Notes under the pieces: model-generated
Told to the model about the DNA's origin: nothing
Databases searched by the model: none
Seen by the model: the letters and a program-made list of their open reading frames with translations, nothing else
Assembly (NCBI RefSeq): GCF_030253575.1
Contig: NC_080567.1
Span: forward strand, 36,237,501-36,301,500
From: Rhododendron vialii
Taxonomy: Eukaryota; Streptophyta; Magnoliopsida; Ericales; Ericaceae
Direction: 5' to 3'
DNA: 64,000 nucleotides
Position numbers and translations under genes: made by a program
Part shown: in pieces, positions 1 through 64,000 of the stretch
How positions within the stretch are numbered: position 1 is the first letter of the stretch
Layout: every line of letters starts with the position of its first letter

Positions 1-120
1 TTTTCCCATCACGTTTCCACCCCATCTCTCCCACGAGAAAGTAGATGGATAAGGCATGTCATTCAACATTTGCCTTTTCCAGTTTCTACCACTCTCCCAC
101 ACCAATTTGGGGATGAAGCT

Positions 121-267
121 GTGCAGTAATGTGCGCACGTCTAAGTTGTCGGATCGTACATTCGACCGCTCGGATCTCATCTCGGCAATAAACGACTCTT
201 GATCGTTATTCGTCGAGATGAGATCTGACAACTCGAAAGTGCAAGATGCTATGCACCTCATTGCACA
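121..267. mobile_element. Small foldback (MITE-like) element
   Basis: The two halves are imperfect inverted copies. The left half carries GTTGTCGGATC and GGATCTCATCTCG, and the right half carries CGAGATGAGATC and GATCTGACAAC. The outer ends (GTGCAGTAATGTGCGCAC and CACCTCATTGCAC) also pair loosely. There is no coding capacity, and I could not define a clean target-site duplication. Confidence 0.45.
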
Positions 268-2160
268 TCACCAACCCGAATTCCCTCTCACACCCCCAAT
301 CATCATTCTCCCTTGCATCATCAATATGCCAATTACACCCCCCACAATTTGTGAAAGAAACGTAAAGAGATATATATCACAAGCTATGATCTTATGCACC
401 ATATTGTTAGGGGTCCACTTTGAGGTCCCAGACAAATGATTGGAATCGTTCTATTCGTCTAAAATGGGTTTTTAAGAAGTTGGAGAAAATCAAATCAATC
501 GATTATCAGTAAGGGTTTAATTGAGTTTCTTCCCTAAATTCGCAAGGGCAAATATTGAATGCAGCGATCAAGTTCTTATTGATATCCAAATGAGCTAATT
601 TTTTTAGTAGGGACTCCCAAAATAATATTTTGAAAAATTGAACGGCTCCGATAATAGTGTGCAACCTTGAAATGATTTCTACTCCATTTGCACACCAAAT
701 GGTGTACAGATAAAAAAAAACAAAAACACTCTTAAAAACATCCTCTTAAGTCAAGTCATCATAGGATTCTAAGATCAATCAAACTGTGGACAAGCAGGCC
801 GATGAAATTATGCTTCATTTATCGACTCAACATATCTCAATTCTTAATCTCATATTTTTCACTTCAAATTCCGCAGGATAAGAGTGATACTACATGGTAG
901 AATCACCACAAAAGAAAAATTGCACATTCACTAATGACCACAGCTGTACTCCATGATGTAGTGCCCAAACCGAGCAGTCCAAAAGTGTTTATAATAGTCC
1001 AAATTTGCTAGAAGTATCGATACTTTTTGAAATTTGGACCATTGATTGTAGGATCGTGCACCCATGTAGTGCACCCTGCAGGGTACCCGTTTCCCTAAGC
1101 AAGCCATTGAATCACTGGGGGTTAGGTTATGTGTTAACTGATGCCATGGGGAAGGGTATCAAACTTGCATAAGACTCACGTTGTCATCATAAACGCTGCA
1201 GAGAGATCTAGAAAAGGCTACATCAATGGGTTGCCCCAAAAAATTTAAAGACCACCGTCCATTAATAACTAGGGTGAGTTTGTTGGGGACACATGCAGCT
1301 GTCTCCACAAGGTTGTTTTGAATATTTTACAGAGATTCTTTTTGTCCACGGCCGTTGATTCCTTGACATCATCCATGATTCACCATTACACTGACATCAA
1401 ACCCTCCCCTTGAATGCATGCCATTGGAATAATTATATCAGTGTCTTGCATTGACTCAAATCTATATCATCATTCAGATTTGGCCTAGATTTAGAGGAAG
1501 GCTTGAAACAGAAGAAAGTTGTTGTGTGGAGGAATCCTTTAGATGGAATTAGCAGAAACTGGGTTAGTCTTCTCCTTTTAATAAGCTCCCCAAGACCCAA
1601 GTCGTATGAATGCAGGATCTGATGCCAAGTGAAAAAGGAAGAGATAACAAGAATAAGAACCGGAAAATACGAAAAATGTTTTCCTTTAGGTTTAAGTTTT
1701 AGCTAGATTAAGCTCGTGGTCATAAAGTTTTGGCATCTAGAATATAGACCTAGCCATGATACTGGGTTTAATTAGAGTTGGAAGTGGATTATTCTACTTG
1801 CATATAATGGCAAAGAGGAATATGGGACACAACATGCTTAATTATATGGAAAACAATTTGAATCTCCCAGTTGAGGATAGGACCAAAACCAACTGTCCGT
1901 AGTAACCACTAACCAACACAAGAGAATCCCTTCTTATTATATAAAGTAAAAGAATGCTAGGAGGAAACTAGGTAACTTTTCAAATCCTATTTCCTATTAC
2001 TGATAAGCGAAATACGTAGCTACGAGATGCATTTTACAGTAGTGTCTATGCTAACTTACAAATTCAAAATTTTGATTTTCATACCTTAATGAAATGAGAG
2101 CAGACAGATGCTTTGCAACATTCAAGCGCTCAAAAGAATCAACTGCAGAGTTCTTTCAGC
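268..2160. other. Gene-free stretch
   Basis: No open frame of protein-like composition, tRNA or long tandem repeat was seen on either strand. Around 950-1090 there is a weak inverted arrangement (TGTAGTGC near 958, TAGTGCACCC near 1066) that could be a decayed foldback element. Confidence 0.4.
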
Positions 2161-2161
2161 T

Positions 2162-2501
2162 TCCCATCACTTGTAATTCTCCTCTTATCAAAAGCATCCA
2201 TCAGAAGGCAAGCCGCAAGAAATCAAGATGCATAATGTTGGACTGTTAGTCAACAAGAATCTAAAGTTCGAATATTCAAAATGCAACAACAATTGCATCT
2301 AGAATACCCAGAAAGTGGAGTTTGTGGTGTAGATTCAAACTTAAGGCAGATCAGGTTAATCTACCTCACAAACTAATTTTGGGTACTTCTCCGGTGTATA
2401 GCAGAACTTTGCAACGAAACCACATTGCCAAAGAAAGCAAGGCAGTGGAACTATATTATACAGTAAAAGATAAGGGCCTGTACACTTCACAAAATTGTTA
2501 G
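2162..2501. repeat. Direct repeat, left copy (about 340 bp)
   Basis: This stretch recurs in the same orientation at about 3981-4318 with high identity, from CCCATCACTTGTAATTCTCC through AAGATAAGGGCCTGTA. The two copies frame the protease relic and its inverted partial copy. The ends are not TG...CA and no target duplication was seen, so a segmental duplication fits better than LTRs. Confidence 0.75.
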
Positions 2502-2626
2502 GGAACATGTGTGAAAGGTTGAGACCCAGGATAAATAGAAAAAAGGTTGGACCTTAATATACAATTGGATGGCTCACTATTTACAAGGCTTAGCCTTTTA
2601 AGTAGATATGGGTCATCTAATGTATA

Positions 2627-2917
2627 TTGGGTCCATGCGATGTGGTGTGGGCTCCGTGGACACTCTCTAGTGGATTGGGCCTGCGCGCATACAGGAAGAC
2701 CTCAGGCGGATTAGACTTCCAACAAAGCCATGTCCCAACCTTAGAGGATCTAGACTCTGTAGAGTTACAGTACTCTGAACCCAATGTTGATGTGTCCTTT
2801 GATAGGACACTCCCTAGTGTGAAGACAGAAGTTGTGACCTTAGTTCCTGACCTAGACGTAGCTATTTTGAAAGCCTCTTTTCTTCTCGATACACTAAAGA
2901 GCAAAGTTATTCACTAA
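2627..2917 (+). pseudogene. Inverted partial copy of protease-like exon
   Basis: This plus-strand segment is an inverted copy of the minus-strand exon at about 3485-3716. Both encode a peptide with TEVVTLVPDLD followed by AILKASFL. The D-x-A-I-L core resembles the stretch around the catalytic Asp of trypsin-like (Deg/HtrA-type) proteases. Only this exon was copied; the serine-containing exon has no counterpart here. The two arms are about 180 bp and could fold as a hairpin if transcribed. Confidence 0.5.
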
Positions 2918-3068
2918 ACAAAAATTTACCAATGTAAACAATTCTAGAAATGATTTAGAGGCTGTGACAACCCGAGAGAGACACACTCTCATAAAGCACT
3001 ATAAAACCTATTCTTCATTTGGCAACCTTTTATTCCATCACCTGCATTGTCATCAACAATATTAGAAA

Positions 3069-3716
3069 TCAAGTTGATAAGACTATTTGATGGAATTTTA
3101 CAAAGAAAGTAATTGAAACAACAAAGAACAAACCTGTTACAAACGGAAAATTTTCCACAATAACAGCATCACTTTTACCCTTGTTCATGGCATACGATAA
3201 AACCTCCGCACAGAAAATTGCTGGTATACCTAGAGCACTTCCACCTAGCCCCCTCGTAAATGACAATAGTTTCTCCCCCAGCGTTTAAGAAAGGAGAACC
3301 AGAGAACCCTTGGCTCAAGAATATACCAACTTTCATCATATCATATCCGGCCACCACCTTTTTGAAGGGGGTCTCAAAAACATTATCTGAAAAATGGTAG
3401 GGGTACCTATTTGGGGAAGAAACAAAACCAAACCTAGAAGCATATTCTACCCTTGGGTGTCCTATGACTAGGCACAAATCACCAGCTTCGCGGGAGATTT
3501 AGACAAAGTGATAATATTGCACTTTAGTGAATCGGGGAGAAAAGAGGCTTTCAAAATAGCTATGTCTAGGTCAAGAACTAAGGTTACAACTTCTGTCTTC
3601 CAAAATAGGGAGTGTCCTATCAAAGGACACATCAACATTGGGTTCTCTGTAACTCTACATAGCCTAAATTCTCTAAGGTTGGGACATAGCTTGAGGGGCA
3701 AACACAGTGGAAACAA
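3069..3716 (-). pseudogene. Trypsin-like serine protease relic
   Basis: Read on the minus strand, two adjoining segments look like pieces of a Deg/HtrA-like or other plant trypsin-like protease. The first (about 3485-3716) has VVTLVLDLDIAILKA, like the region around the catalytic Asp. The second (about 3175-3480) reads GDLCLVIGHP, then GFSGSPFLNAGGETI, which matches the G-x-S-G-S-P active-site serine motif and the strand after it. A last segment near 3069-3266 continues in another frame (GKSDAVIVENF). No catalytic-His exon, signal sequence or start codon was found, and the frames do not join cleanly, so I read this as a decayed gene fragment. Family assignment is by motif only. Confidence 0.55.
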
Positions 3717-3980
3717 GTCATAATGTGTCCCTCATTGCTAACAAGCAAACCAACTAAAATCCAGCAATTATCTCAGTATTCTGAACGTTGCTAACTGCTC
3801 AAAGAAGGAGAAAAAGAAAAAGAAAGAACAAATGAGATGTAAAGATGCAGAGATTAAAAAAATAGAGTTTGTAAACTTAAGCTTATATTTCTTGGTTTGT
3901 AGAAACACCACACCAGGGGTACTTTTTCTCAAAAGTTCCCTGTATCTAGCATCAAAGGAAGAAGCCTGCAAACAGATCAC

Positions 3981-4318
3981 CCATCACTTATAATTCTCCT
4001 CTTATCAGAAGCATCCTTCAGAAGGCAAGCAACAAGAAATCAAGATGCATAATGTTAAACTATTAGTCAACAAGAATCTAAAGGTTGAATATTCAAAATG
4101 CAACAATAATTGCATCTAGAATACCCCAGAAAGTGAAGTTTGGGGTGTAGATTCAAACTTAGGGCAAATCGGGTTAATCTACCTCACAAACTAATTTTGG
4201 GTACTTCTCCGATGTATAGCAAAACTTTGCAATGAGACAACATTGCCAAAGAAAGCAAAGCAGTGGAACTATATTATATAGTAAAAGATAAGGGCCTGTA
4301 AACTTCAAAAATTGTGTT
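3981..4318. repeat. Direct repeat, right copy (about 340 bp)
   Basis: Right-hand partner of the 2162-2501 repeat in the same orientation. It differs by scattered substitutions and small indels. It encloses the protease relic together with its partner. Confidence 0.75.
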
Positions 4319-4418
4319 TTGTAAAGAGCGAAGCTTTTGTCCAAAACTTCTTACAGCCATTTCGAAGAAAAATTAAAAAAAGGACGGGGTACTTGGTCTG
4401 CTTGTTGAAGCAGAAAAT

Positions 4419-4548
4419 GCTACAACCACAAACAAATACACACACTCACTCACAAGACATGTGGGCCCTACACACACTGGAGGTGTGCAGTGTGTGTGGA
4501 CCCCACAAATATTGTGTGTGAGGCTGTGTAAAGGTTTGTGGTTGTGGC
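4419..4548. mobile_element. Palindromic MITE-like hairpin
   Basis: This is a nearly complete inverted repeat. It opens with TGCTACAACCACAAAC and closes with GTTTGTGGTTGTGGCA, the reverse complement with one mismatch. Inside, CACACACTG pairs with CAGTGTGTG around the centre near 4480. It has no coding capacity, and the size and structure fit a small non-autonomous DNA transposon. Confidence 0.6.
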
Positions 4549-6537
4549 AAAATTGCATTGAAAAATTCGTCCCAGTCTATGCATTATTTCAGCAACTAAT
4601 CACAGGTATCAAAATGAGAGCTTTGAACTGATTCATGCACAAACCAAACATCAAAATAACAATTAAGGCTGTCGCATTCCATGCTCCATTCCATCCAGGA
4701 AGAAAATCACTCCAATGAACCAACAGCAATACCTAAGCAAGCTAAGACCAATTAAATGGGTTGGAAACTTGGTAGGAGAGCCCAATCGGCCCAATGCAGG
4801 CCATCAAGTTGGAATCCAGAAAGTTTTCATAAACTGGAGATGCAGAAACCAGTGATGTTTACAGTGGCATAGTTCTTACGTCACAGGGTTGTAAAACCCT
4901 CTTGTGATTAATGGTAAACAGAAAAGGCAAAGATAAGATAGCGAAAGATGTTGCTTAGCTCAATACGATCCACATTCAGCAGTTGGAAACTGATGCATAA
5001 GAACTATTTGATGTGATCCCAACTAGTGCACTTCATAAAGAATGACCTGCAAAGATAAGAACCATGGTTTACTTGATAGAAAGTTAGAAATAAATGAAAA
5101 AGTCAAATTCCTTTACCTTATTTTGTCGAACATTATTCATCTCAAATTCCGTAAGTTATTTCAGCATCTTTTCACTGCTAAAATTGAATAAAAAAAATTC
5201 ACTATATATGCCATCAAACCTTACTGCATTCCTGCTCCTTTCAATTAATGTCATTCAGTTTATGTAAACAGCACTATGAATACACCTTAATAAATGAAGC
5301 ACCTCAAGCAAGTGAAGCTCAATTACGACTAGAGAACAGCATTTCTCAACTATCATGTAATAAATATAAGACTGCTTAGTCATCTCTTTTATGTGCTTAA
5401 CGTTCCATAAAACATTGAAGTTAACTTAAAATGTGCTCTAGAAAGATCTTGCATAACAGCTGAACAATGGTGGGATGCAGAAGACATACATTCTACTCCA
5501 TAAGCTTGTTAGGTACAGTGCAAAAAAGGATTCATCCAGTAACCAACTTGAAGAGTTTGACCAGACAATATCTCACACAAGTGCGCACATGATAGAGAGA
5601 GAGAGAGAGTAATTAACTTTATGGATTGCTGTCTATACTTCCAATATTGAAATACTTGACTCCTAGGACGGAGGGGGAGTAGTCCAGTAATAACGAATGA
5701 CAACCAACCAAATTTGGCATAAACTCCTCGTCGTTGGGTAAAATAAAAAAAGAAAAGAGTCAGGAGCAGAACTCGTAGAAAATCCGGCATAATTGATGGG
5801 AAAATTTTCATCACCTAACATAAATGGACTTCATTAATTAATTTGGTAAAAAAATAACATAACGCATTCTTTAATTAATTTGGTCAAAAAATTAACATAA
5901 CGCATTCTTGAAGTTTTAACTCCATGACATGAGAAAGGCATGATTGTCACACTTCCATCTCATTCCAAAGAGTTTACTTAAAATTGGAATCAGAAAAGCA
6001 TCTCAATGAATTCCTACGTGCATTCCTAAGATGATGAGACCCGTAAAATAATCAGTCAAGACGATAATACTAAGATGGACCGCGTAACGAGAGATTCTAT
6101 GTGTGAGCCATGGCTTAAAGATGTTATGGTTGATTAATTGTCGGAGGAAAACCAGAGGCAAATACGATCAGCAGATATTAAATGGGGAAGACAAGAGAGC
6201 CTGTTCGACAAAATACGGACTGTACAGGCATCTAGCATGTATTGGCGGCTTAACAATGCTTCGTGCAAAAAGATGTGAGCCCTACGGTTGCCTGATAATA
6301 CTGTCATTATTCAACAAATATTCAACTTAGAAGAAAGATATATCTCTCTCTTCATAAAACTTGTGCCACAAACCTAGCATGAAAATTATAAGACGATTCT
6401 CATTCACTAGTTAACCACTTAGCATGTTTAATCTGTATGCAGTGGATTATATACAAAGGCAGAGACCGCTAGAAGTGTCAACATGTGATCCGGAAACTCA
6501 TAGTTTCTGTACCATAAAAACTGAGCAAACAATGAAA
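4549..6537. other. Gene-free stretch downstream of OTP51
   Basis: No convincing coding exon was found. A short GA microsatellite lies at about 5593-5610. A nearly exact 40-bp tandem pair occurs at about 5835-5905 (TTAATTAATTTGGT ... ATAACGCATTC). Any OTP51 3' UTR would lie just below 6538. Confidence 0.4.
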
Positions 6538-9451
6538 CTAGAAATCTGAAGAATAATCATGATCGCTGTAGTCTGATGCCACATCATCAGAATCAGACTG
6601 ACCACCAAAACTGTTTTCTGATATTCTCTCTAAGGATTGGCCACCTGCTTCCAGAAAATCACTCAAATCATCTAGAACATAAGGTTCTATGAGTTTCCAC
6701 AACAACGTTGAATTGCTTCCCAGAAAACCTAACCAAAACACCCTCCCCTTCTTTTTTACCTTGCAGTCCAAAGATTTTGCCTTCAATGCCTTCACAATCC
6801 TCTCAGCACCCTCTTGACTTCCCTTTACCTTCAACAAAATATCGCCTGATGATGTTCGGTAGCCCGCAAACATATACCAGTACCCAAGAACCCGTGGTGA
6901 CAACCACCGATGAATTAGCTTCGGAATCACAGCTTGGCCCTTTGGCCAGAACTGGTCTGCATAGAAACCAAAGTAAGAGTGCGATACTGTAAAAAACTGG
7001 CATGGTATGTCATCACTGCCATCAATGGGTTTGAATGAAGAAGCTAACCACTCATGGAACTGGTCATATATATGCCTTTTTAATGAAGTGTGCGAGTCAA
7101 GTTTCCCACTGAACACAAAATGGAGTGCATGTTTCTTTCCCGCTTCATCTGATTCAATGCGCAGCCCGCCTAACAGCAACCCCATCAAAATCTCTCGCTG
7201 CTCCACGCTGAGTTTCAAACTCACAGGCTTTTTGACAACTTTCTTGCTCAAGCTCATAACATAATCAAGTTTTTCCATCAGTGGGGGTTCTACAACATAT
7301 TTTTTCTGGCACATTAAATCATATATCTTCTCTGCCTTCACATACTCTCCATTAGACAGGTAACCACTTAAGATACTGTTACTTGATCGGGTGTTAACAC
7401 CAATTGTACCATTACTGAGCATTTGGTTGAAAATTTCTTCAGCCTTCCCAATATTGCCAGTTTTTACCAGTGAATCCAAGTATATGTTATAAATAGTACG
7501 ATTGGGACGGCGTTTCTCAAGGCTCTGGAAGAAAGTTGACTCCAATTTGTCATGCAAATCTAAACTGAAATACATATCCATTAGATCAACAAAAGATGGC
7601 CCTATTGGCTTCAAACCACTCTCCATGAACTCTCCCATAAGTGACTCTGCAAGTTCGATTTTTCGAGCTTTAGATAACACCTCTATGATTTTCAGATATG
7701 CGACAACATTGGTGGAACCCAAGTGCTCCTGCATTCTCCTGAATATCTCCAAAGATTTAAGAGGTTGTCCAACCTTTGCATAGACTCCCATTCTATGCAC
7801 AAAAGCTTGATAAGGGAGAGAACCCTCACAATGAATGAGTTTGAGCCAAACTCTTTCAGCTTCCTGCACATCCCCATTTTTGGAACAAGCTCTCAAGATG
7901 GACACAAGCACCTCTCTTCTCTCTTGAATTCCCGCTACCTGCAATTCTGATCTTAATGATTCTATTCTCTCCTTGTCTATGTTGTCCTGGTAACTGTGGA
8001 GCCAAATCAGACCGCCGTATATATCCTTATGTATCTCAAGTTCAGAAGTTACAAGATTATGATATATGAACTCTGCCTGTTTGAGATACTTTTTAGAAGA
8101 GCCTCCTGGATTGCTCACAAGGGCTCTGAATAGAGAGTTGTGCAAGCTAAGTGGGGGCTTGTAGCCACCCAGTTGAATCATGCGATTATAAATGCTGCAT
8201 GCCTGATCTAAGCAACCGTGACCTTGCGAACTTAGATAGGCAGTTATCAAAATATGAAAGGTGGACTCACTAGGCACTCGCCCCTGATTGATTATGTCAT
8301 CAAATATCTCCCGACACTTCAAGTATTTTCGCTCCTTTCCCAAGAAATCAGCTAACTTAGTAGCAAGAGCAAAATCAAATCGAAACCAATGTTGTTGCAT
8401 CATCCATTTGTATACCTGAAAGACAAAAGGTAATTTCCCTTCATCACAAAATCCGAAACGCACAAAATCGCCAGTCATGAATCACAATACATTGACAAAT
8501 AAGACAAGAGCATACCCTTTTCTGTTCATCTTTCTAATATACCTAAAATACAAAAACCCATAAGGCAGCAAAATATTCATGGGACTACTAAGAGGTCGCG
8601 ACCTAGCACGATGAGAAGCACTATCTGCCCCAGCATTGGGGTTGTGTTAATGGGATCCATCTTTTTTTGCTTAGATGACTAAAGTACCAGAAACTCCTTA
8701 GTCAACTATTCCCTCTCGATCCTCGCTCTGGCGAATTTTGGTACTTCGGCATATTATCAATCCTCGATCTAGCAAATTGCTTTCACGGTCGCACACACGT
8801 ATTATGTGACTTAGCCAAACACCTAAGCCCATAAAGAAGCAAACGTAAATTAGCAGCTATTCTAAATTATCCATTTACAATGTAAAAAACCAAATCTTTC
8901 CTACGAGTTAATACAGCTTCGGAAAACAAAAAGGAAACCCTAGTATAAGATTCGAACAATACCCTAAACCCCGTCTCATTTTCGCGAATCCGCATGCAAT
9001 GAACGGCCACATAGGTCCCATCCTCTTGCCTAATCCACTTCCGCTGCGCATTGAGTATCCGAACCAGCATCGACGCCTTGTGCGCCGGCAACTCCTTACA
9101 CAGCCACGCCAACTTCGTCCTCCGCCACTGCTCAGGCAGCTCCTCCAGCTCCCGAACCTCCAGCGGCGGCGACTTCACCAGCTTCTTCAATTCCGGAGAC
9201 TCGAAAGAGGCGTCGAAATTGAAGCTTTCGTTATCGGTCGAGTCCACCAACTGTTCGACGAAAGTACTCGACGCCAGCGGAGGTAATCGGCGAGTGCGGG
9301 GTGCGGGGAAGGGAAGAGAGAGAAAGGGGAGTGCGAGGGCATTGCGGATGGGAGTGGATGCGAGTCTGGTTGCTTTGAGGTTAGGGTTGGGGTTTGGGAG
9401 GAGAGAGAAAGGGAATGGTGAGAGGAGGTCTTGGGGTCTGGTTAGAAGCAT
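6538..9451 (-). CDS. OTP51: PPR-LAGLIDADG splicing factor OTP51
   Basis: Two exons, 9451-8963 and 8415-6538, join in phase 0 (AGG|GT donor, CAG|GTATAC acceptor) to give 788 aa. The N-terminus ([13 protein letters not shown]...) is Ser/Arg/Pro-rich like a chloroplast transit peptide. A conserved block then runs up to IRENETGFR at the junction, continued by [15 protein letters not shown]. The middle of exon 2 is a series of pentatricopeptide repeats (for example [34 protein letters not shown]). The C-terminal third carries two LAGLIDADG-type segments: [17 protein letters not shown], and a later part containing [13 protein letters not shown]. This architecture is that of Arabidopsis OTP51, a chloroplast protein needed to splice ycf3 intron 2 and affecting other plastid group IIa introns. 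The length is close to that protein. The C-terminus is acidic ([18 protein letters not shown]). No damage was seen. Confidence 0.92.
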
Positions 9452-9764
9452 TGCTGGTGTTTGGGTTGAGGAAGTGATGGCGAGGGAGGGAAGAGCGTTG
9501 ATTGCATTTGGAGGGTTTCGGTCAGGACCCGGGGACCCTGCCTAGCAGCATCTCTGCCGAGCGGGTGCCGAGCTGTCAATCCGGTCGTTTATTTCAAAAT
9601 CGATGGCTCGGATCGAAACATCTTTTCCTTTTCTTTTTCTTTTTATTTAAATGCATTCGGTACCTTTACATCTGAGCTGTCTAAAACACTTTTAAACGGT
9701 CGAGATGTGCTCGGCATCTTGCCAAGCACCCCTACTTGGCAGGGTCTCCTAGTCCAATCAATTA
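9452..9764. promoter_or_regulatory. Presumed OTP51 promoter and 5' UTR region
   Basis: This stretch lies directly upstream of the OTP51 start codon on the minus strand and ends at the edge of a MITE at 9765. I saw no clear TATA element. The assignment rests on position only. Confidence 0.3.
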
Positions 9765-10367
9765 AGGCTTTGTTTGGAACATGGGATGGAAGGGAAAAGG
9801 AAGAGAAAATTTTATAAAATTTTCCTTCCGTTGTTTCGTTCTTAGAGAAAGAGAAAAAAATTTCAAACTCAAACTCAATTTTTCTTCCAATTTCTCAGTA
9901 AGCGTCAATTTGATTAGTGAGGTAATGATAGAAAATACAAGAAAAAAAAAACATATTTTTTTGTGTTCACTTAGCAAAAATATCTTAAAAAGTGATAAAA
10001 AGTGAATTTTCTCGTACAACTCTCTCTCATTTTTTTTCACAAAATGTGCAGGAAAATTTTATTTTCTTTAGAAAATCAACAATAATTACTCTAACTTCCT
10101 TCCACTTTTTCTCTTCTAATTTGGACAAATTTTCTTCTCTTTCAAACAATTTTATCTATTATTTTCTTAGCAAAACTTTCATTCTAATTAAACGGATGTG
10201 AGAAAAAAATTACATTTTCTTTTTTTTCATCTCATTTTCTATCATTTTCATTTTTCATCATATTTTTCTTTCTAATCAAATAAACGCTAACTTTCCCTCT
10301 CATTTTCTTCTTACTGTAATTATTTTCTTTTCTTTTCCACTTCCATCCCCAAGTTCCAAACAAAACC
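9765..10367. mobile_element. Tourist/PIF-Harbinger-like MITE
   Basis: The terminal inverted repeats are AGGCTTTGTTTGGAAC on the left and GTTCCAAACAAAACC on the right. They are flanked by the trinucleotide TTA on both sides (9762-9764 and 10368-10370), the target duplication used by PIF/Harbinger elements. The roughly 600-bp interior is T/A-rich with long inverted symmetry, which creates several spurious open frames. No transposase was seen. Confidence 0.75.
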
Positions 10368-10505
10368 TTAGGGGTCTCTTTGACTGGTTTTAAAGAATAA
10401 AGGGGCTTTAATTCATAGAGGGCTATAGCTGAGGGGTATTCCTGATTCCTTTCGAAAAAGATTCGGATCAAAAAATAAAAATAAAAAAAAGAACGAAGGG
10501 GATAT

Positions 10506-10577
10506 TGAACCTGACGTGAATCGAACACGCAACCTTCTGATCTGGAGTCAGACGCGCTACCATTGCGCCACAGATCC
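10506..10577 (-). tRNA. tRNA-Trp (CCA)
   Basis: The minus strand gives a 72-nt cloverleaf. The acceptor stem GGATCTG pairs with CAGGTTC, and the discriminator is A. The D-arm region is GGCGCAATGGTAGCGC. The anticodon loop is CTCCAGA with anticodon CCA, and the T-arm is GTTCGATTCAC. There is no intron. The internal A and B boxes are intact, and a T-run follows at about 10485-10496. The first bases of the gene mark one edge of the segmental duplication found again at 13.9 kb. Confidence 0.95.
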
Positions 10578-11851
10578 ACTTCGTTGATGTGGTTCCAGTT
10601 TCATTAGTATTTATTCATACACGGCCAATATCTCCAGGGTTATCACATCCTAGGTCACATAATTCGCGTGCGGATGCGAGAACACGGTGTATGAAAGCGT
10701 CTTTAAAAAATCTTTCAAACCACTAGAACTTGTAAGTGCGAGGAATTAGAGCATGAACACAGATGGGGGATTGAGAGCGAAAGCCATTTTAAAAAAAGGA
10801 AAAATTTCAAAATCAGCTCAATGGATTGATAATAACAAGTGTGTAAATGTGTATTAAAAGATGTAAGAAGTACAGAAAAATACATTTTTTTTCTTATCCT
10901 CTTGCATACTTATTGTCTGAAAGACCGTTTAAAAAATTATGTGACCGAGATTCTGCCTTGGCTAGAATACCAATGAAATTATCAAGGCCGACCCGACTTG
11001 TATAAGGGGGAAAAAAAATCTAGACAGAAGAAGAATAATTGAAAAAGAAACTCATCTTATCTAGGCCCTGGATTGAAAAGTTACCCAACTTATTTTTTTG
11101 TCTTTATTTAAAATTTTTTTTTTACATTTGTTTGTTCTGCATCAAACTTTTGTAACTTATTGATTTGTCTCGATGAGAGGAATCAGAAAAGTAAATTTTT
11201 TTGATAGAAATGCATAATTTTTTGAATAAAGACGAAAATAAGTCAAAAAGATAACTTTTTTTTACTTATTTGTGTATTTTTTTTAAAAAGTATGAGTTTC
11301 GATCAAAAGTTTATACTTTTTCAATTTCTTTCGTCGAAACAAATCAATAAGTCACAAAAAATTGATGTAAAACTAAAAAATGCGATTTTTTTCAAATAAA
11401 GACAAAAATTAAATTATTAATCCATTTTTCAATCCAAATCCACCCGTGAAGTACATTCACTAGTATTCTACTTGAGTAGTATTTAATTTGGTTTAGAATG
11501 ATGGGAGGGAGAATGGTATAACCCGATTTTTTTTCCCAGCCAATTGTGGATTGGGGTTTTCTGTAGTGCACAACCGAGTGGGCCGCGTCGCTAATCCGGC
11601 AGTCCATTTTAGCACTAACGGTTCAAATTTAATCCGAGCTCCTTCTGATTTGAACCGTCCACTGTTTAGAATTAAAATCCGAGCCGTCCATTACCGAAAT
11701 GGACGGCCGGATCGGCCGCATTACAACGCTATAAGGTTAAGATTGAACCTTCTGGCATTTGCTATTCTCTTTTTTTCCTTGCGTGCCCTGATGGTTCATG
11801 TCCTTTTGTGACATTTTTCTGATAAGCTTGAATCTAACTGTTACGATATAC
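10571..11851. repeat. Segmental duplication, copy 1 left part
   Basis: From ATCCACTTCGTTGATGTGG onward this sequence is collinear with 13885-14625. It includes ATTTATTCATACA, GGTCACATAAT and the GAGAATGGTATAA box. It continues after the solo LTR at 13295-13430. Copy 1 has gained a foldback element (11070-11435) and the LTR, neither of which is in copy 2. Confidence 0.75.
11070..11435. mobile_element. Foldback element in duplication copy 1
   Basis: Inverted ends GGATTGAAAAG and TTTTTCAATCC enclose an AT-rich interior that folds back on itself. TTATTGATTTGTCTCGATGAG on the left pairs with TCGTCGAAACAAATCAATAAG on the right. The paralogous segment at 14.2 kb lacks it, so it arrived after the duplication. 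There is no coding capacity. Confidence 0.65.
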
Positions 11852-13294
11852 TGATAAGCACCCGAGAATGTAATGTAGGGTGCGCTAGTATCTAGTTTTA
11901 GTTTAATTTAATTACTTATTAGTTATTATTAATGTGTTTGCTCGTATAGTGCTTTGGTTATGTTTTGTAGATAAATCGCCAAATAAAGGAATCTTTGAGG
12001 CCTAAGGCATGTCAAGGTGGAAACAGCCCGAGCAGAAGCTGATTTGCCCGAGCAGAAGCATCATTGCCCGAGCAGATCTCTCATTGCCCGAGCAGAACCT
12101 GTCATTGCCTGAGCAAAAGGAAGGCAGCCAAGGCAGAACTTTGAGCTATTGATCTCGGCATCGATGGGATGCCATTTGTTACATCGATGCCGAGCCCCTT
12201 AGTGGTCCAGTCTCTTATTCAGCTCGGCATCGATGGGATGAAATGCTTTACATCGATGCCGAGCCCTATAGCAGAGCTTTCTAAGGCCGTTGCCATCGAT
12301 GCCGAAGGGCTTAGGAGGGGATTTTCGGAGCATCTAGGGAATATTCCAGGCACGGAGCTTAGAAGTATAAAAGCTTATTTCATTGTTTTGTACAAACAAG
12401 AAAAGAAAAGGAGAATAGATAGAGTGTAGAATTAGATTTGCTTACCTAATTTTAGATCTAGATCTAGATTCAAATTGTTCTTGAGTGTTCTTATTGTTCT
12501 TCATTTTTCCAGCACTTATCTTTTAATTTTCTGTCCTTAGTTGTTACTTTTTGTTATTGTTGCCTTTATTAAAGTTGTTTATCTTCTTCCGATCTATCTT
12601 AATCTCTAATTTTCTTCTAGTCTTGTTATTTCAATTATGTCAAGTAGATTTTTGCTTGCTTTTATCTCTCTAGATATGAGTGAGTAGTTTCAAGGGTTAG
12701 GTCATGGGATGATTAGCATTTCATGACTCGGGCGAAAATTGCATTTTGCACCCAATAAAGCTTTAAACTTTGATTTGAAAATTGATGTGGGGTTCGGGTT
12801 TGTTTGTCAAATCACCGAGGTGTTAACCTTTTTGATCATGTGTAGGTGGGAGCTTCGCCTACCCACCACACATGATGCTTAGAGCTCTGTCGCTCGAGGT
12901 ATTTGCCGAATGAATTCTAGAGCTAGCTTGGTTCTCAAATCATTTTATTTTCCGATTTGAGAACTTTAACCAAGTATCTTTAATTGTGTAATTGGGTGAC
13001 GAGTGTGATTTAGCTCGGGTCTTGGGTGTTAATAATTCTTAGACCTAGCCTATCTTTTCTCTAGTTAATTCCTTTTTTAATTTAGCCCTTTTATTACCAC
13101 CGTCAAAGTAAAACAAAGTTGGCTGTCTTAAAGTCGAAAGCCCGTACTTCCATCTACAAATCCGAGCAAGCCATATAATTATTCCCTTGGGTACGATCCC
13201 GGATTTCCGGTTTATTATGCTTCAAACGACGTGTTAAACCCTACGCTTGGGGTATTATTCTGCATTATTTTTATCATCGGAGCGAAACGAAGCA
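11852..13294. mobile_element. Solo LTR of an LTR retrotransposon
   Basis: A 1443-bp element begins TGATAAGCACC and ends CGAAACGAAGCA. It is flanked on both sides by the 5-bp target duplication TATAC (11847-11851 and 13295-13299). There is no internal coding domain and no second LTR, so this is a solo LTR left by recombination. The paralogous segment at 14.6 kb shows the empty site. Inside are about five copies of a GCCCGAGCAGAAGC unit (12027-12118) and two imperfect palindromes built on CTCGGCATCGATG. The family is uncertain, possibly Ty3/gypsy. It is younger than the segmental duplication; with one LTR its age cannot be measured from the window. Confidence 0.8.
12027..12118. repeat. Short tandem repeat inside the solo LTR
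   Basis: Five imperfect units of about 19 bp share the core GCCCGAGCAGA (the last is GCCTGAGCAAA). They are followed at about 12153-12265 by two copies of an imperfect palindrome made of CTCGGCATCGATGGGATG and CATCGATGCCGAGC. Confidence 0.8.
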
Positions 13295-13430
13295 TATACT
13301 AATAATGCCACATTTTCAGATAAAGGTCACACTCCTTGTCTCCACACTCATCATGAAGGTTGTCTCCACACTCATCATGAAAGTTGTCTCCATCTTCATA
13401 TGGGATAACATAAAATAAGGTAATGCCATT
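13295..13430. repeat. Segmental duplication, copy 1 right part
   Basis: Continues the duplicated segment beyond the solo LTR. CACATTTTCAGATAAAGGTCAC and ATGGGATAACAT match 14650-14740. A short internal direct repeat (CTCCACACTCATCATGAAG, two copies) lies at 13340-13385. Confidence 0.7.
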
Positions 13431-13680
13431 ACACTATTTGCCACGTATAACTACTTCACATAATAGATCTTTTGTGAGAGCTTTGTTAAGTTTATATCAG
13501 TAATCAGTTCTTCGAGACTTGAAAACTGGGTACTGTTTTGGTTATTTTGTTTTTGGTCTTATACTCATTTAGGTCTTAGAATCAACTGAAATATGCAGCT
13601 TATATAAGTTATTACTATAAGGATAGATTTTCCTTGTCCTTTCAGTTTCTCCATTGATTCCACTGTTTTGCATGCGTGTA

Positions 13681-13792
13681 GGGCAAAAGTGTCATTAATT
13701 GTCATGTGAGTTTGAATAGTATGATAGTGTATATAAGGGCAAAAGTGTCATTATTTGTCATGTGAGTTTGAATAGTATGATAGTGTATATAA
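13681..13792. repeat. 56-bp tandem duplication
   Basis: Two head-to-tail copies of a 56-bp unit, 13681-13736 and 13737-13792, begin GGGCAAAAGTGTCATTA and end GTGTATATAA. They are nearly identical, so the duplication is recent. It lies between the two halves of the larger segmental duplication. Confidence 0.9.
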
Positions 13793-13884
13793 GGATAACA
13801 AAGTCTAGACTCATGAGAGAAACTTATTCACGACAGAGCCGATAACAAGTTCTTTATAGCAGCAATTCACCTCTGTAAATCACA

Positions 13885-14367
13885 AATCCACTTCGTTGAT
13901 GTGATTCCAGTTTTATTATTATTTATTCATACATGACCAATATCTTCAGGGTTGTCCCGTCTTAGGTCACATAATGTGCGTGCAGGTGCGAGAATGCGGT
14001 GTGTGAAAGTGTCTTTTAAAAATCTCTCAAACCACTAAAACCTGTGAGTGTGAGGAATTATAGCGTGAACACGGATGGAATATTGAGAGTGACATTTTAA
14101 AGGATTATGTGATCGAGATCTTGCCTTGGCTGGAATACCAAATTTGGTGAAATTATCAAGACCAACCCGACCTGACCTGTCTAAGGAAAAAAAAAAAAAT
14201 CAAGACAAAAGAAAATAATTGAAGAAGAAACTCATCTACTCATTGAGTATTCTACTAGTATTCAACTTGAGTATTTAATTTGGTTTAGAACGAGGATAGG
14301 GAGAATGGTATAATCCTAATCTTTTTTCCAACAATGCTACGTACACTCCTACCGACCACTTTTCTCT

Positions 14368-14430
<63 letters not shown>

Positions 14431-14740
14431 TCCACACATTTAATTGTGGAATGAGTCTCATACATATGTGAGAGAGGAGCGATCGTGGCCAGTAACCGTG
14501 TCCGTTGAATTATTGTTTTTTTAACCTTCTGGCATTGGCTCCTCTCTCTCTCTCTCTCTCTCTCTTTTCTTGTATGCACTGGTGGTTCATGTCCTTTTGT
14601 GACATTTTCAGATAAGCTAAAATCTAACTGTTACTACAATAATAAGAGATGTCTCACATTTTCAGATAAAAGGTCACAATCTCATCATGAAAGTTGTCTC
14701 CATCTTCTGATCTTCATATGGGATAACATACACTAATAAG
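13885..14740. repeat. Segmental duplication, copy 2
   Basis: Collinear with 10571-11851 plus 13295-13430. It starts with the last bases corresponding to the tRNA acceptor stem (AATCCACTTCGTTGATGTG) but carries no tRNA. It keeps the empty LTR site near 14625-14645 and instead carries its own AT-cored foldback insertion at about 14331-14500. Confidence 0.75.
14331..14500. mobile_element. Foldback element with an AT microsatellite core
   Basis: ACCGACCACTTTTCTCTCACAT on the left and ATGTGAGAGAGGAG then GTGGCCAGT on the right are imperfect inverted copies around an (AT)n tract at 14371-14426. The sister segment at 11.5 kb lacks it. A short CT tract follows at about 14541-14565. Confidence 0.5.
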
Positions 14741-15780
14741 GTAATGCTTTCCAGTGATGTGGAATATCACAATCTCTTAAATATCTTTTACTGTATTTTT
14801 AACTTGCTTGTTTGTAACTTTGTTCCAATGGGTCCCTGAATGTATAATTGCTGGTTATCAGTTGGAGTTCAAAATTCAAACCCAGAACTATTCATCCAGG
14901 AATAGGTTTTAATCCAACAATTTTTTTTTACTCAAAATGGACTAGTTACTAATAAAGTTTCTCATTAAAAAAACTAGTTATTAACTACGCCTCCGAAGTA
15001 CCATATGGCATTAATTATGCCGTACTTACTTTCAATCGAAACCCTTCTTTTTCTTTTTCTTTTTATCATTTATTGTCTTCCAACAACCTAACAAGAGTGG
15101 GTTAATATGCTATCGGCAAAATTTACCACTACGCGATTGGTAGAAAATACTAGTAGTAAAAAGGTCACACGGTACTCCGGAAGATTTAAGAGATTAAATA
15201 AATTCTTTCCACCGGCGGTGAAAAATTCCATTTTTCCACCATCACCTTTTTCGGTTCTACCATGTACTTATTGTTGATTTAAACTGTTCATCTTATAGAC
15301 CTCACATAATAGGGCCATGCAAAAAATAAACTTGATTGGACATCGATAACAATAAGAGTATGAAAAATTGAATTTTACTTTGTAAAATGGACAGTTTATC
15401 CTTATTATTATTGACAAGAAATCATATAGTCTATTTTATAAACCAAAATTCAAATTTTAATATATCTAGCGACTTTCGATGAAGTTGATTTTTTGCATGA
15501 TAATACTATACTGGGGGTCTTATAATATGAACGGTTCAAATTACAATAATAGACTCTCGATGGAACCCATAATAGATGGTGGTAAAAAAATGAATTTTAC
15601 ATCGGCGATGAATATAATTTATTCTCTTTACAACCCCACTCAAATGGTTGGGGAGAGAGGGAGAGAGTGCAGTCAATACATATATTGCTCACAAAGGATT
15701 CTGAAGCACATTGAGCTCCTCTCCCCTGCCTCTGTCAAACACAAGTATTGCTCAAAATGGCTTCTGAAGCACCTTGAGGG

Positions 15781-15781
<1 letters not shown>

Positions 15782-15813
<32 letters not shown>
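15782..15813. repeat. (CT)n microsatellite
   Basis: An uninterrupted CT tract of about 32 bp just upstream of a small candidate open frame. Such tracts are common in plant 5' UTRs. Confidence 0.9.
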
Positions 15814-15815
<2 letters not shown>

Positions 15816-15819
15816 TAAG

Positions 15820-16068
15820 GTGGGACGAAGGTACGAGAAAACAAGAAAGGAGAGCTCCAATTTAGAGACACAGGTTTGGAAAGCTGGGAGTAAAATAGTG
15901 ATGATCCGAAGGTTGAAAATGTGCAGGGAACTGCTGAAACTGGCCATAGATTTTGTCATAATGTTAGTGCAAGCAGTAGGTGCAATCGTCCACGAAAGCT
16001 CCTCTCTTCTCTTCTTAACTCGTGGCAGTTCCTACGCTCCCCTCCTGTATGGTGGACTCTTTCCATGA
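15820..16068 (+). CDS. Small hypothetical protein, tentative
   Basis: A single open frame of 82 aa begins MGRRYEKTRKESS after a CT tract. It has a basic N-terminal part, a hydrophobic stretch (LLKLAIDFVIMLVQAVGAIV, residues about 40-59) and a polar C-terminus ending GGLFP. An alternative start is the Met at 15901 (MIRRLKMCRELL). The 3' flank is T-rich and looks like a UTR. I do not recognise a family. The organised hydrophobic segment and the flanking composition make it better than a random frame, but there is no conservation or expression evidence. Confidence 0.25.
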   Translation: MGRRYEKTRKESSNLETQVWKAGSKIVMIRRLKMCRELLKLAIDFVIMLVQAVGAIVHESSSLLFLTRGSSYAPLLYGGLFP

Positions 16069-16573
16069 AACAGAGCCCTCTGTATCTATCTACCTACCTC
16101 TTTCGATTGTATAAATTTCCATGGATCTTGTGTGACCCATCTCTTTGAATTGTTGTGTAAATTTGGAGTGACCCTTCAATGATCTTGACATTAGTTCGTC
16201 TTGTTGTATTTGAGATTATTCAGTTTTTAGTAGTAGTACTCGAAGATGTTTTTTATCGTCTTTCGTTTCTTTTCTGAACGAACCGAAGAATCTAACGTAT
16301 CGAACTCATCCTTGGCTGCATGTTTTTTTCGAACATCGATATAAGTAGTAATCATCATTATATTAGAATCCGAGGGATGAATGGAAAACAGCCTTCAAGA
16401 CGAGGGATAGAGCTTTTAAGGACGAGATGAATCAGGTGCTTCAACTTGATTACGAAGAAGATGCAAATTGTGTTAAGAGTATATTCATCAGAACATAGTT
16501 TTCATAAATGCATTAACAGATTAATGAAATTGAAGATTCCCCTTATTCAAATATGATCGATGGAAATCACTAA

Positions 16574-16577
<4 letters not shown>

Positions 16578-16626
<49 letters not shown>
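16578..16626. repeat. (AT)n microsatellite
   Basis: AT dinucleotide tract. A foldback element sits at its right edge, and TA repeats resume at 16913-16934, so the element appears to have inserted into the tract. Confidence 0.9.
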
Positions 16627-16628
<2 letters not shown>

Positions 16629-16912
16629 GAAGTGCTACAATACACACCCTTTATTTGGGTGTGTATCATATGCACCCTCATTAAAACACACTAAAATGTT
16701 ATGATTCCCAAAATGTTATGAATGTATTACTCAAAAGTTACGAATCATATGATGAAAAATTACGAATTTTTAGTATGAAAGTTACGATACAAAATAAAAT
16801 GTTATGAATGATCGGTCCTACAAGCAATTTTTTTATGAGGTGGCACAATATGAACCACACAATAGGTGCATATGGTACACACCTTAAAATGGTGTGTATT
16901 GAAGACTTTCCC
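16627..16912. mobile_element. Mutator-like MITE inserted in a TA tract
   Basis: About 60-bp imperfect terminal inverted repeats open GGGAAGTGCTACAATACACACC and close GGTGTGTATTGAAGACTTTCCC. The element is bordered on both sides by TA repeats, which hide the target duplication. Its ends resemble those of the element at 44118-44260 (GTGCTA near the left end, TTTCCC at the right end), so the two may belong to one family. Confidence 0.65.
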
Positions 16913-17203
16913 TATATATATATATATATATATAATTTTTTTTTTTAAAAGGAGATTTTTGGATTATCGAATGCACATGCTCTCAAAGAATTATGGAAGT
17001 TTCACTTCCTTTATTCTTTTTTCCTTTTGAAATCGTTTAATTCTTTCATTGAGGAACCTTTTGCAAATTAACAAAATGGATGCACATATGCGACCACCAT
17101 CTCCTGGGTCCCACTATATTAGTCTGAAATAAAAATGATTTACTTTAGAACTCCACTAATGTACCACATTAAGGCATCTAAATGTAGAGGATGTCATTTC
17201 TTT

Positions 17204-17832
17204 GGGCAAAGTCCATTTTCATCCCGTGGTTTTGGCCATGGATACACTCTCTATGATTTAAAAATGTGCACATAATTTCTTGTGATTTTAAAATTGTGCG
17301 GATAGACCCACTACCATCATATTTTTCATCCATATTAACGGAGGTGTATCTCATACGCGTCCAGAATGTAATCTGAGTCGTTCATAATGTATTAAATAAA
17401 GAATAGAGTATCTCTGTAAAAAATCATCTCGATTAGGTATCAATAACCCAGTGATCTAATTTTTAGTAAATTCAAATTTGAAAATTTAATTTCATAACAA
17501 AATCGATTCAACCATGAGCTTTTCATTTTTGATTGACTTGAATTTTGACATAGATGTAGTACTCATCAAAATTTATAATATCAATGGTTTGGATTCAATT
17601 TTTGGTATAGGGGATGGTGTGGTTAGATTTAAAAAAAAAAAAGAATCAAGGGACATGATGAGGGTATATTGGTCTTTTAATATTATGTCCGTTAATATAG
17701 ATGGAAAACATGACGACATGAGGTTTATTCGCACATTTTTAAAACCACAGAAGGTTATGTGCACACTTTAAAACCATAAGAGGTGTATTCGCACATGGCT
17801 CATACCACAGGGGGTCAAAGTGGACTTTGCCC
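17204..17832. mobile_element. Long-TIR foldback element
   Basis: GGGCAAAGTCCATTTTCATCC at the left end is mirrored by GTCAAAGTGGACTTTGCCC at the right. Long subterminal arms pair, for example the left AAAATGTGCACATAA with the right TTATGTGCACACTTT, and CATATTAACGG with CCGTTAATATAG. The length is 629 bp. No transposase is present, and the superfamily was not determined. Confidence 0.65.
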
Positions 17833-17879
17833 TATCAGAAACTACACTCAACCCTAAGAGGTTTGGCTAAATAGCTATG

Positions 17880-18258
17880 CTATCTACACAGACAAAGGTG
17901 GCACAGATCCTACACATATCTTATTGTGGGGAACATTATGGGTCCTACACAAACAATCTGAGTCGTTCATTAAATTTAAAACATGTTTTCGAGTGACTTC
18001 TCAAAAAAATCGGCTCAAAAAAGACACTTGTAAGTGTTCGATTCAATCATATAACTTTTCATTAATACTAAAATTTGAATGAAAAGTTATACGATTGGAT
18101 CGAGTACTTACAGGTATCTTTTTGAGTTGATTTTTTGCAAGGTCACTCAAAAACATGTTTTAAATTTAATGAACGGCTCAGATCATTTGTGTGAGATCCG
18201 TAGTGGGCTCCACAATGAGATCTATGTGGAATATGTGCAACTTTTGTCGATGTAGACA
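17880..18258. mobile_element. Foldback MITE
   Basis: TCTACACAGACAAAGGTGGCAC on the left and GTGCAACTTTTGTCGATGTAGA on the right are inverted copies. The arms continue inward through TTCATTAAATTTAAAACATG and its mirror at about 18150-18170. The loop lies near 18065. It sits only about 50 bp beyond the previous foldback element. Confidence 0.7.
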
Positions 18259-18499
18259 GACTTCCTGTTGGCTAAATGGAAATGAGAAAGCAAATAGTGT
18301 TTGCTCTCTAACGTTTGCATGTTCGAAGTTTTTTTTTTGGGTCAAACGGAAATATAATAGGGGAACTTCCTGGCCGATCCTGTTTGGATGAAGAGTAGCT
18401 TACTAGGTCCTGCCCAAAGAGCCTATAGCTCCGTAAGTCTTCTTCATTATTTTATTGACAAAAATACCCCTCGTAAAAAAAAAAACGATCAGAGAGAGA

Positions 18500-18650
18500 C
18501 TATCCAGCCACCACCACCACCCCCACCGCCACATCGCCAACACGCCACCGTGTCGCCACCATGCCGCCACCACCACCACCACCGCTGCCACCACCACCAC
18601 CCATACCACCACGCCACCACCACCACCACCATGCCTCTACCCCCACCCCC
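18500..18650. repeat. CCA/CCG low-complexity tract
   Basis: A (CCACCA)n-like sequence encodes His/Pro runs in several frames. The open frames here come from codon bias in a simple repeat and are not evidence for a gene. Similar tracts recur at about 18720-18820 and 18920-18960. Confidence 0.7.
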
Positions 18651-19198
18651 ACCACAATTAACAGTGTTAATTTTTGTCTAAATTAACAATCTATCCATAC
18701 AACCTCCTACACCATCTCCACTACAACGCCGCCACCGCCACGACCACCACTCCACCATCACCACCACGCCGCCACCACAATCATCGCTACCAGGCCGCCG
18801 CCGCCACCACCACCACAATTAATAGTGTTAATTCCTATCTAAATTAATAGTGTTAATTCCTCTCTAAATTAACGGTGCTAATTTTTATATAAATTTATAC
18901 CACAATTAACAATGTTAAATTCACCACCACTCCACCGCCGGCGCCACCACCCCTGTCATGATTAACAGTGTTAAATTCTGTTTAAATTTATAATTAATAG
19001 TGTTAAATTTTGTCCAAATTTACAATTAATAGTGTTAATTACCGCCACGATTAACAGTGTTAAATTCTATCTAAATTTATAATTAACGGTATTAAATTTT
19101 GTCCAAATAATTGCCGCCACTATTAACAGTATTAAATTCTATCTAAGTTTATAATTAACAGTGTTAAATTGTCCAAATTTACAATTAACACTGTTAGC
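18651..19198. repeat. Array of ATTAACAGTGTTAA-type palindromes
   Basis: About a dozen dispersed copies of the near-palindromic word ATTAACAGTGTTAA and close variants are interspersed with TCTAAATTTATAATTAA and GTCCAAATTTACAATTAA. Spacing is irregular (about 25-60 bp) and broken by CCACCG tracts. It has a degenerate tandem-repeat structure and no protein-coding signal. Confidence 0.75.
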
Positions 19199-19379
19199 TG
19201 AAAAGGTGGAGACGGAGAAGGTGGTCGCCGTCGAGTGGCCGGCGGTCATGTGTAGGTGGAAGGACGGCGTCGCGCCGCTTCCGGACGGAGTGATCCTGGT
19301 CGAAGAGAGGGTGGCGGTAGAGGGATGGGTTGGGAGATTTGAAACCCTAAAATTATGAGATGGGGCATTCATTTGTGAA

Positions 19380-19626
19380 CCGCGGCAAGAATGGCGATTG
19401 CAGTTCCAGACGGAGGCGGCGGAGGCATCAACGTCCATGGAGGCAGCGGCGGAGGCATTGACGTCCATGGAGGCGGCAGGGGTGGAACGACTGGAGGAGG
19501 AGTAGCTGGCGGTGGAGCTAAGACCGGCGGAAGAGTGGTCGGTGGCGTGGCTGAGACCCGCGGAGGAGTAGCCGGTGGTGGCGGGGCTGACTGGAGGAGA
19601 GAGAGAGACGGTGGCGGCGGGCTGAC

Positions 19627-19706
<80 letters not shown>
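19380..19706. other. GC-rich low-complexity region ending in (GA)n
   Basis: A GGCGGCGGA/GGAGGCGG-rich stretch is open in several frames on both strands (Gly-rich on plus, Ala/Ser-rich on minus), followed by a pure (GA)n tract at about 19629-19706. No known domain was seen. The composition could belong to the 5' part of a GC-rich gene, but no continuation was found. I do not call a gene. Confidence 0.4.
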
Positions 19707-19708
<2 letters not shown>

Positions 19709-20196
19709 GTAAAGAAGTAAAATCACACACACAGGACTTAGTGAGCATTGCACTTTTATCCCATAGGACTTGATGGGCTATGGAATCCAATATTAGGACC
19801 GGCCCAGAATTAACTCAATATAAGGTATAAGGTTGCGTACTCGAATTAAGCCAAATATTTCGCCATCGAAAGATTTGTCCAGTCATTAATTTCAGGCTCC
19901 AGAATTAGGCGAAGTATGCGCTTTGCGCATACTGATTTGTATATCCAGTTATAGAGAAAATCAGAAACTACTGTTGACATTCCGGTAACCCAAGATCTCA
20001 GGAGAAACGTAATTTACCCTTTTATTCTAATACATTTGCAAGTTGGATCTCCTGCATACAGATTACAGAGTACTCCTATATCACAACAACTTAAAGGACT
20101 TCCCTTCTGCACGAAGCATTGCATACTCATTGCAGAAAACAAGAATTAAGCTGAACAACTTATTCTCTTACTGTCTGAAAAAGGGATACAAATCCT

Positions 20197-22776
20197 TTAA
20201 TAAGATGATTCCTCCGTGATCTTGAAATGACTAATTTGGATGTTCTCAACACCAAGCTTCTTGAAATTACTGCGCCTTCTGTTAGCAAAGAACTTCCCCC
20301 AGTTGTATGCCCTGTACTTGGCAGGGTTTTGCTCTGTTATCAGCTCCTCTAAGGGCTCCACCATCACATTATGGTCTGGATTCAAGAAGAATGGCATTGA
20401 GAATCTTTCCTTCTCTGAGTTCACCATTACCCTGTGCTCGACACTCTCGTATCTGTCGTTGCTCCATACCTAATTCATCACAGACATGTTTAGCTCATGC
20501 TAATTGTGCTAATTTTGGTAATGAGTTAGCATTTGTTTGCCATAAATTGGCATGCACGTACTTTCGTTCGTTTTAAGTCTTTTTTTTAAAAGTAAAAGTT
20601 CTCCAGGAGATGAAACGGAAAAAGTAAGAAATAAGTTCCAAAGCGAAAGAAAAGTTCACTAAAGACAAAACAATTAAAAACAAATAGAGTTCGTTCAACA
20701 TTTTTGTGATTTTTACGGTTTCTCTTATTGAGACGCATCGAAAAATTTCATATGTTTTGACCAGACAAAGTATTGGTGATGTGCACTTCTCATGCCATTC
20801 CGGAGCCTTTGTGTATTGCAAACTGCCCATTTCATTAGGCTCGTTGGGGGGTTGTTTATGAACAAAACACGTTTTTTTTGTAATTAACTCTCAAAATCAT
20901 ACTAATAGTTATTATTCTTTTTTTTCCCCGAAAATTTCATGTGTTTTGTCTCTCTTTCTCCCCCGGCCTTTTACCATAAACAACACCAATAAGCCGAACA
21001 GTCATTCTTGAAGTTATAGTTCAAGAAATGGGTACCTGAATGATGTCGCCAACATTCACAATGTAAGCATGGGGAGTGGGTCTGACCTGAACCCACTCCC
21101 CATCCGTTTTCCTCTTCACTTGGAGTCCTCCCACATCATCTTGTGCAAGAATGGTTAAGGCTCCACCGTCCTTGTGACGGCCAACACCCAAAGCTAGGTT
21201 AGGAATTGGACAAGATGGGTAGTGATTTAGCCTGAAAAAGCTGGTATGGTTGTTGAAGAATCCACTTAACCGGTTTGCTGGCAAGCCTAAGCTGAGGGAG
21301 ATGAGTTCCAGCAGTTTGTAAGCCAGTTTCTCCATTTCCTTTGCATATTCTTCATATGCCACTCTGGGTCAAGACAATTTGAAAGTAAGGTCACCTAGCT
21401 CAACTCTGAAAGATGCATCAGCAATTCGTATCTTTAATGGCTTGCACTTTTTGAGACTCTGAGAGTTATCCTCCCCGTATGTTTGGTAGGATTGACAAAC
21501 GAACCAAGCTGTTCGAGCTCGTATTTGCTTTTTAAAAGCTTGTTGAAGATTGGGTTATTACTAAACAAAATCAAGTTTGAACATTTTCCCGAGTTCCCCT
21601 CCCTGTAGGTTACGTTTGATTTGGTTGATAAACGAACAAAGCTGCGTTTGAGCTTGTATTCGCTTATTAAAAGGTCATTCAAGATCGGTTTGTTGCTAAA
21701 CAAATCAAGTTTGAACACTTATTTAAGCTCATTAAGTTATCAAACAAAGCTCGAACAAGCAATTACTAGGCTCATTCAGCCAATGATGTATAAGTAATGC
21801 AACCTACTTGAGATCTGCTCGATTAAAGCTCGTTTGAGATCAACCCATCTCATAAACAAGCTAAGTTTTGACATAATTTTGAAACTAGCTCATTGAGTTT
21901 TCAAACTACACGGCTCATTTATCAGCCCTACCTTGATACCTTCCCGTTCCCTCTACCAAAAAATGGTCTCCAATCAGGCTGACATAGGTGGGAGGGGTTT
22001 CCAACAAGACAGAGAAAAGGGAGACGGGTCCTCTGCCACAAATCAGCTCATCAGGTTTGAATTTGTTGTTGCTTGAGTCCGTATCGAGCATGGAACATTT
22101 ATACTTTGTGTCATTTTCCATGGCTACCCTATTCAGAGTCAGTCTATTAATGCAAATTGTGTTAATGCACATTATTAACTTACACATGCTAATTGCCGAT
22201 CAAAAAAAACTTACACAAGCTAATTTTTGATGTCATAGTTTCTGGTGACAAATGACAATTAAGCATTTTTTCCTCTATTGAGTCATTGTTTCCCCCTTTG
22301 TTATGCTGGAATGAGAAATCTTACCTCAATTCAGAAGGGTACTCAGGCCACCGATTAACCAACTCCCTGAGTCCATTATCGGCAGCCTCAGGTGAAGCCG
22401 GTATCACAGTCGGGTTCTTCACCGCCAGATCAAACACCTCTTTCCAGTCCCTGACATTCTTGGTCAGCTCAGTGTCATAGTAACCCAGTGGATTCAACTC
22501 ATCCCTCCTCACCTTCAGCTTCTCCTCCGTCGCCTGTGCAAAGAACTTTCTTGACGCCAACTCAAGTTTTTCTCTATTTTCCAAGGGCACCCCGTGGTTG
22601 ATAACTTGAAAAAAACCCCAGTTCTTGCATGCATCCCCAATCTCCTCTACCAGAGTTTCAATAGAATTTGAGTTTGAAATTGAGAGGTTGATCAGTGGTA
22701 TCCCTTCAGCTTCAGTAGTGGTTAGTTTAGGCCTGTGTTCAACTGCTTGAATGAAAGCTTCATCTACCTCTCCCAT
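20197..22776 (-). CDS. 2-oxoglutarate/Fe(II) dioxygenase, copy 1
   Basis: Three exons, 22776-22325, 21363-21036 and 20469-20197, encode 350 aa. Phases are AG|A at junction 1 and CAG|GTA at junction 2. The N-terminal DIOX_N domain starts MGEVDEAFIQAVEHRPK and contains CKNWGFFQVINHGVP. The C-terminal jelly-roll carries the Fe ligands H214, D216 (GRHKDGG) and H272 (VEHRV), and the 2OG-binding R282-x-S284. RLNHYP (N197, Y199) is also intact. This is a soluble DOXC-class oxygenase of the flavonol synthase/SRG1-like group. From memory it is closest to Arabidopsis At3g19000/At3g19010, whose substrate I cannot state. It is nearly identical to copy 2. Its intron 1 contains an AT-rich repeat. The gene looks functional. 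Confidence 0.9.
21440..21930. repeat. Repeat sequence in intron 1 of copy 1
   Basis: The intron holds two tandem, diverged units of roughly 140 bp sharing GATAAACGAAC/GACAAACGAAC, GAGCTTGTATTCGCTT/GAGCTCGTATTTGCTT and AAATCAAGTTTGAACA. A related stretch rich in AGCTCATT and CTCGTTTGAGATC follows. The same structure lies in intron 1 of copy 2 (33080-33520), but not in copies 3-6. Confidence 0.65.
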
Positions 22777-23096
22777 GGTGTAGAGTACTTTTGGTTAAAC
22801 CTTGAAAAAGCTTGTTATCTAGGTACAAAATGGGGCCAGTGGTGACAAAGTTATGTAATATCAGTCTGGAAAGATGTACATTGAACCTGGACATCTTTTG
22901 TTCTTTTGGAACTTCCCAAAATAACCTGGACATCTTTTGTGATCACGTGTATTAGTGTATTAGGTTCCTAGTAATTAGGTTGGCAGTTTTTGCAGGATTC
23001 TTGTTTGGAAGGGCTGACTAGGAAATTGTTTGTTTCCTTTCCGTGACTTAATAATTTGACACAAAGTACGACAAAACAAGAAAAATATTGATCGCC

Positions 23097-23220
23097 AATG
23101 GGCTCTAGCTCAGTTGACATCTCCTAATCCTCCTCATGTTAGAGGCCAGAGTTCGAGCCCCGTCGTGGACATTATGAATTGTTTCTGAAAGCTCTTGTGG
23201 ACTAATCTACTAACACCCCG
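23097..23220 (+). mobile_element. tRNA-derived SINE-like sequence
   Basis: GGCTCTAGCTCAGTTGAC resembles a tRNA A box and GTTCGAGCCCCG a B box, at SINE-like spacing of about 35 bp. No cloverleaf can be folded, so this is not a tRNA gene. The far end and any target duplication are unclear. Confidence 0.5.
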
Positions 23221-23664
23221 CTAAAAAACTTAATTCACATATGCATGGACATAATGCCTAATATGGCAGGGACAACACACTGGTCTATCAAATAACTCCT
23301 TGAAACCCACTAGATGAGAATCCGTTTCCAATCCATGGATTGTTTCTGAAAGCTCTTGTGGACTAATCTACTTTTTTTTTTTTTGAACACATTCAATTCA
23401 ATTCATAACAAAGCCCGAAGGCAATACAGATTTCATCAAAAAATACAAGAATGAGCCAAAACTACCCAGACTTCAACACAGGCACCCCCTGCAGAAGCAA
23501 GACCGGCGAAATCGCCAGATGAGAACCAATTAAGGACTAATCCACCCCGCTAAAAAACTTAATTCACATATGCATGGACATAATGTCTAATATGGCAGGG
23601 ACAACACACTGGTCTATCAAATAACTCCTTGAAACCCACTAGATGAGAAGCCGTTTCCAATCCA
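23177..23664. repeat. Local tandem duplication upstream of copy 1
   Basis: GATTGTTTCTGAAAGCTC and TTAATTCACATATGCATGG through CCGTTTCCAATCCATG appear twice (about 23174-23337 and 23338-23664) with very few differences. The second unit is longer because of a retroposed insert at 23372-23533. Confidence 0.75.
23372..23533 (-). mobile_element. Short retroposed insert with poly(A) tail
   Basis: This 162-bp segment starts with a T run on the plus strand (a poly(A) tail on minus) and is bracketed by the 12-bp target duplication GGACTAATCTAC / GGACTAATCCAC (23360-23371 and 23534-23545). This is the signature of target-primed reverse transcription, so it is a 5'-truncated LINE or similar retroposon in minus orientation. 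Confidence 0.75.
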
Positions 23665-23998
23665 TGTGGCTAACGTTGTCATTTATTTTATCGGCGTGTG
23701 GCTAATGTTGTTGCCAGATATCTTTCATAAACCCTCCCCAGTGGAGAAATGCCATCATGGATGGACCAAACCATATAGGATGTTTATAGTGTATGACAGA
23801 TTTGGAGAGGAGTTGAATCTGGTTGGTCTGAGCGTAGCCAATGGTAGGGCATGGTTTTGGAATTACGTTTAGTATGGATTGTGTCGAAACGTGTCTTTAC
23901 ACGGCATTTGCTTCTTGTCTTACAAGAGACTATTTCCTATCCCTAGATCAAACACAACACAGCCTTATTGAGGTGGGAAGTGGTTGTTTGGTGGCTCT

Positions 23999-24002
<4 letters not shown>

Positions 24003-24067
<65 letters not shown>
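24003..24067. repeat. (CT)n microsatellite, unit 1
   Basis: A long pure CT tract. Equivalent tracts lie at the same relative place in the other units (35490-35505, 42764-42800 and 50171-50222), so it was part of the duplicated segment. Confidence 0.95.
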
Positions 24068-24069
<2 letters not shown>

Positions 24070-25111
24070 TATCTTCGAACACGGATAGAACAGTAATCGG
24101 AGCAAGAAAAAGGTCGGGAAAGCATTAAACAGTGGTCTTTGGGTTTGTAGATTAGGGAATTTTCATTCTTTTATTTCTCATCTGTCATATAAGATTAGCC
24201 TTTAGGTACATAAGGAATCGATAAATTGTTTGCTTTGTGGTTGGTATATAATTGGTGATGCATGACTGACAAACCAAGGTAAGAGAATGCACAGAAAACT
24301 TCAACTTGATAGAACAAAGACCCTCTTTTTTACAAGTTCTCAAAGACTGGTTTCACGTCCTTGGTTAAGTCAAAAGTGAGTTCACCTGACTTTCCAATAT
24401 TAGTACTCCTTCGATTTCTTTGAAATGTTCTCTTGCAATGTGGTTCCTCTATGATAGCATCAGCTATGCCCATCTAGACTACGAATAACATAAAAACTGG
24501 CAGGAACTATTAGACTTAAACATATTGTACTATCAATATTTATTGTTGTGAGCGCAGCCCAAGTTAACATGTAAACTTCAATTGCTTGAAATTTCCTGGA
24601 AAATGTCCAACTATACATGGCCACTCATCTGATACCCTTACCCATGTGTCTAATAGTACTCTGCACCTAAAGAAGAGTCAAAATTAAAATAGTTTAACTG
24701 CAAGTCTGCATAAAATTAACGGTTGCTATAAAACCTAGATGAATATGAAATCCCCCCTAAAAAGTACAAACTGTTCAAATAACGAGATATTGATGATCCA
24801 AAAAAGGAATAGAAACTAAACCCTGACCGAAACTTCTTATCAACTACTCCCCAAGAAAACTGATATATAGAAGGAATAGCTGAAGACGCAGGAATATGAC
24901 ATGACAAAATTGAAACAAAACGTACATGGGTGAAACAAATGGCGACTCTTAGAGGTTTTTTGGGTGTCCATTGAGGCATCTAAGCTAGCTCCTGCAGAGA
25001 ATTAATGTTCTCAAAAATCCCATATTTGGGTATCTAACAAAAGCAAATAATGTATTAATACAACAAATGTGACAATCATACTTACACGTCACTAAGTCGT
25101 GCTTAAGGAGG

Positions 25112-25657
25112 CAGGGCCGGCTCTGAGATTTTGGAGGCCTAAGACGATCTTCGAAAGTGAGGCCCTGGCCCTTAATAATTGTAAACGAAAATCAAATAAA
25201 AAGTCGATAAATGAACTTTAATTTCAAAACCAAATACATGTATTCAAGTCAGAAAACCCCACAAAAAATACAATACACCACACTAGTCCTGTTCATTGTT
25301 ATTCTTCTTTCTTCATTGTATTTGTTTGTAATGGGAAGTACTCAGAGTAGTAGCGTTTAAGGGGAAAAAAGATGCATCCATGCACCCATCACACTGAATA
25401 ATTTTGAAGGGCCCCAGAGATTTTGGCGATCCCATGACCTTTTGTTATTCCTCCTTTTTGTTTTTTTCTTGCGTTCAGTGTTCTATTTTTCTGGGCCATT
25501 GGGCCTTAAGTGTAGAATGTCTTCTTGGGTTTAAAATTGGGCCCTAAATTAACTCATATATACTAGGTCTTACAAATAAATGGGGGTCCTGTTTTTTTGA
25601 CAGTTTTTGGGGGCTTAAGGCCCATGCCTCTTGGGCCTTAGCCTAGAGCCGGCAGTG
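25112..25657. mobile_element. hAT-type non-autonomous element, unit 1
   Basis: The terminal inverted repeats are CAGGGCCGGCTCTGAG and CCTAGAGCCGGCAGTG. An exact 8-bp target duplication TAAGGAGG flanks them (25104-25111 and 25658-25665). Units 2 and 3 carry the empty site (CTTAAGGAGGACAATG near 36726 and 43838). The element is 546 bp with no transposase open frame. This is a firm hAT call by end sequence and target-site length. Confidence 0.85.
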
Positions 25658-25739
25658 TAAGGAGGACAATGACTTGCTGCCAAGGATAAACGGCAGTCTC
25701 CAAATTCAACTGCATCTCATGAACAAGAATTAGATCTTC

Positions 25740-26160
25740 ATTCCCCTACAAAAGATGACTGAAACAATGATTCACAATTTTAATAATTGTTCCCTCCGGA
25801 TAACCATAACTTATTTGGCGGTGGAACTCCCACTCCTGTAGATTTGGAGTCTCATAAAGAAGACATCTTAGGTCCGGTACCGTTAAGAAGAGTACATTTA
25901 GGTCTGGTAGACATCTTTGAATATACAAAAACATGGTCACGACCAGTTCGCATGAAATTCCAAAGATACATGTCAGAATATAGGAAAAATAGGATTCGTG
26001 TACCCAAGTACTAAGACTCAAGGCTCGGTTTGGTTTGGTTAGAAAATAGAATATGACTGCCTCCATCACCAAATGTTGGAGATGCACAAGAAACTCAGTA
26101 GTCCCAAAAGAAATGCAACAGACATCATCATCATCACAGTTAGGAATGTATATCATTGTC
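25740..26160 (-). other. Exon-like block of unknown origin, unit 1
   Basis: A minus-strand stretch is repeated in units 2 and 3 (about 36780-37280 and 43900-44350). It encodes short peptides that keep their wording between units, for example LQEWEFHRQISYGYPEGTI. Just downstream, a TAG|GGGAATGAAG acceptor-like site opens a frame GNEDLVLVHEMQLNLETAV that in unit 2 ends at a GTAAGT donor-like site. A further piece follows at about 24960-25040 (TTAG|ATACCC). The frames do not join into one convincing protein. It may be a relic of another gene that was copied along with the dioxygenases. I do not recognise a family. Confidence 0.3.
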
Positions 26161-26394
26161 TTACGTAGAGATTGTTGAATAAATCAAAGGCATCTAGAAA
26201 AAAATGCTACTGTATGCATACATGGAGGAAGCCAAAGCCAAAAAGTCTAGGGATCCACTCAATTCAAGCCTCAAAATTCTCTACAAAAATCGTCAACTGT
26301 TGCATTTTAATGGGTGCAACCAAGAACAATGAAAGCTAGTATACAAAATCAAACAATGGAAGATTAGAAGAGACCTGTCTGTCACTATTGCAAC

Positions 26395-27140
26395 GAGACC
26401 GAACCCATCAATTCCTTCCTTCCTTCCATAGCTTTCTCTGATGAACGAACCACCATATTTTCTCTCTCCCCCGCCTCCCTTTCCCTCGGAGGAGCGAATT
26501 TGTATTCCGTAGTGAAGTGGGTATGATCAGGTGTGGCCAAGTCTATTTTCAGAAAAATAAATTCAAAAAATCATCTCCGATTATGTATGAATCGATATCC
26601 GATTATCGTGATCTTAGACAAAGTTTATCTTCTCGACAATCTCTACAACTCCAACAGTTTCGATCAAGAAATAATCCCTGCACGAGTTTGCAATTTTACC
26701 AATTAGACTTCGTAAGTCCTGGAATGGGATCTTTAAAGAGACGCGTCGTCGTTTTGATGAAGTGAGTTTTTATCAGTTGTGGCATAATCTATTTTTACAA
26801 AAATAAATCCACAAAAATCATCTCCGATTATGTACTGATTGACATCTGAGGAACATGATCTTCTTCGAGGTTTAATTTTTTGTTAATTGATACCAACTGA
26901 ACATTTTCGATCAGGAAATAAACCCAGAACGAGTTTGAAATTTACCAATTACATGTCTTGCAGGACTTCTCAATTTGAAGATGCGAAGTATGAACGAAAT
27001 TCGACGACGTCGTCTTCATGGACCTCCACCGTTTGAAGAGGCGAGGTCTGAAGAAAACCCGATCGACGTCCTTTCAGTCACCGGGCGACTGTCGCCCCAA
27101 TGGTGAGGAAAATCGTCTCTAACAGTTCGTCGTCCCCATT

Positions 27141-27175
<35 letters not shown>

Positions 27176-27560
27176 CTTTCTCCCTCTATGTATGCATATT
27201 TTATCTCATTACATCTTCGGTCACAAACGATTGTTAATTCTCTGCGAATTGATTCTGGCCTTTCAACATTTCAGGAATGCAAAATCTCAATTTTTATCCG
27301 AATTGTACGCGATTCAATTTAGGCTATGGATTTCATCCAACTCGATCTTTTGGATTATTTGTTTTTTTGGCTATTCTTGTCTTATCACCAAAACTTTCAC
27401 TATTCATTTCTTTAGATGTACTTTTATGGATTCTCTCATAACAGAGCGCTTTGGTTTTTCTTATCAGGAGAAAATCTGCTTGCCAATTTGAGCTGTGTGA
27501 ATTGAGATGGTTTTAGCTGTCAGGTTAAAAATTGTATGCCTGGTGTACATTGTAGATCGT
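26395..27560. repeat. Dispersed block A of the duplication unit
   Basis: First of four related blocks (A 26395-27560, B 31021-31890, C 38318-39210, D 44730-45690). Each contains two diverged tandem units of about 240 bp sharing TCTATTTT, ATAAAT, AATCATCTCCGATTATGTA, CGATCA(A/G)GAAATAA and a TTTACCAATTA stretch. After these come a GACGACGTCGT-containing segment, a CT microsatellite (27138-27172) and a T-rich 3' part. Short open frames exist in each block but differ in length. Its function is unknown; it travels with the dioxygenase unit. Confidence 0.7.
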
Positions 27561-27785
27561 TAGAGTAAACGTAACATTGATATTTTTTGGGCTTAGTTTC
27601 GTATTTATTAAAAAAAATTGAGTTTTGATCTTTATTTTTCCGATTTCACTTGTCAAGACAAACCTATAATATACTGTATATAAAAAAAATTGGCGCATAA
27701 CTAAGAGTTTTGAAAGAAAAATGAATAAGACAAAAATAAGCAAGTGGCTTATTTATACCAAATGAAGCCTTATATTGGTACGCTA

Positions 27786-28001
27786 TCATTTTAAATGATT
27801 CTGACTTGGCGCCTTGAAATTGCAGAGTACACCTAGATGATAAACCTGCTGCCAAATGTGCCTAGAGTACGAGCAGAGAAAGAAGATGTGAAGTATATAT
27901 TTTGTTTCTTGATGGCAGAAGGAGCAAAGAGCTAATGAAGATGGAATAACTCCCCATTTCCTAAGCTTATCTTTAGTTCTCAGCTTCTTTTCTGTTGCCA
28001 T
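27786..28001 (-). mobile_element. LINE remnant (zinc-binding RT region)
   Basis: The minus-strand frame reads LRTKDKLRKWGVIPSSLALC then SFCHQETKYILHIFFLCSYS and RHIWQQV. This matches the pattern of the zf-RVT domain found near the C-terminus of plant LINE reverse-transcriptase proteins (K-D-x-L-x-K-W-G, C-x-x-C, H-x-F-F-x-C-x-x-S-x-x-x-W). Only this piece is present, and it is a small fragment in the foreign-debris region between units 1 and 2. Confidence 0.65.
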
Positions 28002-28595
28002 CAGTAAGATAAAGCTGTGCCCAAACTCTATCGTTGCTTATATTTTTGGCTGAAATCAGGAATGCTTGAAAACGTGTCTATTAGTTAGCATGTAGATAGT
28101 TTAAATTTAGTTGGCTAGATATATATTTTTATGATTACTCATGAACTCACGACTTTCATGGTAGGACTCCCATATTCGAATCATGTTGAGTTGGAAGAGG
28201 GGCTGGTTTGGCCAGGAAAGCATAAGAAGTCTGGTGTAAATAAGTTTCCTCAAACAACTCATCCCAACAGTTGTGTTTGAGATATGATTCTTTCAGTGGA
28301 TTCGATGATTAAGCCTTGGTTTTTGTTGCCCCATTTCAGTATGGTCTTTGTAAGCCTCTCACAGGCCTTGTCCTATGCTCCTATTTTACTTGGGTTGCTG
28401 TCCCTTCTACTCGCCAACTTATAGAAAACTTTTGTAAGAAGATCACTGTTGTTTGTCATTTAGACAGTAGAAGCATCTGATTTGTTTTTGGGAAAATTTT
28501 ACAAAGTGTTTTTTATGCTTTAGCTTTTTGTACTAAGATTGGTATTTTTACTGATGTTTCCTAAGTCCACCCTGTTTGCAATTTTGCTGTTGTAG

Positions 28596-28936
28596 AGGCA
28601 GTTGCTGCCCCAGATTCTGATGCGGAGTTTCCCTTGGCAGTTGCTGCCCCAGATTCTGATGTGGAGTTTCCCTTGACAGCAGAAAATGTGGAGGTTGTGT
28701 TGGATGAAATTCGACCATATCTCAATTGCTGATGGTTTTAATGTCTACACGAAATCGATGGCGATTTTATGAGGTTGAAGCTGCAAGGAGCATGAGACTC
28801 CTGTCCAAGTTGGGTAACGAGAATGAAGATGGGAATCGAGCATTGTTTAATGGAAATTTTTCCTGAAGTAGTTGCAGTGGAACTTAAAGCAGACAAGGTG
28901 ACTGGCCTTGAGCTGAATGAAGAATACATAGAGAAG
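28596..28936 (+). pseudogene. NFU (NifU-like scaffold) exon relic
   Basis: An exon-like segment between an acceptor-like GTAG (28592-28595) and a donor GTAATAAT (28937) encodes the start of the NifU domain of plastid NFU proteins: TAENVEVVLDEIRPYL, a degenerate HEIDGDFMRLKLQGA, MKMGIEHCLMEIFPEVVAVE, then VTGLELNEEYIEK. NFU proteins carry Fe-S clusters on a C-x-x-C motif. Here that region has a stop followed by DSCPS in place of a CGSCPS-type sequence, and an earlier stop follows EIRPYL. A 39-bp tandem copy (VAAPDSD repeat, 28598-28675) precedes the domain. No neighbouring NFU exons were found. It is a dead fragment, probably carried in by duplication or transposition. Confidence 0.75.
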
Positions 28937-29869
28937 GTAATAATGCATCTCCTTTTGTTACACTGTTAAAGCTTTTAAAGCACTAAGTGTGGTTTTAACA
29001 TGTTTTTGAACCAGTTTATCATTTTCGAATTACCATTTTAGAAATCATGCTTTCTGTCCAGATTCATAGGGGTATCAGGATGCGGATCTGTATTGCTCAT
29101 ATGACCATGTATTGGTCTTGGTCGATATAAAAGTAAGACAGTAAATAGTATCAGCTGATGTACTGAAATATCGATATTGCAAGTCCAAAATCCTTACATG
29201 CCAGTTTGTTGGCCGATATGCTACTTTATTTATGTGGGCTTTAATGAATGATCATTCCATTTCTTTCCAAAATCATTCTAGCATACAAAACACAACCTCA
29301 GAGTGCAAGTGCCTTTCACTAGGCATGTGGTGTAAGATAAGTCTGGCTTGATTATCTTGTGGAAGTGAAAGCATCTTCTTGTTTCATAAACAGATACTAT
29401 GATTAGGAATGGTAACATGTAACTAGTCTACTAATACGTCTAGATGTAATTCACAAGCAATGTCTATGCTGGAAAACACTTGAATAGGTCATTGCCACTG
29501 TTGCTGTCTGCTTCCGGACACATATGAAGAACTGGATGCTTAACATAGGGATAGAGCAGAGAAAATTATACTACGAATGGAAGCCATGAAAGCCATTGGC
29601 AAGCACAGACGACTCACAAAATATCTTAGACCCAGTTCCAGAGTTTCTAGCATCAAGGAGAGGCTGGAAAGAAGGCTGCAAAACGCTTTACAATCTCTTT
29701 CCTCAAAATCTCTAATTAAGCCTTCCTGTTTCCAGAACTAACACTGAACATCAGAAAATAAATGCACAGTTATTAATTGGAATATGTGTTAGTGTACGGA
29801 AAATGATGATGGCTGCACCAAGAGCAAATGCTGGTAGGGAAAAATATACCCGGGCGGTGTTTTTTCAAT

Positions 29870-30600
29870 AGTTTAGAACTTCGTAGAGATGATCAGTTGC
29901 AGAGACAAATTACACTCTTTTTTCTGGTAAATGTCACATTTTATAACCAACCAACTCAAAAAACAAAGTATAAACCCACAATACAAGTACCTATACATAG
30001 AAAACAGAACCTCACAAGCAGCAAAACTAGGGGACAGCAGGCCCAAGAACTCCTTGATGTATTCCATTGGCTACATAGCCGAATTGCTTCCAAGTACAGA
30101 CTCTAAGTCTAATTTTATCATCAATTCTAGCTAACACATCATCAGACCTTCTAGGACTACCACCAAAAACACTAGTAGCCCTCTCAATCCAGAGGTGATA
30201 GACCCCAGCAGCCAGAGCCAACTTAACAGCAGAGACCTAAAGTTTTTTCCTCTGCAGAAGCCAATAGCCTGATTAATTTCCATGTCCGACGCCTCATCCT
30301 CCTTTGAATCTGAAATCGTGCCTCCCAAATACTGTTGGAGAAGCTACACTCAAAAAACAGGTGTTGCAAAGTCTCATGGGACACAAAACACAAGCAGGCT
30401 CAACCTCCATACCCCATCTTCTAAGCCTAAGACAAAATACTTTTGATTGGTATTTCCCACGATAAAACAAGACATGATTTCAAATTTCAACTAAACATAC
30501 ACTATTAATCACAACCTCCCTCAGAAAAGAGGCATGATTGATCTAAGTTAGTCAGGGATATTGACATGGCTATATATATCAGCTCCTTTTGTGCCTTACT
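29870..30600 (-). mobile_element. LINE 3'-end remnant
   Basis: The minus strand holds another zf-RVT tail in broken frames. C-V-L-C and H-L-F-F-E-C-type pieces lie near 30330-30420, followed by LALAAGVYHLWIERATSVFGG and IRLRVCTWKQFGYV (30027-30240), a typical plant LINE ORF2 C-terminus. An AT-rich 3' tail to about 29870 follows. There are several frame breaks, and no 5' part was seen. Confidence 0.55.
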
Positions 30601-30620
30601 ATAATCGGGAACCTTAGGCC

Positions 30621-30899
30621 TCAATTTTTAGGCTCGCCGTGGCTGTGATAGATTATAGCATTTGGCCTTGTATCGAAATCCTTTCTGAAGTGGTCCATGT
30701 TTACACTACCAGAAGATGAGTGCCATTTTTTGATCTTCTCTTTGGATGGAGATGACGGATCTAGATGGAGTACCAGTTGTTGAATTGACTTGGGCATTGG
30801 CTCGCCGTTCATTATGCTATTCCAGTAGTCTGTTGGATCTTTTCTTGCATCACAGAAGCTGGAAAACTGACCACACGCAAAAGAAGAAGGAGAATTCAC
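30621..30899 (-). pseudogene. Organ-specific protein family fragment
   Basis: The minus-strand frame contains DARKDPTDYWNSIMNGEPMP, and later FRKDFDTRPNAIIYHSHGEP before a stop. These are the signature segments of the plant organ-specific protein family (S2/P4-type, Pfam Organ_specific): an ARKDPGEYW-type start just after the signal peptide, and repeated FxKDFDxRPNxxxYH units. Here only one such unit remains, and the sequence upstream of Asp-Ala-Arg lacks an in-frame signal peptide with Met (stops occur upstream). It is therefore a truncated copy. A 35-bp piece of it (GGCATTGGCTCGCC on plus) recurs at about 30985-31020, exactly where block B begins. Confidence 0.65.
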
Positions 30900-31020
30900 A
30901 GGAGTGTTTGATTTTCTTATTGAAGTAACATTCAGGAACTAGAATGAGATGCTTGATAAACTCTAAACAAGAAGGATTTAAATATGTATGAATTGACTCA
31001 GGCATTGGCTCGCCTTTCAT

Positions 31021-31890
31021 CATGTATGAATCGATATCCGATCAACGTGATCTTGGACAAAGTTTATCTTCTTGACAATTTCTACAACTCCAACAGTCTC
31101 GATCAAGAAATAATCACTGCACGAGTTGCAATTTTACCAATTAGACTTCGTAAGTCCTGGAATGGGATCTTTAAAGAGACGCGTCGTTGTTTTGATGAAG
31201 TGGGTTTTTATCAAGTGTGGCCTAATCTATTTTTACAAAAATAAATCCACAAAAATCGTCTCTGATTATGTAGTGATTGACATCCGAGGAACTTGATCTT
31301 CATTGAGGTTTAAGTTTTTGTCAATTTCTACCAACTGAACATTTTCGATCAGGAAATAAACCTAGAACGAGTTTGCAATTTACCAATTACATGTCTTGCA
31401 GGACTTCTCAATGTGAAGATGCGAAGTCTGAACGAAATTCGACGACTTCGTTTTCATGGACCTCCACTCCAGTCGTTTCAGTCACCCCAATGGTGAGAAA
31501 GATCGTCTCCAACAGTTCGTCGTCCCCATTTACTCACTCTGAGCGCGCGCGCTCTCTCTCTCTCTCAGCTCTTTCCCTCTCTGTATGCATATTTTATCTC
31601 ACTGATTCTAGCCTGTCACATTCAGGTATCTAAAATCTCAATTTTTATCCGCATTGTACATTTGGACATTTTTTTTGTGTGCGGCTATTCTTGTCTTTAT
31701 CACCAAAACTTTCACTTTTCATTTCTTTAGTTGCACTTCTATGCACTCTCTCATAACAGAGCGCTTTGGTTTTTCTTATCACGAGAAAAACTACTACTTG
31801 CCAATTTGAGCCACCTTGTGAATTGAGATGGTTTTTAACTTTTTGGCTAAAAATTGTATGCCTAAATCGTATACCTGGTGTACATTGTAA
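31021..31890. repeat. Dispersed block B
   Basis: Second copy of the block. It starts abruptly at ATGTATGAATCGATATCCG, so its first 180 bp or so relative to block A are missing. The left junction abuts the small repeat of the organ-specific fragment. A CT/GC tract (GAGCGCGCGCGCTCTCTC) lies at 31547-31567. Its right part matches block A up to TATGCCTGGTGTACATTG. Confidence 0.7.
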
Positions 31891-32261
31891 AGGGAAATGA
31901 GAAAATAAATAAGTGCTTCGTGACCCAGAATTAAGCAAAGTGCGCGCAAACAGATCCGAACATCGGCTTAAATAATATATATATTGAAACCACACTCGAC
32001 GTTCCGGTACCTCAAGATCCAAGGAGAATTCAATGTAATTTTACCCTTTTATTCTAATACATTTGTAAGTTGGATCTCCTGCATGCAGAGTACTCCTATA
32101 TCATAACAACTAAAGTACTTCCCTTTTACACAAAGCATTGTATACTTATTGGAGAAAACTAGAATTAAGCATAACAACTTACTGGGGATCAAAAAAAAAA
32201 AACATAACAACAACTCATTCTTTTACTGTCTGGAAAAGGATACAAAAATCCATTAACAACA

Positions 32262-34436
32262 TCATTCCTCTGTGATCTTGAAATGACTAATTTGGATGTT
32301 CTCAACACCAAGCTTCTTGAAATTACTGCGCCTTCTGTTAGCAAAGAACTTCCCCCAGTTGTATGCCCTGTACTTGGCCGGGTTTTGCTCTGTTATCAGC
32401 TCCTCTAAGGGCTCCACCATCACATCATGGTTTGGATTGAAGGAGAATCGCATTGAGAATCTTTCCTTCTCTGAGTTCACCATTACCCTATGCTCGACAC
32501 TCTCGTATCTTTCATTGCTCCATACCTAATTCAAACATTTCCAATTCACAGACATGTTTAGCTCATGCTAATTGTGCTCATTTTTAGCATAAACAACACC
32601 GATAAGCCGAACAGTCGTTCTTGAAATTATAGTTCAAGAAATGGGTACCTGAATGATGTCACCAACATTCACAATGTAAGCATGGGGAGTGGGTCTGACC
32701 TGAACCCACTCCCCATCCGTTTTCCTCTTCACTTGGAGTCCTCCCACATCATCTTGTGCAAGAATGATTAAGGCTCCACCGTCCTTGTGACGGCCGACAC
32801 CCAAAGCTAGGTTAGGAATTGGACAAGATGGGTAGTGATTTAGCCTGGAAAAGCTGGTATGGTTGTTGAAGAATCCACTTAACCGGTTTGCTGGCAAGCC
32901 TAAGCTGAGAGAGATGAGTTCCAGCAGTTTGTAAGCCAATTTCTCCATTTCCTTTGTATATTCTTCATATGCCACCCTGGGTCAAGACAATTTGAAAGTT
33001 AGGTCATCTAGCTCAACTCTGAAAGATGCATTAGTATTTTGTATCTTTGTTGACTTATGCTTTTCAAGAGTTATCCTCCCCGTATGTTTGGTAGGATTGA
33101 TAAACGAACCAAGCTGTTCGAGTTCATATTTTCTTATTAAAAGCTTTTTAAAGATCGGGTTATTACTAAACTAATCACGTTTGAACATTTTTCGTGAGTT
33201 CCCCTCCCCGTAGGTTTGATATGGTTGATAAACAAACTAAGCTCCGTTCGAGCTTGTATTCGCTTATTAAAAGGTCGTTCAAGATCGGTTTGTTGCTAAA
33301 CAAATCAAGTTTGAACATTTATTTAAGCTCGTTATTTTATCAAACAAAGCACAAACAAGCAATTACTCGGCTCATTCGGGCAACAATGTGTAAGTAATGC
33401 AAGCTCCTTGAGATCGGCTTGTAATCGGCTCGATTAAAACTCGTTTGAGATCAAGCCGTCTCATAAACGAGCTAAGTTTGGACATAATTTTGAAACTAGC
33501 TCGTTGAGTTTTCAAACTACACGGCTCATTTATCAGCCCTACCTTGATACCTTCCCGTTCCCTCTACCACAAAATGGTCTCCAATCAGGCTGAAATGGGT
33601 GGGAGGGGTTTCCAACAAGACAGAGAAAATCAGGCTGAAATGGGTGGGAGGGGTTTCCAACAAGACAGAGAAAAGGGAGACGGGTCCTCTGCCACAAATC
33701 AGCTCATCAGGTTCGAATTTGCTTTTGCTTCACTCCGTATCAAGCATGGTATATTCATATTTTGTGTCATGATTTTCCATGGCTACCCTATTCAGAGTTG
33801 GTCTATTACTGAAAATTGTGATTGTGTTAATGTGCATTAACTTACAACATGCTAATTGCCAATCAAAAAAAACTTACCCAAGCTAAATTTTGATTGTCAT
33901 AGTTTCTGGTGATAAATGACAATTAAGCATTTCCTCTATTAAGCATTGTTTCCCCCTTTATTATGCTCAAATGAGAAATCTTACCTCAATTCAGAAGGGT
34001 ACTCAGGCCACCGATTAACCAACTCCTGGAGTCCATTATCACCGGCCTCAGGTGAAGTCGGTATAACGGTCGGGTTCTTCACCGCCAGATCAAACACCTC
34101 TTTCCAGTCCCTAACATTCTTGGTCAGCTCAGTGTCATAGTAACCCAGTGGATTCACCTCATCCCTCCTAACCTTCAGCTTCTCCTCCGTCGCCCGTGCA
34201 AAGAACTTTCTTGATGCCAACTCAAGTTTTTCTCTATTTTCAAAGGGCACCCCGTGGTTGATAACTTGGAAAAAACCCCAGTTCTTGCATGCATCCCCAA
34301 TCTCCTCTACCAGAGTTTCAATAGAATTTGAGTTTGAAATTGAGAGGTTGATCAGTGGTATCCCTTCAGCTTCAGTAATGGCTAGTTTAGGCCTGTGTTC
34401 AACTGCTTGAATGAAAGCTTCATCTACCTCTCCCAT
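32262..34436 (-). CDS. 2-oxoglutarate/Fe(II) dioxygenase, copy 2
   Basis: Exons 34436-33985, 32976-32649 and 32525-32262 give 347 aa with the same junction phases as copy 1. All key residues are kept: H214-K-D216, H272, R282-x-S284 and RLNHYP. It differs from copy 1 by only a few residues per exon, such as RFSMRFSFNPNHD where copy 1 has RFSMPFFLNPDHN. The C-terminus ends FKITEE, three residues earlier. Introns and roughly 400 bp of 3' flank are also shared with copy 1, so the pair arose by recent duplication or was homogenised by gene conversion. I expect a working enzyme with the same substrate as copy 1, unless the SMRFSF change at the core strand weakens it. No TATA element was assigned. 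Confidence 0.9.
33080..33520. repeat. Repeat sequence in intron 1 of copy 2
   Basis: Same repeat arrangement as in intron 1 of copy 1 (GATAAACGAACC, GTATTCGCTTATTAAAAG, AAATCAAGTTTGAACATT), slightly better preserved. An extra 48-bp tandem copy of a GGCTGAAATGGGTGGGAGG unit sits in the same intron at about 33590-33670. Confidence 0.65.
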
Positions 34437-34629
34437 GGCGGAGAGTACTTTTGGTTAAACCTTGAAAAAGCTTGTTTTCTAGGTACAATATGAGCTCAGT
34501 GGTGACATGGTTATGTAATATCAGTCTGGAAAGATGTACATTGAACCTGGACATCTTTTGTTTTCTGGAAAGATGATCTTTTGTGATCATGTGTATTAGG
34601 TTGGCAATTTTTGCAGGATTCTTGTTTGG

Positions 34630-34770
34630 AAGGGCTTGTCTTTGTCATGACTAGGAAATTGTTTGTTTCAGCTCAATAATTTGAAAGAAAAATAACGATC
34701 AAAACTTAAGGGCTTGTCTTTGTCATGACTAGGAAATTGTTTGTTTCCTTTCCTCGGCTCAATAATTTGA
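34630..34770. repeat. Short tandem duplication upstream of copy 2
   Basis: GGCTTGTCTTTGTCATGACT followed by AGGAAATTGTTTGTTTC occurs twice, at about 34634 and 34709, with a 75-bp period. The other units have it once. Confidence 0.7.
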
Positions 34771-35599
34771 CATAAAGTATGCCACAAAACAAGAAAAATA
34801 ACTATCAAAATTTGATTTGATTTCATATGCAAGGACATAATGCGTAATATGGCATGTCAGCTGGTCACATGATTAGTCACATCTAGTATTGTTCTTTCCT
34901 TCTACTTTACGAGCAATTTACTCCACATCAGTGTCAAAGAGGTAGAGTGAATAAGTAGACTCTTTCATTTTATGTTAAACCTCGTTATTCGGTGCTGAGA
35001 GAAAAAATGTCCACACAAGACCCAAACAACGATTAATGGAACTAACAAAGGCTTATGTTATGTGGCATTATGCTTTTGCAAAATGAGACACACACACTCG
35101 TCTATCAAATAACTCCTTGAAACACACTAGACGAGAATCCGTTTCCAATCTGTGTGGCTAATGTTTTTTTTTTGATTGGCATGTGGCTAATGTTGTTGCC
35201 AGATATCTTTCATCAACCCTCCCCAGTGGAGAAATGCCATCATCAATGCACCAGACCATATAGGATGTTTATACTGTATGACAGATTTGGAGAGGAGTTG
35301 GATCTGGTTGGTCTGAGTGTAGCCAATGGTAGGACATGGTTTTGGAATTACGTTTAGTCTGGATTGTGTCGAAACGTGTCTTCTTGTCTTACAAGAGACT
35401 ATCTCCTATCCCTAGATCAAACACAGCCTTATTGAGGTGGTAAGCGGTTGTTTGGTGGCTCTAAGAGGTCTTTCTCACTTCAGGCATGTCTCTCTCTCTC
35501 TCTCACACACACACACAACCTTTTAAATCCTCTTCTTTCTACCCATCTCATCTTTGAACACGGATTGAACAGTAATCGGGGCAAGAAAAAGGTCGGGAA

Positions 35600-36304
35600 C
35601 AGTGGCGGAGCCACTTGAGGACAAGCGGGGGCACGCGTCCCCACTGAATACTCTATTTTTTTTATTTTTTTTTTCAGATTTTGTATTTATTTTCTGTAAT
35701 TGGCTTCTTAAATTGTTCTTTGTTTAATCACTTTAATACATTTTGTATATATTTCATTCTCAACTTTTTGTTTCCAATATTACAACAATTCCACTACACT
35801 TGCGAAGTGAGATTTTTAATGAATAAAAAGAGAGTCATCACTCATCATTTGAAACTCCTCAATACATAATATCCAAATTTGTGAGTGGCTAAACCATGGG
35901 TTATATGCATTATACTTCATTAATTATTCACAATTTTAAAAGTAATCTTGTCATTGTTGATAAAACTCACAACGTGTGACGAAATAGAGGTTTAAGCATA
36001 AAATTTGAAAAGAAAAGCAAATTTTTCTGATTGGATCAAGATTGCTGAATATTAACATTTTAATTATTGTGTATCTAACTGTTATTAGACTTGGTCCATT
36101 GAGACAATTCAGACAATTGATTTGTTTTGATAGTTTATGAAATTACTACAGCACCTTCCTTAGTAAATGTGTTAGCTTTTTTTTTTAAATTCTTTTTATC
36201 ATAAGCATTCGTTTATTATTTTGGTGTTGCTAATTATGATTTTTTTTTGTTGAAGTGTGTTTAAAAAGTGCCCCCACTATTGTTAATTCTTGGCTACGCC
36301 ACTG
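35600..36304. mobile_element. hAT-type non-autonomous element, unit 2
   Basis: The ends CAGTGGCGGAGCCA and TGGCTACGCCACTG are inverted, and the flanks are the exact 8-bp target duplication GTCGGGAA (35592-35599 and 36305-36312). Units 1 and 3 have the uninterrupted site (GGTCGGGAAAGC, GGTCTGGAAAGC). The element is 705 bp and AT-rich, with no transposase domain seen. Confidence 0.88.
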
Positions 36305-36779
36305 GTCGGGAAAGTGTTAAACAGTGGTCTTTGGGTTTGTAGATTAGGGAATTTTCATTCATTTATTTCTTATCTGTCATGTAAGATCAGCATTTAGGTA
36401 CACAAGGAATCGATAAGTTGTTTGCTTTGTGGTTTGGATAGAATTGGTGATGCATGAATGACAAACCAAGGTAAAAGAATGGACAGACAACTTCAACTTG
36501 ATAGAACAAAGACCCTCTTTTTTATTAATTCTCAAAGATTGGTTTTACGTCCTTGGTTAAGATTGGTTGGGATAGAATTGGTGATCCATTGAGGCATCTG
36601 AGCTAGCTCCTGCAGAGAATTAATGTTCTGAAAAATTCCATATTTGGGTATCTAACAAAAGCAAAGAATGTATTAACACTACAAATGTGACAATCATGGA
36701 CAACCTACACGGCACTAAGTCGTGCTTAAGGAGGACAATGACTTACTGCCAAGGATAAACGGCAGTCTCCAAATTCAAC

Positions 36780-37280
36780 TGCATCTCATGAACAAGAACT
36801 AGATCTTCATTCCCCTACGAAAGATAATTGGAAAAATGATTTTGCAATTTTAATCATTGCATGTACACAGTTTCAATTGCCCCACCCTCAACTTGCCCCA
36901 AATGTATTCCGCCTTTCTCCAATTGTTCCCTCCGGATAACCATAACTTATTTGGCGGTGGAACTCCCACTCCTGTAGAATTGGAGCCTCATAAAGAGGAC
37001 ATCTTATTTGTATGGTACTATTAAGAAGAGTACATTTAGGTCTGGTACCATTAAGAAGACTTCTTTGAATATACAAAAATATGGTCACGACCGGTTCACA
37101 TGAAATTCCAAAGATAGATGACAGAATATAGGAAAAATAGGATTAATGTTGCCGAAACCTAATTGATTGGAACTTAAAGGCTCAGTTTGGTTTGGTTTTA
37201 TTTTTGTTAGAAGACAGAATATGACGGCCTCCATCACCAAATGTTGGAGATGCACAAGATAATCAGTAGTCACAAAAGAA
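36780..37280 (-). other. Exon-like block of unknown origin, unit 2
   Basis: Sister of the block at 25740-26160. It keeps the peptide LQEWEFHRQISYGYPEGTI, extended here by GERRNTFG. The CTTGGCA|GTAAGT donor-like site at about 36744-36752 is intact. The flanking acceptor-like TCGTAG|GGGAATGAAG lies near 36820. Confidence 0.3.
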
Positions 37281-37414
37281 ATGCAACAGACATCATCATC
37301 ACAGTTAGGAAGCTATCATTGTCTTACGTAGAGATTTGTTGAAGAAATGAAAGGCATCAAGACAAAAATGCAACTCTACACATACATGGAGGAAGCCAAA
37401 GCCAAAAAGGCTAT

Positions 37415-38182
37415 TGTTGGAGTTTTTCAAAATAAAATTGGATTTTAGTTTGGAATTTTTGGAAAGGTACTAAATGAGGATTTTGTGAAAGGTTGTCACA
37501 CTTTTTCGCATGAGTTGTGACTTTATGTAAATGGTTGTAACATCCATTAAATTGGAGTGTGTTCATTTGAAAAGATGTGATTGTCAGGAAGGAATGTGAA
37601 TCATGGGGTGCTTCCAAGAGACATGACCCTTCTTAATTAATTGTTTAAAGGATGTCTACTAATAGGCATGTTCCTCTCTATTAATTGTCTTTGAAAGACA
37701 TGATCTTTCCTAATTGGTGTCTTCAAGGGACATGACCATTTCTTATGGTTGTTTACTAGAGTAACAACCTTTCATACAAGGATGCTTATAAGTCTATAAA
37801 TAGGCCATTTGTAAAGTCATTCAAGGGGCTGAAAATTTCATACTGAATTGCTCTCTTTTTCTCTACACATTCTCTTCCTAGAAATGGCAAATTGATATTC
37901 TGTTATATCTCAAAATAGAGTAACAGTTCTTGGTTCTTCTACATTTGCTTAGTGGATATTCTGTCTGTCTCCGTTTGTGCAAACGATGACAGAAAGAACC
38001 TAGAGTTCGGATTCGATTTATCTTGAAGGCGGATTTGCTGTAACCCGGTGCACACCTTCTGGTGGGGGCAAACACTGTCTTTAAGAAAGCGTTTTCCTAA
38101 CGTGACTCGAATGCTTCTACCATTCCAAATTTGAAGAATTAACGCCATCACTTTCATCATAATGAAGATCAGATTTCCAACA
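37415..38182. mobile_element. Solo LTR, probably Ty1/copia type
   Basis: A 768-bp insertion opens TGTTGGAG and closes TTTCCAACA. It contains a TATA-like promoter stretch (CTATAAATAGGCC near 37795). Units 1 and 3 have the uninterrupted site (AGTCTAGGGATCC, GGCTAGGGATCC). There is no coding region and no second LTR. A clean target duplication is not evident, so the exact edges may be off by a base or two. It arrived after the unit duplication. Confidence 0.65.
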
Positions 38183-38317
38183 TAGGGATCCACTCAATTC
38201 AAGCCTCAAAATTCTCTACAAAAATCGTCAACTGTTGCATTTTAATGGGTGCAACCAAGAACAATGAAAGCTAGGAGTATACAAAATCAAACAATGGAAG
38301 ATTAGAAGAGACCTGTC

Positions 38318-39062
38318 TGTTACTATGGCAATGAGATCGAACCCATCAATTCCTTCCATACCTGTCTGTTACATTTTCTCTCTCCCCCACATCCCTTTCT
38401 CTCGGTGGAGCGAATTTGTATTCCGTAATGAAGTGGGTATGATCAAGTGTGGTCAAGTCTATTTTCAGATAAATAAATTTAACAAAATCATCTCCGAATA
38501 TGTACCAATCAATGTCCGATTAACTTGATCTTTGACAAAGTTTATCTTCTTGACAAGCTCTACAACTCTAACAGTCGCGATCAAGAAATAAACCCTGCAC
38601 AAATTAGCAATTTTACCAATTAGACTTCATAGGTCCTGGAATGGGATCTTTAAAGAAACGCGTCGTCGTTTTCAACGAAGTGGATTTTATCAAGCGTGGC
38701 CAAATCTATTTTTACAAAAATAAATCCACAAAAATCGTCTGCGATTATGCATCAATTGACATCCGACGAACACGATCTTCTCAAAGGTTTGAGTTTTTTT
38801 CAATCTCTACTAATTGAACATTTTCGATCAAACAAACCCAGAACGACTTTGCAATTTACCAATTATATGTCTTCTAGGACTTCTCAAATTGAAGATGCGA
38901 AGTCTGATTGAAATTCGAAGATGCGAACCCTGAATGAAATTGGACCGACGTCGTTTTGATGGACCTTTGAAGAGGCGACGTCTCCAGTGTTTAAGGAAGA
39001 TCGTCTCTCAGTTCGTCGTCCCCATTTACTCTCTCTCTCTCTCTCTGAGCTCTCTCCCCATT

Positions 39063-39101
<39 letters not shown>

Positions 39102-39210
39102 CTCTCTCCCTCCGTGCATATGCATATTTTATCTCACAACATCTTTATCACAAACGACCGTCAATTCTCTACAAATTGATTCTGGTATGTGACATTTCAC
39201 GTATACAAAA
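38318..39210. repeat. Dispersed block C
   Basis: Third copy of the block, with both 240-bp tandem units. The second unit contains an open frame with FTKINPQKSSAIM and LIEHFRSNKPRTTLQF, aligned with QKNKFKKSSPIM and QLQQFRSRNNPCTSLQF in unit 1 of block A. Two CT tracts lie at about 39029-39047 and 39067-39099. Confidence 0.7.
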
Positions 39211-39309
39211 TCTCAATTTTTTGACTTTTTTGATTTCCCCAATAATAATACATATAAAAAAATTGGCGCATAACTAAACGATTTGATAGGAAAATGAATA
39301 AAGAAAAAA

Positions 39310-39550
39310 TAAGCCATTTTTTTTGTGGGTTATAGGGCGGGCTTCGGGTCAGCAGCTTTATCTGATCAAAGGCCAGGACACAGGGGTTTTGGTACTATCC
39401 TGGTGCGAAGAACCCCGGAGGTGACTGCAATGAGCAGAAATCTCACTCACCGGCCTAACATGAGAGCTTCAACCTCTCGCCTTACCAATGAGCCGACAGC
39501 TGATGGCTGTTGGTCACGATTACTACCAAAAAGCTCCAAAAAAAAAAATT
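39310..39550. other. Possible small retroposon
   Basis: A GC-richer segment (39325-39540) is bordered on one side by an A run (39538-39549) and on the other by a T run (39312-39324). It contrasts with the surrounding AT-rich DNA and is absent from the matching place after blocks A and D. No domain or clear target duplication was seen. It could be a SINE or LINE tail of either orientation. Confidence 0.3.
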
Positions 39551-39980
39551 GAATATTTCGCATGGAGGAGTATGCATTGGAAATCGCGTGACTTTTAAAT
39601 TCTCTCTATTGTGATAATAACCTTAATGATAACGGTGTGCATGTGGAAATCGCGTGACTTTTAGTGGCCATGTTACATGTCGTACTCATGAAAAAAATTG
39701 CATGTTTGCAGTGTAAATCCATGTTTGTGGTTGTGAGTATGTTTGGCTGAAACGAGGAATGCCTGAAAATGCATAGACTAGTTACTAGAATGTAGTTAGT
39801 TTAAGTTTAGTTGGCTAGTTCATAGTTTAAGTTTAGTTGCCTGAAAACTTAGTTGGCCAGTTCATAGATTTGGGAATCGATTGGAGGCATAACAAGATTG
39901 GGTTGGGGTGGAGGACATGGGTAAAGGGAAGGGGAGAGATGAGATTGTTTAGATGGAAGAGAGAAAATTAAGCATGGTTA

Positions 39981-40269
39981 GGGGGTGTTTGGTAACCTTT
40001 TTATTTTCAGTTTTTACTTTTTTGAAAAACAAATCAAGAAAACTTGTTTGGTAACAAGTTTTTACATTTTTGTTTTTCATAAACTTTTTTAGAGTTTTTA
40101 TAAACTATGGAAACTACAAAAATGTGTTTTCGCCAGTTTTTTTTTTTTTTTTTGAGAAACACAAATTTTATCAAACATGTTTCTTGTTTTTGTTTTTATG
40201 AAAACATAAACATGTTTCTACTTGTAGTTTCTTAAAAACAAAAAACTGAAAAGGTTACCGAACACACCA
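39981..40269. mobile_element. Tourist/PIF-Harbinger-like MITE, unit 3
   Basis: GGGGGTGTTTGGTAACC at the left and GGTTACCGAACACACCA at the right are terminal inverted repeats with TTA on each side. Unit 4 has the empty site, GGTTAACTTT (about 45951), with a single TTA. The length is 289 bp and there is no coding capacity. Confidence 0.85.
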
Positions 40270-40435
40270 TTAACTTTTTATGACTTTTATTTAATGGGCA
40301 GGGTTAATGTGAAGGACAAATACACAAAAGCCCAATTTCATAAGAACTCTCTCCCTTCTGCACAAAGCACTGTTATTGTACGAAACTGGAAGCTGAACAA
40401 CTGATTATAGTGCTTGTACGAGGATTACAAATCCT

Positions 40436-42167
40436 TTAGGATGGTTCCCCCTTTATCTTGAGATGATGAATTTGGATGTTGTCAACATCAAGCTTCTTGA
40501 AATTACTTCTCATTTTGGTTGCAAAGAACTTCCCCCAATTGTATGCCTGGTACTTGGCCCGGTCTTCCTCTGTTATCAGCTCCTCAAGCGGCTCTACCAT
40601 GACATTATGGTCTGGATTGAAGAAGAATGGCATCGAAAATCTTTCCGTCTCGGAGTTCGCCATTACCCTGTGCTCAACACTCTCGTACCTGTCATTGCTC
40701 CATACCTATTCAACAATTTCCCACGTACACATATGTTCAGCTCATACTGGTGCGGTAATTTAGGTGGTGAGTTCAATTTTAGTCAAGAAATGGTACCTGA
40801 ATGATGTCACCAACATTCACAATATAAGCATGGGAGTGGGTTTGATGCAGATCCACTCCCCATCAGCTTTCCTCTTTACTTGCAGTCCTCCAACATTGTC
40901 TTGTGCAAGGACAGTTAAGGCTCCACCATCCTTGTGTCCGCTAGCACCCAAAGCTAGGTGAGGGATTGGACAAGATGGATAGTGATCGAGCCTGGTGAAG
41001 CTGGTATGATCATTGAAGAAGCCACTTAATCGGTTCGCTTTCAAGCCTAAGCTCAGTGAGATGAGTTCCAGCAACTTGTGAGCCAATTTCTCTGTTTCCT
41101 CGGCATATTCTTCAAATGCCTCCCTGGTCAAGACAATTTAGTCAGCTCCCTTACCTCAATCTTTAAAAGAATACTTTGTTGCATTACTATTTTGGATCAC
41201 TATGTACCGAGCTTTTCCCAGAATTCCCCCTCCCCCTCCACATTCCCAATCATATCTTTTCCTAGGTCCTCAGCCACTAATAGATCAGTTAGCTCATCAG
41301 GTCTGTCTGAGTTTGTGGTTGCTTCAATCCATTTCAAGCATGATACCTTATGTTTTGTTGCATTTTTCATGGTTGCCCTGTTTGAGTTAGTCCTTTTTTT
41401 TTCTTTTTTTTTTTTGAGATAGGCAAAAGTTTATAAAAAACGGGGAGAGGGGAAAGAGAAATCCAACAAAAAGTTGGACAGTATATCACATGGGTCAAAG
41501 CCCAGCCCATAAGGTCTAACACGGGAGCCCAAACTGTTTGAGTTAGTCTAATATGGCAATCTGTGTCAATGTGCACAAAACTACACATGCTAATTTTTGA
41601 TGCCTTTTATCTTGTGATAGATCACAATTAATCATCTCATTTATTGATGCCATAGTTTCTTATGGTCAAATAGGATTAAAATCTCGAATGTTACCTCAAT
41701 TCAGAAGGGTCCTCAGGCCACTGATTAACCACCTCCTTGAGTCCATTGTCACTGGCCTTATGTGAAGCTGGTATCACAGTCGGGTTCTTCACCATCAGAT
41801 CAAACACCTCTTTCCAGTCCCTAACATTCTCGGTAAACAAACTATCATAATAACCCAGTGGATTCACCTCATCCCCCCTAACCTTCAGCTTCTCCTCTGT
41901 TGAAAGTGCAAAGAACTTTCTTGATGCCATCTCGAGTTTTTCTCTCTTTTCCAATGGCACCCCGTGGTTGATAACTTGGAAAAAACCCCAGTTCTTGCAG
42001 GCATCCCTGACCTCTTCTACTAGAGTTTCAATGGAACTAGGGTTAGAAGGAAAATCATGAGAGTTAAAAACGGAGAGGTTGATCAATGGGATGCCTTCAG
42101 CTTCAGTGATGGCTAGTTTAGGCCTGTGTTCAACTACTTGAATGAAAGCTTCATCTACCTCTCCCAT
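40436..42167 (-). pseudogene. 2-oxoglutarate/Fe(II) dioxygenase, copy 3 (frameshift)
   Basis: Exons 42167-41695, 41123-40797 and 40705-40436 follow the array pattern, but the middle exon is 327 bp instead of 328. One G is missing from a G run near 40832-40834 (GCATGGGAGTGG here, GCATGGGGAGTGG in copies 4 and 5). This shifts the frame after KPTP, just before the beta strand with HAYIVNVGDIIQV, and would remove the second His ligand and the R-x-S. The GHKDGG motif and exon 1 are otherwise good, and exon 3 is still open (MANSETERFSMPFFF). Like copies 4 and 5 it has a 7-residue insertion after VFNSHDF. Either a young pseudogene or a base-calling error in a homopolymer. Intron 1 contains a retroposed insert. 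Confidence 0.8.
41393..41533 (-). mobile_element. Retroposed insert in intron 1 of copy 3
   Basis: A T run (poly(A) on minus) starts the 141-bp insert, which is flanked by the 15-bp target duplication CTGTTTGAGTTAGTC (41378-41392 and 41534-41548). Copies 4 and 5 show the uninterrupted intron (TTTGAGTTGGTC, TTTGAGTTAGTC). It is a short non-LTR retroposon in minus orientation, the same strand as the gene. Confidence 0.8.
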
Positions 42168-42758
42168 GGCTGAGATTACTTTGGCTAACTCTAGGAGAAG
42201 GTTGTTTTCTAGGTGTAAAATGAGGCTAGTGGTGACACAGTTATATCATGTGAGTGTGTGGAAATATTTATGTTGAACCTGGAAATTTTTTGACATGTGT
42301 GATGAGGTTGCTAAGGCAGGTAGGTTTTGATAGGATTCCTCTTTGGATGCTAAGGTAGGTAGGTTTGTTAGGATTCCTCTTTGGAAGTTTTGCTTGTCTT
42401 TGTCATGACTGGGAAATTGTTTGTTTGCTTTCTTTCAAGAATTGGTAAAGTGTTTGCTTTGTTGTCAGGATAGATTTGGTGATGCATGACCGACAAAAAC
42501 ACAGAAAGACAGATTTGGGGATGGATCAGAGTCATAACAAGATTAGGTTGGGTTTGAGGATGTGGGTAAAGGGAAGGGGAGAGATGAGCTTGTTTAGACG
42601 GAAGAGAGAAAAGTAAGCTTGGTTTACCTTTAATGACTTTTGTTTAATAGGTAAGGTTAATATGAAGGACAAAACGCAAAAACCCAATTTCCTCTAACAC
42701 AGCCTTATTGAGGCAGGAAGCAGTTGTTTAGTGGCTCTAAGAGGTCTTTCTCACTTCA

Positions 42759-42763
<5 letters not shown>

Positions 42764-42819
<56 letters not shown>

Positions 42820-42820
42820 G
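42764..42820. repeat. (CT)n(CA)n microsatellite, unit 3
   Basis: A CT tract passes into a CA tract. It is homologous in position to the tracts in units 1, 2 and the 50.2-kb region. Confidence 0.95.
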
Positions 42821-43499
42821 ACACCCTTTTAAATCCTCTTCTTTCTACCCATATCATCTTCGAACACGGATAGAACAGTAATCGGAGAAGGAAAAAGGTC
42901 TGGAAAGCGTTAAACAGTGGTCTTTAGGTACTTAAGGAATCGATAAATTGTTTGCTTTGTGGTTGGGATAGAATTGGTGATGCATGACTGACAAACCAAG
43001 GTAAGAGAATGGACAGACAACTTCAACTTGATAGAACAAACCACCCACTTTTTTAAAAGTTCTCAAAGATTGGTTTTACGTCCTTGGTTAAGTCAAAAGA
43101 GAGTTCACTGAACTTATTACTTCTCCTTCCATTTTTTTGAAATTGTTCGCTCGCAATGTGGCTCCTCTACTAACAAGGTCCACAATAGCATCAGCTATGC
43201 CCATCTAGACTATGAAGAAACCAGATAACCTAAAAACCGGCAAGAATATTAGACTTGACATGTTGTACTATCTATATTTATTGTTGTGAGCTCAGCCCAA
43301 GTTAACATGTAAACTTCAATTGCTTGAAATTTCCTGGAAAATGTCCAATTATACACGGCCACTCGTCTGATACCCTTACCCACGTATCTAATAGTACTCT
43401 GCGCCTAAAGAAGTGTCAAAATTAAAATAGTTTAAGCAAGTCTGCATAAAATTAACGGTTGCTAAAAAACCTAGATGAATATGAAATCCCCCAAACAAC

Positions 43500-44350
43500 T
43501 ACAAACTATTCAAATACCGAGATACTAATGATCCAAAAAAGGAATAGAATCTAAATCCTAACCGAAACTTCTTATCAACAACTCCCAAAGAAAACAGATA
43601 TATTGAAGGAATAGTTGAACAGAAATATGACATGACAAAATTGAAACAAAACGTACATAGGTGAAACCAGTGGCGACTCTCAGAGGTTTCGGGTGTCCAT
43701 TGAGGCATCTGAGCCAGCTCCCGCAGCAAATCAATGTTCTCAAAAATCCCATATTTGGGTATCTAACAAAAGCAAAGAATGTATTAACACTACAAATGTG
43801 ACAATCATGGACAACCTATACGGCACTAAGTCGCGCTTAAGGAGGACAATGACTTACTGCCAAGGATAAATGGCAGTCTTCAAATTCAACTGCATCTCAT
43901 GAACAAGAACTAGATCTTCATTCCCCTACGAAAGATAATTGAAACAATGATATTGCAATTTTAATCATTGCATGTAGACTGTTTCAATTCCCCCACACTC
44001 AACTTGCCCCAAATGTATTCCGCCTTTCTCCAATTGTTCCCTCCGGATAACCATAACTTATTTGGCTTGGAGCCTCATAAAGAGGACATCTTATATGTCT
44101 GGTACCATTAAGAAGAGAGGAGTGCTATGTACCCCGAAAGAGTACCCAGAAATTACCCCGAATTTGAAAATCGATGGTCCAGATTGACTTAAATCTGGGC
44201 CATCGATTTTCAAATTCGGGGTAATTTCTGGGTACTCTTTCGGGGTACATAGAATTTCCCTTAAGAAGAGTACATCTAGGTCAAGAAAACATCTTTGAAT
44301 ATACAAAAATACGGACACGACCAGTTGACATGAAATTCCAAAGATAGATG
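43500..44350 (-). other. Exon-like block of unknown origin, unit 3
   Basis: Third sister of the 25.7-kb block, interrupted by a MITE at 44118-44260. The 3' piece is better preserved here. After an acceptor-like TTAG (near 43764) the frame reads IPKYGIFENIDLLRELAQMP then QWTPETSESRH without the stop that unit 1 has at the same place. Another frame over the same bases is also open (MGFLRTLICCGSWLRCLNGH), so the true frame is undecided. Confidence 0.3.
44118..44260. mobile_element. Mutator-like hairpin MITE, unit 3
   Basis: This is an almost perfect hairpin: CTATGTACCCCGAAAGAGTA on the left mirrors TACTCTTTCGGGGTACATAG on the right, with the loop near 44190. The flanks are a 10-bp direct repeat, TTAAGAAGAG (44108-44117 and 44261-44270). 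Unit 2 has the single-copy site (ATTAAGAAGAGTACATTTAGG near 37020). The target length of 9-10 bp fits Mutator-type elements. Confidence 0.8.
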
Positions 44351-44729
44351 ACAGAATATAGGGAAAATAGAATTCATGTCGCCGAACTCAATTGATTGGG
44401 ACTCAAGGCTCGGTTTGGTTTCGTTTTTGTTAGAAGACAGAATATGACTGCCTCCATCACCAAATGTTGGAGATGCACAAGAAACTCAGTAGTCCCAAAA
44501 GAAATGCAACAGACATCATCACAGTTAGGAAGGTATCATTGTCTGACGTAGAGATTTGTTGAAGAAATGAAAGGCATCAAGAAAAAAATGCCAAAAAGGC
44601 TAGGGATCCACTCAATTCAAGCCTCAAAATTCTCTACAAATCGTCAACTGTTGCCTATTAATGGGTGCAAGCAAGAACAATGAAAGCTAGTATGCAAAAT
44701 CAAACATTGGAAAATTAGAAGAGACCTGT

Positions 44730-45690
44730 CTATTACTATGGCAATGAGATCGATCCCATCAATTCCTTCCTTCCTTCCATAGCTTCCTCGGATGAACGAA
44801 CCACCGCATTTTCTCTCCCTCCCTTTCCCTCGGAGGAGCGAAATTGTATTCCGTAATGAAGTGGGTATGATCAAGTGTGGTCAAGTCTATTTTCAGAACA
44901 ATAAATTTTACAAAATCATCTCCGATTATATATCAATCGATATCCGATTAATTTGATCTTCCACAAAGTTTATAATCTTTACAAGCTCTACAACTCCAAC
45001 AGTCTCGATCAAGAAATAATCCCTGTCCGTGTTTGCAATTTTACGAAGTAGACTTCGTAGGTCCTTTAATGGGATCTTCGAATAGACCCGACGTCGTTTT
45101 GATGAAGTGGGTTTTATCAAGTGTGGCCTAATCTATTTTTACAAAAATAAATCCACAAAAATCGTGTCCGATTATGTATTGATTGACATCCGAGGAACAT
45201 GATCTTCATCGAGATTTAAGATTTTGTCAATTTCTACCAACTGAACATTTTCGATCAGAAAATAAACCCAGAACGAGTTTTCAATTTACCAATTACATGT
45301 CTTGTAGGACTTCTCAATTTGAAGATGCGAAGTCTGAATGAAATTCTACGACGCCGTTTTGATGGACCTCCACTGTTTGAAGAGGCGAGCTCTCAACAAA
45401 ACCCGGTCGCCGTCGTTTCAGTCCCCCCCAAGGTGAGGAAGATCATCTGTAACAGGTCGTCGTCCCCATTTGCGCTTCTCTCTCTCTCCCTGAGCTCTCT
45501 CCCTCTGTGTATGCATATTTTATCTCACTACATCTTCGGTCACAAACGACTGTCAATTTTCTGTGAATTGATTCTGGCCTGTCACATTTCAGGTATGCAA
45601 AATCTCAATTTTTATCCGCATTGTACGCGATTCAAATTAGGCTATGGATTTCATCATTTTATGAACAAAACTTGCATGTTGCGGTGTAAA
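44730..45690. repeat. Dispersed block D
   Basis: Fourth copy of the block, immediately upstream of the copy 4 unit in plus coordinates. It has the same two 240-bp tandem units followed by a plus-strand frame beginning MKMRSLNEILRRRFDGPPLF (45319 on), which parallels MRSMNEIRRRRLHGPPPFEE in block A. The CT tract here is short. Confidence 0.7.
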
Positions 45691-46483
45691 TCCATGTTTG
45701 TGGTTGTGAATATGTTTGACTGAAACAAAGAATGCCTGAAAATGCATAGACTAGTTACTAGTATGTAGTTAGTATGTAAATTTAGTTGGCTAGTTCATAG
45801 TTTAAATTTAGTTTCTTGAAAATTTAGTTGGCTAGTTCATAGATTTGAGGATCGATTGGAGGCATAACAAGATTGGGTTGGGGCCGAGGACATGGGTAAA
45901 GAGAAGGGGAGAGATGAGGTTTAAAGACGGAAGAGAGAAAATTAAGCTTGGTTAACTTTTTTATGACTTTTATTTAATGGGCAGGGTTAATGTGAAGGAC
46001 AAATACACAAAAAACCAATTTCTGCTAACGTTGTTTGGTTACGCAGAAACAAAAAAACCCAATTTTTGCTAATGCAAAAAACGCATTATGTAACATACTG
46101 CCCCAGATAGAGCTCAATGAAGAAAAACGGATTCATGTAGCCCACCCTAATTGACTGGTACTTAAGGCTTTGTTGGTTTGTTTGTTTGGTTGAAAAATCC
46201 AACATTCTATTTTTTTTTTTGATAAGTAATTGACAAATGTAACATTCAAAGTCAAAGTCAATTTAGAAACTTTATATTTGGAGTTCAAGAACCTCGTCAG
46301 AGTTCAATGTAATTTGCCCTTTTTTACTCTTATACAATTCTAGGATGGATGTCCTTGATGATGAGTATTTCATAAGAACTCTTCCCTTCTACACAAAGCA
46401 CTGTTATTGTACAAAACTGGAAGCTGAACAACTTATTCTTGTGTTTGTACGAGGATCACAAATCCTTTAGGATGGTTCCTCCT

Positions 46484-48036
46484 TTATTTGAAATGATTAA
46501 GTTGGACGTTGTCAACATCATGCTTCTTGAAATTACTTGGCTTTTTGGTTGCAAAGAGCCTCCCCCGGTTGTATGCTCTGTACTTGGCCGGCTTCTGCTC
46601 TGTTATCAGCTCCTCTAGCGACTCTACCGTGAGATTATGGTCTGGATTGACGAAGAATGGCATCGAAAATCTTTCCTTCTCGGAGTTCACCATTACGCTG
46701 TGCTCAACACTCTTGTACCTGTCATTGCTCCATACCTATTCAACAATTTCCCATGTCCACATATGTTCAGCTCATACTGGTGTGGTAATTTAGGCGGTGA
46801 GTTTAATGTTAGTCAAGAAATGGTACCTGAATGGTGTCACCAACATTCACAATATAAGCATGGGGAGTGGGTTTGATGTGAATCCACTCCCCATCAGCTT
46901 TCCTCTTTACTTGCAGTCCTCCAACATTGTCTTGTGCAAGGATAGTTAAGGCTCCAGCATCCTTGTGTTGGCTAATACCCAAAGCTAGGTGAGGGATTGG
47001 ACAAGATGGATAGTGAACGAGCTTGGTGAAGCTGTTATGATCATTGAAGAAACCACTTAATCAGTTTGCTTTCAAGCCTAAGCTCAGTGAGATGAGTTCC
47101 AGCAACTTGTGAGCCAATTTCTCCATTTCCTCGGCATATTCTTCACGTGCCGCCCTGGTCCAGACAATTTAGTCAACTCACCTCCCTCAATCTTTAATAG
47201 AACAATAATTTGTTGCACTAGTATTTTGGATCACCATTTACCGATCTTTTCCCGGAGTTTCCCCTCCCCATTCCCAATCATATCTTTTCCCGGGTCCTCT
47301 GCCACTACTAGATCAATTAGCTCATCAGGTTTGAATTTGCGGTTGCTCCATTTCAAGCACGATATACCTTATGTTTTGTTGCATTTTTCGTGGTCGCCCT
47401 TTTTGAGTTGGTCTAATATTGCAACCAGTGTCAATGTGCGCAAAACTACACATGCTAATTTTTGATGCTATAGTTTCTTGTGATAGATCACAATTAATCA
47501 TGCCATTTATTGATGCCATAGTTTCTTCTTATGCTCAAATAGGATTAAAATCTCGAATGTTACCTCAATTCAGAAGGGCACTCAGGCCACCGATTAACCA
47601 CCTCCTTGAGTCCATTGTCAACAGCCTCATGTGAAGCCGGTATCACAGTCGGGTTCTTCACCATTAGATCAAGCACCTCTTTCCAGCCCGTAACATTCTT
47701 GGTAAAAAAACTATCATAATAACCCGCTGGATTCACCTCATCCCCCCTAACCTTCAGCTTCTCCTCTGTTGACTGTGCAAAGAACTTTCTTGATGCCATC
47801 TCGAGTTTTTCTCTCTTTTCCAATGGCACCCCGTGGTTGATAACTTGGAAAGCCCCCCAGTTCTTGCAGGCATCCCTGATCTCTTCTACTAGAGTTTCAA
47901 TGGAACTAGGGTTAGAAGGCAAATCATGAGAGTTAAAAACGGAAAGGTTGATCAATGGGATGCCTTCAGCTTCAGTGATGGCTAGTTTAGGCCTGTGTTC
48001 AACTGCTTGAATGAAAGCTTTATCTACCTCTCCCAT
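46484..48036 (-). pseudogene. 2-oxoglutarate/Fe(II) dioxygenase, copy 4 (nonsense)
   Basis: Exons 48036-47564, 47154-46827 and 46735-46484 keep the array structure and all splice sites. The middle exon has TGA in place of the Arg codon in KANRLSG (47063-47061, codon 189), upstream of the Fe-binding HKD motif, so no active enzyme could be made. Other drift fits relaxed constraint: RLNHYP has become KLVHYP, YNWGKFF has become YNRGRLF, and the C-terminus stops at NHFK. Exon 1 is intact with the same 7-residue insertion as copies 3 and 5. The Fe ligands themselves (QHKDAG, VEHRV) remain readable. I call it a pseudogene; the stop is a CGA-to-TGA type change. Confidence 0.88.
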
Positions 48037-49328
48037 GGCTGAGAATACTTTTGGCTAACCCTAGGAAAAGGTTGTTTTCTAGGTGTAAAATGAGGCTAGT
48101 GGTGACATAGTTATATCATGGGAGTGTGAGGAAATATTTATGTTGAACCTAGAAATTTTTTGTGACCATGTGTGATGAGGTTGCTAACGTAGATAGGTTC
48201 GTTAGGATTCCTCTTTGGAAGTTTTGCTTGTCTTTGTCATGACTGGGAAATTGTTTGTTTGCTTTCTTTTAAGAATTAATATGAAACAGGACAAAACAAG
48301 GCAAGTAGAGTCCAAAACTAAAGTTACATATATATTTGGATTTTGGAATACATAATAGCATATGTCAGCTGGTAACATAAATGGTGGTTTTGCCTTTCTA
48401 TATTTTCTTGATTACACTCCACATCAATGTGTGAATATGCACCCCTCTTTTGTTATTATTATTCTTCTAAAACGTGCACCTCTCTTTTAGTTCGTCTCGT
48501 TGGGCAATCTATTCAGAGGTGATGATAATACTACGACCTAGTGTTCGGTTCCTTTTTTTTTTTTTTTCTATCTGTGTGTTCGGTTCCTGTTAAAACACAT
48601 TATTTGGATTGAGAGACAGAATGTCTATACAAAACCAAATGACGTGGAACTAACAACTGTTTATGTGGCATTATGCTTTTGTGAAAGTCGGAATGATTTC
48701 AAAAGCCAAAAATGAGACCCATATATAAAGGAACAATGACCATGGCAATCAAAGAAACTTGTTGAAAGTTGAAACTGAATGAGAATATCCGTCTCAAATC
48801 AATGCGGCTAATGTTTGCCATATTTTACCAAACTTAAATTTAAAGAATGAAACCAAAGAGACATGGTTCATAAATCACCGTTGTACTTTCCATTGGCTTT
48901 CAATCCATATCTGTTAATGCGTTTACATTTTATTAGGCTGGCGTAGTGCTTTCAGTAATATTCTTGTTGGCCTGGCTTTTGTGGTGATATGCCCTCTTTT
49001 CTTTTTCAGGGTGAGTAATTTGATGATATGCCCTTGATCTTTCGTTATAAGCATGAGTGAATTTTGATCTGCCATTATCTCTTTTCTTAAAATGTAGACC
49101 GACTTATACAGGAAAATGTCAAATTTCAGGTTGAAGAAATCCATCTGTCTGAAAATTTCTCAAACGTCAGTAGTTGGTTTGATACCACTTGTACATTCTG
49201 TTACATGAATTTCATTCAAGTTTCCGAAATCTCGACCCATGCTTCCAAAAGTTTCACACACTATGGATTGTTGAAGGAACGCTAGAACAGCCCCTTAGTG
49301 CTTCTACATTATATCCAATGCATTACTT

Positions 49329-49776
49329 TGATTTCCTGAAATGATAAATTTGGATGTTTTCCACATGAAGCTTCATGAAATTACTAAGGTTTCTGGCACT
49401 GACAAACTTTCCCCAGTTGAATGCCTTGTACTTGGCAGGGTTTTGTTCATGCACGAGTTCCGCCACAGGCTCCACCATGGTTGTCTAGACGTTGTAGATA
49501 ATTGAGAATTCGGACTTTTTTTTGTTCGATTTGCTGCCATAACGAAATTGAGTATCCTATTAATCCAGGATTTCATTAGAATTCCCCAAAAGAGTCTGGA
49601 TCCCATAACAGAATTAAGTATTGTGTTTAGTAGTTTATAAAAAAATGCTTTTATCCACATATTTGTATTTGTAATGTGCCGGGTTGAAGAAGAATGGAAT
49701 GGAAAACCTTTCCCTCTCAGAGTTCACCGTCACCCTGTGCTCCACACTCTTATACTACTTGTCATTGCTCCATTCC
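49329..49776 (-). pseudogene. Dioxygenase exon-3 relic split by an insertion
   Basis: Two pieces match exon 3 of copy 6 rather than copies 1-5: 49329-49480 (frame with NPAKYKAFNWGKF-like bases) and about 49676-49776 (ERFSIPFFFNP-like). Between them lies about 195 bp that is not in any other copy. No exon 1 or 2 follows on the plus-coordinate side; the sequence instead passes into upstream-type DNA like that at 23.7 and 35.2 kb. The region 48.1-49.8 kb thus mirrors 52.9-54.6 kb, so this is the truncated twin of copy 6, broken when the array rearranged. Confidence 0.75.
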
Positions 49777-50169
49777 TGTACAGATGTTATAGAATTGGTA
49801 GAGACACTGTTAAATCAACTGATTTTTGGGACTGAAAAAATCTTGGAGGTCCCGTGCGTATTTAATGGATATTCGCATCTAACTAATCCTAATCTCACGC
49901 TTTCCATGCATATCTGTTTCAAAGCTTCTAACCGACTGTATATGACGTTTACACTGTATGACAAATTCCGAGAGGAGTTGGTTCCAAGTGTAGCCAATGG
50001 TAGGACATGGTTTTGGACTTACGTTTAGTCTGGATTGTGTCGAAACGTGTATTTACAAGGCATTCGCTTCTTGTCTTGTAAGAGACTATTCCCTATCCTT
50101 AGATCCAACATGGCCTTATTGAGGTGGGAAGGGGTTGTTTGCTGGCTAAGAGGCATTTCTCACTTCAGG

Positions 50170-50170
<1 letters not shown>

Positions 50171-50222
<52 letters not shown>
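50171..50222. repeat. (CT)n microsatellite
   Basis: A pure CT tract in the upstream-type DNA beyond the exon-3 relic, homologous in context (CACTTCAGGTATCTCTC) to those of units 2 and 3. Confidence 0.95.
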
Positions 50223-50227
<5 letters not shown>

Positions 50228-51262
50228 GACAACAACCTTTTAAATCCTCTTCTTATGCAGAAACATACACTTAAATTTAACAACTAGTAATCAACAATAT
50301 CTACTTATCTTCGAACATGGACTGAACAGCAATTGGAGCGAGAAAAAGGTCGGTAAAGCATTAAAATGTGTTCTTTGGGTTTGTAAATCTGGGATTTCTT
50401 AACCTTTTACTCCTTATCTGCCATACAAGATTGGCCTTTAGGTGTTATGCTCTGCTAATACTATTCTGTGTACGCCATTAGTTAAGTTTTTGCTGATTTT
50501 TCATCTTTAGAAGTGCTACTGAGCAGTGCTTTTACAGCACATTAAGTACTACTTTTTTTCTTTTTCCTGAACAAAAAAAGTAGTTTAAGTATGCAATGAC
50601 TGAATTTACGTAAGGAATCAGTAAATTGTTTGCTTTGTTGTGGGATAGATTTGGTGATGGATCAGAGTCTCCGACGAAAACCCCCCGACAGATTTGGGGA
50701 TGGATCAGAGTCATAACAAGATTAGGTTGGATTTGAGGACATGGGTAACGGGAAGGGGAGAGACGAGCTTATTTAGACGGAAGAGAGAAAAGTAAGCATG
50801 GTTAACCTTTAATGACTTTTGTTTAATAGGGGGGGTTAATATGAAGGACAAAAAACGCAAAAAGCCAATTTCCGCTAACATTGTTTGCTAACGCAAAAAG
50901 CCAATTTCTGCTAATGCAAAAACGCATTACAAAACACGATGCCCTTGCAGAGCTCAATGGAAAAAGCAGATTCATGTAGAGATCCCAATTGATTGGTCTT
51001 TAAGGCTCTGTTTGGTTTGGTTGTTTGGTCGAAAAATCTAACCTTCAGGTCAATGTCATTGCAGAAACTTATATTTGAAGTTCAGGTACCTCACTGAGAG
51101 AGTTCAATGTAATTTACCCTTTTATTCTTGTAGTTCTAGGTTGGGTCTCCTAGACAATGTGTATATCATTCAAACTCTTCCCTTCTACACAAGGCATTGT
51201 TAGTGTAGTAAACTGGAAGCTGAACAATTTATTATAGTGTTCGTAAAAGGATTGCAAGTACT

Positions 51263-52849
51263 TTAAGACGATTCCTCTTTTTTCTTGAAATGATAAATTT
51301 GGATGTTCTCAACATCGAGCTTCTTGAAATTACTGCGCTTTTTGGTAGCAAAGAACTTCCCCCAGTTGTATGCCTGGTACTTGACCTGGTCTTGCTCTGT
51401 TATCAGCTCCTCTAGAGGCTCTACCATGACATTACAGTCTGGATTGAAGAAGAAGGGTATCGAGAATCTTTCCTTCTCAGAGTTCACCATTACCCTGTGC
51501 TCAACACTCTCATACCTGTCATTGCTCCATACCTGTTCAACAATTTCCCATGTACGCATATGTTCAGCTCCTACTTGTGTGGTAATTTAGGTGGTGATCG
51601 AGTTTATTTTGTAGTTCAAGAAATGGCACCTGAATGATGTCACCAACATTAACAATATAAGCCTGGGGAGTGGGTTTGACGCGAATCCACTCTCCATCCA
51701 TTTTCCTCTTTACTTGGAGTCCTCCAACATCATCTTGTGCTAGGATTGTTAAGGCTCCAGCATCCTTGTGTCGTGTAACGCCCAAAGCTAGGTGAGGGAT
51801 CGGACAAGGTGGATAGTGATTGAGCCTGGTGAAGCTGGTATGGTCGTTGAAGAAGACACTTAATCGGTTTGCTTTCAAGCCTAAGCTCAGTGAGATGAGT
51901 TCCAACAACTTGTGAGCCAATTTCTCCATTTCCTCGGCATATTCTTCAAATGCCTCCCTGGTAGTCAAGACAATTTAGTCAGCTGACTCAGCTCACCTCC
52001 CTCAATCTTTAATAGAATAATTTGTTGCACTAGTATTTTGGATCATCATTTACCGATCTTTTCCCGGAGTTTCCCCTCCCCTCCCCAATCCCAATCATAT
52101 CTATTCCCGGGTACTCTGCCACTAATAGATCAATTAGCTCATCAGGTTTGAATTTGCGGTTGCTCCATTTCAAGCATGATATACCTTGTGTTTTGTTGCA
52201 TTTTTCATGGTTGTCCTATTTGAGTTAGTCAATATTGCAATCTGTGTCAATGTGCACAAAACTACACATGCTAATTTTTGATGCCATAGTTTCTTGTGAT
52301 AGGTCACAATTAATCATCTCATTTATTGATGCCATAGTTTCTTATGCTCAAATAGGATTAAAATCTCGACTGTTACCTCAATTCAGGAGGGTACTCAGGC
52401 CACCTATTAACCACCTCCTTGAGTCCATTGTCACCAGCCTCATGTGAAGCCGGTATAACAGTTGGGTTCTTCACCGTCATATCAAACACCTCTTTCCAGT
52501 CCCTTACATTCTTGGTCACCTCACTATCATAATAACCCTGTGGATTCACCTCATCCCTCCTGACCTTCAGCTTCTCCTCTGTTGACTGTGCAAAGAACTT
52601 TTTTGATGCCAACTCGAGTTTTTCTCTCTTTTCCAATGGCACCCCGTGGTTGATAACTTGGAAAAAACCCCAGTTCTTACAGGCATCCCCTATCTCTTCT
52701 GCTAGAGTTTCAATGGAACTAGGGTCAGAGGGCAAATCATGAGAGTTAAAAACGGAGAGGTTGATCAACGGGATGCCTTCAGCTTCAGTGATGGCTAGTT
52801 TAGGCCTGTGTTCAACTGCTTGAATGAAAGATTGATCTACCTCTCCCAT
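51263..52849 (-). CDS. 2-oxoglutarate/Fe(II) dioxygenase, copy 5
   Basis: Exons 52849-52377, 51957-51630 and 51532-51263 give 356 aa. Fe ligands H221, D223 (TRHKDAG) and H279, 2OG-binding R289-x-S291 and RLNHYP are all present. The middle-exon donor is GTGCC where the other copies have GTACC; it still has GT and should splice. The N-terminal region carries the insertion HDLPSDPS shared with copies 3 and 4. The C-terminus IYHFKKKEESS is close to both copy 1 (EESSY) and copy 6 (IYHFRKSE). Among the 3-4-5 subgroup this is the only undamaged member. It has the same predicted role as copy 1; the substrate is not known from sequence. Confidence 0.9.
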
Positions 52850-53187
52850 GGCTCAAGAATACTTTTGGCTAACCCTAGGAAAGAGGCTGTTTTCTAGGTG
52901 CAAAATGAGGCTAGTGGTTACACAGTTATATCATGTGAGTGTGTGGGAAGATTTATATTGAACCTGGACATATTTTGTGACCATGTGTGATGAGGTTGCT
53001 AAGGTAGGTTGGTTTCTTAGGATTCCTCGAAGTTTTGCTTGTCTGTCTTGACTGGGAAATTTTTTGTTTGCTTTCGTTTAAAAAAAATGAAATAGGACCA
53101 AACAAGGCAAAAAAGAGTCTAAAGTTAAAGTTACATATATGTTTAGAATGCGTAATAGCATATGTCAGCTGGTCATATTATATAGTA

Positions 53188-53520
53188 TTGGAATTGGATC
53201 TACCTTGTGAGAGATGACAAACCCATGAGAGAGACAACCGACTGTGAGAGCCCAAGTGGCTAGGGTTTTCCCATGTGCCATGTTTTGTTTGAAGTCATCC
53301 ATGACAAATCTGGATGCCTCCCTCCCCTATATATTGTATTGAATGCTCAGAGAGTGAGTGTGTGGCTGACGGCTGTACAATGTAGTCTGAGAGGGTGAGG
53401 TGGAGTGAGGGGGAGCTGGAGTTGCTCCCCGGAGAGTTTTTCGTCTCTGTATGTTTGTGAATATATAAGGGAGTTTTTTCTAGAATTGATGTGTGTCTTT
53501 TGCAATTGGTGATCCATGGT
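53188..53520. mobile_element. Unclassified insertion upstream of copy 5
   Basis: About 330 bp here (from GGAATTGGATCTACC to TTGGTGATCCATGG) has no match in the equivalent DNA upstream of copies 2 and 4, which reads straight through (AGTATTGTTC, AATGGTGG). It contains two promoter-like AT boxes (CCTATATATTG, GAATATATAAG). It may be an LTR fragment or TRIM, but the ends are not clear. Confidence 0.35.
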
Positions 53521-54318
53521 AGTTGTGACTTTCTTTATTTTCTGATTACCTACTCCACATCAATTTGTGAATAAGCACCTCTCTTTTAGTTCGTTTTGTT
53601 TGGCGATCTGATTGAGAGTTGATGATAATACTACGGCTTAATGTTTGGTTCCTGTTAAAACCCATTATTTAGATTGAGAGACGGGAATGTCTATACAAAA
53701 CCAAACGACATGGAACTAACAACTGTTCATGTGGGCATTATGCTTCTGTGAAAGTCAGAATGATTTCAGAAGCCAAGAATGAGACTTACATGTAAAGGAA
53801 CAACAAACTCGGCAATCAAAGAAACTTGTTGAAAGTTGAAACTCACTAAATGAGAATATCTGTCTCTAATTGATGTGGCTAATGTTGCCAGATATTGCCA
53901 AACTTACATTCAAAAGAAGGAAACCAAATAGATATGGTTCATAAATCACCGTTGTACTTTCATTGGCTTTCAATCCTTATGTGCTAATGCATTGCATTTT
54001 ATTAGGTTGGCCTAGTGCTTTCATTAATATCCTTGTTGGCCTGCCAATATCGATTTTCATGGAATTTAGACCATCTTGTCAAGACAAATGTTGAATTTCA
54101 AGTTGAAGAAATCCATCTTTCTGAAAATTTCTCACACTTCAGTTGGTTAAGTAGAAAGACGCTATTACCAATTGTACATTTCATTACAGGAATATCATTC
54201 GAGTTTCTCCAAAATGTCTGATACAAACTTACCCATGCTTCCAAAAGTTTCACACACTATGGATTGTCGAAGAAAAGCTAGAACAGCCCCTTATTGCTTC
54301 TACATTATATCCAATGCA

Positions 54319-56024
54319 TTACTCTGATTTCCTGAAATGATAAATTTGGATGTTTTCCACATGAAGCTTCTTGAAATTACTGAGGTTTCTGGCACTGACA
54401 AACTTTCCCCAGTTGAATGCCTTGTACTTGGCAGGGTTTTCTTCATTCACAAGTTCCGCCACTGGCTCCAGCACAGTGTAATGTGCTGGGTTGAAGAAGA
54501 ATGGAATGGAAAACCTATCCCTCTCAGAGTTCACTGTCACCCTGTGCTCCACACTCTCATATTTGTCATTGCTCCATACCTGTACAGATGTAGAATTGGT
54601 GAAGACAAGTGAAGTAAGTAGATGCAACAGATATGCCTACTGGTTGTTTCAGGGAAAGTGATACTACTACCTAATCACCCTTTAATTTTGACGAATTTCC
54701 TATGATTAGCTTTTCGTACTAGTTGGTGACAAAGTGTATGGAAGTTCAGTTTTCATAATCAGTGCACCAGAATCTCGCTTTACTACAAGCTCTAAAAATG
54801 TAGGAGTAGGTAACCCGACTTTTTTCTGTAGAGTCTGATTCGTATGGCAATGCGAGAGCGAGATTCTTGTGCACTGATTATGATGCCAGAAGCAGCCTTA
54901 ACCCAACTTTTTATTGTGTGTGTGTGCAGAGTCTGATTCTTCTGATATAAACTCGCGCCACAAAGGTTAGAGCTGGTTAAACTGACCATTGTGATTTTTT
55001 GCACTCTTTGTAACTTAGAAGATGTAATGTTCTGTAAAGGTCATCCCTTCAAGGTAGTTTACCTGAATGATATCACCCACATTCACAATGTAGGCATCTG
55101 GGGTGGGCTTAACACGGATCCATTCTCCATCTGTTTTTCGCTTTACTTCCAGGCCTCCGACATCGTCTTGAGCGAGGACAGTCAAGCCACCGGCATCCTT
55201 GTGGTGACCGACTCCAAGGGCTAGGTGAGGAATGGGGCAGCGCGGATAGTAGTTGAGGCGCAGAAAGCTGGTTTGGTCTTTGAAGAAATTGTTGAACCGA
55301 CTTTCAGGCAAACCTAAGCTCAGGGAGATGAGTTCTAACAACTTGTAAGACAGTTTTTCAGTTTCTCTAGTGTACTCTTCACATGCATCCCTGGTGGAAA
55401 ACAGGCTATGAGGTCACATAATTCATTTGCCAGTATCTATTTTTATGTACTATACATGCATCCCTGGTGGAAAACAGGCTATGAGGTCACATAATTCATT
55501 TGCCAGTATCTATTTTTATGTACTATACATCCACAGACACTCTTACGTGGTTACCTGAAGTTAGGAGGGAATTCAGGCCATTGATTGTGCAGCATCGTTA
55601 ATTCTTTGTCACCGGGTTCAGGAGAAGCCGGTATCACAGTCGGAACTTCGACGACAAAATCAAATACTTCTTTCCAGTCCCTCACGTTCTTGGTGTGCTC
55701 ACCGTCATAATAACCCATCGGATTCAGCTCATCTCTCCTCACCCTGCTCTTGTCTTCCATCGACTGACCAAAGAACTTCCTCGAAACAGATTCTATTTTC
55801 TCGCGACATTCCAGCGGAACTCCGTGGTTGATCACCTGGAAAAACCCCCACTTCTCGCAAGCGTCACCTATCTCGGCTACAAGGCTAGCGATGGCGTCTG
55901 AGTTAGAAGAGTTCAAAGCAGAGAGATCAATCAGTGGGATGCCTTCAGCTTCTAAAGTGCTGGTGGGTTTGGGCCTGTGTTCAGTGGATTGGATGAATGC
56001 TGATGAATCAACCACCTCCCCCAT
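54319..56024 (-). CDS. 2-oxoglutarate/Fe(II) dioxygenase, copy 6
   Basis: Exons 56024-55555, 55390-55063 and 54579-54319 give 352 aa. Key residues are intact: H220, D222 (HHKDAG), H278, R288-x-S290 and LRLNYYP. Met at 56024 (MGEVVDSSAFIQS) is chosen over upstream in-frame Mets because it aligns with all paralogues. It is the most divergent copy (RESRVRRDELNP-like region, DFVVEVPTV, EPVAELVNEENP) and the closest to PEX, so it may represent the ancestral locus. Its intron 1 contains an exact tandem repeat of about 70 bp (CATCCCTGGTGGAAAACAGG, at 55386 and 55458) that also duplicates the acceptor CCAGGG of exon 2. Intact; probably a distinct substrate or expression from copies 1-5. Confidence 0.92.
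55386..55530. repeat. Tandem repeat over the exon-2 acceptor of copy 6
   Basis: Two exact copies, about 72 bp apart, of CATCCCTGGTGGAAAACAGG followed by CTATGAGGTCACATAATTC and TTTTTATGTACTATACAT. The upstream copy (in gene sense) repeats the CCAG acceptor and the first bases of exon 2. Confidence 0.9.
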
Positions 56025-56213
56025 AGTTGAGAGTTGAGTTGCAGCCACATGTGTTGGGAGGGGGAGTACATATTTTTGGGCACATATATAAATTAGGAAG
56101 ATGTGGTAGGTATGTGATGTGACATTGAATCTGGACAGGTTTTTTAGAATCGGGGGGTTAGTAAAAAAGTCTGTGTGATTTGGAGCATGATGTGTTTTTG
56201 TTTTTTCCCTCAA

Positions 56214-57108
56214 GAAAACTCAACCACCCAAAATTTCCCAATTTTCTCACCTATCTATCAATCAAAACCAAAACGTCTCTTAACCTGGTAACTTAAAATG
56301 ACCAAGTTCAACATTTTTAACATCAAAGCTTCTCAAGTTCGGTATCCCAACTGCGATTATTAGGACGTTTTAATGCTGAATTGCAAGCACCTTTTTGTTG
56401 AAATATTAAACTTAATAAAATTGGGGGATGTGACTAGCTGCCCATGCGTGGATTGGCTTGAAGGAAGAAGCAGCAAAATGGAACTTAGCTTCGGCAGCAG
56501 GATTTGACATTGGAGTGTTCACACAGTGGTGTGAAACCACTGAATTCCCTATATATATGTGTATCATTAGCAGTGTTTAAGTGTGGGAAGTGAAAGAGAG
56601 AAAAGAGAGGGAGAGAGTGAGAAAGAGGGAGCCCCTGTGGGGGACTCCCCCACCACCAGTGGATGTGAGAAATAGAGATGTGAGAGGTGTAAATTTTTTG
56701 TAGGTGTGTTTTTGTTAAAAATCAATAAAGTTGAGATTGTACACTGCATGAATTTGTGTCGCTTCAGCTTTCCAACACTTTTGTGATGCAATAAATTGCA
56801 ACAAAGGTAATGGTGAGATAAAAAGAATTATGAATCAGAAACCAATATAAACTAGATAGAGCTCATATTTTCCTTGCATCATTGGTAGAGCGCAAGAGGA
56901 ACATGTTGTCATGGTCTAAAGGCAATGGACTTTTCGATTTCTGAAAAGTAAAAGATGAAATCAACTGATCAAGAGATCATTGCATATAAAAATTACAAAC
57001 AATTTTCCTTCACAAGGACCCCAGTTTACAAACCGTGTGTGTATGTGTTTTCTTTTGTGAAACTAAAAATGGTTACAACAAATAGAAAAGTTGCTAATGG
57101 CGTACTAC
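56214..57108. other. Spacer between PEX 3' end and dioxygenase copy 6
   Basis: No gene was seen. It has a short palindrome at about 56521-56542 (CACAGTGGTGTGAAACCACTG) and a purine-rich tract at 56585-56630. It should contain the PEX 3' UTR near 57000-57108 and the copy 6 promoter near 56030-56300 (ATATATAAATT on plus near 56084). Confidence 0.4.
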
Positions 57109-59841
57109 TTAATAGCCTGGAAACATTGGCGGTGGCGGCGATGAGTATTCGGCTCCCAAGTTTGGCGGGAGGGCGACGTCGTCGAAGCTTGGCGGCGGTG
57201 GGGATAGGACAGGGGTAGGAGGAGGAGGAGGAGATAAAGTTGGTGGAGGTGGTGGGGAGTGGACAGGAGGTGGTGGGGAGAAGACAGGTGGTGGTGGGGA
57301 GTGGACGGGAGGTGGTGGGGAGAAGACAGGTGGTGGTGGAGAATGTGCTGGTGGTGGGGGTGAGGGAAGTGGAGGTGGTGGGGAGTGGACGGGAGGTGGT
57401 GGGGAGAAGATAGGTGGGGGTGGGGACTGAACTGGTGGGGGGAAAGGTGGCGAAGGAGAATGAAGTGGAGGAGGTGGTGAGGATACGGGTGGTGGAGGTG
57501 AGAAAATTGGAGGTGGTGGGGATTGAGCGGGCGGTGGAGGAGAGTGGACCGGTGGTGGTGGGGAGTGAACGGGTGGTGGAGGAGAGTGGACCGGTGGGGG
57601 TGGGGAGTGAACGGGCGGTGGAGGAGAGTGGACCGGGGGTGGTGGGGATTGAACCGGTGGCGGTGGGAATTGGACTGGGGGCGGTGGGGATTGAACTGGT
57701 GGTGGAGGAGAGTGAACCGGTGGGGGTGGGGATTGGACTGGGGGCGGTGGGGATTGAACTGGTGGTGGAGGAGAGTGGACCGGAGGTGGTGGAGAGTGGA
57801 CTGGGGGCGGTGGGGATTGAACCAGAGCTGGTGGAGAGTGGACTGGGGGTGGTGGTGATTGAACCGGTGGTGGAAGTGCGTGGACCACTGGTGGTGGGGA
57901 TTGAACTGGTGGCGGAAGAGAAAGGACCGGTGGTTGTGGGGTTTGAACTGGTGGAGGCGATGACAAAACCGGTGTTGGAGCTGGAGTGGGAGCCTGAACT
58001 GGAGGTGGTGGCTTAGAAATGGAATGTGGAGGGTAATTAGTATTTGGTGGTTGGGGAGGGGATGAGGTTTTGGGTGGAGGGGTAGATGGCGTTGAAGTAG
58101 GTGGCTTTACTGTAGGAGGTGGAACGGAAGGTCTAGGAGGTTCAACGGATGGTTTTGGAGTAGGTGGCTTGATTGTAGGTGGAGGATCAGGTTTGGGGTT
58201 GGGGAACGGTTTTGGCGTAGGGCTTGATGGGGTAGGATGTTCAGGAACCGGAGGTGAGGGTGGTAGTGGTTTTGGTGTTGATGGGGTAGTAACCGGTGGG
58301 GATGGGGTTGGTGGCTTAAGATTAGGAGGTGGAACGGAAGCCTTAGGAGGTGGAATGGAGGCCTTAGGCGGTGGGTTTGCTTTTGGTGTTGGTGTTGGGT
58401 TAGGCGTTGGGACGGATGGGGTGGGAGGGTGAGGTTTCGGTGTTGGGATAGGCGTCGGGACAGATGGGGTGGGAGGGTGAGGTTTTGGTGTTGGGTTGGG
58501 CGTCGGGATGGATGGGATGGGAGGGTGAGGTTTCGGTGTCGGGACAGATGGGGTGGGAGGGTGAGGTTTGGGTGTTGGGTTAGGCGTCGGGACGGATGGG
58601 GTGGGAGGGTGAGGTTTCGGTGTTGACGGGGTATTATGAGGTGGCGATGGAGTGGGTTTTGGTGGATGTGGTTTCGGTGTTAGTGGGACGTGATTATGAC
58701 TTTTTGGTGGTTTCGGTTTGGGGTGATCCTCCGGGGCGGGATTTTCAGGATTAGCTCTACATTGCTTGCTGCAATCAACAGGCTTAGAAACCACAGGCAA
58801 GCAAGTTCCCTCTGGCTTTTGGTTCGTCCTTCCCTCCAAACAGTTTCCTCCGTCATAAAACGCCATGTGCTTCGGGGGTGGATAGCACGCCTTACCCTCT
58901 TTCTTGAAATAGTTTTCGGACAATGTGAAGTTCTTCAAGCTTGGCAATGTGCAAATGGTGTCGGGAACGAATCCCGTTAACCTGTTGTTTGAGAAGTCCA
59001 AGACCTCAACCATCTTTAGGCCCCCAAAGCCCGTTGGCAACACCCCCGTGAATTTATTGCTGCTGAGATCGATGACCGACGCGTTTGCTAGTAGCCCGAT
59101 CTCACTAGGCACGCAACCGCCCAGGCTGTTGTTAGAGAAAATGATCTCGTTCAGGTTTGCCATGTTACCAATGCTCTTTGGGATGCAACCGCTGAGCTTG
59201 TTGTTAGCGAACACCGCCACTGAAACAGTCGACTTGCCGAGAGTTTCGGGGATGGTGGAGGTGAACCGGTTGTTGTTGAGAAACAACGCGTCCAACTCCA
59301 GCTCGAATAGTTCCGGGGGCAACGGCCCTTCAAAATCATTATACCTGAGATCAAGGTACACTAGGCTTGGAATAGCCAAAACGACCTTCGGGAATGGACC
59401 AACAAAGCGGTTGTTGCTAACGTCTAATTCTTTTAGGAGGTGGAGCTTGTTGAAGCCCTCTGGGATGATTCCACAGAACCTGTTTGAGTTAATGTGGAAC
59501 AAGGCAATGTCCGTCAAGAGCTCTAGTTCAGGAGGTAGATGCCCGGCAATGTCACCGTGGTTAATATCAATCCCGGCAACAACGCTCAACGAGGGGTCAT
59601 CTAGCGCTGGAGAACAGAAAACACCATAATAGGAACACACATCGGGTCCAACCCAACTTTCAGTCATGTTGAATGGGTCGGAGAAAATAGAGTTTTTCCA
59701 TGCCTGGAGAGCCTTGTAGGCCCTCTTGAGCCTCAAGTTTTCAAATTTTAATTGAACATCAATCTCTTGAGCAGTCGAAGAGAGAGACGAAAACGAAGAT
59801 AGGAGGAGAGAGAAGAGAAGGAAGCAGCCGAAGGCCTTCAT
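57109..59841 (-). CDS. Pollen-type leucine-rich repeat extensin (PEX/LRX)
   Basis: Single exon, 910 aa from the Met at 59841. This start begins a typical signal peptide (MKAFGCFLLFSLLLSS, likely cleaved after Ala24). An in-frame Met 42 bp upstream would put a charged leader before it, and that Met overlaps a TATAAG box at 59894-59889. An LRR-N cap with Cys (VCSYYGVFC) leads into about ten LRRs (for example LVYLDLRYNDFEGPLPPELF), closed by a Cys-rich cap (GTCLPVVSKPVDCSKQCR, about residue 365). The rest is extensin: TPKPHPPTPSVP repeats, then about 25 SPPPPVHSPPPPV units. The end, SSPPPPMFPGY, is as I recall for pollen LRX proteins. Hydroxyproline-rich LRX proteins sit in the wall and bind RALF peptides to keep pollen-tube integrity. 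Confidence 0.93.
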   Translation of the reverse strand: MKAFGCFLLFSLLLSSFSSLSSTAQEIDVQLKFENLRLKRAYKALQAWKNSIFSDPFNMTESWVGPDVCSYYGVFCSPALDDPSLSVVAGIDINHGDIAGHLPPELELLTDIALFHINSNRFCGIIPEGFNKLHLLKELDVSNNRFVGPFPKVVLAIPSLVYLDLRYNDFEGPLPPELFELELDALFLNNNRFTSTIPETLGKSTVSVAVFANNKLSGCIPKSIGNMANLNEIIFSNNSLGGCVPSEIGLLANASVIDLSSNKFTGVLPTGFGGLKMVEVLDFSNNRLTGFVPDTICTLPSLKNFTLSENYFKKEGKACYPPPKHMAFYDGGNCLEGRTNQKPEGTCLPVVSKPVDCSKQCRANPENPAPEDHPKPKPPKSHNHVPLTPKPHPPKPTPSPPHNTPSTPKPHPPTPSVPTPNPTPKPHPPTPSVPTPKPHPPIPSIPTPNPTPKPHPPTPSVPTPIPTPKPHPPTPSVPTPNPTPTPKANPPPKASIPPPKASVPPPNLKPPTPSPPVTTPSTPKPLPPSPPVPEHPTPSSPTPKPFPNPKPDPPPTIKPPTPKPSVEPPRPSVPPPTVKPPTSTPSTPPPKTSSPPQPPNTNYPPHSISKPPPPVQAPTPAPTPVLSSPPPVQTPQPPVLSLPPPVQSPPPVVHALPPPVQSPPPPVHSPPALVQSPPPPVHSPPPPVHSPPPPVQSPPPPVQSPPPPVHSPPPPVQSPPPPVQFPPPPVQSPPPPVHSPPPPVHSPPPPVHSPPPPVHSPPPPVHSPPPPAQSPPPPIFSPPPPVSSPPPPLHSPSPPFPPPVQSPPPPIFSPPPPVHSPPPPLPSPPPPAHSPPPPVFSPPPPVHSPPPPVFSPPPPVHSPPPPPTLSPPPPPTPVLSPPPPSFDDVALPPNLGAEYSSPPPPMFPGY

Positions 59842-59930
59842 CTTTTGAGGGTTAGACAAGGAGACCTCCTTGGACAGGCCCAAGGCTGCTTATAGAAGTT
59901 CTAATGGGGGGTTGAGGGTGTTATATGGAG
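59842..59930 (-). promoter_or_regulatory. Candidate core promoter of PEX
   Basis: On the minus strand a TATAAG box lies at 59894-59889, about 50 bp before the chosen start codon, and a second ATATAA at about 59925-59920. Either would leave a short 5' UTR. The first fits the Met at 59841 and not the upstream one. Confidence 0.4.
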
Positions 59931-61107
59931 GTTCTTGGGAAGGAGATGATGGAGGTCCTCCAATTTTTTAGCCATGGGATTGATGGTTCTCATTGAAAAG
60001 CACAAAATTTGGCTGTGCATACAGTTGTACGTTGGGCACAAATTTAGGGGGGTTTGTTCCGGAGATGGCAACGGCTACAATTTGCCAACAACCAAGTCTT
60101 CCCCCGACAAAGCTGGACAAGCAGATTTGGGCTATAGATAGAATCACCTCTATGACCACCACAGAACAACCATGTCTATTTCTGGTGTTACCTTTTTATT
60201 CGGTTTCATCGACTATAAGTGGAAGATCCAAATAGGGAACTGAGACGTACCATAAGAAATCAGCACCCGACCCATTTGGAGCTTCTTATTGGTCAGGGAA
60301 TGTCACTTGGTGGCTGCTAAGTAATTGGCTTGCTACCGATGAGCGTGTGGATTTTGAAAAAGAAACCTGCATATGCTGAGAGTAAAGCTTCTTTGGTTCA
60401 TGCCAATTATCTCTATCTTGAGTCCTTTTCCCAGTTGAATGCAGTATGCAATTGCCATGAAACAGAAATCAACCTCTGCGTTTTCAGCAGAAACTTATTA
60501 ATCAGGCAATCAGCACAAGGGCTAATCAAATATACTCAAAAGCCACGCAGAAAAAAAACTTCGGACAAACAGATAATTGAAACGAAAAAACGTCCACAAC
60601 TATGATCTGAGTTCTGATTTCTCACTCCCCTAATGCATTATTCTCCAATCCTCGATCGAAGTTGTGTTCCCCGGGCATTGTTCCATGAAAAAGTTCTGAG
60701 TTTGCATCTAATTTCCCTGCTGTTTACTTCCAGGATACCAAATTTAACTCTAGCAGATACGATATTCACACCACTTCCTCTATTCTGATGCATCACTTGT
60801 CCTGGATTTGAGTTTGACATACCAAAATCCAAAACACCAACAAACATAGCCACATCATAGCTCAAAATATTACTATCAAACATAAGATAAACAGAGGCCA
60901 CTGATTGAAATAAAGGAGTTTTATTTGGACAATAAGTTTGAACCACTACTACTCACCCTGAAATATACACAGAAACCAACTCAAGCTCCCAAATTCACAC
61001 ACTTGACCAAAATATTCCCAGAGAACAACCTAAGCATTACAGAATACTTCCTAAAGATAATGTCGACGAGTTCATATGTACATAAGTATACATATACTAA
61101 TATCGTA
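59931..61107. other. Spacer between CBP1 and PEX
   Basis: It holds the PEX upstream region and the CBP1 3' flank. A 100-codon minus-strand frame at 60638-60946 has no recognisable domain and ordinary spacer composition, so I do not call it. Confidence 0.4.
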
Positions 61108-62323
61108 TTAGTCTCCCCAATCGTGATCAGGCCTAGGTGTGTGCCAAGGAGGGTACACCCTCATGGCTCTGAGCAGCCTAGCGTGTGGTGAGTCTGCCAT
61201 TCTAGCTTTCTCTTCTTCTTCGAGCTCTTCTATGGATTTCGGCATCCATTCCGGCACATATTTAGGTTCCTCTTTCACTTTCGCTTTCTCTTCATTCAAT
61301 GCCTTAGGACCAGCTCCACTGGTCTCCTTCTTCGTTTTCTCTTCATTCAAAGTGTTTGTAGATCCATTGCTTTCCTTTAACCTTCTGTGAGATGCTGAAA
61401 ACATGTGCAAGGAGCTGATCATAGATTCTATTCCATCTCCACTCGATAATTTAATCATTCTCTCCACCTCCCTTTTTGGAAGTTCTCTCTGGAAATTTAC
61501 GTAACAATAAAATGGTTAAGTGCAGGAAGATGAAATTACCCAAAAAAATATTTCTTCTGTCCCGCAAAGTTCACTCAATAAAAAAAAAGGTGCAATATTT
61601 GCATAAAGAAGTAAATTACTTCTCTGCATAATTATTAAGAAGTTTCGCACCAATTTAAAGATCTGAATTTGTTCTTTAAATTGGCACGAAACATCTTAAA
61701 AATTATGCACACAAATAATTTACTTTTGTTATGAAAAATTATACTATGATTTTTTCTTAAAGAGCTAGCTTTGCAGGACTGGACTACACAAAAGTAAGAA
61801 CCTAAGAAGCAATAACCATCACCGTGAGAAAAGCCCAAATTGATTTTCTAGGTTTGTATGCAGTCGAAATACGCATCTCCTACATCATCAAGTTAACACA
61901 GGGAAGGTAGATGATAACGAATTAAGGCTGAAAATTCACACTTTCTTTAATAGATGCAAACACTCTGTTTGTCCGTCACGTCAAGTGATGTTCCATAGCT
62001 CTTCATGACCACAAATTCACATAGTACCCAACCACTTAGTCATGGCATCCGCGTGTATATGTAGCGGTTGAGATTACTTAATAGTTTTTCGTTGCTCTGA
62101 AAATGCCTAAATACCCTGTTCAATCAACTTCAATGGACTCTCCCCTCTGTAACGTAAATTTAAAATGATGGTCTGTTTTGCAGTTGGGTGAATGTAGACG
62201 TCAAAGAAAGTTCAAAACAAAGCAGCAATGCAAGTTTTTGGCTTGGTTGATTTGGCTTTGAAATAAATTCAAGATTATAACATGGCAGTAATAATGGGTA
62301 CCCAAAAAAAAAGAGAGAATACG

Positions 62324-62368
<45 letters not shown>

Positions 62369-63835
62369 CTTCGAGATCATGAAGTTCGGAGACGGCTCTC
62401 CAACAGCTTAAGCAAGGGTCTCCTTCGAGCGTCAAACAATGATCTGGACACCACATGAATACATAAGAGTTTACAGACTTAAATAATTCAGCCCCAAATT
62501 TAAAACAAATTGATCAACTCAACTCTCGGATCAATTTACCCATATCTCAACTCATGTGGAGGACAGACACATGGGGTGCCCGGTACCCTTCAAATAATTG
62601 TACTAGTTTTACGGATTAATTTTGAAAAATTCTACAGAATTGATCCCTCAAGTCCCATAGGTGTTTTTTTTTTAAATTTTTATAGCATGCGTGCAAAAAC
62701 CTCCAATAATTCTAAGTTATCAACTTTTTAAAGTTGCAGGTGTAAAATTAAACGGCAGTTGCAAACACACACAATTTTATAGCAATACATAACCTTTCTT
62801 TCAATGCCTTCAGTGATCTTACATCGAACAAGATGGGGCTCACTTTCGTCCTTGCTCATTCAATTGAACTTAAGTAACGTGGCCAGCCCGGTCAACGGGA
62901 TTCTAGCTTTACATGAATGTGTCTCCCCCTCTGTTTATGTGAGTTTGATACACGTGATATGAAATATACCTTTTGTTATTAATGTAAAAATAATGGAATG
63001 CACCCACTAGCTTGTTGGCCTATCAAGAAGCAAGAAGCAACAAGTGAGTAAGATTAAGATGAGTACAATTGAAATGAGAATGTAGAGGTGGATGTGTGGT
63101 AAGACTAGGAGAGAGCCTCGCCTAGCCCGGTGTCACGCCATGCCTTGCATAGCCATGGCTTTGCCTTGCTACCCGTCCAAAAGCCATGCCTTGCAATTTT
63201 TCCTTTCTCGTGTTATGTAGTGTAGCTTGTCGTGCCAGTTGAAAAGCACATGCCGTTTGAAGACCACTTTGGATGCCGTGATACGAAAGAACTTGGGCTT
63301 ACTGAATTTAAATGAACAGGTAGCCCTAGACAAGGCTCCGCTCGGATTGGTTTGTATTTGGCAACGAAGAGAGGTATTCCAGACCAGCTTGCAGTATTCT
63401 CGTTTGTTTGTGCTTTCAATTTCTTAGGGACATTTTTGTATCCCCAGATTTCGTAACGTTTGGAATGTTCCACGCGAAAGATGAAGAATGATATAACTGA
63501 ATTTACCAAAACGAAAAAAAGAATGAAATAACTGAAGAGGGAAGAGAAATACGGAATTACGGGGCTTATCCAAAAAAAAGAAGAAGATGGAATTACGTGC
63601 CTGCGATCTCTTTTGCAGTCTTTTGGATGTACGGGAGTTGTTCGTACAACCTATCGATGCTGTTTCTGTTGAAACCATTTCGCTTTGGATACGCGGGAAG
63701 TCTCGCCGTACAACAGATCTTCCACGAACCGACCCTCGCCGCCGCCGCCGCCGATCTTGGACAGTTCAGAAGGCGGCGAGGCTCGTTTGGTTCAAGCAGA
63801 AAACCGGAAGGAGAAGGCAGAGTCACTGTTCTCAT

Positions 63836-63838
<3 letters not shown>
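61108..63838 (-). CDS. CBP1: CCG-binding protein 1 (CBP1/MEE14) homologue
   Basis: Three exons, 63838-63601, 62443-62370 and 61488-61108, give 230 aa in frame. Exon 1 has a Ser/Arg/Pro-rich leader (MMRTVTLPSPSGFLLEPNEP) like a plastid transit peptide, then SIDRLYEQLPYIQKTAKEIA. Exon 2 is HCLTLEGDPCLSCWRAVSEL then HDLE. Exon 3 ends PKSIEELEEEEKARMADSPH then ARLLRAMRVYPPWHTPRPDH. These segments match the Arabidopsis At2g15890 product as I recall it. In Arabidopsis CBP1 acts in the central cell with the TFIIB-like protein CCG, Mediator and Pol II to allow pollen-tube attraction; the mee14 mutant arrests in early seed development. Junction 1 needs a GC donor (GCAG|GCACGT) to keep the conserved Ala-Asp frame. 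A CT tract at 63840-63870 is in the presumed 5' UTR. Confidence 0.85.
62330..62364. repeat. (GA)n microsatellite at a CBP1 donor
   Basis: The GA tract (CT in gene sense) starts six bases past the exon-2 donor (GAA|GTAATC), so intron 2 opens almost at once with a CT repeat. Confidence 0.95.

Positions 63839-63839
<1 letters not shown>

Positions 63840-63870
<31 letters not shown>
63840..63870. repeat. (CT)n microsatellite upstream of CBP1
   Basis: A CT tract (GA in gene sense) immediately 5' of the CBP1 start codon. It probably lies in the 5' UTR or core promoter. Confidence 0.9.
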
Positions 63871-63876
<6 letters not shown>

Positions 63877-64000
63877 AGCAAGATACTAGTACTATGAGTC
63901 ACTGGATGGGATATGCATAAAGTCGAGAGAGAACGGTGGGACAGAGGCGACAAGCATAAAATAGAATTAAGAGTGGATAAGGATGAGATATTTTATTCTT

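Follow-up and report, generated by a model that had tools for sequence, protein, structure and literature searches.

Tandem 2-oxoglutarate/Fe(II) dioxygenase (2-ODD) loci that include pseudogenes are already known as a kind. The closest Arabidopsis relatives of the genes described here may be the At3g19000/At3g19010 group; in addition, we take EC 1.14.11.23 to denote flavonol synthase and the tandem 2-ODDs of Arabidopsis glucosinolate biosynthesis to be AOP. As far as the excerpts of both papers go, At3g19010 is listed under this enzyme number in one and labelled FLS1 in another, and no substrate test of it was found in the literature examined, in which one source, in the part available, gives expression only. 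The FLS/DAH halogenase locus of Menispermum contains tandem 2-ODD duplicates, with functional members beside pseudogene intermediates, according to the available part of its description (PMC12346261), and the use of tandem 2-ODDs in the glucosinolate pathway is indicated by a title cited in PMC7572368. Among the literature matches listed, no paper ties a Rhododendron 2-ODD array of the present group to a product, which is not proof of absence.

In the 64,000-nt stretch of Rhododendron vialii DNA analysed here (the window), an array spanning 20,197-56,024 on the minus strand consists of six copies of a three-exon 2-oxoglutarate/Fe(II) dioxygenase gene plus a solitary exon 3 (fragment R). The copies are lettered A–F with increasing coordinate and correspond to copies 1–6 of the preliminary description. 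Four are open: A (exons 1, 2, and 3 at 22776-22325, 21363-21036, and 20469-20197; 350 aa), B (34436-33985, 32976-32649, and 32525-32262; 347 aa), E (52849-52377, 51957-51630, and 51532-51263; 356 aa), and F, an ancient member (56024-55555, 55390-55063, and 54579-54319; 352 aa). The pseudogene C (42167-41695, 41123-40797, and 40705-40436) has an exon 2 of 327 nt with a single base absent near 40835, and the pseudogene D (48036-47564, 47154-46827, and 46735-46484) has an in-frame TGA in exon 2 and an exon 3 that stops six codons ahead of that of C. Fragment R (49775-49335) is an exon 3 alone, of the F type, with an in-frame stop close to its start and an interrupting insertion of ~190 nt. Exon 2 measures 328 nt in five of the six copies, C being the exception, and every copy has GT..AG introns at identical codon positions, as read by script in A, B, E, and F and by eye in C and D; intron 2 is 566, 123, 91, 91, 97, and 483 nt long in A to F, respectively, and intron 1 of A is 961 nt. 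When single A exons were used as tblastn queries, the main piece of each exon in the six copies gave E-values of 1e-38 to 1e-100, and the two halves of R gave 2e-19 and 9e-13; exon 2 of C was split into two pieces (the second at 0.003) because of its frameshift. Chance can be regarded as excluded as the source of the similarity within the array. The gene models bear out the copy count, reading frames, lesions, 328-bp exon length, and splice phases given in the preliminary description, whose dioxygenase array is confirmed as a real observation.

All four open copies match DIOX_N and 2OG-FeII_Oxy above the curated cut-offs (94-105 and 109-123 bits, respectively), with both PF14226 and PF03171 in A; neither A nor F has an NCBIfam match (0/2). 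The H-K-D, distal EH, and R-F-S residues are present in 6/6 aligned copies, and the motifs of F line up with H-S-D, EHR, and R-V-S of At5g05600 (6lsv), which is the nearest solved chain to F (219 bits over F residues 13-326) and which we take to be jasmonate-induced oxygenase 2. HxD...H is presumably the iron site, and RxS the co-substrate motif. The array genes thereby show the features of plant DOXC-type 2-oxoglutarate/Fe(II) dioxygenases and are predicted to belong to that class. The product of a working copy is expected to be a soluble oxygenase that hydroxylates or desaturates a small metabolite with 2-oxoglutarate and O2 at a His-Asp-His iron site; the predicted working copies are presumably active as enzymes, and A, E, and F presumably expressed. 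Assignment as a DAH-type 2-ODD halogenase was rejected, as this would need replacement of the iron-site Asp by Gly, and the Asp of H-K-D is kept in every one of the six copies.

The pairwise Ks values are 0.078 for A and B, 0.072 for C and D, 0.19-0.20 between C/D and E, and 0.37-0.43 between A/B and C/D/E, while those from F to A–E are 1.37-1.68 and saturated; two paralogues on contig 5 also lie at saturated values of about 1.4-1.7. Judged by Ks, the array is composed of two lineages of very different age, A–E and F, and the splits within A–E (0.07-0.43) would postdate the Ericaceae genome duplication. An 8-row tree gave ((A,B),(E,(C,D))) with 5/5 inner branches starred, and a 10-row tree (the six copies, the two contig-5 paralogues, At5g05600, and thebaine 6-O-demethylase) supported A–E at 91/100 and C+D+E at 89/96. 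The latter tree placed F with A–E at 46/12, with two alternative placements at p-AU of 0.25 and 0.42; it accommodates all three branching orders of F, A–E, and the contig-5 genes, so that F may, but need not, have founded the array. A tree of exons 2 and 3 with six outgroup dioxygenases from the same genome recovered A–E at 82/72 and no resolved order among C, D, and E. The preliminary description held that scattering of the copies among unrelated clades would refute the array; instead, the six copies and the contig-5 pair cluster apart from the two characterised enzymes and the six other same-genome dioxygenases. Copies A–E are thus neighbouring homologues in one orientation and mutually closer than to genes elsewhere, as required of a tandem array; F shares the position and orientation, and at the protein level is somewhat closer to A and E than to the contig-5 genes.

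The F protein is 71% identical to A, 70% to E, and 64-65% to the contig-5 genes, with Ks saturated throughout. Among the 115 of 387 same-genome candidates scored, the nearest relatives outside the array are on contig 5 only, and beyond these no protein exceeds 46% identity to F. PF03171 matches, which count exons and not genes, number at least 22 at C4:36.435-36.743 Mb and at least 11 at C13:28.97-29.06 Mb, compared with at least 9 in the array; the same genome holds at least one larger 2-ODD cluster, and the C4 and C13 members, where among the scored candidates, are at most 42% identical to F. The array points to a small dioxygenase group of three lineages (A–E, F, and contig 5), which would have been separate since about the gamma event. 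This group is uncharacterised as far as the literature seen goes.

Frame integrity and selective constraint proved to be separable in the array. Against a background omega of 0.22, the tips of A (0.23; 2dlnL 6.1) and E (0.31; 2dlnL 10.3) are both below 1, and these two copies are constrained; F appears so as well, from its omega of 0.14 in the many-ratio fit. The B tip (0.78) is compatible with neutrality, and this open copy looks relaxed. The tips of C (1.0) and D (1.8), when pooled, give an omega of 1.40, which differs from the background (2dlnL 43.2, 1 df) but not from 1 (2dlnL 1.3), in line with neutral evolution of the two. An open reading frame is therefore not equivalent to selective constraint here: B would count as 'intact' in an annotation yet is apparently relaxed.

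It is very likely that the locus is a DOXC-type tandem array growing and shrinking by birth and death, with unequal exchange as the presumed mechanism. An old member, F, would have stood alongside a second lineage, which gave rise to the AB and CDE ancestors, then to E and CD, and latest to A/B and C/D. A single duplication spanning an E-like gene and the 3' portion of F would have yielded D and the exon-3 fragment R. The block containing D and R (45841..49806) is collinear, with gaps, with that containing E and the third exon and 3' flank of F (50690..54607). The preliminary description instead had R as the last stage of an intact-to-relic series, that is, the final remnant of a seventh full gene decayed in place, as might be suggested by its stop, its insertion, and its lack of exons 1 and 2. 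This is improbable, however. Exon 3 of F and the F 3' flank have counterparts, in unchanged order, in R and the sequence 3' of it, with the match ending ~28 nt inside F intron 2; no exon 1 or 2 match is found between R and E by tblastn (E up to 10); and D, next to R, corresponds to E in that same arrangement, which lets a single block duplication account for both D and R. R is best explained as a truncated F duplicate derived from a breakpoint in F intron 2, and it was probably never a separate gene. Its insertion (49480..49668) has 36 genome matches including itself, which cover different sub-intervals, its pieces thus recurring across the genome. Of the proposed series, the lesions and open frames stand, whereas R as an end stage probably does not, and the series is further qualified by the two age lineages and by B, open without detectable constraint. 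The exact order of C, D, and E is likewise presumptive: in conflict with the exon tree, intron 1 places D nearest to E (0.062, compared with 0.098 for C–D), as do the 3' flank and, weakly, the 5' flank in poor alignments, and around exon 1 C matches E at 91.3% and D at 89.2%. The relationships of these three copies have probably been obscured by gene conversion. Misassembly of one or two loci into seven copies was rejected and is extremely unlikely: Ks is 0.07-0.08 even between the closest copies (array-wide, 0.07-1.7), whose aligned blocks share 88-89% identity with the exons counted in; intron 1 of AB, CD, CE, and DE shows a within-pair divergence of 6-10%, and identity goes up to 97% over single 300-nt stretches. 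Introns are distinct between copies, the intergenic DNA is partly distinct, and the window is free of N. The matching published assembly also speaks against an artefact, as it combines HiFi with Hi-C reads and has under 10 gaps in each haplotype, according to the available part of its report (PMC10338486). Between the genes, a block at 26248..27541, with further copies at 31019-31863, 38183-39221, and 44601-45655, belongs to a repeat family dispersed in the genome, and repeats of this type flank 27.5-31.0 kb on both sides. Loss of a further gene from the A–B interval was rejected: in 27,400-31,100, tblastn with the A, E, and F proteins detected no dioxygenase exon (lowest E 0.23), and the matches were confined to short intergenic-repeat pieces; an organ-specific-protein fragment is located there.

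As to function, a lineage-specific metabolite from the array, as raised in the preliminary description, is possible. We consider tentatively, at somewhat less than even chance, that this is a specialised-metabolism locus of the lineage, with substrates differing between A/B, E, and F; the expansion of A–E after the Ericaceae duplication and the constraint on A and E favour this, and a tandem 2-ODD locus in another plant has yielded new chemistry, according to the available part of that report (PMC12346261). The surroundings speak against it, as no metabolic enzyme was found among nine further ORFs scanned with Pfam (59 ORFs of at least 100 aa in the window), three of which had a match: a PPR/LAGLIDADG gene, a leucine-rich-repeat extensin-like gene, and the organ-specific-protein fragment. 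It is rather doubtful that most duplicates are neutral by-products, with F alone, perhaps E, being of consequence; B, C, and D evolve seemingly unconstrained and fragment R exists, but the omega values of the A and E tips, both below 1, are at odds with this. Successive or alternative oxidations by A, E, and F in an Ericaceae-specific pathway, with C and D marking a lost third activity, are distinctly unlikely; C and D each carry a lesion of their own, acquired after they recently diverged. Under the favoured birth-and-death reading, the array is a well-marked series, and an ordinary case of plant enzyme-gene gain and loss that would not surprise specialists in plant gene families.

In comparison with known systems, the array shares with At5g05600 and the DOXC class the DIOX_N plus 2OG-FeII_Oxy architecture, the HxD..H iron site, and the R-x-S motif, whereas the final 26 residues of F fall outside the 6lsv alignment. 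Membership in the JOX group was rejected, as At5g05600 groups with thebaine 6-O-demethylase and separately from the eight Rhododendron genes in the 10-row tree, in which these two were the outside enzymes; no names of JOX2 substrate residues were found in the literature matches. The Arabidopsis glucosinolate 2-ODDs are likewise tandem and in specialised metabolism, a likeness by description, from a source available in part, and not by sequence. The FLS/DAH locus of Menispermum has the same mix of tandem 2-ODD genes and pseudogenes, but, in the part of its description available, a new function was demonstrated there and the iron-site D has changed to G, whereas the Rhododendron array retains the Asp (PMC12346261).

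The preliminary description had claimed a dioxygenase array holding both open and broken copies, and single-exon tblastn together with gene models showed it to be real and well-formed. With the exons of copy A as queries, exon 1 was found at six places, exon 2 at six, and exon 3 at seven, every main piece having an E-value of 1e-12 or lower; exon 2 of C and fragment R were each matched in two pieces. The array (20,197–56,024) comprises six minus-strand, three-exon copies, A–F by rising coordinate, and R, an exon-3 fragment between D and E. Exon 1 measures 452–473 nt and exon 3 252–273 nt, while exon 2 has 328 nt in every copy but C (327 nt); the introns are GT..AG, intron 1 falling after the second codon base and intron 2 between codons. 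Copies A (350 aa), B (347 aa), E (356 aa), and F (352 aa) are open, and their Pfam matches and iron-site residues place them among the plant 2-oxoglutarate/Fe(II) dioxygenases (2-ODDs). Exon 2 of C is one base short, and D has a TGA within exon 2 and a premature end in exon 3. R is a lone exon 3 that carries a stop and an insertion of ~190 nt; parts of this insertion give 36 genome matches (self included) over differing sub-intervals, the pattern to be expected if it were a mobile element or DNA of organellar origin.

Constraint was estimated with a branch codon model (GY94 with F3x4, tree fixed, C and D lesions masked). A single dN/dS ratio (omega) was 0.27 (lnL −4617.57); setting the C and D terminal branches apart gave 1.40 for these and 0.22 for the background (lnL −4595.95), a fit no better than with C and D fixed at 1 (−4596.62), and separate tips gave 1.0 for C and 1.8 for D (−4595.52). 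The A tip was at 0.23 (lnL −4598.57 when fixed at 1) and the E tip at 0.31 (−4594.98 free, −4600.11 fixed at 1); for F, the many-ratio fit (−4590.05) gave 0.14. The B tip, at 0.78 (−4593.15), was indistinguishable from 1 (−4593.22) and lay above background (2ΔlnL 4.7, p ~0.03, uncorrected for the three open tips so tested). An open frame is thus not the same as constraint, and B is the doubtful copy.

The eight-row tree was ((A,B),(E,(C,D))), with 5/5 inner branches starred and F between A–E and the contig-5 paralogues outside the array. Rooted with At5g05600 and thebaine 6-O-demethylase, the eight Rhododendron genes grouped together (100/100); the best tree placed F with A–E at a support of only 46/12, the alternatives being F with contig 5 (p-AU 0.25) or outside both groups (p-AU 0.42). 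A tree of exons 2 and 3, with six own-genome dioxygenases (of eight read), again united the eight genes (100/99) and A–E (82/72), leaving the order of C, D, and E open. In the tree rooted with the two outside enzymes, a D+E grouping without C was rejected (p-AU 0.015). The pairing of C with D is seen in exon 2 and intron 2 and also at synonymous sites. Other signals speak against a simple branching order among the three copies: intron 1 (distance D–E 0.062, C–D 0.098), the poorly aligned 3′ flank (0.274 vs 0.328) and, weakly, the likewise poorly aligned 5′ flank (0.330 vs 0.363), and the surroundings of exon 1, where C–E identity (91.3%) exceeds C–D (89.2%) in self-comparison. Local gene conversion likely lies behind these conflicting signals.

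Self-comparison also showed D and R (45,841–49,806) to be collinear, with gaps, to E and the 3′ part of F (50,690–54,607). The D–E part is 85% identical; R aligns with F over exon 3 plus 3′ flanking DNA, in several segments of 79–90% identity, and the similarity ends ~28 nt inside F intron 2. A single duplication with its breakpoint in that intron would account for both D and R. Unequal exchange might have been favoured by block X, an intergenic block at 26248–27541, 31019–31863, 38183–39221, and 44601–45655, which belongs to a dispersed family with 53 genome matches including these four. The best outside copies of block X (80–83%; contig 11: 36777836–36778879, 36754598–36755575, and 35930657–35931696) lie within ~0.5 Mb on the same contig. 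Between C and D, a 70-nt inverted repeat (44116–44261; 93% complementary, 6-nt gap) is possibly a foldback element.

Nei–Gojobori Ks was 0.078 for A–B, 0.072 for C–D, 0.204 for C–E, 0.192 for D–E, 0.37–0.43 for AB–CDE, 1.37–1.68 for F against A–E, and 1.29–1.69 for contig 5 against A, E, and F. For comparison, Rhododendron Ks means are 0.61–0.67 for the Ericales-wide Ad-beta duplication and 1.65–1.71 for gamma (PMC6907397), and the R. simsii peak of ~0.65 is dated to 78 Mya (PMC7572368). Scaled to that peak, the A/B and C/D splits would be roughly 9 My old, E/CD roughly 24 My, and AB/CDE roughly 44–52 My; the dates are rough because one gene only was used and estimators were mixed. The age of F is past reliable dating.

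In the 532,647,506-base genome (13 contigs), the search with F yielded at least 123 matches; scoring covered 115 of the 387 candidates, so such counts are lower bounds. Among those scored, identity above 46% beyond the array occurred only on contig 5 (9.888–9.952 Mb) and nowhere on contig 11 outside the window, giving no sign of the array extending further. Contig 5 carries two open four-exon paralogues (L029 4745–8076 and L031 3736–5854, local coordinates) and an opposite-strand partial copy (L030 5609–3991), the pieces found being from the first and second exons alone. Both open genes have an additional intron within what is exon 1 in the array, so that the two groups are separated by intron gain or loss. 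PF03171 matches, counted per exon rather than per gene and partly listed, number at least 156 genome-wide; among those listed, at least nine fall in this array, 22 at 36.435–36.743 Mb of contig 4, and 11 at 28.97–29.06 Mb of contig 13. The contig-4 cluster (36435788–36743491, ~0.31 Mb, both strands) is a larger 2-ODD cluster than the array. A 50-base repeat, probably centromeric in Rhododendron vialii according to PMC10338486, has 4,756 exact occurrences in forward and 1,111 in reverse orientation (reversed control, 0 and 0), in line with the genome being very probably that of R. vialii.

No metabolic enzyme appeared among nine further ORFs (from 59 of ≥100 aa in the window) run against Pfam, three of which matched; intron-split genes could escape such a survey. 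An organ-specific-protein gene fragment (30621–30938, minus strand; PF10950, 38.6 bits) lies between A and B. Past the low-coordinate end is a PPR protein whose C-terminal part is a LAGLIDADG_2 domain (6538–8481, minus strand; 149 bits), presumably OTP51-like, and adjoining F is a 926-aa open frame (57109–59889, minus strand) with leucine-rich repeats and a long proline-rich repeat tail, which we take to be of the LRR-extensin kind.

The solved chains nearest to F are At5g05600 (6lsv; 219 bits) and thebaine 6-O-demethylase (184 bits), both of which fall outside the eight-gene Rhododendron group. The N-terminal EHRP motif is reminiscent of the Arabidopsis At3g19000/At3g19010 pair; At3g19010 is tagged as a flavonol-synthase-type gene in the lists of two papers, a label taken here as annotation only. 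R. simsii has 4,746 tandem duplicates, and its tandem and proximal pairs show higher Ka/Ks and smaller Ks, according to PMC7572368; a 2-ODD tandem locus with pseudogenes yielded a new enzyme, as PMC12346261 describes. Given these precedents and the other PF03171 clusters in the genome, the array is ordinary: real, and of an already known kind.
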